Origin: Heliocybe sulcata
Lineage: Eukaryota > Basidiomycota > Agaricomycetes > Gloeophyllales > Gloeophyllaceae
Length of the DNA stretch: 64,000 nucleotides
Assembly (NCBI GenBank): GCA_004369045.1
Contig: ML213511.1
Coordinates: 673,791 to 737,790, forward strand
Reading direction: 5' to 3'
The first letter of the stretch is position 1. Each line of letters opens with the position of its first letter. The notes below the pieces were generated by a model. It saw nothing but the letters and a program-made list of their open reading frames with translations, made no database searches and had not been told where the DNA came from. Positions 1 to 64,000 of the stretch are shown one piece after another. A program made the translations under genes and the position numbers.

Positions 1-852
1 GGAGATTCGACAGTTGAATCACGACTGCTGGATTTACCGTTTCTCTTTACCAGCAGAGTCGCAGCCACTTGGTTTACCGGTGGGACAGCACGTGTTTGTA
101 CGTCTGAGGAGGAAGGACACATCAGAGCTGGTCCAGCGAGCCTATACGCCCGTTTCGTGGCACGGAGCTCTAGGAGCGGTCGAGTTCTTGATCAAGTACG
201 TCTAGCTGCTGACGTTCGGAGAATTCAGAGCTAAGTCGCTGTTAGAATTTACTACCCGTCACCTGGATATCCTGCTGGGGGGAAGATGACGAGTGGGTTC
301 CACCAACTCGCCATTGGAGACACAGTTGAGATGAAGGGACCTTTGGGTTCTTTCGAGTGGAAGGGTAATGGCACAGCGATGTGGAAGGGAGTCGAGAGGC
401 GCATCAACAAACTTGGTCTGATATGCGGTGGAAGCGGTACGAGCTAGTCGTCTTCACGCATCGTCTAGCTAAACCATGATGTAGGCGTGACACCGATACT
501 GCAGGTGCTACGGCGGGTGCTCCACGATAAAACTGATAAGACAACACAGCTATGGCTGCTCAGTGCAAACAAGACAGAGGCGGACATTCTCTGCCGAGAA
601 GAACTGGATGCTTTACACGCTGCGCATGGCACAGACCGGTTCCGTCTGCATTATACGCTTGGGCATGTCCCTAGTAAATGGAAGTATGGAATTGGTCGGA
701 TAAACGAGGCCATGATCTCTCAGCATATGCCTGGTCCATCCGACGACGGCTTGATCCTGGTCTGCGGACCAGATGGTATGATCTCTCAGACGGTGAAACC
801 TTCTCTTCGAAGGCTGGGGTGGGATATTGAACGATCGCTGGTGGTATTCTGA
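1..852 (+). CDS. niaD: Nitrate reductase, C-terminal part (5' end outside window)
   Basis: This is the FAD/NAD(P)H-binding C-terminal part of assimilatory nitrate reductase, the cytosolic enzyme that reduces nitrate to nitrite. Three exons are visible: 1-195, 246-436 and 485-852, with introns 196-245 and 437-484. The first exon has the FAD-binding RAYTP motif of the cytochrome b5 reductase fold. The second reads YYPSPGYPAGGKMT...GDTVEMKGPLGSFEW. Splicing the second intron restores CGGSGVTPILQV, the NAD(P)H-binding signature. The last exon has CGPDGMI and ends GWDIERSLVVF, the usual short hydrophobic end of this superfamily. The molybdopterin and haem domains would lie to the left. A plain cytochrome b5 reductase is the alternative; the GGKMT..GDTVEMKGPLG block favours nitrate reductase. 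Nitrite reductase and the nitrate transporter, often clustered with it, are not in the window. Confidence 0.8.
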
Positions 853-1267
853 GTCGGGAGATTAGGCGTGCATGGGCGTCCTGTAATATTGCATCGAGGC
901 ATCGCTAATTGCGTATGACTAGTTTTTGTAAAATCCGTCGTCCTACTGTAACATACCTGCAGCTCAGTCTCTGGATATCGGTCATGAGAAAGTTTCGGTC
1001 CCACGGCAAAGCCTGAAGCTTAAGATCACGTGGGACGACGCGTTCAAAAGTCGCCCGGCCGTTGCTACTTAGAATTGGCTGCCAGCTTCGCCACCTCAGA
1101 TCTCAGACTTCAGCTTCAGGTCTCAAGATCTCAGACTCGTAACAGACCTTCAAAGCTTCAAGAAGCTTCAAGCTTCGACGTTTTGACGTTCACCTGCGTG
1201 GATTTTGCGCCGTTTTTCCCACAGTTCTCCGCAAGCAAGTCTGCGTCCACCGGGATTCCTAGCTTTC
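853..1267. promoter_or_regulatory. Intergenic region with heat-shock-element-like and E-box sites
   Basis: This is the spacer between the nitrate reductase stop and the kinase-like gene. It contains the palindrome CACGTG at 1027-1032. A correctly phased TTC-nn-GAA-nn-TTC array lies at 1157-1169, inside a CTTCAA-rich stretch, and matches the three-unit heat shock element consensus about 100 nt before the ATG. No open reading frame here looks coding. Confidence 0.4.
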
Positions 1268-3405
1268 ATGGCGGAAAAAACAACTATCTGCTATCCCATA
1301 TTGCTAACTCCACCTTCCTCTGCCGAAGACGCTGTTAACCAAGCCCCTCGGTTCCTGCTTCAGCAGACCTTTACATATGAACGGTCGCAAGATCCTCGCG
1401 TATCCGATCTAGTAGAAGATGCGCTCCAGCAATTTCACATGGCAGCACAGCTGTTTGGTATTGATCACGATAGCGAGATGAGCATAGTCATATGGGAGGT
1501 GTGCACCTTATAGCTCTTGCTTCGAAGCTCCGTACTTAGACTGCCACACATGCAGATCTTGGAACCGAAGGAAACCGTCAACCCGGACAAACCTCAGAAG
1601 CAATTGGAGATGCATTACGAGAAGTTTACCGAGGACTTCCTTGCATGGAATGCCATGATCTGCGCCCCCGCCCGCCCCTTTGCTATCATGAAGCCTGAGA
1701 ACCTGGTCGCCTCTCTAAGTGAGTCTTCCCGTCGTTGAATGCTTCATGACATACATAGTTTTCATAGGCGTTACGGCCCGCTTTCGTCGACGCGATGAAC
1801 TGGATCCTGTGCAAGAAACGGGAAGCTTTGTATTGAGTGAGTGTGTCTCTTTTCACGACTCTACACCGGTTCTGACATGGACGTCCAGGCCGTGACGCCA
1901 TTGCTATCTCGGCTCAGCAACGACGGCCACCTTCGAGTTCTGCCACCGCTTCCGAACAGATTAATATTCAGACGCCCAGTCGCAATGATGCCGTCCACAA
2001 TTACCGACCCGCTGATCTCGTTCCTCCAGTGATCACAATCTATCATCGGGCATTTTCGACGTTTCTCCAAATAATGGAACAAGAATTAGATTTCACTCCT
2101 GGAGAGCTTGATTTTGCACAGGAATTCATTCGCGAAGCCGTGAAATTTCACCCATCCGAAGGTGTTCGGTGGGATAGCTTGACGGCAGTCGACGGTGCCG
2201 TCGATCCCCATACTATAGGTTTGAGGAACCTTGACTATGGCGCAATTTCAAGATTTATTTCGGATGGAGTCGCGTTCTCACATCAGGCCCCGAACGGTTT
2301 TAAGACTGCGGTATGCATCACGGAGCTGACCAATGAGATTGGTGAGGGCAAGTGTGATCCTATTACCAAGGCGGAGTGCACATATGTGGCAATCTATTCA
2401 TCTGATGAGGTCTGCCCTTTGCACCAGCTCGTACGGCTAGACTCACGCCCCCTTACATAGGCTCGCCCGGTCCGGGATAGGTTCTGTTGCCCCGCATTTC
2501 TGGTCGGCATAGCAGGGCCCTATATTCAAGTTAAGGGCGCTATCTTTACCGATGTATTCATCTCACAGGCGCTCACCGACTACGTTTCCCTGGTTCCTGT
2601 TCTGCGGTTGAATGGACGCGGACCGCTCGATGATGCCACCTACCATGTGGCGAGACTTTTCCGTGCAATGAAGACTGCAATTGCAGAGCTTGACCAAGAC
2701 TACATGCGGGTCGTGGAAGAGATAACTCCTAGTCTGCTGTCGCCAATGCTTACAGGCACTACTACTGGGCATCTCAGGCGACTCGCCACTACCAATGCTG
2801 ACGATGCTCGCCCGGCACCCATTATGATCGCCCCTCACTTCAGTGAATTTCCCGTTGGTGGTCGCAAGTGTACTCTCAAGTACATCAACCGCTTCGTGAG
2901 GGAGTATGCCAACAAAATGGTCTTTCTCGCAGAAGCAAATATCCAGGACGAGCCGTCGAAAGTTGTCGTCAAATTCACAGCCACATACAACGTCGAAGCG
3001 CATAAGCTGCTCGCCAATGCGACGCCCCCGCATGCACCCAAACTATATCACTGCGAGTTCGAGCCGAGTGTCGGGATGTTCGTCGTCGTGATGGCCTACG
3101 TGCAGGATAAGGGGCCAGACTTCAGGAACCCTAGACACACCGAATCCCTCCGCGAGGCGGTCCAGCTCCTGCACACCAACGAGTTCGTATTCGGTGACCT
3201 ACGCGCTCCCAATATCCTCGTGCCGGACAACGAAGCCATCCTGATCGACTTTGACTGGTGCGGCAAGGTGGGCGAGGCGCGGTACCCGAGCGATATCAAC
3301 CTCGACGAGAACTGCTTTTGGCACCCAGATGTGCACCGCGGCCGGCTGATTCAGAAGGACCATGACGCACATCTCTTTAAGGTCGAGTCCGGCCAGGAAT
3401 TGTAA
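1268..3405 (+). CDS. Atypical protein kinase-like protein of the Agaricomycete GDLR/DFDW type
   Basis: Five exons keep frame: 1268-1498, 1556-1718, 1768-1836, 1889-about 2409 and about 2461-3405, giving 642 residues. The N-terminal two thirds has no recognised domain. The C-terminal third is a kinase-like lobe. VVVKF supplies a possible beta-3 lysine. The catalytic loop reads FVFGDLRAPNIL, with Asp574 and Asn579, but glycine occupies the usual histidine position. The metal-binding motif reads IDFDW (Asp591) in place of DFG, followed by GEARYP. Such proteins are abundant in Agaricomycetes and their substrates are unknown. I see the fold motifs directly; activity is inferred. The fourth intron has a weak donor (GTCTGC), so that boundary could shift. 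The start is the first in-frame ATG that precedes conserved-looking sequence. Confidence 0.7.
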
Positions 3406-5170
3406 TCGCTTGTTGGCTGCGTGTCCATGTGGTCGTCGTCGTAGCTGGTGTACCATGTCGAGGTCGGCAAAGCTGTAGACTTAAGACATCCAATTGCAAT
3501 AGTATTCGCGCCGCCGGACCTTCACCTGTTTGGTCACCGGTTTTTGTCCCGAGCTGCCACATTTTTGCGCCACAGGTCCTCACGGCCTCGGGAAGTGCCA
3601 CTGGCGTTGGGAAGGGCGCTGCTGCGTACCTCGATACTATTTCTAAATGTCTCTAGTGACTCGGTCTATAATTGCGTTCAACCATGTAATGACATCCCTG
3701 TAGTCGGTACATTCATTGCAATCTACCTAGCCCCTCCCTGCCCTCTTGTCCGCTCGTCCGACATGCTCTGGCGCGTGGCCTCGCTGAGTCGAGCGAGTGC
3801 ACGTAATACCTGAGGTGGTCATTAGCGCGGCCACTGGGACTCATCAGACACGGCAGGAACTCGCCCGCTGTCCGTGCTTTTCCCAGCCCTTCTCCGAAAC
3901 TTGGGCGTTAAACCGGGATGAACGCTGAAATCCGTCCACGTTTGTCCAAATCCTGACTTCGATGCGAAGCGATGTCCAGGATCCAGAGGGAGGGCGTGTT
4001 GATTGTGGTTTCCCTCCAACCTCTGTACACATGCGACAGTAGTAAAGCAGCAGTTCTGAGGCATCCTGGATGTTCCGGCATTCCAAACTTCTCCCTACCC
4101 GGATGACGCATATCGGCGCGAAGGCTATACCGCAAGGGTTTGAAAACCAGGGACCCACCCCCAGCCCGACAACACAGCGAGCCCCACAGGTCCTCGGATG
4201 TACGGGAACGCGACCCGCTATCCTCGGATCTGGAGCAGAATAAAGATTGGCAGACCAGCTCAGCAGAAGTCAGGCCGTAACTAATATAAAGAGACGCCGT
4301 GGACACGTTTCGACGACGTAGACATGGACATCGTGGTCAAGAATAACGTCCGCGGGTAATCAAAGCCAACCACATTGGCACATCTCCACTAGCGCTTGAA
4401 AGGTCCATAACCAGAAAGGTCCATAACCACAACGAAGATCATGGTATGCGGCAGACCCGTATGAGGGACAACTAAGAAGTAACCTGTATTGCAACGACCT
4501 TTGAAGGCAATGCTACCGTACAGTGTAAGCACTGGCCCAGAGGATCGACGTGGATAGACGCAAGAAAGCTGGTGGGTAGACCCAAAGAAAGCTGATGCCG
4601 CTGACCGGCCTCGGTAAATAGAAGTGTTCCCATTGACGCCAGCGGAGCAGGAGGAGACAGCGCGGAGTGATTGACGGTGTCTATAAGTGCTCCGAGGCAT
4701 AGACATGAGTTGCCGGACTTGAGCAAAAGTGAGCCTCCAAAGGAAGGCGCTGGGAAACGTCTCTCGCCCGTCAGTACTGCAGCTTTCAGATCGTACGCCC
4801 AGTCCGACCAGGATACTGCTTCACACACCATACAACGCGATGTGATCCTTATACGATAGACCGTTGACCCAATCAAGTTAACCTACGGAAGATGCCGCCT
4901 GGCAGGGACAGGACAAAATGTATGTTACTATTGAAGCTGGAAGCCGGTTAACGCAGATGGAAGTGATGGCCAGTCCTCCCAAGAGGACTTCACCGCGATG
5001 TTCGGCTACCAGGAATCTGACCGCCCCGCTGTAAAGACTCAAGTAGAATGCCGAAAATGGTTACTGCAGCTGGCGTCCTGCGAACCGTATAATGCAAAGT
5101 CGCGCCCGCAGGTTCCAAAACAGGACAACGACGCAGCCAGGAAGACGGGTCCAGTTCACGGCTCAATACG
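3406..5170. other. Long non-coding stretch with no intact gene
   Basis: About 1.8 kb separates the kinase-like gene from the dioxygenase. Apart from the F-box-like remnant on the minus strand (see 3850-4310), no frame shows a recognisable domain, a convincing intron chain or a low-complexity protein. Short frames on both strands overlap at random. The last 150 bases would hold the dioxygenase promoter; no clear TATA box is seen. Confidence 0.4.
3850..4310 (-). pseudogene. F-box-like protein remnant
   Basis: On the minus strand one frame reads LLLSHVYRGWRETTINTPSLW. This matches the second half of the fungal F-box motif (leucine-rich stretch, V-C/Y-R-x-W-R, then T-P-x-L-W). A neighbouring frame continues with RIWTNVD, which is what usually follows in intact family members. 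No start codon with an upstream LPPE-type F-box half was found and the frame is broken after about 130 codons. I therefore read it as a decayed copy from a large, fast-evolving host family. A short gene with unrecognised introns is possible. Confidence 0.4.
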
Positions 5171-6622
5171 ATGCAAAGCCTTCTCCTATGGTTTTACAAA
5201 GCCGCCCAGTATATTGTGCTCTTCCTCTTGGGAATTTATGCCCGTTCGAGGAGTCCGCGCGGAGAAACCTGGAGAATACAATGGCTGCCAGAGAAATACG
5301 ACATTGACGAGAGCAACGGCTTTCTCCCGGCAGCGCCGTTACCGAAGCTACCAACCGAGTTTGAGAGATGGGAAGCCGCCCTAGCTGGAGCGCAGAACGA
5401 CCTCAGCCTAGGGATAGACCAGAGCTCTGAGGGTCAAAGCAGGCGCAGCACCGGCGGCCGTTGGAGAGACCACGTCAAGACGGTGAGGACCTGGCATTCC
5501 TGGATTGTTGACACCGCTAACCGACAGGATGTCATACACTAGTGGCCCATCTTAGACACCGGTAGCCTAGACAGCGATGTCCGCATGCTTCAGCGAGCCC
5601 ATATGGTCCTAGCATATCTTGTGCACTTCTTCGTCCATTCTCAAGCCCAAGCAGCGGCAAGCGAATGCGTCCTAGTGCCTCGTAGCATAGCCGTCCCGTT
5701 GACGGCGGTGTCGCGAAAACTGGGGATAGCTCCCATCCTCACGTTCGCGGATGTTGTGCTGTGGAATTGGACCGTGATAAACAACGATCTACCGCTGTCA
5801 GCTGACAATATCCGCCACGAGAATCTTTTCTCTGGCAAAGAAGACGAGAGAAGCTTCTATGCAAAATGTGCGGTCATCGAGCTCCAGGCTGCTGAAGCGC
5901 TGAAGATTATAAATCGCTATTGCGGACTACCCAATGTTGACGACCCGGAGGTGATCGTCAGGACGGCGGACGAGCTTAGGAAAATGGCTGGAATCATCAA
6001 ACAACTGAAGATGGTGTTGGAATCAATGCGACAGGTGGTGGACCCACACACCTATTATCACGAGATCCGGCATTGGTGGAAAGGAAGTGGTTCGGAGGGC
6101 ACGGAATCACCCGTCTGGGTATACGAGGGCGTCGAGGATAGCGAGATCCTCGACTTGAGTGGACCGTCGGCAGGCCAAAGCCCTGCCATGCATGCTATCG
6201 ACATCTTCCTGAATGTTGACCACAAGCTTACGGAAACACGTCTACCACAACCTTCAGCCAGCGATCAGCGCGCAGGCGGAGGATTCATGGAGAGGATGAG
6301 GAGGTACATGCAGAGGCCGCACCGAGAGTACCTGGACGAACTGACCAGCGTGCCTTTTCATCGTCGAGTCCGTCAGGTCGCCAAAAGACATCCGGAGCAA
6401 TTGAGAGGGGCGTATAACGAGGCGGTCGCGGCACTGAAGTCGTTCAGAGATGCGCATATTCGTGTTGCATGTCTCTACATCATCACAATGTCGGACCAAG
6501 CCCCCACCTCGGGTGCCACAACGAAGTCCTGTCACGGCCCAGCCAGAGGAACAGGTGGGATGGAAGTGTCTACACTGCTCAAGGCGTCGAGAAACGCGAC
6601 CTCAAGGGCCATTTTACCGTGA
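5171..6622 (+). CDS. ido: Indoleamine 2,3-dioxygenase with hydrophobic N-terminus
   Basis: This haem enzyme opens the indole ring of tryptophan to N-formylkynurenine, the first step of the kynurenine/NAD route. Two exons, 5171-5482 and 5543-6622, are joined by a 60 nt GT-AG intron and give 463 residues. Family landmarks in order are YDIDESNGFLP, MLQRAHMVLAYLVHFFVHS, LGIAPILTFADVVLWNW, SGPSAGQSPAMHAIDIFL, MRRYMQRPHREYL and RDAHIRVACLYI. His409 in RDAHIRVA is the expected proximal haem ligand, and GTGGMEVSTLLKASRNATSRAIL closes the protein. ATG 5171 is the only in-frame start. It adds a hydrophobic stretch (roughly residues 3-24, LLLWFYKAAQYIVLFLLGIY) before the conserved domain, which is unexpected for a soluble enzyme. 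Length is otherwise typical of fungal members. Regulation cannot be read from the sequence. Confidence 0.93.
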
Positions 6623-7627
6623 ACAGGATGGAGGCAGAAGGGCAGAAGGCAACCCGCGAAGGCGGGCCGCGCGCGGAGAAGGCCGCGTGTGAAGCGTTAC
6701 ATCTTTCCAAGTTTCCTTTGCCTGCGCAAATATTCTCTCTGTACACTTCCATGTCAAACTCATAATCTGTGCGTATGCTTTGTTACATTGCTTCCCGATC
6801 TGCACACGATTTCAAACATGTTGTTTTCCTGGCCTTGCGGATAGCCTCTTGGATAAAAATTCGATGTTTATCTGACTTTGGGAGAGGATTTCTTGGAAGA
6901 CATGCCATCAGGTCAATCCTGCTGTCCGGAGCTTTTGAAATGCTAGGCTTCCTTTCCTACGTATACCAGACTATCGTCGTAAAGTCTCAGCTCTCGGCAC
7001 TGGTCCTACAGCCACACACGAATTCGAAGGCCGAGCATATCACGCCAGCTGCTTTCATAGGGATCTCGCATCTCCAAGGGCAGCATTGGTATCAGTGGTA
7101 GGCAAGGTGCGCTATCAGCCAGGTCTGAACGGACCCCAAGCAACGGTTATCTCAATGCGAGATGAGTCGTAGCCAGCACGAGAAGTCCACACACATATTA
7201 ACACTTATCATCGTCTAGGAGAACTGGCGGAAAATGTCACTTGAGAATGACGATATTTTTCAATGTCTTGCGCTGGCGCACCCTGGGACCCCTTATGTGA
7301 GCTGACCTTGATGAAAGGTTGACGTTGGCCGCCGATTGTGAAGGCTGGGCCATATGTGTGGACTTCGGTATCCAGTTCACATCAGCTGCGTCGGATCCCT
7401 GCTTTGTCACAATTCCTCGTAAATGGGCGTCCGGATGGTACTTTTTTATATAGGACAGTCGCATGTAGGAGACGTTCTTTGTGCAGGCATATTGAGTGAG
7501 ACGTCTTCCCGGATAATACACTAATATACGCCAGAATCATGATATAAACACAATGAAAATGACGAGATCTAACGCAGACAATAGGGATGATCAATGAAGA
7601 TACAAAACCCACTGGTTGGGTACGTGA
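6623..7627. other. Non-coding stretch after the dioxygenase
   Basis: No supported gene. A 110-codon plus-strand frame (6769-7101) has hydrophobic segments vaguely like an RTA1-family fragment but lacks enough motif to call. The right part holds the distal 3' flank of the minus-strand membrane-protein gene. Confidence 0.4.
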
Positions 7628-7656
7628 CGGAGCACGATGAAGATGGAAGTGCACCG
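7628..7656 (-). promoter_or_regulatory. 3'-UTR hairpin element of membrane-protein copy 1
   Basis: Read on the minus strand, CGGTGCAC and GTGCTCCG pair with one T-T mismatch around a 13 nt pyrimidine-rich loop. The element starts 105 nt after the stop codon of the upstream gene. The same element follows the other two family members (18939-18966, and 47962-47990 with 47850-47878). Flanking bases ATCTTCGG before and TCACGTACCC after are also conserved. Confidence 0.55.
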
Positions 7657-7760
7657 AAGATGACTAGAAGGAAGTGGAAGGAATCCAGAGAGAGTAAAAC
7701 AGGTGAAGAATATAAGGTAAACCACGCTCGCGCCCTATAACGAGACGCCCGACTGCCACT

Positions 7761-9784
7761 TTACCGCCAAGCACCACCGGCCGCCTTGGCCGTCGAGTTC
7801 CTCCGCGCAGGAACCGAAACCTCCTTACGCTCAGCCACGGGGGTCTTGGACGGCTTGCTGGCATCGAGGCTCTTCACGGGAGTAGTTGCAGCCTTAACTG
7901 ACACATCCAATTGCATTTTGCTAGCCTTGACCGCCTTTGTGGTCGGAGTCGGCTTGACTTCCTTCTTGCCCGGCTGCGACGCCTTCACAACTTTCGTTGC
8001 AGTAGCGGCGAGAACAACGGGTTTCTCCACCAGGTTACCCGGCTGCGACGCCTTCACAACTTTCGTTGCAGTAGCGGCGACAACAGCGGGCTGCTTTACC
8101 AGGTCGCCCGGCTGCGACGCCTTCACAACTTTCGTTGCAGTAGCGGCGACAACAGCGGGCGTCTTCACCCTGGCCTTAACGACAGTCTTCAGGTCTTTCT
8201 TGACCACCGGCGCCCGAACACGCCAGCTGGCTGAGGGAGACCAAACCTTCGCATCGCTAGGGGGGGCAGGCTTCTTGCCCTTGACGTCTTTGCTCTTCAG
8301 CTTCTCCACTGGTACCTCTGGGATAGCGGTGGGTGTGGGTAGGACTCCAATAGTATCGACGGAGCATTCATCGCCACTGGAGCACGACGTAACAGACGAG
8401 CTTGAGGCGAGGGAGGAGTCAGAGGTATCAAAGGCAGTGGAGCTGCCCGAAGAGGTAGAGGTAGAAAAAGATTTGCCGGCCTCAGAAGCGACAGTGGCCA
8501 AGGAAGATCCTTCCAGAAAGACAGAGACGTCCTCCACAGGGGATTCGATGACCGGTGTTTCCGAAGTCGTAGGAGGAATATTGACGGTCGCAGAGGGAGT
8601 AAAGCTCGCCGGTGAGCTAGCGGAGGGGGTAAGGAAGTCTTTGGGTTGGACGACGGGAGAGGAAGGAAGTTCGAGACCGAGAGCCACCAGGAGGTCTTTC
8701 TTGGTCTCTTCCGCTGTCTTCCTCTTCGTCCAATCGACAGTAGGCGAGTAGTCGCTGACCGGCATGCTGAAGCTGCGACCGTGCTGACAGTCTGGTGTCC
8801 TTTTGCCGATCGGCAAGCTTGTCCTCCGGGACGTCTTCAGAGAAGCTCCATACTCAGAATTGATCACAGCCGTTCTACGTTGCACCTCCGGCTGCGACAG
8901 CGGGTAGCTCCACCGCCTGGACGTCCGGAGCGAAGCTCGATAGTCCGAGTTGGCCACAGTCGCCCTCGAAGTCGGGGCAGTCGGAGCAGTCCACTGCGAC
9001 ACGAGCGTCGGCAGCTCCGAGCCGGCAGAAGAGAAGACAGAGGAAGAAGAGTCTGAGAATAGTAAGCCAGCCCCGGTGCTCGCCGTGATGGAATCATACG
9101 TCCATAGACCGCTCTCCTGGCTTTCGACGTCGGCAGTGGCGGGGCTTCCAGGGTCGACCGCATCGTAGGACTCCGAAACGTGATTGTGGATGGCTCCAAT
9201 AAGGCAAGGCAGCCAGTAGACATCCAGCGACCGTTGTTGGGGTAGAGGAGACGGGGCGACGGTGATGACCTCTGGGCTGGGCAGAGTGGCGATCGGGAGA
9301 GGCGAGTCGTTGGACGAAGGCGAGGTGACCAGAAAGTCGGGCATCTTCGGAAGGAGATGGAGTGCAGACTGCTTGATCCTTCCCAGGAGACGGTCCCCCT
9401 CGACGCTCTGAACACAGCAACGAATGTGAGCACCGGATCGGTCGATGAGGGAACATGCGACATACCTGTCTGTCCGACATTGACGTGACTCTCGTGTCGG
9501 GTACAGCTGATGCCACAGAGTTCCTGTTCCACCACTTCGCATCCTGCATGTTAGCCGCCGAAGAGAACCGTGAACGGTCCATGGGTACTCACGGTAACAA
9601 TTGAAGCATCCCCGGCACTTCCTCGCACAGCAGCGATACGCGTCCACAGCGATGCAGCGAAACCAGAGACCAGGCCAAAGACGGCGACGATGGAAGGCCA
9701 GAAGAGGACCGCGAGACCCAGCAAGGCGACGCTGATGAGGGAGAAGGCCATGACCCAGGCCAAGAGGATCATATCGAACTCCAT
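7761..9784 (-). CDS. Membrane-anchored phospho-motif protein, copy 1 (new family)
   Basis: Function unknown. Exons 9593-9784, 9466-9543 and 7761-9407 give 638 residues. Residues 5-47 are strongly hydrophobic with a proline near 30, so one or two membrane segments. The rest is Ser/Thr/Pro-rich and probably cytosolic. Ordered blocks kept in all three window copies are: LDVYWLP (about 151); DYRASLRTSRRWSYPLSQPE (245-264); EYGASLKTSRRTSLP (275-289); HGRSFSMPV (299-307); DWTKRKTAEETKKDLLVALGL (315-335); KVWSPSASW; and a C-terminal ARRNSTAKAAGG tail. RRWSYP, RRTSLP and RRNS fit PKA-type RRxS. RSFSMP fits the 14-3-3 mode I motif RSxSxP. Near the C-terminus there are three tandem VVAATATKVVKASQPG repeats. 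The next gene to the right in this arm is a decayed monooxygenase. A near-identical inverted copy lies at 16871-18837. The start is the ATG at 9784; upstream in-frame TTG is not needed. Confidence 0.85.
7970..8165 (-). repeat. Tandem 63-66 bp repeat in copy 1 coding sequence
   Basis: Three near-identical units encode the Ala/Val/Lys-rich peptide ATATKVVKASQPG with a variable linker (DLVKQPAVVA, NLVEKPVVLA, KKEVKPT). The inverted partner gene has two units, so the array has gained or lost a unit since the duplication or the last gene conversion. Confidence 0.85.
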
Positions 9785-9880
9785 GATAGACAAGCGAGTA
9801 AGGTGCAGCTGTATCGAGAGTTACTGGTCGAGTGATGAGAGAGAGTAGTGATGAAACAGAGAGGACAAGCTAGTGTTGGA

Positions 9881-9912
9881 TCTTATAGGTTCACGAGCGG
9901 CTGGCATGGAGG
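9881..9912 (-). promoter_or_regulatory. Core promoter of copy 1: CCTCCATGCCAGCC box and TATAAGA
   Basis: On the minus strand CCTCCATGCCAGCC (9899-9912) is followed after exactly 11 nt by TATAAGA (9881-9887), about 100 nt before the ATG. The same box-to-TATA spacing occurs in copy 2 and in the diverged copy 3. Confidence 0.55.
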
Positions 9913-10124
9913 CTGGCAGTCCTCTCGGTCAGGATTGCAACCTATAGGTCGAATCATCCAGCAGCAGTCAGCCTCCTTGACTCCATACCAGCCACACGAG
10001 CACATCTTGCAGGCCAATATCAGAGGCAACGTCAGCGAAGAGGAGGTCAGAATATAGATGTGGCTGGAGGGGACACGCTTTGGATTGAGTTTGAAATTTA
10101 AGCGCCTACGCGTTTGTGGCTGTG

Positions 10125-10638
10125 GCCAAATCTTGATGCGGCCACACCTGTCACTCTACTGAATTCCTTATAGCCTTATCCTGCGGCCCTACAGAACGAC
10201 ATGGTGCAGGATAAGAGGATGGGAGCTGGCAACGTGGACATAGTTAGGCTCGCTGCGAGTTCACCGGGCTGATCCTAAGCTATTATAATACCACGGGCGG
10301 TTCGCATGTCCGCTGGAGCCCGTATTCATACCACAACAGCTACTGGTCTAAGGTGGGTCTTTCTGACACCACGCTTACGTATCAGCTGTTCACTTACTTT
10401 CTGTTATCCCATGTGCGCAAGTAAGGCCCGCAATCCTCATGACTCCGAGTGAGAGCAGTCTTTCGAGCCTTGAGCTTGCTTCCTCATGCTTCTTACCCTT
10501 CACTACCATCTTAGAAGGCTGTTCTGCCCTTGGAAGTCCTGCTCTGTTTTGCTGTTAGCATATATAGTTCGTGAGTAAGGTTACCAACCTTCCCCTGCCA
10601 CCGACCTGTGCTCGTCAGTCGGTATCAGTCCGAGGATC
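10125..10638. other. Spacer between left arm and monooxygenase remnant
   Basis: About 500 bases without a recognisable gene. It presumably includes the former promoter of the monooxygenase remnant. No repeat or TATA signal was seen with confidence. Confidence 0.4.
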
Positions 10639-12190
10639 ATGACTGAGCCCAAGTTCAGAGTCGCCATCGTGTAAGTATTCTTGTTCAAACAAGGGTTGCT
10701 TATTTGACGATGAAGCTCTGCCCAGTGGAGGTGGAATAGCCGACCTTATCTGCGCAGTGGCTCCCTAGAGCCGGCAGTATTGAGGTCGATGTTTGTGAAG
10801 CTGCGCGTTAATCCTCCGAGGTCGGTTCTGGTATTGGACTGTTCTCCGGCGTCTGGGAGATTACGGAGGCACTGGGGCTCGACGAGAGTCTTACAGAGGT
10901 TGCATCTGGACGAGGCGAGTGTCCCAGTCGATACCCCGGCACACTTCTAACACCTGGAAAGGATCGATTGCGAACGATGCACGGAAGTCAGATATGGCCG
11001 AAGGCGTCAATTTCCATGACACGCGTGATGCGGGTATGTATTGGATAGGTATTATTGCATGGTCAACATGGCTCACATGCTCTTGCAGCTGGCTTCGTGA
11101 CCTTCCATCAAGCAAATATCCGGAAGATAGTACTGAATCATACCCCACACTCATGCGAAACCCATCTCTTTAAGCATCTCGTCTCGGTCAAAGAACGAGA
11201 ATCCGCGGATCTGCCAGTCTCATTGTGCTTTGAGGCTGGCACTACTTGCGATCTGCTTTTTGCTGCCGACGCTATCCAGTTTGCAGTAAGGGGCTCTATA
11301 TTCCGCACTGGTGCTGACAAGGCCGCCGAGGAAGGAAGGCTGCAGCTTGCAGAGGATCTATTAAGCTATATTGATCCAGCTTGGACCGGGAATCCCGCGT
11401 ACCGTGGCCGTGTGTCCAAAGAGAAGGTTGTAGAGCAAAACCCGGGACATAGAGTATCTAAAGCGCTCACTGTGGTAGGTAAGCCTTCCATGAGATATGG
11501 TGCGTAAGACAGCCGTGACTAAGCTCCGACATAGTATTGTGGGAAGAACAGGGTGAGCTCAAAGCTTGAACGCACCAGCTTGACAGCGCTCACGCGGGAT
11601 CACTGGCACGGGGCAGCATGTGGCAGCGTACCCTGTGTCTAATCAACTTTTCGGGTCTAGTCTCAAGGCCAGGTCTTGAAGGGTCTCCCTTCGATGGACC
11701 ATGGGTAGAGCCCGAATTTCAGCAAGTGATGCATGTGAGCAAAATACCTCCTACTCCAATAACTGGCCCTCAGTTAGTAATGCGAAGAGCCTATCGAAAG
11801 GCCCACTTGATGGATTATACACGTATCAATCCTTTACCTTCCTTGATGTCGAGGAGGATAGCATTGCTCGGGGATGCGGTGCGCCATTCTCCCTGTACAG
11901 TCGCCAGTAACTCCATGCAAGCGAGTTCTGATGGTCGATATCATGCGGGTATGAATGCCCTACGTTGTATGGCTGATGCCATAGACAAGGGCCGGGATCC
12001 TGCATGCGAGATCGTCCCTAAGCGCGAACCAGTGACAGCACGCGCTACCTTGCTCCGCTTGTGCTGTTTATTTTGGCGCAAGACTCGATTCATGTAGCTT
12101 ACAGACTTGTGGGAAATATTCCTCTAGCATCTATGATATCCAAACTAAAGGAACTCGTCTCCCGTCCTACATATGCCATTCCAAGCTAAG
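10639..12190 (+). pseudogene. Decayed FAD-dependent monooxygenase (salicylate hydroxylase-like)
   Basis: ATG 10639 opens MTEPKFRVAIV. A normal-looking intron (GTAAGT...CCCAG) restores the nucleotide-binding motif VGGGIADLICAVA, but a stop codon follows at once. Downstream, other frames carry further family blocks: IEVDVCEAAR, then a stop, then SEVGSGIGLFSGVWEITEALGLDE; CDLLFAADAIQFAVRGSIF, from the FAD-binding second motif; LINFSGLVSRPGLEGSPFDGPWVE; and RIALLGDAVRHSP, where intact enzymes have GDAAHA..PHQGAG. The order of blocks matches class A flavoprotein monooxygenases. At least two stops and several frame changes are present and the PHQGAG motif is lost, so it is not functional. The 3' end runs up to a TIR element that may have interrupted it. 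Confidence 0.8.
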
Positions 12191-12215
12191 GTGAAGGCAG
12201 TTCCGTCGCGGCAGT

Positions 12216-13201
12216 TATACTATAGGTGTGGACATATAGATCTATAACTGAGTTCGAAATATAGTTCGGACTTCAAAAACACTCCCACACCTGTGGCGCA
12301 ATGTCATCTTGCAATGATATTCATATTATGACAGTAGACCCTGCTGGCCAGAGAATAGGATATACCTTGAGAAGCATAAAGCACAACAGTATGTGTTTGT
12401 ACAATTTCACTGCAGGTGAATCTCAGCGTAAATGCAAAGACGTCGCAAGTTCCAGTTCCGAGAGGTAGTTCGGAGTTTGTACTAGTTCTCACGGCTGTGG
12501 CATACAGAATCTATGTCGATTCCTGACTGTATTCATGCTGCCGCACCCCCGGGATGCAGGATGATGAAGCTATGACAGCTTAAGCATATAAAAAAGTGGC
12601 TCTTCCATGTCTTTTAGTATATTTTTGAGGTACGGCGCGGCAGCGCCGACCAAAAAAATCGGCATTTTACACTTTATTCGATGTTTTCTGAACTTCTACA
12701 TATGTTCCGACTTCATGGATGAAGGTTCTAAACTCTGAGAGGGTGGAGGAGGTTTCTAGGTATATAATAGGCTTTCTTGAAGCCTGAGGAAGTAATACTG
12801 CGGCGCGTAGCGCCGCTTCCGAGAAGAGAAAGCTTTAAGTGGCGGGAATTGAGCTGTAAATTGCATTCGCACTCTGTTGGTACAATACAGTTTGCCAAAT
12901 ATTGCTTTGCATGTTTTAGAGTGCCATAATGTAAATCCGAGAACTGGGCGGCGCGCAGCGCCGCGAAGCTGAGCTGAGATAGGTCCCGTAAGCAATGGAA
13001 ATCTGTCCTGGAAGGGTGTTCCAGGCTAGAAGAAACCGAGAATGCCACCTGGAGGAGCTAACAATGTATTCCAACTATGCTACAAGTTTTATAATTCTAC
13101 CTGTGCCTGAGGAGTAGCTATCTCCTCTCTTCCTTCTCCTCCCTCTTCGAGTTAATTATTTAATTTTAGTTAATTTCGACAAAGTCCACACCTATAGTAT
13201 A
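12216..13201. mobile_element. Non-autonomous TIR DNA element (MITE-like), about 1 kb
   Basis: TATACTATAGGTGTGGAC at 12216-12233 is the exact reverse complement of 13184-13201. The outer TATA on each side can be read as a TA or TATA target duplication, leaving 14 bp inverted ends CTATAGGTGTGGAC. The interior is AT-rich with no transposase motif. A 106-codon minus-strand frame (12728-13048) is unrecognised. The interior holds three strong GC-rich palindromes (12633-12648, 12800-12816, 12948-12964) in otherwise AT-rich sequence. The superfamily is uncertain; a TA target site would suit Tc1/mariner-type or related elements. Confidence 0.7.
12633..12964. repeat. Three spaced GC-rich palindromes inside the TIR element
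   Basis: CGGCGC-GGCA-GCGCCG (12633-12648), GCGGCGC-GTA-GCGCCGC (12800-12816) and GCGGCGC-GCA-GCGCCGC (12948-12964) are perfect hairpins with 3-4 nt loops, spaced about 150-165 bp apart. Confidence 0.85.
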
Positions 13202-13904
13202 TGAGCCGGACTGGAAGCAAAGCGGATCTTTCCATATGGAGCAGGTAGCACAGCCACAGCCGCGCTGTCAGCGTTTGCCTCCGACGCAGTCAGGGCACCA
13301 ATACCAATAAACCTCCACTTCGCTCACCAGGTACGGACGCAGCAGATACGTAGGTCACTAGAGTCGCGTCTAGCATTCAAAATTCCCACTAGGAGTCTAC
13401 GTCACAGAATTTGTCGGGACGTCCGCGTCATTCATGGAATAGTCCAGGTTCTACCTATTCAAAGTGAGCATTGCTGAGGGTATCTCCTCTGTGGAGCTCA
13501 CCGCGTTCTCTAAATCCCAGCGCGACTGACCGCCGGCTATGATCGTCCACCAGGCACTGACAACGATCTCTCTTTGCCATCGCCATTACGCCTATGTTAT
13601 GACCGCCGGCTATGATCTCGCTGGCATGAATGTGGAGTCTTTCTCGACGTTGGACAGCGCGTCCTGTTCCTGGCTGTCTGTGCGCTCAGGCGTTGGTCTG
13701 GCCAGGCCACCTTCGGAATTCGGCTACGCGCCAGAGCATTCAATGCACAGGTCATCGATGCTCATTGACGTTTTCGCTGGACGTTTTCGCTTATGGACTC
13801 GGTGATATAAAGGCGTTCATCTAGCTCTGGCAGTCAGCAGCAAATATCCTCTTCTCCAGCCTACACAAGAGCCGTCTGAGACTCAGTCTCAATACTTCGC
13901 CGCC
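13202..13904. promoter_or_regulatory. Upstream region of the hydrophobin gene, TATA box and short repeats
   Basis: TATAAA lies at 13806-13811, about 95 nt before the ATG and preceded by GGTGA, which is a plausible core promoter. An 18 nt direct repeat TGACCGCCGGCTATGATC occurs at 13527-13544 and 13600-13617. A short tandem repeat of GACGTTTTCGCT lies near 13765-13790. No gene is recognised between the TIR element and the hydrophobin. Confidence 0.5.
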
Positions 13905-16023
13905 ATGCTTTCGCATAAGTTCGGCGCCTTAGTGGTCTCAGTATATCTCGCTCTTCTCGTGGGTTCGTCTCCCATGCCCCAGAATGCAGCCGACGGGGAC
14001 GTCTCTGTGCTTCCTGGCATCACCGACAACCCTCTTGTCAACGTCACTGGAGGAGCTAGCCCTGTTACCAATGGCACAGTTATTGTCGGCGGCAGCGATG
14101 GCAGCGACACGTCAAACAACGGTACGACGACGGACGACGGACAGTCTAGCGGCGGCTCAACTCCCACCAACAGCTCGACCGACGTCACTGGTTCGACTGA
14201 CAATGGAGGAGCCAGGTAACTATTAACGCTATCGACATTGCAGGGTTCTTGAACGCTGATTGTACCCTCACAGTGGCTCGACCAATGGCACGACTTCCAC
14301 TGACGGCAATGTATCGACTGACGGCACTGTTCCGACTGAGAATGGCGGGTCAAGGTATGCTTCCCTCTCTTCCACTGCTAGTGCATGAAAGCTAACCACA
14401 TCTTCCATAGCGCCGGCTCATGCAACTGCGTCTGCCCATCCACCAGCAGCGGGCCGACCAGCGCTGGCCTGCTGAGCGCAAGCGTCAATGCCGGGGGCGA
14501 CGACTCCACCGATCCCAACTCCACCAGCGGGTCTAGTGATCCCAACCTCGTCGACGCGGACGTCAACGTAGGGGGGAACGGCGATGACCCCGCACTCGTC
14601 GGAGCTCAGGTTGGCGTACTCGATGACGGAAGCGGCGGAGATCCTTCCTCTGACGGGAGCGCGTCCACGAGTTTCTCTGCTTCTGCAACGCCCAGTCCGA
14701 CCGCGAGCAGCGGCAGTGATGATGGTAGTACGGGAGGGTCTTCCGACACCGCAGGCCCATCTGCAACTGTTTCGGCCAGCATTGGCGCGGATAATGGCGA
14801 TGGCACCAGTACATCCGCTTCTTCCACTCCAGCACCCTCCGATGACAGTGGCTCCAGTGGTAGCAACGACGCCGACCCTTCCAACGATACTACCTCCTCT
14901 TCTGCTCCTTCCGCGACTCCGGCTCCGATCGACGGTTCGGACGGCAGCGACAACGGAGGAGTGCCTGCGAGCCTTGGTCCGACCGATGACAGCGGCAGCT
15001 CTTCCGCTGCCCCATCTGCTACCGCAGCGCCTAGCGACGGTGAATCTAATGCGACGCCGACAACAAGCGGCGCTAGCGACGGAGGAAGCGGCGTAGATTC
15101 GACCCCGACCTCAACTTCAAGTGACGACGATAGCTCCTCCGCTACCCCATCTCCCACTGCAGCACCCACCGACGGCGGATCCGATACGACCCCGACCTCA
15201 AGCAGCGCCGGTGGCAGTGATCCGGCCCAGACCTCAACTGCAGCCGACGACGACAGCTCTTCTGCTACCCCATCTCCCACACCAGCACCCAGCGACGGTG
15301 GATCCGCTACGAGCTCAACCTCTACCAGCGCCAGCGGCAGCGATGCCGCCTCTACCTCCACTGCGAGCGATGACAACGGCTCTTCTGCTACCCCATCTCC
15401 CACTGCAGCACCCACCGACGGCGGGTCTGATACTACTCCAACATCAAGTACCGCCAGCGACAGTGACTCGACTCCGAGCCCAATATCGTCCACTGACGGC
15501 GAAGCTGACCCCACCCAAGCCCCTGCGTCCGGCGGCATCGCCAGGTTCAGACTCGGCAGCTTCATGAACGGCCTAATCAACGGTGTCGGCGGGATGTTGT
15601 CTGATGCAGACGTTACTCCTACTCCTACCTCAGACGCGGGCGCATCCCCCACTCCCTCCGACGATGGTAGTGCTCCTACTTCCCCTCCAGCCTCGTCCCC
15701 TGCGCCCTCTCCCACCGCTACCACGTCCCCCTCGAGCGGCCAGTGCACCAGCGGAACGCCGCAGTGCTGCCAACGCGTCACGACTGCTTCCGACCCGGCT
15801 GCCTCTGGAATGCTCGATGAGCTCGCAGACGGCATGGATCTCAATGGTCTCGTTGGGCTGGGGTGCACGCTTGGGTTCGATAACTGTCAGGCGCAGACGG
15901 TGTGCTGTGAAAACACTTCACAGAGTAAGTCATCTTGTTCTTTGCTCATACAACTCTTACTGACGGGCTTGCTGTTTTATAGATGGATTGGTCAATATCG
16001 GCTGTACCAACATTGCCCTCTAG
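13905..16023 (+). CDS. Giant mucin-like class I hydrophobin
   Basis: Four exons (13905-14215, 14274-14354, 14411-15924, 15983-16023) give 648 residues. Residues 1 to about 22 form a signal peptide (FGALVVSVYLALLVGSS). Residues about 25-570 are a Ser/Thr/Asp/Gly/Pro-rich mucin-like region containing a CNCVC motif near residue 134. Several imperfect repeats of about 40 residues built on SSATPSPTAAPTDGGSDTTPTS lie in it. The last 73 residues are a class I hydrophobin domain. Cysteines are at 576, 583, 584, 616, 623, 629, 630 and 643, in the order C-x6-CC-x31-C-x6-C-x5-CC-x12-C, ending NGLVNIGCTNIAL. Known hydrophobins self-assemble into amphipathic films on hyphae and spores and are usually about 100-150 residues long. 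The x6 spacing between Cys4 and Cys5 is slightly short. The final intron splits ENTSQ/NGLVNIGC as in typical hydrophobin genes. Confidence 0.9.
15121..15480 (+). repeat. Imperfect coding repeats in the hydrophobin mucin region
   Basis: About three to four units of roughly 117-120 bp encode variants of DDDSSSATPSPTAAPTDGGSDTT followed by a Ser/Thr-rich spacer. Confidence 0.65.
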
Positions 16024-16546
16024 ACGGTGAGGTGCAGAACGCTTGGTCGACGATCGATAATTTTCTTCGCTTTCCGTTATCATACACGAGTTTTATTAAC
16101 CTTCTGAGCTCTCATCAGTGCTGCCTGCTTCTTGTATGAACATTGTAATTGTACCACCGTAGTGTATATGCCTCTCGAACTATATGTACTAGTTCGTCTA
16201 TGTTACATAGCAATGCAATTCTCTGCCCTCATCTATCAAATGCTAGGAACAAGGGAGTCCTTTCCGGTATTCCAAGAAGCCCGTGCATGTTTATTGTCAT
16301 GCATACCATACCCGGTAGAAACTCATTTTGCTTCCCAGATGCATGCCACCAGATCAGGTCGATCGTGGCTTGTGTCATGTAATCCCCCGGAGGTCATTCG
16401 CCGCTCATCAGTCACTCAGTACTCACTATTCAACAGACATCCAAACGAATTCATAAGGGAAACTTAACGTTTCTTCGGCATCTTCAAAAAAAGTACAGCG
16501 ATATTGAATACTGCGACGCTGAATGTGTGCTCGAGCGCTCAGTAGC
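16024..16546. other. 3' flank of the hydrophobin gene
   Basis: About 520 bases with no coding signal. It ends where the right arm of the inverted duplication begins. Confidence 0.4.
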
Positions 16547-16742
16547 CACAGCCACAAACGCGTTTAAATTTCAAACTCAATCCAAAGCCCTCCTCCCTTC
16601 AGCCACATCTATTGTGACCTCCTCTTCACTGATGATATTGGCCTGCAAGATGTGCTCCTGTGGCTGGTATGGAGTCAAGGAGGCTGACTGCTGCTGGATG
16701 ATTCGACCTATAGGTTGCAATCCTGACCGAGAACACTGCCAG

Positions 16743-16774
16743 CCTCCATGCCAGCCGCTCGTGAACCTATAAGA
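16743..16774 (+). promoter_or_regulatory. Core promoter of copy 2: CCTCCATGCCAGCC box and TATAAGA
   Basis: The box lies at 16743-16756 and TATAAGA at 16768-16774, separated by 11 nt as in copies 1 and 3. The ATG follows about 100 nt later. Confidence 0.55.
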
Positions 16775-16870
16775 TCCAACGCTAGCCTGTCCTCTCTGTT
16801 TCATCACTACTCTCTCTCGTCACTCGACCAGTAACTCTCGATACAGCTGCACCTTACTCGCTTGTCTATC

Positions 16871-18837
16871 ATGGAGTTCGATATGATTCTCTTGGCTTGG
16901 GTCCTGGCCTTCCCCCTTATCAGCGTCGCCTTGCTGGGTCTCGCGGTCCTCTTCTGGCCTTCCATCGTCGCCGTCTTTGGTCTGGTGTCTGGCTTTGCTG
17001 CGTCCCTGTGGACGCGTATCGCTGCTGTGCGAGGAAGTGCCGGAGATGGTTCAATTGTTACCGTGAGTACCCATGGATCGTTCACGGCTCTCTTCGGCGG
17101 CTAACATGCCGGATGCGAAGTGGTGGAACAGGAACTCTGTGGCCTCAGCGGTGCTCGACGCGAGAGTCACGTCCATGTCGAGCAGACCGGTATGTTGCCC
17201 GTTCCCCCATCGACCCATCCGGTGCTCACATCCGTCGCTGCGTTCAGAGCGTCGAGGGGGACCGTCTCCTGGGAAGGATCAAGCAGTCCGCGCTCAATCT
17301 TCTTCCGGCGATCACCGACCCTCTGGTCACCTCGTCTTCGTCCAACGACTCGCCTCTCCCGATCGCCACCAACCCAGAGGTCATCACCGTCGCCGCGTCT
17401 CCTATACCCCAACAACGGTCGCTGGATGTCTACTGGCTGCCTCGCCTTATTGGTGCCTTCCATAATCACGTTTCGCACTCTAGCGCTGACGGGGCCGCCT
17501 ACGACACGGTCGAACCTGGAAGCCCCGCCACTGCCGACGTCGAAAGCCAGGAGAGCGATCTATGGACGTATGATTCCATCACGGCAAGCACCGGGGCTGG
17601 CTTACTATTCTCAGACTCTTCTTCCTCTGTCTTCTCTCCTGCCGGCTCGGAGCTGCCGACGCTCGTCTCGCAGTGGACTGCTCCGACTGCCCCGACTTCG
17701 AGGGCGACTGTGGCCAACTCGGACTATCGAGCTTCGCTCCGGACGTCCAGGCGGTGGAGCTACCCGCTGTCGCAGCCGGAAGTGCAAAGTAGAACGGCTG
17801 TGATCAATTCTGAGTACCAAGCTTCTCTGAAGACGTCCCGAAGGACAAGCTTGCCGATCGGCAAAAGGACACCAGAATCTCAGCACGGTCGCAGCTTCAG
17901 CATGCCGGTCAGCGACTACTCGCCTACTGTCGATTGGACGAAGAGGAAGACAGCGGAAGAGACCAAGAAAGACCTCCTGGTGGCTCTCGGTCTCGAACTT
18001 CCTTCCTCTCCCGTCGTCCAACCCAAAGACTTCCTTACCCCCTCCGCTAGCTCACCGGCGAGCTTTACTCCCTCTGCGACCGTCAATATTCCTCCTACGA
18101 CTTCGGAAACACCGGTCATCGAATCCCCTGTGGAGGACGTCTCTGTCTTTCTGGAAGGATCTTCCTTGGCCACTGTCGCTTCTGAGGCCGGCAAATCTTT
18201 TTCTACCTCTACCTCTTCGGGCAGCTCCACTGCCTTTGATACCTCTGACTCCTCCCTCGCCTCAAGCTCGTCTGTTACGTCGTGCTCCAGTGGCGATGAA
18301 TGCTCCGTCGATACTATTGGAGTCCTACCCACACCCACCGCTATCCTAGAGGCCCCAGTGGAAAAGCTGAAGAGCAAAGACGTCAAGGGCAAGAAGCCTG
18401 CCCCCCCTAGCGATGCGAAGGTTTGGTCTCCCTCAGCCAGCTGGCGTGTTCGGACGCCGGTCGTCAAGAAAGACCTGAAGACTGTCGTTAAGGCCAGGGT
18501 GAAGACGCCTGCTGTTGTCCCCGCTACTGCAACGAAAGTTGTGAAGGCGTCGCAGCCGGGCGACCTGGTAAAGCAGCCCGCTGTTGTCGCCGCTACTGCA
18601 ACGAAAGTTGTGAAGGCGTCGCAGCCGGGCAAGAAGGAAGTCAAGCCGACTCCGTCCACAAAGGCGGTCAAGGCTAGCAAAATGCAAGCGGATGTGTCAG
18701 TTAAGGCTGCAACCACTCCCATGAAGAGCCTCGATGCCAGCAAGCCGTCCAAGACCCCCGTGGCTGAGCGTAAGGAGGTTTTGGTTCCTGCGCGGAGGAA
18801 CTCGACGGCCAAGGCGGCCGGTGGTACTTGGCGGTGA
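16871..18837 (+). CDS. Membrane-anchored phospho-motif protein, copy 2
   Basis: This near-identical partner of copy 1 is transcribed away from it. Exons 16871-17062, 17121-17189 and 17248-18837 give 616 residues. It has the same hydrophobic N-terminus and the same RRWSYP, RRTSLP, RSFSMP, DWTKRKTAEETKKDLL and RRNST motifs. It carries two tandem ATATKVVKASQPG repeats where copy 1 has three. The copy 1 acceptor CATGCAG reads CATGCCG here. The next AG lies 9 nt downstream (GATGCGAAG) and keeps frame at the cost of the residues Asp-Ala-Lys. The diverged copy 3 also begins this exon at WWN, so the shorter exon may be the ancestral form. Insertions relative to copy 1 include a few residues (SADGAAYDTV) near residue 165. 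It stops with TGA, like copy 3, while copy 1 uses TAA. Function unknown. Confidence 0.85.
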
Positions 18838-18938
18838 AGGGATAGACTGTATTGTATACGGTGTGGTGGGCGTGACTCCGAGATCTAACGATCTTTTCTT
18901 ATTCTCATACAATTCCATTCTCATCTCCTTGCAATCTT

Positions 18939-18966
18939 CGGTGCACATTCAATTTATCATGCTCCG
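18939..18966 (+). promoter_or_regulatory. 3'-UTR hairpin element of membrane-protein copy 2
   Basis: CGGTGCA and TGCTCCG pair around an AU-rich loop, 102 nt after the stop codon. The element is flanked by ATCTTCGG and TCGCGTGCC as in the other copies. Surrounding sequence has largely diverged from copy 1. Confidence 0.55.
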
Positions 18967-19514
18967 TCGCGTGCCTATGTACCGGGCTTTTCTCTGAATT
19001 CGTCTGCTTCATGTACTTATACATCTTTTCATATCTCCACACTATTCCGCTAGCTCATTGTGCGTATCAGAATTACAGCGTATCCTATATACATTTACCG
19101 TCTCCCACTTGCATAACACCCAGTTGTCAGTGCTCCTTGGGATGTCCCAGCTGACGCTCCGGGAGATGTGACTTGGAGAGGTCCATGACAGTCAAGCTTC
19201 AAGGTTTGTACCGTCATCAACGCTACTAGGCGCTGAGCGCTGAGTAGTGAGTCCGTGGCTCGCTCCTCTCAGCAACTGATGCCATGGCCTTGACATGGCC
19301 GCCGAAACAATACCATTACCGTTTTTTATTGACTTGCAGAGTTAAGCTTCCGACACCAATCACCGGTCTTATCCTGGGAATGGATGTAAAAGGTCACGGA
19401 GAATATTTTGAAGAGCCTGTTGCCAGTATCTAGATATAGCCGACCTAAAGGCGAAACCGATTGCACATGCATCACCATGTGTCCGTACCAGCCGTCCTTC
19501 CCTCCACGTCATGA
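18967..19514. other. Spacer between copy 2 and the Old Yellow Enzyme gene
   Basis: No coding or repeat signal recognised. It serves as the 3' flank for both convergent genes. Confidence 0.4.
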
Positions 19515-22091
19515 TCATACCATCTGTGCGCGTCCAATATCGCTTTCGCCGGCAAACTCCCTGTTCAGATGCACGGTATATCCAATCTCCTTCTTTCCAA
19601 ACGGCCCATAGAAGAGCGAGCGCTCTGCATGGGAATCAGGAGTCAGCCCCTCCCTCTCTCGTAAGCAGACTACGAAAACCAACCATATCGATACAATCGC
19701 TTTCCAGTCCTCAGCCGATCCACGAGATCCGGGTTGGAGATGAAGAATCGACCAAATGCTACTGCATCATGGTCACCCTGAGACAGAGAGCAAGAGTCAC
19801 CGTCCACGGTCTAGCAGGCGGTAGAGATGGAGTACTCACCCTTTCGACGCCCTCCCAACAGTTTCCTGGATGATAACCACCGGCGACGATACATTTGGTA
19901 GGTGGCAGCATGACTTTGCGGTACGGTCGTAGAGAAACTTCTTCTCCGATGGCCTTGTAATGCTGCAAGAAGTCGAGCTTTTGGGACTCCGAGCGCCATT
20001 CGTCGAACCGAGGCTCGATGAGGTGTCTACGGAGAAATGTTACCAACCCTGCACTGCAGCAAGGAGGTAAGATACTTGCATGTATGCGATACCAAGCTTG
20101 GAAAGCTCGCGGCATAGATACGTCCATTGCTCTTGGCGGTCTTCGCCCCTCGTCTGGATATTATACTGGTCAACAAAGACCGCGACGGAGCTTATATTAC
20201 TCACCTCATTGAACAAACCAAAAGGCGAGAGTCTCACGCCTACTCTCGCCTTACCGACCTCGGCGCAGAGCTTCTTGACAAGCTCAATCGTAAACCGACA
20301 TCGCTTCTCAGGTGTGCCGCCGTACGCGTCAGTCCTTACATTGATATTCGAGTGATGGAATTGGTCCGGGAGGTATCCATTCCCCGCATGCACTTCGACG
20401 CCATCAAATCCACTTGAGATGGCATTTCTAGCTGCGTTGACGTACTCTTGATGTGTCTCTTGGATTTCGGAAACGGACATCGGGTGTGGGACATCATACG
20501 GCACAGGGTCGAGGCCTTTGGAGTTGTGCAGAGATTCTTCAATAGGGACTGCAGATGCGGACCATGGCTCAAGGCTGGTCAGTCGGCTGTGAGTCACCCG
20601 ACCTTGATGCCATACTGAGAGGAAAGACTTAGTAGACCGTTGATATTGTGGAACAGTGAAACACGTACGCTGGCAGAAGATAAATGCCCGCTTCTTGTGG
20701 ACAGCGCATGTGACCTTCGCCCACCCCTCGCATTGCTCTGGGGTGTATATTCCGGGCACGCCTGGCAAACCTGAGGCTCTCCTGGAAACGGGGCTGCAAG
20801 GCGTACGTTAGGTATCGGTCAGCCCTTGAAATGACTAGACATGAAGAACTGGAAATGATGAACAGAGGAACCCCAAATCCAGCGGGGGCGGAAGCATTCA
20901 CTTCAATACAATAACGCAGGCCTACGGGATGAACTGCCAGGGAGCTCGTGATACTCGGAGAGACGTGGCACTCCCTTGCAATTAACCCAGATGCTTTGCA
21001 TTCTCTACATCAGGAGTCAAGGCCAATTTTACAGACGCATTGAAAGGTGCATGTATCACCATTCCCGGGAGCGGAGAGGATCCATCAGAATAACGTAGGA
21101 TCCAACAGCGTAGCGTCAGCCAGTCGCCGAATACAGCGACTGCCCACGATCTTTTCAGATACCACTTGATGAGAACCGCGATACGTCCACGCCCGTATGC
21201 AGCGCGCGCTACGAGAAACCAGGACTCCAAAATTCCAACGATGTAAAAGGCGCCGGGCCTGCCTCCGCCATGACTTGAGCAGAAGAGCTTATGCACGCAA
21301 ACATCGGATTCGAGGGCATAGACCGTTCCGTATTTTCCGGCTTGTGCTCTGCATTTGGGATTCGCGATCCTGGCCCTAATGTAGATGAGCCAGGTGGTCC
21401 AGTATGACATTTTCCAGCTCATAACGAGAATGTTACCATCTGGGGCATCGACAGTAGAGCAGATGAATCGTGGATCCCAGACGCCGACTGTTGCATAATT
21501 CAGCTCCTACTTTTCCTGAACAATTGGCTCGGCTGTTTTCCTGGTTTCGCCTCCGCATGACCTGCGCCTGGTAGACAACCGGAGCGGGGCTATTTTTCTC
21601 ACAGGAGAAAGAGACCGTAGTTAGCCCGCAGAGTGGAAAGGGGGGCAGGCAGAAAGGTGCCTCTGCAAAATATCCACGACCTGGAGACTCACGTCCCAGG
21701 GAACATGCGGTCCTAGAAAGGAGGTACCTCATACCAGTTCAGGTGCATATATCCCATGACATAGATGCTGTTCCGTTCCAATTCACTTGACTGGAGAAAC
21801 TTTCGAAAGAGATGAGTGCCATTTACCACTCACGTAGCTTCGGAGATCAGCAAACCTCCCTGAGTGGCTCGCTCAGAGTAATACAACACGTTCAACCCGG
21901 TTGGAAACCATGTGTTGTCGTATGTCTCCGAGGGTTCGGCTCTATTACGCGTGAGAGGGGCGAGAACCACCCTATACATCGTCATTAATCTACCATTCCA
22001 AGAGAAGCAGCTTTGCGTACCTGTGAGACAGCACTATGCTGCCTAAGTGAAGTGGCGCGAATAATGCTGGAGTTGAGGCATCGCTGTCCAT
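19515..22091 (-). CDS. NADH:flavin oxidoreductase, Old Yellow Enzyme family
   Basis: This FMN enzyme reduces activated C=C bonds of enones and related electrophiles; the native substrate is unknown. Eight exons keep frame and give 402 residues, a normal family length: 22021-22091, 21834-21971, 20669-20793, 20205-20614, 20080-20153, 19840-20026, 19684-19777 and 19515-19624. Landmarks in order are [76 protein letters not shown] (the His and Asn that bind substrate, and the Tyr proton donor), [59 protein letters not shown] and [16 protein letters not shown]. Intron 2 is about 1,040 nt where the others are 49-62 nt. Intron 5 (20027-20079) is best read as GC-AG with donor GCAAGT; a GT donor breaks the frame. 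It is divergent from the Zn2Cys6 gene. Confidence 0.9.
20794..21833 (-). other. Exceptionally long intron 2 of the Old Yellow Enzyme gene
   Basis: The intron has a normal donor (GTGAGT) and a normal branch/acceptor end (CTAAC...TTGCAG), but about 1 kb lies between. Minus-strand frames inside (20982-21422 and 21433-21732) match no family I know. I found no terminal repeats. It may be an inserted element. Confidence 0.6.
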
Positions 22092-22491
22092 ACTAGAGGT
22101 ATCGGATGGGAAGCAAAAATAAACTGCAGCGTGATGACTCGACGTCCTCATGGCCCAGCCAAACCTTACACGCCAGACACTGCATAACGGGCGCTAGGTT
22201 CAGATCCATTCTTCGTCGGGCGTGAAGGCAGACTGTATACCCTTCTCGACAATACAGAGCATACCCGTGCGCATACAGCGCAGGGGTCTGCCGTCGGCAA
22301 CGGCGGAGGGTGATTGGTGGTGTCCTTATCTGGCGTTGAACGGAGCTTGGACGGAGCACTCGTTTTCAACTCGACTTGCGCTGGCTTTGACGACGGCCAG
22401 GCATCGCGTCGCTGTCGGGAACGGCCAGAGGGTGTTCGCAGACTTCAAGGGAGGCTTCTCGGGCTAACTCGGACGGCAAAACCGCCAACTC

Positions 22492-25314
22492 ATGGACCCG
22501 CAATCGCCGGCGACGGTTGGGCTTGCCGTCGGCCCACTACACACTGCTCCAATCCATACTAAACGAGGTTCTGTCGCTGTGAATTGACTTTCATTACTGA
22601 TAAACACGAGGCCTGTCTCACACTCTCATTTCGTAGTGCAAGCGATGCCGCAGGGCGAAGACGAAGTGCTTGCATGCGGGGAAGCCACCGTGCCGTGCGT
22701 TATCGTTAGTGCCGTTTGGAACACCTAGCTGGTTCTCACTCCCTTGCATGACCAACAGGAAGCTGTTCTGAAGCAGGATTAGCAGCCACATGCGTCTTTC
22801 CGCCGAAAGGAACGAGCTTTATTGACCGGGCTGTGCGTGGCTGATGAATGTGCCAACTATTACCGGTCATGGACTCACTCGACTGATCTAGCCTTCAAGG
22901 AGAGTCAAGCGCGAACCCACAGACGGAAACGCAAGTGGGCCGTCATCCAGGGCGTTATCTGGTCCTTCTGAGCAAGGTCCCTCGGATAATGGGAGCCCCA
23001 GAGTCGCGGCTAACGGAAGAGGGGAGTCTAGAGAGTGGAGCAATTCGCCCATAGGTACCGTCGAGGAAATGTGAGTTCTCTCGGCTACGGCTCACCCGCT
23101 CGGATAATTATCGCTGTCCCTCAGATTGCCGCCGCAGGAGCTGATTGAGGAGGCGTGCGATATCTTCTTCGTCCGCATTAACCAATGTGGTACGTAAGGC
23201 CATGTTATACTCATCTGGTTGATAACGGTATCCCCATGCAGCGTTCCTACATAAGCCGACGCTGATTGCTCGACTCCGCAATCCGGCCAGAGTTGTCAGC
23301 CCGGTGTTGGTATATGCGATATGTGCGGTTGCGTATCGCTTTTCGCCGGGACTCGTTCAGTTCTGCGGGTCATGTAAGAGGCCGCCGAGTTACTTTGGTG
23401 AAAGAGGAAGGGCGCTTCTGTTTGAAGCTTTGGGAGAACCTACTCTGGAAGCATGTCAGGCCGCGTATTTATTGGGAATCGCCGACTGGGGTGCGTGCAA
23501 GGGGAAGCGAAGTTGGATGATAATGGGTATTGCTGCGCGCAGTGAGCGGGTCCGTTGCTTGAAGCTCGTTGTTTTCCTAAAGCGTATGTTTGCAGTGGCC
23601 TTCCTCCTCGGTCTCCACAAGGAGGAGACGCATGCCGTCCCACCTACTGCCCCTCGAGATCACATCATTGCCGCTGAAGAAGCACGAAGGACCTTCTGGA
23701 CCCTTTACGTCAACGAGTAAGTTATTTACCCTTCCTTGTATGCCTGTTCGCCTGTTAACTCCGATGACCACAGTCGATCGAGCAGTAGCGGCGGATGCCG
23801 TCCCTCCGCGATCCTTGCCAGCGAAGTGAGTGCCCGATTGCCTTGCGACGAGGACAGCTTCGCCTTTGGGACTCCTACGCCGCCATATTATTTGCAAGAA
23901 TTCCATAACCCACCTTTGGCCACAAATGGAAGCCCTGTCGATATGGGCATGATGGCGTACATGGTCCAGGTCTCTGAGTTGTGGGGCAGAGCCGCTCGCC
24001 GTGCCTGCAATAGCGATCGGTTGCAGAAAGAGAAATATCCGCCTTGGGATATACAGAGTGAGTATTCGATTCTGAAAGCTGATTTGGGCTACTGGAAAAA
24101 TGTCAGTAATATGTGTCTGGAGAGGGATTCTTGCTAATATCATCTCTGCAGCAACTGCCTGGTCGTCAGCAATATAGTCGTGGAAATCTCTCGGTGTATT
24201 ATCAGCGAGGACTGGAGACTGTAAGCCAGCGAATCAATACACCTCCGGGCGGACCGGATTTGAAATAATACTATCCTACAGGCGTTCACATGGAATCATG
24301 TCGTTCACAAAGCGGCAGAAGTCATCCTGCGTCGTGCATACCTGCCTTACATCATTCGTGCTCTCGCCCCCGAGACTTCGGGCCTATCGCTCGATTCTCT
24401 GGATGCGCCATGGCAAGGAGACGGCACACCAGCACCCCATTTCTGGGTGCAGTGCGGAAAGGAGATGTTCTACGCTGCAATCGACTTGCTCACAGTCGTC
24501 ATGGACTTTACTACCATGACACATTATTCCGGCTTATCTCCGCATCTGGTACGTCGAAGCTAAGCAGCATGAGTACAGACTGGTTTGAACCGTGAGTGTT
24601 CGTAATAGGGCTTCAGTACATTCCTCGGTGCTGCGACTTTGATGTACGCCTGGCGATGGCCTTGGTGTGAGTAGCCTCTTCTCACTCTCGAATGGGCTCT
24701 TATTCTTCTCACCAGTGTTCCCCGAACGATCCGTGGAAGTGCCCCAGTTAGTCCTCGCATCTACGGACATCCTGGCAACCATGACCCCAACTTGGCCAAT
24801 GGCACGTCACTGGGTCAAGTTACTCCGACGGCCGGTCGGGAAGCGCATCGACGAAGCTGTTCAGGACGAGATCGCAACCGATCAGAGAGAAGGCATATAC
24901 CGTCAGGCGACGTCGCTCGATGAGGATGGAAGCGGGCATTCCGGAGACGAGATGGCTATGTCCGTGAGTGGCCCCAGGTCGCCGAATGGAACGTCCCCAG
25001 GAACACCGGGCGCCCTTCATACTCTGGCAATGGCCGCGGCGGAGTCCGTCGTCGAAGGGCCGCCGCCGTTGCAAGGGCAGCCTCCGTTGGGGATGATACA
25101 CCCATCGGGACCAGTTCACCCCCCCATGGTGCATATGGCGGCGCATGTTCCTCCACCGCCACACCAACAGGGTCAAGATTTCGCATCTTATTCATTGCTC
25201 GGACCACATTCTGAGATGCCGTTTGGGGACCCGAGCGGTCACCAGTCCTTTAACGATGTGCTGGCATTTATGGAAGGTGCTGAACAGTGGCCATATCCAC
25301 CTCAGGCTTCCTAG
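22492..25314 (+). CDS. Zn2Cys6 transcription factor with fungal-specific TF domain
   Basis: Nuclear regulator; target genes unknown. Twelve exons, all in phase, give 734 residues: 22492-22578, 22637-22694, 22759-22832, 22892-23070, 23125-23189, 23242-23541, 23596-23716, 23774-24101, 24152-24220, 24282-24548, 24609-24666 and 24716-25314. Splicing exons 1-3 assembles KRGSVA-CKRCRRAKTKCLHAGKPPC-RSCSEAGLAATC, giving all six zinc-binding cysteines of a binuclear cluster. The fungal_trans domain follows: AFLHKPTLIARLRNPARVVSPVLVYAICAVA, YLLGIADWGACKGKRSWMIMGIAARMAFLLGLHKEE and ARRTFWTLYVND. The C-terminal 150 residues are Gly/Pro-rich and may activate transcription. It is divergent from the Old Yellow Enzyme (400 bp between starts) and converges on the amidase with 117 bp between stops. 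It could regulate either neighbour, but that is inference. Confidence 0.92.
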
Positions 25315-25431
25315 GCTGGTCTCTACACACACAAAATGGCGTATTGCGTCTTATTGTGGCAGACTCGGACTCTTTCCAATTATGATGTGTCCTTTGCTAT
25401 GCAGCTCTTCTAGGAAACGTAGGTACAGTGT

Positions 25432-27506
25432 TCACAGGGTTTTCCAATCGAAGTTGTCTTCCCAAGCAAGCGCGACGCGGTAGATGGTCCCCTCGTTGAA
25501 ATGCTTCCCTACGATTTGGAACGCAACTGGGAGTTTCAAGTCGTCTGGTCCTTCGGAGGGCGGGAGCATGCCGATGGGTAATGAAAGCGCAGGGTGGCCC
25601 GTTTGGTTGAACATGGCGCAGTTTAAATTCTGGAACCATGCTTGAACATAATCTTACTCGAAGGATGCTGGACGACTGACCTGGCCGACTGTCTTCGCTA
25701 ACTTGTTCATGGCGCTGTCAATCTGACTGCCCAGCTTTCCCGCGACTTGAGGGACTGTGGGCAAGATGATCACGTCATAGGTAGCAAGTTTCTCGTCGTA
25801 AGCGTCTTTCAACTTTCGTAGGAGATTCTGCGTTTTCCCGTATAGCTACAATACTGATTTGTCATTGTGGGCTCACGACCATTCTAGGGACACTCACGGA
25901 CGGCCACTTGTCCCAGCAATATGCCCCATTGATCATGACATTACTTGCGGTGGGCCAGAGCTACTCAGGGATCAGAGTCAAGCTGTCTGGTGATCAGAAC
26001 TTCATCACAAACCTTGTCCCATTTCTGTTGCGTCCAGGGCACGAATCTGTCGGTCAGCTCCGTCAAATATAGTTCCTTTCGAGACGAGGCTAGGCCCATC
26101 CGGCTGAGGTACCCTGCCATCCGTCCGACGATGAGATGCAGCGCTGGGCCCTCTTTGTGCATAGGGATAGATATCTCCTCGACTGTCGCGCCCAGATCTC
26201 GGAACTTCATTGCGCTCTCGACTACCTTGGCCCGCACCCTCGGATCCACACTGGACATGTCCAATCCTTCCCGCAGAAGTCCAATCTTCATTCCGCTCAG
26301 GGGTTGACTCCTCGTCGCCAGCAGATCGTGAGCGTATTTTGGGAGGTCCTTTGGAAATGGGCACCCCGCTCCTTGACGATCGTCGATGCCATCAGCGCCG
26401 GCTATGGCTTGCAACATCAGTGCATTGTCGAGGACCGTCCTTGTGATGGGGCCTGACAAATACAACATTCTCAGTACGCCCATGATACAGCTGATCGGAC
26501 TGTCCAGACCTGTGTGATCGTTGGTACTCTCATTGGAAGCAATCCCGGTATACGGGACCAGTCCGAATGCTATACAGAGGCTGTCAGAGCGCTCTCTAAG
26601 CCTCGGGAACACCTTCACGTACTCGGCTTGAGACCCACACACCCGCAGAGAGCGGAAGGCATGCGAATACTGCCGCCTTGGTCCGCACCAATAGCAAGGT
26701 CGACTTGCCCATCGGCCACCAGCGCTGCGGAGCCCGAGGAGGAGCCTCCAGCGCTCCGCCCACGAGCGTAAGGGTTATGCACGGGACCTGATGCCGCACT
26801 GAAAGAGGCCGAGAAAGTGCACATGTTCTCGCATACCGCCTGCCCCACGATTGTTGCGCCAGCTTCCAGGAGTCTAGTTACAATCTGTTACGACTCGTGA
26901 ACGTGATGGATTCACCACGAGGACTGCACCACTTGCCGTCGCATCCATCTTAGGGACGTAATCGGTGATAACTTCGGTTCCTAACAAGCAGGGTATGTCT
27001 GCCACTCCAACGCAATCCTTCAGGCACACTGTGCGACCGGCTAGTAGACCGTTAGTAGTCGCATCTGTCGTCACATCCTTCAAAGTATATCTGAAAAGAA
27101 CGATCAGACCGCATTTATGCTAAATACAGATTTCGAGACACCTCCAAGCCCATGCGCCCAGATCGTTATTTTCTTTTGACGGATAGTGGATGTTCTGGCG
27201 AGGGAACCTCTCACGGTCAGGAATAGGATAATAATCATCTTCATCTAAAATGCTGCTCGGATGATCAGACTGGGTATCAGAGAATGGAGATAATGCACTG
27301 ACAGTTGAACAGAGTCGTGCATCGCCTGTAAGACCTTGAGATAGTCCTCCTCTTCATCTTCCTTTAGCTTTATTGGCCCGATTTTGTCCACAGTTTTTCG
27401 CAAGTCCTCCACGGTCACTGGGTTATCACTGCAAGCAAATCTGTAGCTTATTATCCTTGAATAAAGTGGCTACTAACGTCGAGACATGGAGTGATACCAC
27501 GGACAT
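25432..27506 (-). CDS. Amidase (amidase signature family)
   Basis: Hydrolyses an amide bond; substrate not identifiable. The start [27 protein letters not shown] is followed by [38 protein letters not shown]. The catalytic triad blocks are present: lysine in [14 protein letters not shown], then [38 protein letters not shown] with the bridging and nucleophilic serines. [15 protein letters not shown] and [17 protein letters not shown] follow. Near the C-terminus come [28 protein letters not shown] and [14 protein letters not shown], ending NFDWKTL. About nine introns are needed. One (26885-26936) keeps frame only as GC-AG with donor GCAAGT between MDAT and IVTRLLEAG. Its proximity to an allantoinase and permease suggests nitrogen scavenging, but allantoate amidohydrolases are a different family. 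A GATA-type site (CGATAG, 27615-27620) lies upstream. Confidence 0.9.
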
Positions 27507-29130
27507 GGTCAGAGGTATCTAAGGGTTTCAACTTTCGGAAGAGACGAGAATCTCGTGGTGCAGGTTCAACAACAAGAGCAAGTGGGAGTGAAAGACTCGA
27601 ATGCCCATGGGCAGCGATAGAGATATTCTAGGATGCTCCTCGAATATCCCTATCGGTGCTCTGAACATAGCTGACTGACTAAAGGGTGGGCTGGCAAGCC
27701 GTGTATCTCGCCGACGGCACAGAAGTCTTGCCGGATGAATACCACGCCTGCCTAATCGGGCAATAAGCATCTTACCAACGGCGGTGGCAGTGGCGCTTGG
27801 AAGGTTCTTTCCTTCGCATCGCCAAGTTAATTACTTGCCGGCGGGAGGAGAACCGGAAGCAGTTTTGAACGACTACGATGTCACTCCAGCCTTAACGTCA
27901 TGACCGCGAGGACGACGGCGAAGGACGAACACTTTTACTGATATTCAGTTTAATCAGTCTGGAAGCTAGAAGGTAAGATCGATTATAGTACCAGGATGTA
28001 CAAGCTGGTCTGCAGCAGTCGGTAGCACGGAGATCTGACTAGTGAGCGGTTTTCTTTCCTTAGATCCGTCTTGGAGATCGATTGACTGCAGGCGTACCGG
28101 TCTTAGTCGAGCTCCTTGACTAAACAATGAATGGTGACCTGTCCACCAGACCAGCGCCAGGATCTTCACACGTAAGTCGAGCTGTTGTGTCATCTCGTAC
28201 CAATGCTAAGAAGGCGTTCCAGAATGTACTGACTTTCAAGCTGCTAGCGGAGTCCCGTAGGCCTGGAAGAAGGTCAACAACTTCTCCACGTCTTTGGTCC
28301 TACATTTTGCGCTCCACTGTCCGGTCTAGATCCCGGCCTGGTTGCTGCGTCGAAGAATCGAACCTCTGACGGTGGCGTCCGGGGAACGGCATTAATTGCC
28401 GGTTTGCGCCATCCAGGGTCGAGATAGAGTGCCACCGAAGCCTCAAAGCTTCGGTGGGGCGCATGGCCACAGTCGCGCACCCGTCGGAATCGCCACCGTA
28501 AAGTTTAATCTCAACGGTACGATACACACCCAATTTCACGGCCTCTACCTTGAGGACCGCATCTATCACCTAACTGACATTACTCCAGTGGTACGGCCGA
28601 CCGTGGTATATCGATTTCCGGCTCAGGAAAATACAGAGTTCGTAGGTGCCGCTTTTCCCTGTGTGACTGGGTACGCAGCTGAATTCATGGGTGTAACACC
28701 GCGGTAGCTCCGATCCCGTCTCCCAGCGCCTCCCAGGCATCAATTGCTACCCTTACACTGACGAGGGTTAAATCTGTACCAAAGCGCTGGCTTATCTGCT
28801 ACATGGGTTCTTTCCAGAATGTTTGCACGTTGCATTGTCCATAGGTGCGACGTGGGTTCTATACCACACGGGAGGAACCTTTCATCCGAAGTAGAACGGT
28901 TGCAAGACAATGGCACAGAAGCGCAGAAGAGAAGAGAACTGGTGTGCATCCCACGCTCATACGCGGGCACTATGTGCTTCGTTTGTCTATAACAATGAAC
29001 AAGGATATGAAGAACCCATATGGACGATCACTGTACGTCTCCGAGTCACCAAACTCCACCCTATGATCCCAGCTCGCTACCGTCTATTCGGGTATTCGGT
29101 TCTTGGTCACAACTCCTCACGCCGCTATCA
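27507..29130. other. 1.6 kb spacer between amidase and allantoinase
   Basis: No supported gene on either strand. It includes the amidase promoter on the left and an isolated perfect hairpin at 28432-28457. Short frames such as 28396-28707 show no known motif. Confidence 0.4.
28432..28457. repeat. Isolated perfect 10 bp hairpin
   Basis: CCACCGAAGC and GCTTCGGTGG flank a 6 nt loop (CTCAAA). It is not followed by a T tract and lies more than 600 bases from the nearest supported stop codon. No role is assigned. Confidence 0.75.
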
Positions 29131-30706
29131 TCAAAACGGCTTGTCGAACGTCGGCGCAAACTTCACCTCCTCGGGCTTGTACGGGAACTTCTCCGTCCAA
29201 TGCTTCGCAATTTGGGTTCGGGTGGTGACCCAGACCCCTTCCTTCTTCGAGATGTACTCGACGAATTTCTTGAGCGCGGGGAAGCGTCCCGGCTTGCCGA
29301 CACTACGTCCACAACCCTCGACGTCAGCCCGCTGGAATGAGAAGGAGAAGAGCAAGACGGACATGCGGCAGTGGAGACCGATAGACATCATCTTGCCACC
29401 CTCATCTGCCCAATACAGGATCAGCATCAACATGACGACAGGGTGAAATGCTCTTTAGGCTCACCATAGAGCGTGTCGAATGCGTTCACGAGGTGCTGGT
29501 AGAACCCATCGGTACTAGTCCACCCCGGAGGTGTGTGGAACTTGAAGTCATTGTTGTCGTATGCTGATCATTGCTGACTCGTTTATCCAAGTATATCAAG
29601 AGGGCAAGGTTAACCACTCACAGTATGGAATCATTAGGAGGCCCTCGGACTTTGCTCCCCCCGGGTAAGGAATCCAGTACGGCAGGTCATCCGCGTCTGT
29701 CGGAATCAACGTAGTGATTAGCTCTAAACGCTGCTAGCGGCAGGTATGGATCGCTCACATGAATCGGACTGCCAAAGTAAGGGAATGCCCATTTCCTTGT
29801 GGACTTGAGCGATGAGGGAGCGTGACTTGGTCCTATCGCAGCGGATATCCAGGTGAGAGTTATTGCCCGGTTCAGTGCAGGGTGACAGGGGAAGGAGGAG
29901 ACCGAGCTTACGATGGACGGCCGAGATACCATCCTGACGGAGGCTTGCCCGAAGGTGCGCACTTCTGGATGGCCTCAATCCCGCGCCGGACGAGTTGCTT
30001 CTCTGCCTCTTCGTTGCCTTCGTAATCGGTATGTTCGATCCACCTGCATGATCCAGAGGTGAGCTTGCCATCGGAGAAGAGTTGAAACCTTTCTGATATG
30101 AGAAATGATTCTGGACCCACCGATAGCCGTGCATTGCCAGTTCGTGCCCATGCTTCTCGAACTCTGGCGCTGCAATCGGGTTCACTTCGAGAGCGCGCCC
30201 GACAGCGTATATGGTAATCTTCATGTCATGTTTGTCGAATAAATTCCTAATATCCAAACCCACGGGCTTAGTGATCTCACGCATTAATTTCAGAGAACAG
30301 ATTGGCGCACATTATCCGCCAGACTCCGGCGCGGCTACCATAGTCGAACTGAGACTCCATCGTCCAGTCCCTCCGGCTGATTCAGGGTAAGTGTTAGCAT
30401 TATAGTCTCCATGGCGCTCGGTCAGGATTTCTTACCCATTCGTCATAGGGACGGTGCCAAATTTCTCGCCTAGGTTTGATTCGGTGCGGATATCGCCATT
30501 GAGTGGGGTGTACTGGAGCCAGCCACAGGTAAGCAATCAGAATGTGGCCTGCACATTAAACTTGCCTCTCCGCCTTCTTCGTAGTTTAGCACAAAGGAAA
30601 CAGCAATGCGTGCACCATTAGGCCACTCGGCATTGGGAGGGCTGCGCCCGTAGCCGGTGAAGTCGCGAAGGGGGTTGTCGAAAGAGTTGCGTTCTCCCGT
30701 GGCCAT
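29131..30706 (-). CDS. puuE: PuuE-type allantoinase / polysaccharide deacetylase family
   Basis: Predicted to open the allantoin ring to allantoate in purine breakdown; the family shares the polysaccharide deacetylase (NodB) fold. It starts MATGERNSFDNPLRDFTGYGRSPPNAEWPNGARIAVSFVLNYEEGGE (30566-30706). Later exons supply YTPLNGDIRTESNLGE, DWTMESQFDYGSRAGVWRIM, NLFDKHDMKITIYAVGRALE, KHGHELAMHGYRWIEHTDY, AEKQLVRRGIEAIQKCAPSGKPPSGWYLGR, LLWQSDSYADDLPYWIPYPGGAKSEGLLMIPY, GGKMMSIGLHCR and VGKPGRFPALKKFVEYISKKEGVWV. Blocks and order match PuuE allantoinases; a related amidohydrolase on a different ureide cannot be excluded. About nine exons. Intron 1 (30513-30565) is frame-preserving only as GC-AG (GCAAGT). 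It is divergent from an NCS1 permease with about 590 bp between starts. Confidence 0.88.
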
Positions 30707-31298
30707 GGTAGGGTATGACTGGGGAGTGAAAACGTTCGTTCTGTGTATTTAACAAAGAATCGAAGTCTGAGAATATCCACACAGTCCGGTCTCTCGATGA
30801 GGGCCCGAGCCTACATCTTGCCGACGGAAGAGGAATATGCCAATGGCATCTATCGATAAGAGAATTAGTAGCCGGTACACGCTGCTTATTTTAAGGTGTA
30901 GGTTCTGTGAACTCGTTGGGAGATGTGGCTGCTGTGGCTGAGATCTGTGGCAGATTTGGCTGCACTGCCTTACCAGGAACCGCCAACGATCGCATCAACG
31001 GCTCGATCGCTCAGCATCCTGATCCGGAAAAGGGCCGTATCCGTAGCCTTTCTCGTCTTATGTAACCAAGCCTCTTTACTCATGCTTGTACCTGGCCACA
31101 TCCCTGCTTGAAGCCTTCTCCTGCCACAACGGCCACCCGCTTTCGTCGGTATCATACCCTGCCGTGGGGGTTATCTCCCAGCGGAGGCGCCATACGCCAC
31201 CAAACATATTTTTGTAGTCAGACTTAACCCTTTTTGTGGTGCATCACTCGCTCATATAAAAGGCATCGTCATCGCTTAGCTGGGGTCAGAGAGCAGGC
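30707..31298. promoter_or_regulatory. Shared divergent promoter of allantoinase and permease with GATA sites
   Basis: TATCGATAAG at 30851-30860 contains overlapping GATA cores on both strands. TTATCT at 31171-31176 is an AGATAA site on the other strand. TATAAAA at 31255-31261 is placed for the permease. GATA sites are the known targets of AreA/NIT2-type nitrogen regulators in fungi; use here is inferred. Confidence 0.5.
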
Positions 31299-34020
31299 AT
31301 GAAGTTCCTATACGGCGGTCGGTCTGTTGACTTGGTCTTGAGGGCTCTCGAAACACCGTACGTCGTCAGCACGCGTTCTTAGTCAGTTCAGACATTAACA
31401 ACCTCGTGCTCGCACAGCGGGTCAGAAGACTACCGCGGTCGCCACCAATGGAGCAACAAAGGTCTTGTAGTACTGCTCACGGACCGTTTGCTGAAGCTGA
31501 CAGTGTGCAGACCTTGACCCGACACCGTTAAGCGAGCGAAAGTGGACGAAATGGGACTATATGGCCTTGTGGTGGGTTGTCTTACTGTTGCGGTAAAGCA
31601 GATCGTAGCAAGAGGCTGAACTATTCTCTGTCTTAGGTGGGGCTCATCGTTCAACGCCAACGCATGGGCAGCCGCTAGCTCTCTCGTTGCTGTCGGTCTC
31701 AGTTTCAGCCAGGCAATGGCTGTTAATATTATTGGTGCCGCTATATCTTCCATCGCGACCGTCGCCAATGCACGGCAGGGAGCGCTGTATCACATCGGTG
31801 ATTATCGAGTCCCGCCTGGGCACGACTCACCCGCACTGATGCACCGTCTATTTGTAGGTTATCCCGTGGCCATCAGGTCGCAGATGGGCGTATGGGGAGG
31901 TTATTTTTTCGTCTTTTTGCGGGCGGTAGTTGCTATCGTTTGGTATGTCCTCCCCTAAGGCGCGTCAGACACGAGTTAACCGCTGGTAGGTATGGAATTC
32001 AGGCTTACTACACGGGTCTCTTGTTCAGCGTCTCGTTACGTTGCATGTGCGTGCTCGTTGCTGTTACCATATTCATAGAGTTCACTTTCTCCTCTCAGCT
32101 TTGGTCATAGATGGACGGACATAAAGCCGTTCCCAGCGAGTGCAGATATCACATCATATGACTTCACGGCATTTATCATGATATGTACGTTTACTCCGTC
32201 TAGTATCCACCCTGTTATCTCACACATTATTTGCTAGACATTCTACAGCTACCCCTCGTATGTTCTTGAAACTCGCGGGGCGATCAAGTATACTCTGACT
32301 GACATCCATCTTTTTTTTTTTAATAAACCGCAGATGTTTATCCACCCCTCGAACATCCGCCGCGCCTTCGAGATTAAAGCATTTATTCTCCCGCCCTGTG
32401 CAATCGGACTCACCGCTTGGGCATGCGTCAAGGCAGGTGGGTTCAGCAAGTTCGACTTGGCAACAACGACAACTGTCAGTGGTGCCACCCTTGGTTGGGC
32501 CTGGATGAATGGCATCAATTCAGTAATAAGCGCGGTACGTCCAACTCATTCACGGTTCGTTAGGTTTGACTTAATACTAATCTCGGTTTCTGTGGCATGT
32601 GGATTTGCTCAGGTGTCACCAATGATGATAAATCAGCCCGACTTGGCTAGGTACTCGAAGAAGCCTGAGGAGGCTGGCTCCTGGCAGGTTCGTGTCCAGT
32701 ACTCTGGCAAGTACCAGAGCTAATACGATGTCTCAGGGATATGCTATGTTTATTTGCAAGAACCTTATTGCTTTTGTAAGTCCTCGGATCTTATACTGTC
32801 CACTGGGCAATTTAATTATCATATATACCGATAGATGTCAATAGCGACGACATCCGCATTGAAAGTGCTCTATGGCGGCGATCCAGCGTGGAACCTCTGG
32901 GACCAGCTGAACATGATTTTAGATAACAACTGGACTCCTCTCGCCCGCTTCTCCATATTCATGGTCGCCATGACCTTCGCATTTGCGACCATCCTCACCA
33001 ACATTTCAGCCAACTCCATCCCTTTCGGCGCGGACATCTCTGGCGTTGCGCCAAGGTGGCTTACTATCCGGCGCGGCCAGGTCCTGTGCTGGGTTCTGGG
33101 CCTCGCGATCGTTCCCTGGAAGTTCCTGGTCGATGCGGCGAAGTTTATCACGTTCCTGGGGAGCTATACTATCCTGATGGGTGCGGTGATAGGAGTGGTG
33201 TTGTGTGACTTTTATGTGGTGAGGAAGGGAAACATTCATGTCCCTTCGTGCTAGTGAGTTTCTCTCGCCTTCTTGACATGCCTGTATGTATGCCTTACTG
33301 ACTGCATTGACACGCAGCGACGGTAGTAAGGATGGATTGTATTACTTTTCGAGGGGCATCAATTGGCGCGGCTGCCGTGAGTGTCGTATTAATAACGATG
33401 GTCCTGTTTTAGAGCTGACCGACTGTCACATATGATACACAGTCGCGTGGTTATGCGGCTTTATAGTGCCCTTTCCCGGTCTCGTTGGCAGTTATGACAC
33501 GACTGCTGTCAATGCTGCTGCAATTGACATGGTAGGAATCATGCACCTCGCTGTAAGGGCCGTCAATTAGATCGCTGACCTCCGTTCAGTACCAACTCGG
33601 CTGGCTGCTCAGCGTGGCGATCTCGTTCAGTGTACATCTTGTACTAAATCTTCTGTGAGTCCCTTCTCCGAGACGGGGTGGAGCCTGTGCGGGTTCTCAC
33701 CATCACGGTCGCAATCACTTCGCAGATTCCCTGTGCCAGTGTTTCCGAAGAAGTATCGCCATATTCCCGTGACATGGGAGTATCTGGGCGACCAGACTCG
33801 GAACGGGATCTTTGACGATGAACACTGGGCCGGGCCCGCCGAGCCGGTACTATCAGTCGTCGAGGCTGGAAGTAACTCCAGCACGCATACTCGCGCTGGC
33901 TCGGATACCGAGGAGAAGCAGTGCCCTGACGGGAAGGCTTGCGATTGCAGCGACAAGTGCTCCGTCCACCAGCTACAGACCGAGTCAGGCTTTGGGGTGC
34001 AAGCACTGGAATTTAGGTAA
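31299..34020 (+). CDS. NCS1 nucleobase/allantoin permease
   Basis: Polytopic proton-coupled transporter of the NCS1 family (Fur4/Dal4-like), expected at the plasma membrane. It starts MKFLYGGRSVDLVLRALETPGSEDYRGRHQWSNKDLDPTPLSERKWTKWDY. Membrane segments follow: WWGSSFNANAWAAASSLVAVGLSFSQAMAVNIIGAAI, GYPVAIRSQMGVWGGYFFVFLRAVVAIVWYGIQAYYTGLL, LPLMFIHPSNIRRAFEIKAFILPPCAIGL, WAWMNGINSVI, NPD/SPMMINQPDLARYSKK and GVAPRWLTIRRGQVLCWVLGLAIVPWKFL. About 120 soluble residues end the protein and include an unusual CPDGKACDCSDKC cluster. More than ten exons; a 20 nt exon at 32238-32257 (introns 32185-32237 and 32258-32333) restores YILQLPLMFIHPSN. Divergent from the allantoinase, so allantoin or a purine/uracil base is the likely cargo. 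Confidence 0.9.
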
Positions 34021-34361
34021 CTGCGATCTACTATTTTCTCTTCTTTTCTCGCTTGCTTCGCTTTCCTGATGCTCTGCTACGCTACGGCGTATTTGACGGT
34101 TAACTCCTGTGCGCGCTCACGGTGGTCCATGATCGACTGACGGACATAGACGTGTATGTATAGTAATTCACCGTAATGGTCCCTCTTAGAGCCCCATTTA
34201 TGTACATGCTACTCTTGGGTTCGACTTCTTGTAGTGATAGACAGACTATCGGTGCTTCGTATCTTTATTTGATTGTACTGCTTCTAACCCGGTCAAGAAC
34301 CAAATGGCGGCATTCCATGACAACTTCGTAAGACGATGAAGGTAGTTTAAAGGACAATACA
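34021..34361. other. Spacer between permease and Mak21
   Basis: The 3' flanks of two convergent genes. Nothing else seen. Confidence 0.5.
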
Positions 34362-37300
34362 TCAGATATTGTCCTCCGGCCCCTCCTCGATCATCTTCTT
34401 GTAGTCATCATAGCTCGCGAATGTAGGCAGACTCTTCAGTTTCTTCCTGCGGCGTCCTTCATCCTTCTTATCCTGGTGTTTCCTCTTTTTACCCGGGGTC
34501 CCGGCAATACCTCCCCACTCGCCGCCCTCAAGCTCGGCCTCTGAGCCATCGTACGGGATAAGACCGTCCGGCAAGTCAGCATCCAGGTCGATGAGGTCTT
34601 CCGCGTCAGACGCTTCGGCCAGCGAGAAAGCATCCTCCTCGTCTTCGCCTTCATCGCCGTTTTCGTCTTTTTCTTCCATCGCTTCGTCGTCTCCCGACGC
34701 ATGAACTCCATCACTATCGTCCTCCTCCAAAACAGAAGGCACGTCATCGTCGTCTAGACCAGAAGGAACGTCGTCCTCGCTGTCCTCCATTAGGTCCAGG
34801 TCGGCCATGTCGTCCATATTTCTCATGGAGGCTTTCATCGCCTAATCCATACACGGACACCACGTCCGTCAGCTTGTCATGTAAGAGTGTGGAGGGGTAA
34901 TGGTACGAACCTTCCATATTTCACCCTCCTCCGCGTCGCTCTCCGAGTCATCGAAGTGGGATCGGGCATCCTCCTCCTCGTCTTCGTCTTCGACTTGATC
35001 ACTCTCCTCCGCTCCCTCTTCGTCATCCTTTTCTTCTCCTGACTGCACCTCCTGATCATCTTCATCTTCCTCCGCGCTGGCATCCTCTTCATCTTCCCCA
35101 CCCTTCCGCTTCACCTTCTTCGCCCTCCTCTCCTTCTCCTTCTGGTCCTTCTCATTAAAGTATCTATGAAAGAACAACTGCCCACCCATCCAATCAGCAC
35201 TCTTCCCTATACCCATCGCATTCTATTCGACGTACCTGATCCACCGGCACCCGATCCCTACTCCGCCTCCACCACCCCTCCTCCCTCACCGCCTCCTCCT
35301 CCCCTTGCCCTCCTTTCAACTTCCGCACCCCCGTCCCATCCGCGGCCGCCGGCTGCATTACGCTGCCCCCCTTCCCTCCCTTCCCTCCTACCTCTTCCTC
35401 GTCTTCATCAGCGTTCTTGACTTTCTTAGGGTTCTTATAGACGAACCGGTCGAGGAAGTGGCCTAGAGAGTTGAGGGAGAGGTCAGGCGAGGAAGTGACA
35501 GGCTGCGATAGGAGGAGTTGGCGGGCGTGCAGGGAGATGGTGGGGTGGTAGTGGGTCAGCATGGGGACCTAGATGACAGACGGTAAATAAAGCGGTTAGC
35601 AAGAGCAATACATCACGCTTGAGTGAAGCACGTACGAGCTCCCACATCGGACTGGCACCGGCATGCGCATACTGCGGGTCCCTCTTCTTCGGATCATACT
35701 CTTCCTCGCTATCGCTAGGTGGCTCATTCACCATCGCGCGTAGCCCAGGGACGGTGCTGAACAGCTCTCCAAGCACCCACATCCCGCCCACCACGACCTC
35801 CGAGTTGGTACTCACGCCCCCGCTCAGCAAGACCTGCACCAGCCTTCTCACCACTGCTTTCACTCTCTCATTCCCCTCTGTGCCCTTTCCCTTCCCGTTG
35901 CCAGTCTCGACATCCAACTTGAGCGCCTTCAGTAGCAGATTGAGGTACATCGCATGCTTGCCTGTCCCAGCTAACCGTGGATCCAGAAGTGTTCCGTACA
36001 AGGTGCGGTAGAACCTGTCCTTTATGCTGCTCGCCAGCGCCGCCGTGGAGGTGGAGGCGGACGAAGTCGTGGCGGGAGAGGGGGAGGATGAGAAAGTGGT
36101 GGTGATTTGCAGGAGCAATGTGAGTGCTTGGAGAGAGGTGGAGAAGGTCGCAGTATGCGTGATGCGGAAGAGCGTGTCAATGTGTGTGGTGAAGCTACAA
36201 AACATAACGAATAGTCAGCACTCGAGATGAAAAGAGGCATGTGTGAATGAGGCGCTTGCCTGACATCTGAGAGGCTGAGATGCGCGTAGGGCAGCGCACG
36301 ATTGACACCCGTCAGGACCTGGCTCACGAGTTTCGAGTTCGCGTCTTCCACCTCCGAAAACCCGTCCCCACTATCCTTGCCTTTCTTCTCCTTCTTGCTC
36401 TGCCCCTTATCCCATTTGCCTTTGCCCTTGCTATCCTTCCCTCCTTTGGGATCAATTTGTGCCTCCGCCTCCGCCTCCACGTCCTCCTTTCCAGCCGCGC
36501 TCCCCACAATGCCTTCGAAGATCTTAAAGTACACATCCACGAGCGCCCGCGCCACGCTCCTGTCAGTCTCACTATGGGAGAGCACAATTTGGTTGAGTGT
36601 GATCGTGCCATAGTATAGTGCGTGCGCGTTCCACTCGGCGTTTTCCTTCTTGCTCTCCCCGCTCTTCTTGTTGTCGGAGAAGCGGACATGTGTGTTAGAC
36701 GAGGAGGAGGACGCTTGAGAGGAGGAGGAAGCGGGCCGGAACATGAGACTCGCGATCTCGCGCACGACGACGCCTTTCATGGCGGGGTGGGTCTGGAGGA
36801 GCTGCAGGAGGTAGTACGACGCGCGCGAGGGGACTTGTTTCGTTGGGTCGCCCTACACACATTTCATAGCGCATCAGAACAACAATAAACACTCGCTCAC
36901 AGGGACGCACTCACAAGCTTATTAACGATTAGCCTCAGGAGATTCTGTTCCTGCTCCGATTTGTCTCTGAGCAGCGTGTGGACGAAGCTCAGCGCCTGCA
37001 TACGGGGGTAGGGCAGGGGATCAAGGGTGAGGGACTCGAGGAGCTGGAGGAAGGAGAAGAAGAACTTTTTGAGGTGGTCTTCGAAGTGCCAGACTAGGAG
37101 GTGGGTGGGGGTGAGGGAGGGGTGCGTGAGGGGTTGGTCGCGGAAGTATCTGGATAGAGGAAGTCGAGGTTGAGCGTCAGTAACGGGAAAGCGAGAAAGA
37201 TGATGTGAGGGGGAGAATGTGGAGGAGAGGAGAGAACGCGTACTTGAGTTTGCGATCGGGCGCACCCCCTCCGACCCACCAATCCACAATACATCGACAC

Positions 37301-38225
37301 GCTTTCAGTCTCTCATCTCTCCCACCACCTTTCGCCGCCATACCCTTCAACACGTCCAGCTCTCTCGTATGGTGAATCGGGCTGCCTTGCAGCACCAAGG
37401 TCAACGCCGAAAGTTTATCTGCGAGCGTACCGGATTGCATGATCTTCTGGAGGAAAGTTGTTTCAGAAGCAGAAGTAGAGGAGGACGACGAGGGAGGAGG
37501 GAGGGAGGAGAAGAGGGTTTGGGCGCGGGAGGAGAGGGTGGCGAGTTGCTGGGGCGTGGGTAGCGGGAGCGGGGAGGACGGGGGAGGGAGGGACGGGGCG
37601 AGAGTGTACCAGGCGGGGGTTGCGGGTATGTGAGGGACGGCATCGAGGTCGGATGGGGCTGTGGAGGGCTTTTGGGGGATGAGGGAGGGCTCGAAGACGA
37701 TTTTGGTGGGATTGGAAGGAGAGGAGGGTGCGGTGGCTTTTCGTTGCGACTGTGACGATTTTGTAGCATCGGACTTGCGGGTAGGCTTAGAGTCGCCTGT
37801 ATTTCTTTTGCCTTTGCTCGCGTTGGCATCACTGGTCTTGTCCTTCTTTTCGCTCTTCGACTCAGTCTTCTTGCTATCCTTATGTTTCGCAGGGACGTCC
37901 GCCTTCTTGCCACCCTTTTCCTTGACCGGGGTATCGAGCTTCTTACCTTGGTTCTTCTTCGGCGACTCCTTACTGCCTTTCTTGCCTGGTTTATTCGCGC
38001 TGTCGCCCAATCTGAGCTCCTTTAGGAATTTGGATACATCCGTGGTCAGGGTGGGCTATACATCCAAGCATGGTCAGCATCAAGAGAAATAGACTAGAGC
38101 TGGATGCACACATCAACAGCAGCCTGGTTACTACTAGCATCTATGCCCTTCTCGATGCCCTTTAGCAGCTCCAAGTCTCCTTCGTCTCCGCCCAGCTTCA
38201 ATCCGCCCTTGGACTTTCGTCCCAT
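34362..38225 (-). CDS. mak21: Mak21/Noc1 ribosome biogenesis factor (CBF/Mak21 domain)
   Basis: Nucleolar protein of the Noc1-Noc2 complex needed for 60S pre-ribosome maturation and export. It starts at MGRKSKGGLKLGGDEGDLELLKGIEKG, with a following Lys-rich tail (DSANKPGKKGSKESPKK). HEAT-like helices come next: RDQPL...LLVWHFEDHLKKFFFSFLQLLESLTLDPLPYPR, LLRDKSEQEQNLLRLIVNKL and KGVVVREIASLMF. The CBF/Mak21 core is NAHALYYGTITLNQIVLSHSETDRSVARALVDVYFKIFEG, SIKDRFYRTLYGTLLDPRL and HYHPTISLHARQLL...LSLNSLGHFLDRFVYKNPKK. The C-terminal third is a long run of Asp/Glu (GEDEEDASAEEDEDDQ and similar) ending in a basic patch (GKKRKHQDKKDEGRRRKK), usual for the family. Several introns. Essential housekeeping gene, so expression is probably constant. 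Confidence 0.92.
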
Positions 38226-38876
38226 GACGAGATGGGCTTAACGGAGAGATGTCCGTGTGCAAAACCGTAGCAGGTGTTGCTAGCAACTGTAGTGAAACGT
38301 CGTCGCGAAGAACGGACAGGACCACAAGCAGCAGGAGGGGGAGGAAAGCTGAAGCTCGAGTGATATTTTGTACCCGCGATCGGGCTGCCCGATCAGATCT
38401 GAATCAATTCTCGTTGTGATGGTATTACAAACAAGTCAATACTTCTTTTGTAGCAATACTACAGAACCCCCAATAGTCTGTTCGTGATCTCCATACAAAC
38501 GAGCTTGTACGCTTATTACAAGCCCGGTAACTCCGGCTTCTCAACTCTGTTAGCGCCTCCCTTGGCGCTCATCATTCCACCATCCTCCTGACCGCACCCA
38601 ATACACTACACGCTCAGGCTCTGCTTCGTAGGCCCTGAGGACTATTGTGCGACGTCTTTACGTGTATAACGACACTCGGGACGCGGGCGTGATGCGGGGA
38701 TCGCAGGGAAGGAACCCGCCTGCGCCTGGAAGGTCCCGATCAAGGGAGGGTGACGCTAATAACCGGGGTATCCCATTCTACGTGTCCATTTCATAGCCTA
38801 CCCTCGGGCGGATCATAGCCCCTCTCAGGCATATAACCTACGGACCTCTCCAGCGGACACCACTGTGTACTGCACT
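38226..38876. promoter_or_regulatory. Divergent promoter region of Mak21 and LKR/SDH
   Basis: About 650 bases without coding signal between divergent genes. A TATA-like ATATAA lies near 38831, about 45 nt before the LKR/SDH start. Confidence 0.4.
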
Positions 38877-41800
38877 ATGCGTCCGCAACCCGTCTTACTT
38901 GCTCGCCGTCGGTGCACCCGCCAGATCACGACCTCTGCGCACGCCAAAGCTGTTACGGTCGGCCTACGACGAGAGGACCCGGGCAGGATATGGGAGCGAA
39001 GGTGCCCGCTTACTCCAGATGCTGTGCACGAACTTGTGAGAGATGGCGTCAACGTCCTCGTTCAAGATTGCTCGCGCAGGGTATACAGGAGCGATGAGTT
39101 CGTGAAGGTGTGTACACTCCCAGGCATGATGGTGGCCCAGTACAGTGTCCACCTTGCAGCGACTTATGCGAGCGCCAAAGAGTTGTCTACATGTCTCTCT
39201 CGCATTCCTAAATCTTAACGCAGGCAATGCTGACCACTCACGATGTTCCTCGCAGGCCGGCGCCTCCCTCCACCCAACCCTCTCCCCTGCCCACATAATC
39301 CTAGGCATTAAAGAAACACCCCTCGACGAGCTCCTCACCTCCCCGGTCCACTCCACCACTACCACTTCCACCTCCGAATCTGCAGCCAGAACGCACCTGA
39401 TGTTCTCGCACACCATCAAAGGTCAAGCATACAACATGCCTTTGCTCGCCCGCTTCCTGAACGAGGGTGATGCACAGGGCGGAGGAAGCGATCCGTTGCC
39501 CCGGCTGATCGACTGGGAGCTCCTCACGGACGAGAGCGGGAAAAGAACGGTCGGGTTTGGGTGGTTTGCGGGAGGTACGTACTCGCCTATATCATGTATT
39601 GTTCTCCTTGGTTACACACCACTTATTATCCGTCCGAGGGCTGTACTGATATCTTCTCGGCGCATACTCGTTGCATATATAAAGTTCTGACTGAGAAGCT
39701 AATGCGATGTGTTTCATACTACAGTCGCTGGTGTCCTCGAATCCCTCTCGACCCTCGCACACGTGCATCTCGAGCACGGAGTCGCGTCGCCCTTCCTCGT
39801 AAGTACTTTTATCTCCCCCTCATACCTCTTTTGACTCTTTCCTCCGCTTCTATCCTCCTTACCTCGCCTGTTTGTTCCTTGTACGCCATTAACCCTAACC
39901 TTACAACTCCACCCTCTACCGTACTCGCATCCGCCAATGAACGTTGGCGTATACCTAATGCCCACTTGTGCCTCCGCAAATCCTCACTCAACGAAACCAC
40001 ATGACCTGTAACGAAAATGAACTGATAAATTATGCGGTACCAGTACATACCGCGCCCGACCCTACACCCCTCCCTCCCCTCCATTCGCGCGTCTCTCAAG
40101 CGCGTGGGGGATATGATAAAGGAGGGAGGGACGCCGAGGAGTGTCGGGCCGATTGTTATTGGTGTCACTGGGTGCGTCTTTGTCGGTTTGGTATGCTGTT
40201 GCAGAGGAAAGGGCTGATGGGCGTTTAGGTCGGGCAAAGTCGCGCAGGGCATGCTGGATATACTGGAGGATTTGCCGGTTCAGAGGGTGCAGGTGAAGGA
40301 GCTGGAGAGATTAGTGCGCGACCCCGGTACGCTTTCTCTCCGCTTATCCGTCTTCCCTACTGACCAGCAATTCGCCTGTTTTGTAACTAGAGGCGGACTT
40401 ACATAAGGTCCGATCCAGGTTCTAATTTCTGGCATCGAGAGTGCTTACTAGATGCGGAACAGGTCTACCTGGTCCATGCGCTCCCGCAAGATTATTTCGT
40501 TCGCGTCGACGGGCAAGCATATGAGAGAGAGGATTACTATAAGAATCCGCATCTTTATGTCTCTCAGTTCCACACCAAGGTCTGTCCCTCTTCCTCGACC
40601 CCTTTCTCTTCCTTCCCTCCTACTCTTCGTACCCACAAACATGTTGCCACTTCTGGATCACGTACTAATCAGCTCTCGAAACCGAATGCAGATCCACCCG
40701 TACCTAACCCTTCTCCTGCATGGCGCAGGCTGGGCCCAGGGCTACCCACGCGTGCTAACCAATGCGGGGCTCGCAGAGGCACTTACCATCGCCCAGACCT
40801 TACCAGGAGGTGATAAGGCGAGAGGATGTGTTGTGGGGGACGTGAGCTGCGATGTCGAGGTCCGCATGTGCTTCCTCGTCCCTTCGTTATATTGATGTTA
40901 ATGGTATCTTTTCGGGTAGGGCGGCCTAGAGTTCCTACCTAGGCATTCGACGCTCTCCGCGCCGTTCTTCTCTACTCGACCGCCTGGGCATCCGGAGGGT
41001 CTGCCAGGGATGACGGTGATGGCGGTTGACATCCTCCCTTCGTCTTTGCCTTTGGACGCCTCGCAGCATTTCTCGAAGGGGATTCTGCCGTATCTACAAA
41101 CATTAATCAAAGGGTATCGGGGAGAAGGTGCGCGTGTTAGTGCCTTTGGGTTGAGAGCGGAAAGTTGACAGGTGGATGATTGGGAGCAGGGAGTAGAGAT
41201 GAGGGGATTGAGAGAGCGCTGGAGCGGGCAACTGTTACAAGGGGTGGGAAGCTGCAGGGCGGAAATAGGTGGTTGGAGGAGCCGCTGAGCGCGTGGAGGG
41301 CTAGTCTGTCCGCGACGACGAGTTGCAGCATGCCATCCTCGACGTCTGCGAGTACGAGTACGAGTGAGAAGGCGGTGGGCGCGGGTGGAAGGAAGAAACG
41401 CGTGCTGCTGCTTGGGAGCGGGATGGTGGCGGGCCCGGTTGTGGAGAGGCTGGGGAGCAGAGCAGATGTGGAGGTTGTTGTTGGTGAGTCGATTTTCGAC
41501 TTTATGCGTCTCCAGCGAGAGGATGGATGTTGATTTGGGTGGGTAGCGAGTAATGCGGTTGAGGAGGCGCGGAGGCTGGCGGAGAGGTTTGGTAGTGGGC
41601 GGGCGAAGGCTGTGCACCTGGATGTGGGTGATTTGGAGAGGGTAGGAGAGCTGGTGGCTCAGGCGGATGTGGTTATCAGGTATGCTTGATCGATACGCTC
41701 TCGGTTTAGATTGCAACGCTGAAGATTATGTGTTGTGAAGTTTGTTACCAGTCCCCTTCCACCCGACCATTGCGCAACAATGTATCAAGCACCGCAAGCA

Positions 41801-43149
41801 TATGGTCACTGCGTCCTACATCTCCCCGCAAATGAAAGAGCTGCACTCCAGGTTAGCCTTTTGCCCCACTTCATCCTGCGCTTGTTCATGTCACCCGAGC
41901 TCCTAGCGCACTCGCCTCCGACACACTCATACTTAACGAGATCGGGCTGGACCCTGGGATCGATCATTGCTCTGCGTTCTCGCTGTTGAAGTCGATTAGG
42001 GATGAAGGGAAGCGGGTGAGGTCGTTCGTGAGCTTTTGTGGGGGCCTGCCGGCGCCGGAGTGCGCGGAGGATGTGCCGCTTGGGTATAAGTTTAGTTGGA
42101 GCCCGCTGGGGGTGTTGAGGGCTGCCAGAGCGGATGCGAGGTTTAGGTTGGATGGCAAGGTACGTTTTTGTTGTGCATTGTTATGGGTGTAGAGCGGGAT
42201 GGTGATGGCGTTTGGGTGCGTGTAGGATTATAAGATCGCAGAGCCGGATCTGCTTCGGCATCATTTTACGGACGTTCCGGTGTCTAACGTGTTACGGCTG
42301 GAGGGGATAGCGAATAGGGATAGTATGCCCTACGCGGAGACGTATGGGTTAGGCTCGCCAGGAGAATTGCGCAGCGTTCTCCGTGGCACGCTGCGGTCTG
42401 TTCATTTCCCTCTTCATATCCACTAACTGATTAATTAACTTCGCTCGTCCATATCTAGGTACCCCGGATTCTGCGCACTCATGCAGGGGTTCAAGGAGAT
42501 CGGGCTGTTAGAGTTTGAGTTGAAGGTGCGGCTGGATGATTGGAGCTCACTTGCCCAAAGAGCGTTTGAGGGCAAGTATAAGGATGGCGTGAAGGGCGAT
42601 CGGGCTTCGCTGATGTCGGCGCTGTCGAGTGTTGTGTCTGCGGGATCGGAGGGTCGTCTGGCGGAGGCGCTGGGGTGGTTGGGAGCGATTCCGAGCGCTG
42701 TGTTTAACGACATGCCGCCCGTACCGAAAGGGGAGATGGCGCCCATCGAGCTGTTCGCGGGTCTGCTGGCGCATAAATTGGCGTACAAGCCGGGCGAGCG
42801 GGATATGGTCGTCCTGCACCACGAGATCGTCGCCTCCCCTGCCTCCCCTTCGCTCTCGAAGACAGAGGAGATATATACGTCGACGCTGATGGCGTATGGT
42901 ACGCCTGTGCATTCTGCGATGGCGATGACGGTGGGGTTGCCGGTTGCGCTTGCGGCGCTGAGGGTGCTGGATGGGAGGGTGGGGATGAGGGGTGTGAGGG
43001 GCCCGGAGGAGGAGGGGCTGTGGAGGGGCGTGCTTGGGGGGATGGAGGAGGCGGGGTTGGGGATGAGGGAGAGGGTTAGAGGTGGGGGGATGGGAGTGGG
43101 GGTGGAGGGCGTGCTCGGGGAGGGGTTGAGGAGGACTATGGGGGTGTAG
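38877..43149 (+). CDS. Bifunctional lysine-ketoglutarate reductase / saccharopine dehydrogenase
   Basis: Converts lysine plus 2-oxoglutarate through saccharopine to aminoadipate semialdehyde and glutamate. The N-terminus [29 protein letters not shown] is arginine-rich without acidic residues, like a mitochondrial presequence. The LKR half follows: [127 protein letters not shown] and [11 protein letters not shown]...[13 protein letters not shown]. The saccharopine dehydrogenase half has [85 protein letters not shown] and [20 protein letters not shown], and ends RRTMGV. More than ten introns. Yeasts have separate LYS1 and LYS9; the fused, apparently mitochondrial form is the arrangement known from animal and plant lysine breakdown. 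Confidence 0.9.
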
Positions 43150-44472
43150 GATTGTTAGTGTGTGTAGGATATGCGCGGATGTTTCTCGAATTTTGACTGT
43201 ACTGTGCTAATGGATCTGAAGAAGAAACAATGGTAATGCAGAGACCGATCCTAGAGCTCAGCTCAGAAATGTTAGACGCCCGCAACTGATGTCTACGGCC
43301 TGTCGGTTCCGACGTCAGGGTCGTTCCGCATTTTCAGGTCATTGCGTATCATGAGACGCATCAGAAAGTTATGAATGCGCAATTATCAGTACGCCGTCTA
43401 GGTCACGAGGGTAAACGGAGCCTTTCGCCGTCTCTTCGGTCTACTGAATATGCCGTGTATATTCAGCCCTGGAAGGTCTTGAATCGACGGCGCTGGATGT
43501 ATGAACCTACCACTAACCCGGCCTCTGCTGGGAGGCCAAAGAGCTTGTAATGCCAGGTGTTAGGCGGCGAGCACAAATTGGCCCGATCTGCGTACTTCGC
43601 GTACTCCTTGTCTCACACGGAGCGGAGAAGTTCAGAATTAGTCCCGTTCGACTGACAGGTGCGAAGCGGGAGACCAATCACGGGGACGAGAAGATGCGAG
43701 GATGTGAGACCGCGGATCGAGGAGGCAAAGTAGGCTTTACAGGATATTCTGAGTTGGATGCCGTCCTTGTCCTCAGGGCTCTGACCCTTTATCCAAGATG
43801 AAAGCCATGAGGATAAGAAGCGGCGTCCTTGCATATCTTTTGCGAATTGCGCACAACCTTGAAACTTTGATTGTGCTTCGAACAAGATAAGATATCATCA
43901 GATGCCTGCTTGCTGTGTCGTCCCACTCCATGGTTGTGCGTCCGTTAATTTGGGACAGAATAAGGGCCTCGGGAGGGGGCACGTAGGTTCGTTATGACCA
44001 GGTGACGCGGTATGTCAAGTAGACTCAGGAATACATGATTCGCGGTACTTACTGTCCTTTTGTCAGGGTTGTGTTCTAGACATTCAAGATAGCAAATGAA
44101 GTGAATATCGGCTAAGGCCGAGTTCCCTGCATTGGTAAATGACGGCATCTTTAGAGATGACAAAGGCGACCACAATTAAAGAGAGTTTCCGCTGCCTGAA
44201 CAAAGCCGCATCTATAGTGAATGCAGATCATGCATGCAGCGTTCTGCTCGACGACCAGAGGGCGATTTGGCCAATAAGCGTGGGAAGTTGTGTTACACAA
44301 TTTACATCATCGGTCACAGCAGCGCAGGGATGCCGAGGCTGGCCGGGAACAGCTTGGCGGTGCTGATTGGCCAATGATGAGCCCCGGACTGTCACGTGGC
44401 CGAACCCGTCGGTACGGGTACATATAAGGCGGTTGCGCCACAACGCGCACACCTTACGACCCCCGCTAACGA
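43150..44472. other. 1.3 kb spacer before the CNNM gene, with TATA box
   Basis: No supported gene. Three consecutive minus-strand frames (44175-43945, 43982-43773, 43885-43613) show no known motif. TATAA at 44423-44427 sits about 45 nt before the CNNM/Mam3 start. Confidence 0.4.
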
Positions 44473-47400
44473 ATGGTACCGACTATACGACAAGTCCCAG
44501 GATCTGCTCCCTCTGGCCTAGCAGTCTCTTTACTTTCTGTACTATTGAGCCATGTTCCAAAGCCGAATTTCTCTTACCCCGCAGCGCACAATGGCCTCGG
44601 TGTCGACGCCTCAGGTGGCGGCACGGTGTTGCACACATTCGCCAAGCGAGCTCCTTCTGGCCCGGAGAAAATCGTCTTCCCGATTCTTATTCCCATCCTC
44701 GTCTTGCTGTCGGGTCTGTTTGCCGGTCTGACACTGGGCTATATGAGCTTGGACGAAACACAATTGAATGTGCTCAGTTTGAGTGGCACGCCGTGAGTAG
44801 GCTCTAGACTAACAAGCGCCCATTACTGACATCCTTTGTCGCAGTGAACAGAGGAAATACGCCAACCAAATCAAGCCTATTCGCAAGAATGGGCACCTGC
44901 TCCTCGTGACCCTGTTGCTTGCCAACATGATTGTCAACGAGACGCTGCCCGTCATCGCGGACCCAGTTTTGGGTGGTGGAGTGCAGAGTGTCGTCGTCAG
45001 TACTGTCCTTATTGTTATGTGAGTTCAACGCAAGCCCGAAAGGCCGGGATATAGCGGGTAGGCTAGCACCCTTCCGTCAGACCCGTCTATTTGTATGCAT
45101 CTATGTTAACAATACTGTCCCCCAGCTTCTCGGAAATCATACCGCAATCTGTCTGCAGTCGTTATGGACTGCTTATTGGTGCGAAGATGGCGCCGTTCGT
45201 GAAGATTCTAATCTACACCTTTGTTCGTGTTTCTCTTGGCACGTGACGTAACGCCTGATTCTGACGTACCTCTGATAGGGTATTGTGGCTTGGCCTGTGG
45301 CGAAACTGCTCGAGTGGGTGCTCGGTTCTCACCATGGCATCATCTACCGAAGAAGTGGTACGTCATCTACCAACTCTTCCTGGGTCTCCATCATATCTGA
45401 TAATGATATTTTTGTTAATATTGTGTGTGTCCAGAACTCAAGGAATTGGTGGCAATGCACGCATCGACGGCAACCCATGGCGGCGATCTGAAGACAGATA
45501 CGGTTACTATTATCGGCGCCACGCTAGACTTGCAGGAGAAAGTTGTCGAACAGGTTCGAGTCCTATCTTCTTGATTCTACGGGCATTGGTTTAAGTTGCA
45601 TATTAGGCGATGACTCCCCTAGATCAAGTCTTCATGCTTCACATCGACACAAAGTTGGACTATAAGAATCTGAAGCGCATCTGCGAGACGGGTCATAGTC
45701 GTATCCCGGTTTATGATGAGATCGAAGTACCCAGTCTGATTGCCGGCGACCGGGTCGAGGGCCCGGCGCAGATGCAGAAGGTGAAGAGGATCATCGGTAT
45801 TCTTCTTGTCAAGCAGGTACTTTCCATCCTGTTCGAAGGTCGATTTCAGGAGCTGAGATTTCCAATCCAGTGTGTGCTCTTGGACCCCGAGGACGCTACC
45901 CCATTGCGTCAACTCCCGCTCAACAAGGTGACGTACGTCCCGAGGAACGAGGCCTTGCTTGGAATCCTCGATAGATTCCAAGAAGGACGCAGTCACATGG
46001 CTATCGTATGTCTGATTTTATGGCCTTTGCGTTCTAATGCTGATGTTCCCGCGCTGGATGCAGGTCAGCCGGCTCAGTGTGGAACGCGCCGCCAGCGTGA
46101 AGCAGGAGGTGAAGCGGAGTCTCACTCAACGTATCAGGGACCGCGTCATTGGCGAATCCAGCGACGAGGAGACCGACCATGCGGAGGAGAGCTCCGAGTC
46201 TACGCCGGTCGACGACCGCGATGCTACGTTGAGGGGCGATGGCCAGCTGGAGAAGAAGCTCGCGGAGGGCGACCAGTCCGATGAGCAGCACAAGGAGGGC
46301 CGTGGTAGCTTCAGGGGTAGGGGCAGGGGCCGCAGTAAGAGAGGGAAGTCGAAGCATGTGGATATTGAGATGGGTGTTGTCGAGCCGACCCAGCAGCAGG
46401 AGGGGACGAAGAGTAGGCGGAGCAGTATTGCGAAGCAGCTCAGGCCGCAGGGGTTGCTGCAGAGTATGCCTGCTGATGCAGTGCTTGCGAGGAAGGATGC
46501 TGAACCGGTAAGAGCGACATAGGGTGTTTGTGTGATCCTTTTTGCTGATTCGTTGTGGTTACATAGTACTTGCAAGGGTTTGACCCTTCTGTCATGCCTG
46601 TTGGTATTATCACCTTGGAAGACGTCTTGGAAGGTATGCCGTTTCCTCTTGCCGTGCTCGCAGATGCTTACCAACGTCCTTCAGAACTAATCGGGGAAGA
46701 GATCTACGACGAGTTCGATCCTCAGGGCGGCCATGTCGTTTCTTACGATCCTCCTGAATCGGTTCGCTCTGCTGGTCGATCCACTCTGAAGAAGCAGCAG
46801 TCCGCGCCTGATTTGACAACCGGCACTGCGGAGAAACCCGTTGGCAGCGCCTCGCCTCGACTCAAGCCTGCAAGTCCTACACCCACTCTCCGTCCCATCG
46901 CTATCCCCACCGCGATCAAGGGCTTCAACTTCCTTAGGAGTCGCAGCGCCCCGCCTACTCCCAGGGATAAAGTCGCGAGCAACGATCGCAGCTCTTCGCA
47001 GGGCTCCCCGGCTCCTGCAATCCCGCCGTTGCCAGAGATGTCGCCGCCGGCGATTGACATAGCTGAGCCGCAGCTTGGTGAGAAGGCCGAGCCCGCTGGG
47101 CCGAGGATCGTAGTCGAGTCGCCTGAGATGCTGCCGACTGCTGCGGGCACTGAGGAGACGGAGAAGATTCCTGGCTTGGGGGCTGGGCAGACTACGAAGG
47201 CTGTTAGCCCGCCTGCTTCGGGTGTCCCTGCCAATGTTGCGGCGGACCACAGGAGCGCGTCGCCTGCTCCGTCACTCGAGGCGATCTTGCTCGATAGGAA
47301 GCGCCGCATGGCTGGTGGCAGTGGCAGCCCTCCTGGTGGTGCGCGCCCTCAGGCTGGGCCTGCTGAAGGTCCGAGGATCGTGCGCGTCGCGACGCCGACT

Positions 47401-47559
47401 GGCGGGAAGGGCTCGAGGTTCAAGAGCAGTCCGTTGAGTGGCAGCGAGAATAGTGGTGGCGCTGCGGCGGAGAGGGTAAAGGGACAGAGCGACGCTACGC
47501 GTATACCTGGTGGTAAAGAGAAGGAAGGCCCGGATAAAGAGGAGAAGCGTGATGAGTGA
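44473..47559 (+). CDS. mam3: CNNM/Mam3-type DUF21-CBS membrane protein
   Basis: Family members handle Mg2+ and other divalent metals; yeast Mam3 is vacuolar. After a hydrophobic N-terminus the DUF21 membrane domain reads [92 protein letters not shown] and GIVAWPVAKLLEWVLG. The CBS pair follows: AMTPLDQVFMLHIDTKLD...ICETGHSRIPVYDE, and GILDRFQEGRSHMAIV joined to FDPSVMPVGIITLEDVLEELIGEEIYDEFD. A charged insertion of about 150 residues (Arg/Gly run RGRGRGRSKRGKS) splits the second CBS domain. The last 270 residues are Pro/Ser-rich and probably disordered. Several short introns. ATG 44473 is preceded by a TATA box. Confidence 0.9.
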
Positions 47560-47849
47560 GGAATGGGACGGCGCGGTGGGGATGATGATATTGTATGACT
47601 CTAATAGACTTTAGGACTTACGATTGCTTGTTTCTTCTTAGTTAATGCCTTTGTTGACGAACTTAGTATGTAATGTACAAGTAGCACCGTTTGTGGTCGT
47701 ACTTTATGATTGAATCAAATCCTTAGAGGGATAGGCGTACTCAAGCCAGATATGAAAGGGATGGCAGATACAGTTGATTGCAACCGTAAGATATAGTGAT
47801 GAATCAGAAGCTACAAGAAGGAACAAAAGCCCAAGGAAAGGGCACACGA

Positions 47850-47878
47850 CGGAGCACGATGAAGGAGAATGTGCGCCG
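47850..47878 (-). promoter_or_regulatory. Second 3'-UTR hairpin element of copy 3
   Basis: On the minus strand CGGCGCAC and GTGCTCCG pair with one mismatch around a pyrimidine-rich loop, 234 nt after the stop codon. It tandemly repeats the proximal element. Confidence 0.5.
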
Positions 47879-47961
47879 AAGATATGGGAATATACGAGAA
47901 AGAAAATGTAGGAATACAAAGGGAGTCTATGAGGCTATAAAACCAGTAGCTGGGTACGCGA

Positions 47962-47990
47962 CGGAGCGTGATGAAGATGAATGTGCTCCG
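47962..47990 (-). promoter_or_regulatory. First 3'-UTR hairpin element of copy 3
   Basis: On the minus strand CGGAGC and GCTCCG pair perfectly around a loop containing ATTCATCTTCATC, 122 nt after the stop codon. The variable base in the stem is A here, which completes the pairing that is a mismatch in the other copies. Confidence 0.55.
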
Positions 47991-48111
47991 AAGATGTTTA
48001 AGAAACATAAGAAAGAGACGGAGACGGGACGAGAGTAATAAGAAAATATATCTAGACTGCACCTCCTACGCAACCGTAGCTTTCATCATGCAATAGCTTC
48101 CCTCCGCTTCT

Positions 48112-49945
48112 TCACCGCCAGGTACCAGCCGTCGCCTTGGCTGTAGAGTTCCTACGCGCAGCGACGCCGACCTGCTTACGCTCGACAACGGGAGCCTTGG
48201 ATGTAGCAGGCGGCTTGCTGGCATCGACACGCTTGACCGCCTTGACGTCCTCGGTCTTGGTCGGCTTTGTGACCGTGGTCTTGACCTGCTTCTTCACGAC
48301 CTTGACTGGCTTTGACGCTTTGGCATCCTTGGTCGGAACGGCGGGTTTCCTGGTGTCCGGCTCGATTGGGGTCTTTGGGCGGACGCTCCAGCTGGCTGAG
48401 GGGGACCAGACTTTGGCGTTGCTAGGCACGGTGCGCTTCTTCCCCTTCTCGGCTGGCGCGGGCTTGGATTTTTGGACGGCTGGCTCGGGGAGGGGGGACG
48501 GGGCTGGTAGGGGTTCGACTATGTCGCTGCTGGAAGAGCAAGAGGTGGCGGAGGAGCTGGAGGCGACCGAAGTGCTGGAGTTGTCGAAGCCAGAGGAGGT
48601 GGAGGTAGATACTGAGGTGTCGTCGTCCAGAGTAGGAGATGGGAGAATAGGGACAGAAGACTCTTCGACTAGAACAGGGACATCCTCGACAGAGGGAGCG
48701 TCTGTGGGAGCTTCCAGAACCATGGGAGGGGTATCGATGGACACAGAGCCGGCGAAGGCGGCAGGAGAGGTAGCCGATGGAGTGAGAGTAGAGAGAGATT
48801 GGTCGGTAGAGGGAGTAGTAGGCGCGACGAGTCCAAGAGCGACTAGGAGTTCATTCTTCGTCTCGTCCGCGGTCTTCCTCTTCGTCCAGTCAACAGTAGG
48901 GGCGTATATATCGACGGGCATGCTGAAGCTGCGACCGTGCTGGTAATCGGGTCGCCTGTGAGGGGTGGGTAGGCTTGCTCTCCGAGAAGTCTTCAGAGAA
49001 GCTTGGTATTCTGGGTCGAGGATGGCGGCTCTCCTGGTCGCCTCGGGCTGCGAGAGGGGGTAGCTCCATCGCCTAGAAGTTCGAAGGGAGGCTTGGTAGT
49101 CGGAGTTGGCGATGGTTGCCCGCGCAGTGGCCGGGGAGGTGGGGTCCGTCCACTGAGAGACGAGGGTCGGCAGATCAGAGCCGGCGGGAGTGAATACGGA
49201 TGTGGAAGAGTCCGAAGACATGAAGCTCGCGCCGATGCTGGCTGCTATAGAGTCGTATGATGATATGTCGCCCTCTTGGCGTTCGATGTCGGGGGTGACG
49301 GGGCTGCCGGGCTCGACGGTGTCGTAAGTGCCGTTGTCGGAGTTGGAAACGTGGTGGTGGATGCAGTTGAGGAGGAGGGGCAGCCAGTAGACGTTGAGCA
49401 GCGTGGGTTGTTGGATACGAGACTCGTCGACGGTGATGACCTCGGGGTTGGGCGGGGTGACGGTGGGCAGGGGCAAGGTGTTGCCAGAAGGAGAGGTGAG
49501 CAGGAGGTCGGGCGTCGTTGGGAGGATGTCAAGCGCAGTCTGCTTGATCCTTTCGAGGAGCGCGCCGCCCTCGGTGCTCTGGAGGTGGTAGTTCAGTAAG
49601 CAGCACGGTGGCTGGCCAAGAGACGTGCTACGTACCTGTCTGTTCAATATGGATATGGCACTGGTACTGGGTAGCTCTGAGTGTATAGAGTCTCTATTCC
49701 ACCACTGAGGACCGCCAATGTCAGCCGTCGTATAGAGGGCTGTACTGTAGGTGGGTACTTACGGTGGCGATTGAAGCATCGCTGACACTGCCCCGCATAG
49801 CGGAGACACGTGTCGCGATGGATACAACGAAGACGGAAATACGACTCAAGACGACGGAAGATCTGAAGAAGTATCCGAGTCCGACGAGGGCGATGCAGAC
49901 GATGGCAGCGGCCACGATCAAAGCCAGGAACATGTCGAAGACCAT
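48112..49945 (-). CDS. Membrane-anchored phospho-motif protein, copy 3 (diverged)
   Basis: Third family member, about 30 kb from copy 2. Exons 49763-49945, 49636-49704 and 48112-49578 give 572 residues with the same two intron positions. The N-terminal hydrophobic segment (MFLALIVAAAIVCIALVGLGYFF) is kept in character but not in sequence. LNVYWLP, DYQASLRTSRRWSYPLSQPE, EYQASLKTSRRASLP, HGRSFSMPV, DWTKRKTADETKNELLVALGL, NAKVWSPSASW and ARRNSTAKATAGTWR are nearly unchanged, while the Ser/Thr/Pro linkers differ widely. That pattern marks the motifs as the functional parts. No ATATKVVKASQPG repeats, but a Lys/Val-rich equivalent is present. It is divergent from a small membrane protein at 50705. 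Function unknown; scaffold or adaptor docking through phosphoserines is my inference. Confidence 0.85.
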
Positions 49946-50704
49946 GATGACTGAAGGCTGAGTAGCTGTATCAAGGACTTTGACTCGAGTGAGACGTTGA
50001 TGAAGAGGAGAGAGCAAGGTTTTGCGAGGTTTTATAGGCTACCCCGGGGCTGGCAGGGAGGCTGACCGTCTTCTCGGTTTGCATTGAAACGGGCGGCTGG
50101 CAGGATACTTTTCGGATCCATATGGTCCAACATCCAGGTCATTCTGCATCCTTGCAAGTCAGGGACGCCGTCAAGAATGTAAAACAGCGTGATGCCACAA
50201 TGCACGGCGAGCGACGCGTACGGGAGAAGGGATGTGGCGCGACGACGCGTCTGTGGCAAGCCTTCGTGCACAGCCACTCATCCATTTTGAATCCGCTCTA
50301 TGATCAAGCTGCTGGTACCTATGCTCTGGGCAACTTCAAACTGCCCCTGCAGTGTAATTTGCGCGCTTGCAGCAATATGGTGTCCAGAATACACTCTGGT
50401 GCGAGCTTTCACGGTAACACCGGACGCATCTCCAGCACCCGCGATATCCAACAAGCTCGAAGGTCGAGAGATATTCTCCCCGCAGCCATTCATCATTGAA
50501 CGATCCCGACCTCTTCCTCGTAGCAGCCCCGGACTATTTGCTATGATACCGTATTGACCCTTCCGGATGCGATCGCGATTCGGACCAGGATAGCGGGCGG
50601 AACCCTCCCCGCCAGCCACAGTCAGCCATCGCGGCTGGCCCGCCGCCCTTTCCAGGTATAAAATCCCTCCGTCTGAACCTCTGACGCTCATCTACTCATC
50701 CATC
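49946..50704. promoter_or_regulatory. Divergent promoter region of copy 3 and the 218-residue protein
   Basis: For copy 3 (minus strand) the box CCTCCCTGCCAGCC (50048-50061) and TATAAAA (50030-50036) are 11 nt apart. For the plus-strand gene TATAAAA lies at 50657-50663, preceded by several CCAGCC/GGCTGG motifs (about 50610-50640). No other feature is seen. Confidence 0.5.
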
Positions 50705-51466
50705 ATGAACACCCCGACCGCAACTTCTACTCGCCCTCTCTACAGTGGTTCTCCTTATGAACCAGATGGTTTGAACATTGGTATTGCTGTCTTTTTCTGC
50801 CTTTTTGCGGTGGCTATTGGGTTCTCGTGGTGGTGCAAGAAGCATGGGATACCGTGTTTGGAGAGGAAGATGGACGACGGTGCTGTGCTCCCTGGGGAAG
50901 TGCGCCGGTGTCAGAAGAGTGTAGAGGTGCGCTGGTACATTCTGTATTTTATTGGCGTGGGGCTGACGAGAGATGTAGTGGAGCGAGCATGATGTGTATC
51001 AAGCAGCTGGGCTATACAGGCCGAAGGTGATCCCCCGGCGCATGTCGAGTTTCGCGGAAGACGTGCGCGTTCCCATGCCTGGCGTCCTTCCAAAGAGTAA
51101 GTCTCTCTCTTGCATACGTCGACCGTCAAAGATCCTGACAGATTAGCAGGTGCCACTCCAGGTCTTTCAGTACCTGAAGAAGCGGACATCACAACGGAAC
51201 TCCCAACTACCGACGCTCTTACGCTCCTCGAGGAAGGCCGCTCGACCAGTAGCGTCGACGAGAAGACTGTCCTCCCTAGCTTCTCCAGCGTCGACCTCGC
51301 GGATATGCTGCCTCGGTATGTTGAGTCGAGCCCGAAGGTGTACGTCCCCGGCAAGCCTCTCAAGGAGGAGTCGGTTTGGTTGTCTACTCGCAAGGTGGAG
51401 TCCCCTGAGGATCAGAGCGTGCGGGGCAAGTTTCACCAGGTGGTGTTCCCTAAGCGGGCGATATAA
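50705..51466 (+). CDS. Small single-pass membrane protein, unknown function
   Basis: Three exons, 50705-50926, 50979-51096 and 51150-51466, keep frame and give 218 residues. A single hydrophobic segment (about residues 24-43, LNIGIAVFFCLFAVAIGFSWW) is followed by a Cys/Lys patch (CKKHGIPCLERK) and about 170 soluble residues. Recognisable stretches are WSEHDVYQAAGLYRPKVIPRR and KTVLPSFSSVDLADMLPRYVESSPKVYVPGKPL. The reading frame, introns and promoter (TATAAAA, 42 nt before the ATG) support a real gene. I recognise no family. It is paired head to head with membrane-protein copy 3 and shares CCAGCC-type motifs with it. Confidence 0.75.
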
Positions 51467-53381
51467 TGTGCGAGTATACTGGCAAGGTGAGTCCGCGTGT
51501 TTTCTTTATGAGTTGTGGCTGACTTGATTATAGTTAAGCGAAGAAATTAGAAGCAAGTTTTGTCTAGAATGTTTTATATCCTCTTCGTCGCGCATTCAAT
51601 TTCAAAGCGTGTCGAGTGTTTGTTATGTTGGGATTTTGAGAGCGGGGGGTTGGTTTGACTGCTGTGGATTTCGCTTCGACGTTTAGCTATACATAGGAAT
51701 GACGCAGTTTAGCTATCTATGTCGCGTTATTCTTTGTGGATACCCATGATTGAATGTATTGTTTTGTTACGCGGACGTTTGTGGCATGGGAGGATAGTAT
51801 TGTTCTATCACTTGTAGGACAATATGAACGCTCACCAAACGTGACTATGCTGCCGACTATGAGCTCGTGATTTCATGCATTGCTTAACGGAGGAAGCGGG
51901 CTGTAAGACACGGAGTAGGCCGGCCACATAGAAGAGGTCATGCATAGCCTTGGCGACTTCGATCGCTACACTCTGTAACTTGAGATAATGATAGCAATAC
52001 TTCCGTCTCCGTCACTTGCTCTACAGATAAATCTATATACCTAGCTGACTAGTTCTAAAAATGTTCTCCCATCTATGAGCAAACTTTAGATAACGCAGAC
52101 GGAGCGAACCTGCGTAGGACAAAGATACTGCAATGGGTCGTGAGCTCAAGAGGTGCAGGACAGGATAAAAACTTGCCGTGATATGAGGTGATTCATCTAC
52201 GCGTGGTAAGTAAGCTTGCTTGAGCTCACCTTCGTCAGTCAGTCACAAGATCAATTTAATCGTAGGCGGATCCACAGGGAGATATCGTCTGGTGCCGTGG
52301 ATGATCGGGACAAATGCGTGTTTCAGAGTGACGCAGTTCACTTCTGGTTGTGGGTCTGTGTGCATGTTAATGCAGTTGCGACCTCTACGAATCTTGGGCA
52401 TTCCACTGTCTTTTAGATCGTACCCAGCTTTGCAATATTGAAGCACTTCAGCATTTCTAGTAGAGGACGCAGGCCACGACGGTCCTTGCATATCAACTAC
52501 ATTCTCCCCGATGTTGTGACCTGCCTTGTACAGATTTTGGGGACGCGCCTGTGGCGAAGCGGAGGACGGAAGAAGCGGTGGTTTGATCCGGTTGCACATG
52601 TCTGAGCGCCATGCTGAGGCTGTGCCTGGAAGTCGCCAAGAACGCACACCGAGTGACATGATTGGTTGGATTGTGATGACGTCGCTTGCAACCTGTAAGG
52701 CGTGAGATAACCAAATAAGGTGGAGCCCACATATTGGTTATTCCCCTTGACGCGTTTACGATATCCTCATGGAAGGCCACTGTAAAGGCCACGCCTTCAG
52801 CTATCCGTATAATGACCGAATCTCGCAAGAGCGGCGCTGAGGGACCTGGTCGACAACAGTCGAGAAGCGATGAGTCGGAACCGACAAGCGAAGGGAGCGA
52901 CCAGGGCATTGATAGCGCCGGTGAGTGGAGCAAGAAGCAGTCCTGCGAGATGGGGAGAAGCATCCTGACCTGCTGAACAGTAACGTCTTATCCACCGTCT
53001 CCATTCTGGATACCGTTTATTTAGCGTTCGTCCCATCACCCTTCCCATCTCCACCCCGTCTCCCAGTCTCCTCTTGTCAGTACTTGTCCTACTATCTTGT
53101 ATACGCCTACTGATATCCAAGCGTACGATGCAGCTTGGAATGCGATTGTAGTTCCCGGACGCGTCTCCGCACATACACGACGAGACTCGATACAGACACC
53201 TCTGATACCCGATACGTACTGAATCGACCAACGCGCTAGCTGCTACCGAATCTGACCGCTCAGAATTGTATACTATTATAAACCTCTACTTGTATACGAT
53301 CTTATACGTTCACGTGAGTGCGGCTGAATTCGATGGTCGGATGCAGCATACATCTAACAGTGGAGTAGCTCTTGCTTAGGC
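51467..53381. other. 1.9 kb spacer before the mucin-like gene
   Basis: No supported gene. Frames on both strands around 52490-53230 overlap at random and lack known motifs. TATAAA at 53277-53282 lies about 100 nt before the mucin-like start. Confidence 0.4.
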
Positions 53382-56300
53382 ATGCGAAGCTCAAGGACGT
53401 CTTTCCTCTTGCTATGTACAGGCCTCGTGGCAGCAGCTCCTCCACCTATCGCTCCTTCCTCCAGCGCCAGCCGCGCTGATACTCACCCCGTCTCTTCGTC
53501 AACCAACAGCACCCTTCATGTGTCTACAAGTAATTTAGCGTCCTCGACTCTGGAAGGGAGTACCACTTCTCCTAACCCTACCTCGACACCTTATTCGGCT
53601 CAGAGCGATAGCTCCACGTGGGCGAGTTCTAGCTCGGTTTGGTCTTCTACCTGGAGTTCGTCGGCTGTTTCGACCTTTCACAGTCGGAGTTCTTCGTCGA
53701 CGGAGGCTTCTTCTAGTTGGAGCCCCGCAGCCGACTCGACAAAGGCCCCTTCCTTGTCTCGGTCTTCATCTTCCACTGCTTCTTCTGGTAGCTCGTCCAG
53801 TTCCGTACAGTCGTCCTCTTCTACCCGTGTTGCGTCGTCGTCTTCAGCTCTTTCGTCCAGTTCCACTCTTTCTTCTCCGGCTCCCAGCCGAAGTGCCAGT
53901 CCAACCGGAGAAGCAAGCAAATCATCTTCGGCACTCTCCTCAAGTTCCACTTCTTCTTCTCCCGCTCCTACCCTTAGTGAAACTAGAAGTGCCAGTCCAA
54001 CCGCAAAAGCAAGTCAATCCTCTTCTGCGCTTTCATCCACTCCCGCTTCCAGCGGAAGCGCAACCCGAAGTGCCAGTCCAACTGGAGAAGCAAGTAAATC
54101 ATCTTCAGCTCTTTCGTCCAGTTCCACCCCTTCTTCTCCCGCTCCGAGCCGGAGTGCAACTCGAAGCGCCAGTCAATCCTCTTCTGCGCTTTCGTCCACT
54201 CCTGCTGCGACCTCTCCATCTCCCAGCCGAAGTGCCAGTCAATCCTCTTCCGCGCTTTCATCCACTCCTGCTGCGTCCACTCCCGGCTCCAGCAGAAGTG
54301 CAACGCGAACCGCCAGTCAATCCTCTTCAGCGCTTTCATCCACTCCTGCTGCGTCCTCTCCCGCTTCCAGCCGAAGCGCCAGTCCACCCGGAGAAACAAC
54401 TCACTCCTCTTCTTCTTCCCCTTCTCACACCGCCGCCCCTTCACCCTCAGCCGCCTCATCCACCTCCACTGCACCGGGCACCTCCGCGAGGCCGAGCAGT
54501 GCTCCCAGTTCTTCACCGACCTCCGCGGGAAGTAGCCGTGCGCCTAATGCAGGGACCAGTTCCCGGGCAGCTTCGTCGTCGCACTCTAATTCTGTAGGCG
54601 GAGGGACGTATCTCGCCTCGGGGAGGAGTAGCGCACCTACCTCGAATTCTCAGAGTATTGGGAGCTCGGATGCCCCTGCTAGGGGAGCGAGTTCTACCGG
54701 GGTCGCCCGTTCTCCCTCGACTTCTGGAGGTGACGCGACTGCACAGGGGACTTCGTCTCGGGCCTCTGGTTCTCCTACGAAAGGAGCGACGTCCACGGCC
54801 GCTGGTGATCCAAGCACAAGCGCAAGTGCGGGCTCGGCGTCTCCTGTGAGCACGTCGGGTTCGTCTCGCACCGGTACTGGGTCGTCTTCTGAGACTGAGA
54901 CTGCTACGCGGGCCCCAGGACAGGCGGGAACGTCGTCTCGGCCTGTGGAGACGGGGACTGGGATAGGTTACTCGACGCAGGGGACCTCGTCAGCTACTGG
55001 TACTCGGGCCCCGACGGACACTGCTTCTCCTACTGAAGGAGCGTCGTCCACCTCCGCCGCTGGTCCGGGCTCGTCGTCTCCCGTGACCGCCTCATCTGCT
55101 ACCGGCACCCTGTCGACAGCTACTCGGGCCTCAGGGCAGGTGGGAACTTCGTCTCGGCCTGGGACAGGGGAGGCTTCTTCAACTCCAAGTAGCACGAGTG
55201 TGGATGGTGGGAGCGAGGGCTCTTCGTCTTCGCATTCGAGTTCATCTCCTACCGGGACTGCGTCGCCCTCTGGGTCTGTTACGCGGGTGGGAAGTTCGTC
55301 TCGGCCTGGTGAGACGGGGACTAGGACAGGGGAGGCTTCTTCGACTTTGAGTAGCGAGGGGGGCGGGGACTTTACTTCTTCGGGATCAGTCGCTCCGACT
55401 GAACACAGTGGAATTTCGACTACGGGATCAGCGACGGGTACCACTGCGAGCGGTGCCCCGGGAAGGACGTCTGGTTCTCAGGCGAAATCTGTGCCTGCTA
55501 CGGGGAATGCGTCTGCTAGTGAGGTCGCGACTTCGACGGAGTCGGGCACGGGTGGGCAGTTGACTTCTACATCTAGGAGTGCGTCTGTAACGCAGACTGC
55601 GACTGGGAGTGAACAGCCTGGAACGACTGTCCGAGGACCGTCTGGTTCTGTGACGACTACTGGAGTGCCGTCTACGGCTGGGGATGCGACTAGTCGTTCC
55701 GTTGATACTGCAAGTCCTTCTGTATCAGGGACTAGTACTGTATCTGGGGCTGCGGCGAGCAAAGTGAGCCCGTCCGGTGTTGCTGAGAGTTCGGAGGTCG
55801 GTACCGTCACGTCTAGCTCTGCGAGTGAGGTTGAGACGACTGGTACTGTGTCCAACGACGGTACCACGTCGGCTGCTGGCACGGCATCAGCGAGCACTGT
55901 AGTTAGTACCGCAGTCGCGACATCTCCTAGTGACGCAACGTCTACTGTGTCCTCAGGAACCGCGGTAGCAACCAGCGGCCCTGCATCTTCGTCGCCCGCC
56001 CAGTCCGGCCCGGAGTCGGAGGTGCCTTCTGCGACAGGTACATCGACTGCTGTGTCTACCGAGCCCGGCTCTGTGACTGGCCCAGCGGCGGAGAGCACCG
56101 TCTCCGTAGTTGAGAGTACCGTGGATGGCAGTGCCACGCATATAACTCGCACGTACGTTGTCTATCCTCTCCAGTACTCGTATTCTCATCTAACACGCCT
56201 TCCTGCGATGTAGCATCACGGGTGCGATCTCGCGCACGATTCGCATCGCTCAGCCTACCGGCTCCTTGACGTTGGGCACGGGTTCTGCGACATCGGTGTC

Positions 56301-57776
56301 GGGCTATCATCTGACCTCGGAGAGCGTCACGCTCGTGCTGACCTCGACGCTGCCGAATGGGCAGGTTACGACGGTTACTACTGCTGTGACTACGGAGACG
56401 TTGGTGCCGAATAGTAGTCACCATGATTCGTAAGTCGATTTGACCCTCACGAAAGATTGCTTGAGATTGAGTCGCTCACGGTAGATTGACGCATAACCCC
56501 GGAGCGATTGTTGGTATCATTATCGGCACTGTGGTGGCCTTGATCGTCTTTGGGTTCCTGCTCAGGTTCGCGAGACGCGCGTACCGTATCCAGAAGCTCG
56601 AGGCTGCTATACTGGCAAATCGGTCTCGCCCAGTTGGTTTGTTAGACGATGGAGAGGATTCGCTTCCTGGACCAGAGGATGAGATGGCGGAGCGCTCGGA
56701 GCTTTCTCTGAGCTTCGCGCCTGGGTACGGGAGTGGTGGGAGGGTCAGCAATCCGTTCGAGGATCCGTTCGAGGATAGTGAGAGGCCTGTGTCGGGTGTG
56801 CAGCGGGCGAGCGTTATTTCTGGTTTGGGGACTGCGGTGCCTTGGCTGCCTGCTTCGCGACCTCATTCGCTGGTGAACTCCGGGCCATATGCCGATACGT
56901 CGGCGTTTGCTAGTAGCGAGCAGCTGTTCGTATCACCGGCTGGGCCCCGTGTGTCTATAGTCGGGTACGGCCAGGGTGAGCCCACAGCAGGAGGTGAGAG
57001 GCATCCTAGTGTCGAAGTGGCTTTCATGCTGATGACTTTGTGTTATAGGAGACTCCCTCAGGACTCGAGGAGGCATGCCGTCCAATTTACGCAGGCTGTC
57101 GCATTTGAGAGACGAGATTGACGGCTCGAGCTCAGAGTCGAGTCATGGGAGTGTGGTGTTCCGCTCTCCGTCGTCGCTAGAGAACGACTCGCCGATTTCT
57201 GTGGTGTCTAGTCAGGGTATCCCCGAAGCCATCGCTCCCCCGGCGCCGGTTGAAGTAACGGCAACGGCGCCTCCGGTTAGGCCGCCTCCAGTACCGTTGC
57301 ACCAGCTCGTTGTTCAGGCATCTGCGGCAAATCTGTCCACTCTGAGACGGCCGAACCATCCTGGCAAGGTACCAGATTGGAAGGAACTTACTACGTCTGC
57401 TGCTACGGGTTCGAGCGCTGAGAACCCATTCCTATCGCCTCCAATGCCGTCGCCTGCTGGGTCCCTTGGGACCACCAGGCAGGGGCTCTTGAAGTTGAAC
57501 GAGAGAGCTAACAATAGCTCGTCGAATGTCAGCTTCAGGGACGATGTTGACTACTCACGGCCACTTGCGGAGGTGAGGCGCCCGTTGTCCTTTATCTTGC
57601 AAGGGACTCATCTTGAGATGCAGGGTGTACACAACAGGACGCCGAGTTCGGCGACGGCTCGTACTGGGAACACGTTCGGAGGGCAGCGGTCGACGCCTGC
57701 TACTATCTTTGAGGATCCGTTCCAGAGCTTATTTGATGACAGCGTGTCGCAGTTGACGCGCGAAACGGACCATTAG
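53382..57776 (+). CDS. Large mucin-like single-pass membrane protein
   Basis: Four exons, 53382-56152, 56214-56429, 56485-56993 and 57049-57776, keep frame and give 1,407 residues. A signal peptide (SSRTSFLLLCTGLVAAAPP) precedes about 900 residues dominated by Ser and Thr, certainly heavily O-mannosylated if secreted. Imperfect repeats of SSSALSSTPAASSPASRSASQ type occur at about 53880-54400. A more ordered juxtamembrane block (TRTITGAISRTIRIAQPTG...SVTLVLTSTLPNGQVTTVTTAV) leads to one membrane helix near residues 1001-1024 (GAIVGIIIGTVVALIVFGFLL), then RFARRAYR and about 380 cytosolic residues with NPFEDPFED and proline-rich motifs. The layout resembles signalling mucins such as Msb2/Hkr1, but I see no sequence proof of that relationship. 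The cytosolic tail is unusually long for a structural mannoprotein. Confidence 0.85.
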
Positions 57777-58523
57777 TGGTAAGCAACACGCTTGCTGCTG
57801 CATGAACATTGCGAGAATCGGACTGTATCCGCCTACGAACTTCCGAACTGCGGACTTAAAACTTGTGTCGTCGCTGTATTCTCAACTTCAGTCTACAGGT
57901 GATGAACACCCTAATGTACAACATAATGTATTAACACTACTCACACTCTCCCTCGTTGAACTTTCCTAACCTTGACTTCGTCTATACCCTTTATCTAGTT
58001 AACGAATGTACTTCTAATGTCTGTACTAATTCACCAAAAGCAATGAAATCAATTATGAAAAGTTACGTAGATACTGGCACTGTCCATCTATGCTTATGGG
58101 GAGCTGCTGGTCGCGACGAATAGGCAGTCGACGTCTCCACGCTGAAATGCAGGATTCCTCTATAGATCTTTCTCTAATAGATTAGAGACTCCACTGTGCT
58201 GGGTGTCAGTCTAAGAGTCACTGCAATCAGCTTGCTAGACGTGCGCGTCAACTGTGGAAGACCAGTCGTTGTCCGCAGCCGGATCGTGTGTATTCTTTCC
58301 GCAGCTACCTGCCTACCACCAGCATCATTCCAGCACTTGTTCGACCAATGTTCGACGCTAGTCAACGTTCAACGGTTGGAAAGACATGCAACCAACGGTT
58401 TATGTCATAGGAATTAAAGGGCGTCACGCGTGACAAGAGCACGCTAATTATCCCGCTGACAGTCTCTGACAGTCCTCCTTTACCACCGCCGGACCGCTTG
58501 CTGGCAGGCTTCTACTACGGACG
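57777..58523. other. Spacer between the mucin-like gene and GT69
   Basis: 3' flank and GT69 promoter; nothing else recognised. Confidence 0.4.
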
Positions 58524-60474
58524 ATGCCTATCTCAATACGGCGAAGGAGCCTGACGAGGCTCTTCTTCGTTGGTCTCTTCATCGTTCTGGTCAAAATCTT
58601 TCTCTATTCCCCGGGTTCAGGCTCGGTGTATCCGTATGCGCGAGATCCATACCAAATCCGCGAGGCCGGTGTCCTCGATCTTGTGTCGCGCTCCGGGAAG
58701 GCTTTGGATGTTCACAGACATAAGTTCCTGCAAGTGAGGATGGGGCGAGACGAGAGGGAAGACATATTCTCCGATCTGGTCAAGGAAGGGATGCAGGACT
58801 TCTGGGACAAGTACCAGAAGCCATAGTGAGTTCGTTCGCTTTGTTTGGTACAATAGCCTGCATAGCTAATCTTATTAGCATTATCAACCCGGAGACTTCG
58901 AATATGGACGCTCAGTCTGTCTATACTGCGATCGATACCCTCTTGTCGCTGAACGGCTGGGTAGCAGCTCTATGTCCGACTCTTACACGCCCCTTTGCGC
59001 AGAACAAATACGAGGACGCATACGACGACTTGATATCTGAGAATCATCTCTACTATATTGGCATCATCGTTCATTCTGCCGACCACTTCTTAACCGACCA
59101 GCTCGCCGTCATCGTGCAGCTCTCCAAACGTCTTGGCCCGAGCAACATCTTCGTCTCCATGCTCGACTACTCCAGCTCAGACTCGACGGAGACGCTCACT
59201 GACCTGGCGGAAGCTGTCTTGATACTTCTCGGAATTCCTTTCAGGATACGTCGGGTGCCTTCCATGACTGCCGACCCTGAAGCGGCATACTACCCGCTCG
59301 AAGAGGCCCATATGCGTAACCTGGCTCTCGAACCCCTGCGCGAACTTCAGTCCAAGCGAAACGTCAAGTTCTACCGTGTCATCTGGCTCAAAGGGTTCAC
59401 CTGTCCCAACGACATCCTCGAGACGATCAAAGTTAGTGTCGCCAACGAGGCTGCCATGGTATGCGGGATGGACTGGGCGAAGCACAACGACTTCTTCATC
59501 TTCTCCGACCGCTGGCGCACACGCGATATTATTGGCGACCAATTCCGCCAGTCCCCGTCCTCCTCGACACCCGATGCTGGTCCCCCGCGCGACAAGCTCG
59601 GTTCTGCCCGCTACGCCCAGCATCTACCTTTCCAGGTCTTCTGCTGCGAGTCCGGTACACACGTCGTCGACCCTGCGCAGTCCTACTACCAGGGCATATT
59701 CTACCGCGCCGGCACGGACTACTGGAACGCGACGGGCAGCCTGGGACGCAGCGGCGACCCTGATGCGAATCGCCAGAGCTTAGGGCAGAGCACGGCACCC
59801 CCGGATCGTGCAGGTAACGCGCCGTGCCTGGATAGCAGTCAGGCTTGGTTCTGCCGCGATTTGTGGGTGAGCAAGGCGCGTGAAGGGATGAAGGAGGAGG
59901 AGTTCGGCGATGCAGTTGAGGTGAACAACGCTCGGGCTAAGAAGATGCGCAAGCGTGAGCCGGAGCCTGAACCTGAGGAGGAGAACGAGCGGAGGCAGCA
60001 AGCAGGCGGGCGCGAGGTCGACCCGGACGCGAACGTCGGCTCTGACTACGACGCGATGCCGGACTCTGAGGGCGATGAGAACCTCGACCTGGATCTGCCG
60101 CCGGACGACGACTCTCATCTGAGTGTGCCGAACTCGGTATTCCGCCCGGCGCGAATCATGATCAACCCGCGGTGCGTGACGACGTACGCGGACGTGTCGC
60201 ATACGCAGCTTGCGTTGGACTTGTTTGGACCGGAGAGGGATAATGATAGTCCGCTGGAGGGGGTGGGGAAGTATGTTCTTGAGGATTGGGAGGGCGCGCC
60301 GGAGAGCTTTGTGTGTCAGGAGCAGCGGTATGTTTTTCATTGCCTTTCTGTACGTGTGCAGTAAGCTCACAGTGCGGGTGGGTGTTTCATAGGCAAACTG
60401 GCGGAAGGAAGGCGCCGAAGACGCAGAGACGGCTGGAGTTCTCGATACACGAGGAGCTTGAAAACAGGACGTAG
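58524..60474 (+). CDS. GT69 glycosyltransferase (CMT1/CAP59 alpha-mannosyltransferase type)
   Basis: Three exons, 58524-58825, 58879-60327 and 60393-60474, give 610 residues. Residues about 12-30 form a signal anchor (RLFFVGLFIVLVKIFLYS), so a Golgi type II protein. Family blocks are NKYEDAYDDLISENHLYYIGIIVHSADHFLTDQLAVIVQLSKRLGPSNIFVSMLDYSSSD, FYRVIWLKGFTCPNDILETIK, AAMVCGMDWAKHNDFFIFSDRWRTRDI, LPFQVFCCESGTHVVDPAQSYYQGIFYRAG, AWFCRDLW, NPRCVTTYADVSHTQLALDLFG and YVLEDWEGAPESFVCQEQR. These match the alpha-1,3-mannosyltransferase CMT1/CAP59 family known from Cryptococcus capsule work; mushrooms have no capsule, so wall or glycolipid synthesis is inferred. An acidic insertion of about 80 residues (EPEPEPEEENERR...DLDLPPDDD) between AWFCRDLW and NPRCVTTY is unusual. 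Confidence 0.9.
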
Positions 60475-61475
60475 AAAGCGTCGTGACAAATTCTGTTACA
60501 CTGCGCCGTCTCAAAGGACAGCCATATCCCCAGTGACGGAAGAACACGCCGTCTGCTTACCCATTCGTGGAACCTCCCTTCTGCTTTCATGCCTTTTACG
60601 TCTTGGGATAACTGGCCTGCAATCCTCACGTCAAGAGCCAGCTGCCTGCCAGGGCCTGCCGCCCAAAGGAAGTTCGATTGGACCATGCATGCATCTTCGC
60701 ACCTTAATTTATGCAGTTTTCACGCTTCGAGTATACGTAGAATATCATACACTACACTGGGGTTCGTTATGGCCTGAAAATTAATGGGAGGGGTACACAT
60801 ATCACGTGGATTTGTGGCAGACCACGCGGTCACGTTACTCACCGGTTGCGCCTGGTGCCACAATTAATGTCGGAGCCTGAATTCTGCCAGTATACTTCGC
60901 TAAGAAAAGGCAGGTGTAGTCCCAAGAATTATGTTTCCTTCGGACATCTCGGTGGAAAAGGCTCGACTACATAGATGCAGATGAATAGAACCGGCTCGTA
61001 CTAGTGGCTGGTACGTACTTACATTGAGTTCCAATAATATGTCCTGACTGAGCCATCTCAGTTCTACGTCCGGAGTACACGAGGTTAACATGGGAATATG
61101 TAGTGAGTACTCCATCCAACGTCGGCTGTGAATGATACTTGCACCTCCGTCCTACAGCGTGATCAGGAGCCCACTGGTCCACCGATTGGAATCTACCAGC
61201 CCGATGTCACCCAATTCCTGTGGATTATGGTTGCGGCCTGCGCTGAACCCGAGCTTACGCGCACGCATGATGACCTCGGTTGTACTTTTGAGGCTCATAA
61301 AAGCCATATATCAGTTTTATCCAGATTTATCAGTGAAACTGGGACGTCAGTATTAAACGTTCGTCTAAAGCAATCATACTTCAGGGTGGAGCTAAGAGAC
61401 CCTAAGATAACAATACGACGTAGTAGAGTATGAATTAACATAGATGAAACCACTAACAGAAGATAGCACAAACTC
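60475..61475. other. 1 kb spacer between GT69 and nibrin
   Basis: Convergent 3' flanks. Short frames on both strands show no known motif. Confidence 0.4.
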
Positions 61476-64000
61476 CTACTTGACCTTCGCCTTTTTCCTA
61501 CCACCAAACCCATGGAAGGTTGCTCCATCGTCAGAATCATCATCCACAATGACCGTAGCTTTCGCTTTCCTCTTCCTCGAAGGAGGTTTTGGAGGTGGCG
61601 CCTCGACAGGACTTGGCTCCTCCACTGATCTGAGGGTCGGTGGAGCAGAGGTGTCTTCCTGACTTGCAGCTGGCATGTACATACCCGTATCTGCCGTCTG
61701 AGAATCTTGCGACTCTGCGAGAAAGAGTGGCTGAGACTTCGATGGAAGCGGAGGCGCCTCATCGAAGTCGTCGTCGTCGTCGTCGTGGTCATCTGGCGGC
61801 ATAGGAGTCGGCGCTTTCGTCCGTGTCTTCGAAACTGCGATTCCTCAGTAAATATTACGTGCAAGGGGCGGAACGTTCTTACCCTGTCTTTGTACTTGAC
61901 TCTTCTTTGAAGGCGGTGATGTGCCTATTAATGGCTGCGACTGCGATTGTGATTGTGATCCTCTCCAATACGCTGAGCCAACCTTCAGTCAAGGACGTCT
62001 CTCCTTGGTGTTGAATCGAGACTCACACGTTCCCATGCCATAGTCATTTTCTTCGCTCGCCACCAACTCGACCGTCGCTCGCCTATCCGGTGCCTGTTTC
62101 TAGATAGCGGTGTAATCAGAACATCACAACATAACCGCACCGGAAGATAACTCACATGTTTGAACTTCTTATAATCCGGCTTCCCCTCCCAGCCCAATCT
62201 CCCCTTTCCTCTCCCCGCCACCTTGGCCCGGTGCTCGGGCACGTCCATCTCGACGACCATCATAAAGTTCCCCCTAACATCATAGTCGCCGAAATCGTCC
62301 ACCGCCTCCCACTCCCTCTCTTCCTCCCTCTGCTGCTGCTGCTGTTCCAAGTCAGGCTTCGCTATCCGCAGGTTATTAAACTCCCTGTCAAAGGTATCTT
62401 CCTGCTTCTTCCCCTTCTTCTTTGAAGCGACAGCCTTTAGAAAACTTTCGTCTATGTCCGGCTGGCCAGGTTCAGCGCCGGTTTTCTTAGGCTGCTTGAT
62501 GCTATTATTCATAGGGATACCTGCGGCTTTCAACGGCGCAGGATGGGAGCCATCTGTCGTGGATGTCTCCGTCGTCGACGTCCTCGCCACCTGGCTCTCC
62601 ACCTCCTTAGACGAGGCGCCGGTTCTCGGAGCAGACGCCATGCTATTCTCCTCTTCTTCTTCAGCAACGACCGATAATATGGGATGGGCGCTCCTCTTGC
62701 TTTGCGTGCTGTTCTGGGTGACACTCTGCGTCTGGCTCTCCATCATGCTGTAAATTTCGTCCTGATTCACGCCGGTTTGACTATCGATAGCACCGCTGAG
62801 CGCTTGCCCTAGTCTGCTCGGATCGCTTTCCTCGAAGAGGGCTCTGAACTTCTTCGTCGGCGGCTGTGCAACTGCCTCGAGTTCGGGATCGTCGTCCAAC
62901 ATGAGGCTGATGGCGTTGCCTGCTCGTCGCTTCAAGCGCAAAGTGCGCGTTTGAGTCTGCGTCGACTTTGCCTGTTATATCTGTGTGAATTATACAACGT
63001 CTGGCTTCGATTAAATTGACAGCGTACGCTGTTTGCTCCTGGAGGTGATACTGATCTACGAGTGCTGGCAGGCTTTGGCGACGCTGCTGCAGCAACAGAC
63101 CCGACCACCTGAGAATCGACGATCTCACTGTCATCGTCAATCGAGAAAAGAGGCGTGCGAGCACGGCGACGGAGCGGCATCTCGACAACATGGAAATTTC
63201 AGGATGTGCTGCACAGTGAGTGTAACAGGGCACACCTTGCGTGGCGCTGCGACATCTACCTCTGGCGTCGGGTCCGAGGGCGGAGCAGACGGTCCCGGTG
63301 AAGGCGGCCTCGAAGAGGTAGCTCTTCGTGTGAGCCTTCTACGTGGTGGGGCAGTAATAGCGTCTGGATCAGCCTCTTGTTGAGACGACGGTGGTATAGA
63401 GGCCTTTTCGACGACGGGATTCGAACCTAGCCCGGGTGGTAAACATTAGCAAGTCGACCTCGTGCGCCAGCAATAATGGGAAGAAAGGTGGATTGCACAG
63501 AAGGGATAGTACACACCTGCATGTTCGTCTGAGGTATAAGGGCATTTGAGTAGCGAGACATCCGTATATACCACAGCGTTGACGAGGTTCTCGGGAGGAG
63601 TGAAGTTCAAGTCATAACTATAGCGAGATGTTATTAGCTTAGATATTATGCAGCTTCGGACGCTTGCAGACCTTCGTGCCTCCTCCACCAGTTCTTGCCA
63701 CCCGTCTCTGCCAACAGCAGGGACCATATTCCCTTCGTCAGCAACGAGCACCAGGCCTTTCCCACCCGCCACCTTCTGCTTGCCCTTGGCTAGCACCTGG
63801 TGCAGCCTCGCCCTCCCAGAATCGACGCTGAACGCCTCGTACTGACCCCCGCCATTGCTCACGAGGTCTCTGAGATCGCCGGGTATCTCTCGCCCCTTCT
63901 CCCCAACAAAGATGAACCGATACCCGCGGAAGAGCTGCAGTCGGTCTTCGCTGGGCTCCCATACTCGGAAGACCTTTAGAGCGGGGGGCAGTGATGGCGA
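61476..64000 (-). CDS. nbs1: Nibrin (NBS1/Xrs2 homologue), N-terminus outside window
   Basis: Subunit of the Mre11-Rad50-Nbs1 complex that senses DNA double-strand breaks. The right edge carries the region after the FHA domain: ALKVFRVWEPSEDRLQLFRGYRFIFVGEKGREIPGDLRDLVSNGGGQYEAFSVDSGRARLHQVLAKGKQKVAGGKGLVLVADEG, a BRCT-type fold with the (S)NGGG signature. SYDLNFTPPENLVNAVVYTDVSLLKCP follows. Further exons encode a long Ser/Gln/Glu-rich linker with many SQ/TQ sites (MMESQTQSVTQNSTQSK), DDFGDYDVRGNFMMVVEMDVPEHRAKVAGRGKGRLGWEGKPDYKKFKH and an acidic/basic tail ending GATFHGFGGRKKAKVK. SQ/TQ clusters are typical ATM/ATR targets. Several introns; the stop is at 61476. The FHA domain should lie beyond 64000. 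Identity rests mainly on the BRCT block and layout. Confidence 0.75.

Follow-up and report, generated by a model that had tools for sequence, protein, structure and literature searches.

Docking by 14-3-3 proteins is described around the core R[S/aromatic][+](pS/pT)XP, where X is typically Leu, Glu, Ala, or Met, in an account that also gives the crystal peptide ARSHpSYPA and a mode III form, (pS/pT)X1-2-COOH (PMC9523730). A second account states the motif as RXXpS/TXP, treats disorder as predictive of docking sites, places the grooves ∼34 angstrom apart, and reports that Pro at +2 occurs in under half of the validated sites and that Arg at −3 may reflect the kinase (PMC10099770). Multisite clients with R-x-x-pS/T-x-P named in a third source include CFTR, LRRK2, Nth1, MDMX, and MDM2, among others, and the two sites of MDM2 are described there as not bridging a 14-3-3 dimer (PMC10864208). 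Many disordered fungal membrane proteins carry neither name nor role. Here, we analyzed 64,000 nucleotides of Heliocybe sulcata DNA (contig ML213511.1, positions 673,791 to 737,790 of the forward strand), hereafter called the window, in which three genes, A, B, and C, are predicted to encode such proteins.

The splice sites of A, B, and C were picked by hand from homology and the GT...AG consensus, without a gene predictor, and the limits of the three genes are exact (Table 1). Each gene is composed of three exons, with two phase 0 introns of 57 to 58 bp in the same places; intron 1 of A and B, as modelled, closes on AAG instead of CAG, and in gene A an alternative CAG 9 nt upstream would give three extra residues. 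The preliminary description of these genes had claimed two shared intron positions, an N-terminal hydrophobic anchor, and islands of near-identity, all of which were borne out by the gene models, hydropathy, and shuffles of A versus C.

Table 1. Features of genes A, B, and C, in window coordinates
Feature	Position	Strand	Remarks
Gene A	7761..9784	-	635 aa; exons 9784-9593, 9534-9466, 9407-7761; homology and GT-AG
Gene A exon 1, predicted membrane anchor helix	9593..9784	-	hydropathy; AF2 helix 2-63, mean pLDDT 81.5; no K/R before
Gene A exon 2	9466..9534	-	23 aa, starts WWNR
Gene A site 1, RRWSYP	8901..8918	-	residues 251-256
Gene A site 2, RRTSLP	8811..8828	-	residues 281-286
Gene A site 3, RSFSMP	8760..8777	-	residues 298-303
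Gene A DWTKRKTAEETK island	8700..8735	-	same place in C is the best-predicted tail helix (237-247 of C exon 3)
Gene A KVWSPSASW island	8223..8249	-	
Gene A C-terminal ARRNSTAK island	7785..7808	-	
Gene A 3' element	7623..7659	-	
Gene B	16871..18837	+	616 aa; exons 16871-17062, 17121-17189, 17248-18837; homology and GT-AG
Gene B site 1, RRWSYP	17749..17766	+	
Gene B site 2, RRTSLP	17839..17856	+	
Gene B site 3, RSFSMP	17890..17907	+	
Gene B 3' element	18936..18971	+	one base shorter; missed by pattern searches, seen by alignment
Gene C	48112..49945	-	572 aa; exons 49945-49763, 49704-49636, 49578-48112; homology and GT-AG
Gene C site 1, RRWSYP	49057..49074	-	
Gene C site 2, RRASLP	48967..48984	-	
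Gene C site 3, RSFSMP	48916..48933	-	
Gene C 3' element, first copy	47957..47993	-	
Gene C 3' element, second copy	47845..47881	-	

Genes A, B, and C are part of a genuine fungal family, apparently without a name, of at least 10 genes. In the H. sulcata genome, these three genes and two further copies on the same contig, D and E, make up family F1, while a second, diverged family, F2, comprises five genes (F2a to F2e) and one remnant. Profile-profile comparison revealed that F1 and F2 are homologous (probability 96%, E value of 3e-9; controls, ≤1%), and all 10 gene models share a three-exon plan with phase 0/0 introns, a hydrophobic anchor in exon 1, a Trp-first exon 2 of 20 to 27 aa, and R-x-x-[ST]-x-P, every copy of which starts within residues 251 to 302. 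A match on contig C2 (E value of 0.275, one internal stop) was not counted as a relative. Within the window, only the comparison of A/B with C is informative, because A and B are duplicates in inverted orientation that hardly differ (94% amino acid identity, Ks of 0.07). At the gathering score, Pfam gave no match for A, C, exon 1 of F2a, or the exon 3 frames of F2a, F2b, and F2d (B, D, E, F2c, and F2e lay outside the scan), the best match among the F2 pieces being subthreshold (E value of 0.92); PDB sequences gave none for the island and a best E value of 0.17 for a ten-sequence exon 3 profile. Four island peptides were not found in the full text of open-licence papers, paper listings covering basidiomycetes, disordered proteins, and 14-3-3 showed nothing on the F1/F2 family, and viral contigs searched with gene C exon 3 gave 43 pattern stretches and no relative. 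The earlier view that the family is undescribed thus holds as far as Pfam, PDB sequences, and open-licence full text reach.

The islands RRWSYP, RRTSLP/RRASLP, RSFSMP, DWTKRKTA(E/D)ETK, KVWSPSASW, and ARRNSTAK are all present in A, B, and C. The A and C proteins share 58% identity across 562 aligned residues, with a longest identical run of 17 residues (P = 0.021) and six identical runs of at least 9 residues versus a mean of 1.76 in shuffles (P = 0.003); identical runs include LPTLVSQWT, PTVDWTKRKTA, LLVALGL, AKVWSPSASW, and ARRNSTAKA. Between A and C (Ks of ∼1.07), the islands are under purifying selection, with Ka/Ks values of 0.28 overall, 0.13 for the island block, and 0.38 for the Ser/Thr/Pro linker (island versus linker, Fisher P = 9e-9 on rounded nonsynonymous counts). 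Islands other than the three R-x-x-S-x-P sites are less fixed in copies D and E: E has ...AEEIK and KVRSPSASW, and D loses KVWSPSASW and ARRNSTAK to a frameshift.

At the central sites, F1 sites 1 and 2 align with RRWSLP in F2a, RPWSWP and RPWSLP in F2b, and RRWTLP and RSFSLP in F2c, the second site of F2a being lost (GRWSLA). The three sites differ between A and C by silent changes only, except for Thr/Ala at −1 of site 2. Shuffles reached the observed motif counts in 0.7 to 2.9% of cases for the five F1 proteins, 4 to 6% for F2b, 7 to 9% for F2c, and 19 to 29% for F2a, F2d, and F2e, in which the motif taken singly is no better than chance; the ten proteins are not independent trials, because F1 and F2 share ancestry and the F1 copies are recent. 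The full optimal mode I pattern (Ser or aromatic at −2, basic at −1) does not occur, Ser at −2 being confined to RSFSMP/RSFSLP and position −1 being Trp, Phe, Thr, or Ala, while F2d and F2e have a weak central core and a C terminus, RRMTV-COOH, that fits mode III. One 14-3-3 gene was found in the same genome (two exon matches), with YKN..ARR and RYLAE stretches, which correspond to groove residues. The phospho-dependent 14-3-3 docking put forward in the preliminary description is strengthened, because Arg at −3, Ser/Thr, and Pro at +2 survive in F2 proteins with only 23 to 29% identity to gene C exon 3, including RSFSLP (F2c) and RPWSLP (F2b); its PKA half is weakened at the central sites, because the second Arg is not kept.

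The best 19-residue hydropathy is 2.5 to 3.0 in A to C, and AF2 modelled gene A exon 1, without a membrane, as one continuous helix; together with the hydrophobic anchor in 10/10 proteins, this supports the predicted membrane tethering claimed earlier. High hydropathy up to about residue 50 prompted consideration of a two-helix membrane hairpin for F1; for A, AF2 returned a single helix, a membrane-free result with which a hairpin is also compatible. The tail is predicted to be disordered, as AF2 of gene C exon 3, the one tail modelled, gave a mean pLDDT of 42, with 429 of 488 residues below 50, among them residues 27 to 223, which include the sites. We tentatively suggest, at somewhat less than even confidence, that A, B, and C are single-pass membrane proteins whose cytosolic disordered tails dock 14-3-3 at phosphorylated R-x-x-S-x-P sites. 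A very short N terminus would lie outside, followed by a single membrane pass and a long disordered cytosolic tail presenting two or three sites ∼190 to 240 residues past the anchor helix (Ser 254, 284, and 301 in gene A, 30 and then 17 residues apart). Phosphorylation of these sites by a basophilic kinase would be followed by docking of a 14-3-3 dimer, probably on two of them at once. As long as the kinase stays active, this may recruit to the membrane, or keep there, 14-3-3 itself or a client occupying a free groove.

The sites could instead simply be phosphorylated by PKA or a different basophilic kinase, with phosphorylation altering tail charge or membrane contact without 14-3-3, a possibility that we consider unlikely but worth keeping in sight. 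Consistent with it, all five F1 proteins have RRxS at sites 1 and 2, F2a and F2c have RRxS/T at site 1, and C-terminal RRx[ST] sites appear to keep PKA in play outside the central sites: RRNS in four of the five F1 proteins (A, B, C, and E), RRMT ending F2d and F2e, and none in D, F2a, and F2b, with RRLS at residue 480 of 548 in F2c. The C-terminal part of F1 is also basic, with 20 to 25 K/R among the final 100 residues of A, B, C, and E. However, RRx[ST] is absent at the central sites of F2b, F2d, and F2e and at RSFSMP/RSFSLP (F1 site 3 and F2c site 2), where Arg at −2 gives way to Pro or Ser (e.g., RPWSWP, RPWSLP, RSFSLP, and RPASLP) and Pro at +2, which is dispensable in the PKA consensus, is kept; on this ground, PKA alone was set aside as an account of the central sites. 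It is also doubtful that the islands serve as short linear motifs recognized by other partners (septum, polarity, trafficking, or a kinase scaffold), with R-x-x-S-x-P incidental or read by something other than 14-3-3. Further identical runs between A and C do lie outside the sites, and the best-conserved F1/F2 aligned block is a membrane-proximal LLTSPS...P...W stretch away from them (LLTSPSG kept in 5/5 F2 proteins and C, altered in A, B, D, and E), but no Pfam or PDB match indicates another partner, and the combination of Arg at −3, Ser, and Pro at +2 suits one established reader.

That the genes encode Ser/Thr-rich proteins that are secreted or displayed on the cell surface, with the hydrophobic N terminus as a signal sequence and the tail outside, seems quite improbable, even though the hydrophobic stretch is N-terminal, Ser/Thr/Pro make up 26 to 37% of exon 3, and each protein has one to three N-glycosylation sequons. 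The basic n-region expected before the hydrophobic stretch is absent (no K/R in 10/10 proteins), and K/R follow within 20 residues of the best hydropathy window in 8/10 and just beyond in A and B (R49 and R54), an argument that is weak for F2a and F2b, in which acids also lie near the anchor flank; the exon 1 helix of A is moreover predicted to be long and unbroken, and the secreted reading was set aside on anchor flanks and helix length. A fast-turnover, lineage-specific family of little function, whose motifs persist via recent duplication and gene conversion, would explain why exon 3 of A and B is 94 to 99% identical versus 61% in their 3' flanks, why copy D carries a frameshift that removes KVWSPSASW and ARRNSTAK, and why the F2 remnant, on contig C28, has internal stops. 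Nevertheless, such a history is very hard to credit, given a Ka/Ks of 0.28 at the A-C Ks, silent changes accumulated inside motif codons, and the far greater divergence between F1 and F2.

Absent from the preliminary description, as are copies D and E and family F2, a ∼45-nt 3' noncoding element is common to all five F1 loci, and its 24-nt core occurs nowhere else in the genome at ≤2 mismatches. It was not found in the F2 3' flanks, the F2c stretch CGTCGGTGCACATTC, with one mismatch over 15 positions, not being counted as homologous. A hairpin is only moderately supported (z values of −2.5, −2.2, −3.2, and −1.3 across the four copies in the window), with the B copy folding differently and the first gene C copy forming a shorter stem; we claim no structure, and Rfam at the gathering threshold gave 0 matches on the window. 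In a broader and rather improbable version of the 14-3-3 docking model, this lineage-specific fungal family would be dedicated membrane-tethered 14-3-3 receptors, their disordered tails mainly serving to present a single dimer with a phospho-switch of two or three sites, with C-terminal mode III in F2d and F2e where the central sites decayed, and with F1 mRNAs under a private 3' element, docking and mRNA control coevolving.

If 14-3-3 docking is correct, the fungus would have a membrane 14-3-3 docking family with no recognisable folded domain, acting as a small phospho-switch. Graded divergence among the F1/F2 paralogues shows where residues have been conserved, and this conserved core suits a known phospho-reader; a second, independent handle on F1 regulation would come from the private 3' element. 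Among known systems, aminopeptidase N (CD13), as described in one source, is membrane-bound and has a bivalent 14-3-3 stretch whose paired phospho-sites serve a single 14-3-3 dimer, as likewise proposed for F1/F2, but it is an ectopeptidase studied for extracellular 14-3-3 (PMC7939381). The multisite clients, so far as their source describes them, resemble F1/F2 in the motif core, at least two close sites, and a disordered setting, whereas the modelled F1 tail is disordered almost throughout and yielded no domain, and 14-3-3 binding of F1/F2 is putative. A-kinase anchoring proteins and PKA scaffolds are membrane tethered and disordered and carry basophilic sites. While RR is not conserved at the F1/F2 central sites, the F1/F2 proteins resemble these as predicted membrane-tethered, disordered scaffolds.

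Genes A, B and C of the window are part of a real, conserved and unnamed family, for which no report was found among the open-licence literature. The gene coordinates proposed in the preliminary description were borne out (see table), as were two shared intron positions, which lie at the same places in all three genes (57-58 bp, phase 0); with splice sites picked via homology and consensus, the spliced products have 635 (A), 616 (B) and 572 (C) residues. When the genome (31.6 Mb, 51 contigs, the window being part of contig C9) was searched with one protein query, five genes (A to E, group F1) were recovered, all inside some 270 kb of C9; exon 3 of gene D carries a 2-base shift, and its own frame stops at 496 aa. 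The membrane-proximal part of A exon 3 gave two more weak matches on contig C20 (E 0.01 and 0.08), which as queries revealed a second group, F2, whose five genes (F2a-F2e) lie on C20, with a remnant on contig C28. Gene C was in turn recovered by F2 queries at E 0.0064 and 0.09, and F2c and F2d queries of the genome returned no gene beyond the known set, the counts of five per group being lower bounds because only the best candidates were scored.

Coordinates of the genes and associated features
Feature	Position	Strand	Remark
Gene A	window 9784-7761	-	
Gene B	window 16871-18837	+	
Gene C	window 49945-48112	-	
Gene D	from about C9:753972	+	
Gene D 2-base shift	L008 about 3930-4074 (C9:755.4 kb)		KVWSPSASW and ARRNSTAK islands lost
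Gene E	from about C9:947776	-	
F2 gene remnant	L042 (C28:109000-113000)		internal stop codons
Inverted repeat containing A and B	window 7759-10022 and 16633-18839		
3' element copies	window 7623-7659 (A), 18936-18971 (B), 47957-47993 and 47845-47881 (C)		
3' element, further copies	C9:755959, C9:945636		
Open frame, 585 aa	window 14382-16139	+	hydrophobin match confined to 455-515 (E 1.3e-6)
Small open frame	starts window 50705	+	

F1 and F2 together form a single superfamily. When their exon 3 profiles were compared with each other, the probability was 96% (E 3e-9, 61 columns) and, on repetition, 96.6% (E 5e-10). Controls gave 0.3% (E 0.22) and 0.5% (E 0.11) with reversed profiles, and ≤1.0% (lowest E 0.057) with 30 profiles whose columns had been shuffled. 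The aligned block is the LLTSPS...P...W stretch directly after exon 2, and the candidate docking sites lie outside it. Independently of this comparison, all ten gene models agree in plan, with three exons, phase 0/0, a hydrophobic exon 1 that has Ser-[Ile/Phe/Met] at a distance of three or four residues from its end, and an exon 2 of 20-27 aa (22-23 in F1) that begins with Trp.

Genes A and B are nearly identical and lie in inverted orientation (94% aa identity, Ks 0.07); the repeat that they form comprises four in-register arms, 92-98% complementary and up to 1135 nt long. C (58% aa identity to A, Ks about 1.07) is therefore the gene that can distinguish constraint from recent copying. Comparison with C showed the islands, short near-identical stretches in a drifting Ser/Thr/Pro linker, to be real: A and C share six stretches of unbroken identity of ≥9 residues, where 20,000 shuffles averaged 1.76 (P 0.003), and the longest spans 17 (P 0.021). 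Ka/Ks for this pair is 0.38 in the linker and drops to 0.13 across the island block. Exon 3 of A and B is 94-99% identical, but in the 3' flanks the closest pairs are A-D (79%) and B-E (86%), A and B sharing only 61%. This pattern suggests gene conversion that made the coding sequences of A and B alike; the inverted repeat stops within two bases of both stop codons.

An element of roughly 45 nt (ATCTTCGGNGCAC..TTCATC..GCTCCG; shorter in B) is present in 3' non-coding sequence at all five F1 loci. In A, B, C and E it begins about 90-120 nt past the stop codon, and in D 92 nt past the homologous stop position, far downstream of the earlier stop that ends D's frame; at gene C the element recurs at about +230. 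Identity between A and C is 80-85% across the element and 19-44% in windows beyond, while that between A and D is 88% across the element, with flanks that are related anyway. A 37-nt pattern matched three times in the window and never in 100 shuffles, and a 24-nt core (≤2 mismatches) matched five times in the whole genome, all F1 copies including two at C, with no match for the reversed pattern; the B copy was missed because of its gap. Rfam returned nothing in the window, a hairpin is uncertain, and an influence on how stable the mRNA is or where it is located would be guesswork. Upstream of the genes, a TATA-like CCTATAA stretch and a GCCAGCC box are common to all five F1 members in an alignment. 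By eye, the small open frame beginning at 50705, which is oriented divergently to gene C, encodes a single hydrophobic stretch (MNTPTATSTRPLYSGSPYEPDGLNIGIAVFF...) and is preceded by TATA-like ggtataaaat. Elsewhere, the window has hydrophobin and CAP59 mannosyltransferase matches, the former near the C-terminal end of the 585-aa frame, whose long front part seems unusual for a hydrophobin. The hydrophobin and CAP59 matches mark the genome as fungal, and it probably comes from a basidiomycete, as DUF6533, a family typical of that group, has 28 matches in it and none in 14 control genomes.

AF2 predicted exon 1 of A as a single helix (2-63, mean pLDDT 81.5) and gene C exon 3 (ten sequences) at a mean pLDDT of 42, with helices drawn only at 3-18 and 237-247, the latter within the KRKTADETKNELLVALG island. 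All ten proteins lack K/R ahead of the hydrophobic stretch, and in eight of them K/R follows within 20 residues of the best hydropathy window, the anchor flank being nearly neutral in F2a and F2b. By the positive-inside rule, this would place the tail in the cytosol.

Membrane-tethered, phosphorylation-dependent docking had been proposed from PKA-type RRxS sites and a 14-3-3 motif. R-x-x-[ST]-x-P is present in all ten proteins, every copy beginning at residues 251-302: RRWSYP, RRT/ASLP and RSFSMP (sites 1-3) in F1, the first two within a tandem unit (ANSDYRASLRTSRRWSYP, INSEYQASLKTSRRTSLP); RRWSLP in F2a; RPWSWP and RPWSLP in F2b; RRWTLP and RSFSLP in F2c; and RVITRP and RPASLP in F2d and F2e. 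Between A and C, the codons of sites 1-3 show silent differences only, apart from a Thr/Ala change at position -1 in site 2. Both groups keep Arg -3, Ser/Thr and Pro +2 but not Arg -2, the pattern to be expected of a 14-3-3 site and not of a PKA site per se. Against docking count the shared ancestry of the ten proteins and the shuffles, which reach single-protein motif counts in 0.7-2.9% (F1), 4-6% (F2b), 7-9% (F2c) and 19-29% (F2a, F2d, F2e) of cases; for one or more motifs to begin in 250-302, the chance is 4-12% per protein (A, C and F2a-F2d). The sites agree only partly with the extended mode I preference. One 14-3-3 gene was found in the genome, as two exon matches. F2d and F2e end in RRMTV (exon 3 ends, L038 and L039, C20), one case since they are close copies; this end fits mode III, given as (pS/pT)X1-2-COOH in excerpts of PMC9523730, also suits a PKA-type site, and as a short C-terminal match can be due to chance. 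Taken on sequence grounds, 14-3-3 docking is a plausible reading, and the paralogue comparison has strengthened the case for it.

In the same excerpts, mode I is R[S/aromatic][+](pS/pT)XP, X being commonly Leu, Glu, Ala or Met, with ARSHpSYPA as a crystal peptide (PMC9523730). Excerpts of PMC10099770 give RXXpS/TXP as the core motif, with Pro +2 in less than half of validated sites and a kinase as possible origin of the Arg -3 preference, and describe disorder as predictive of sites and the 14-3-3 grooves as about 34 angstrom apart. Several multisite clients exist, among which MDM2 has two sites without bridging of the 14-3-3 dimer (excerpts of PMC10864208), and a bivalent 14-3-3 stretch occurs in a membrane protein (excerpt of PMC7939381).
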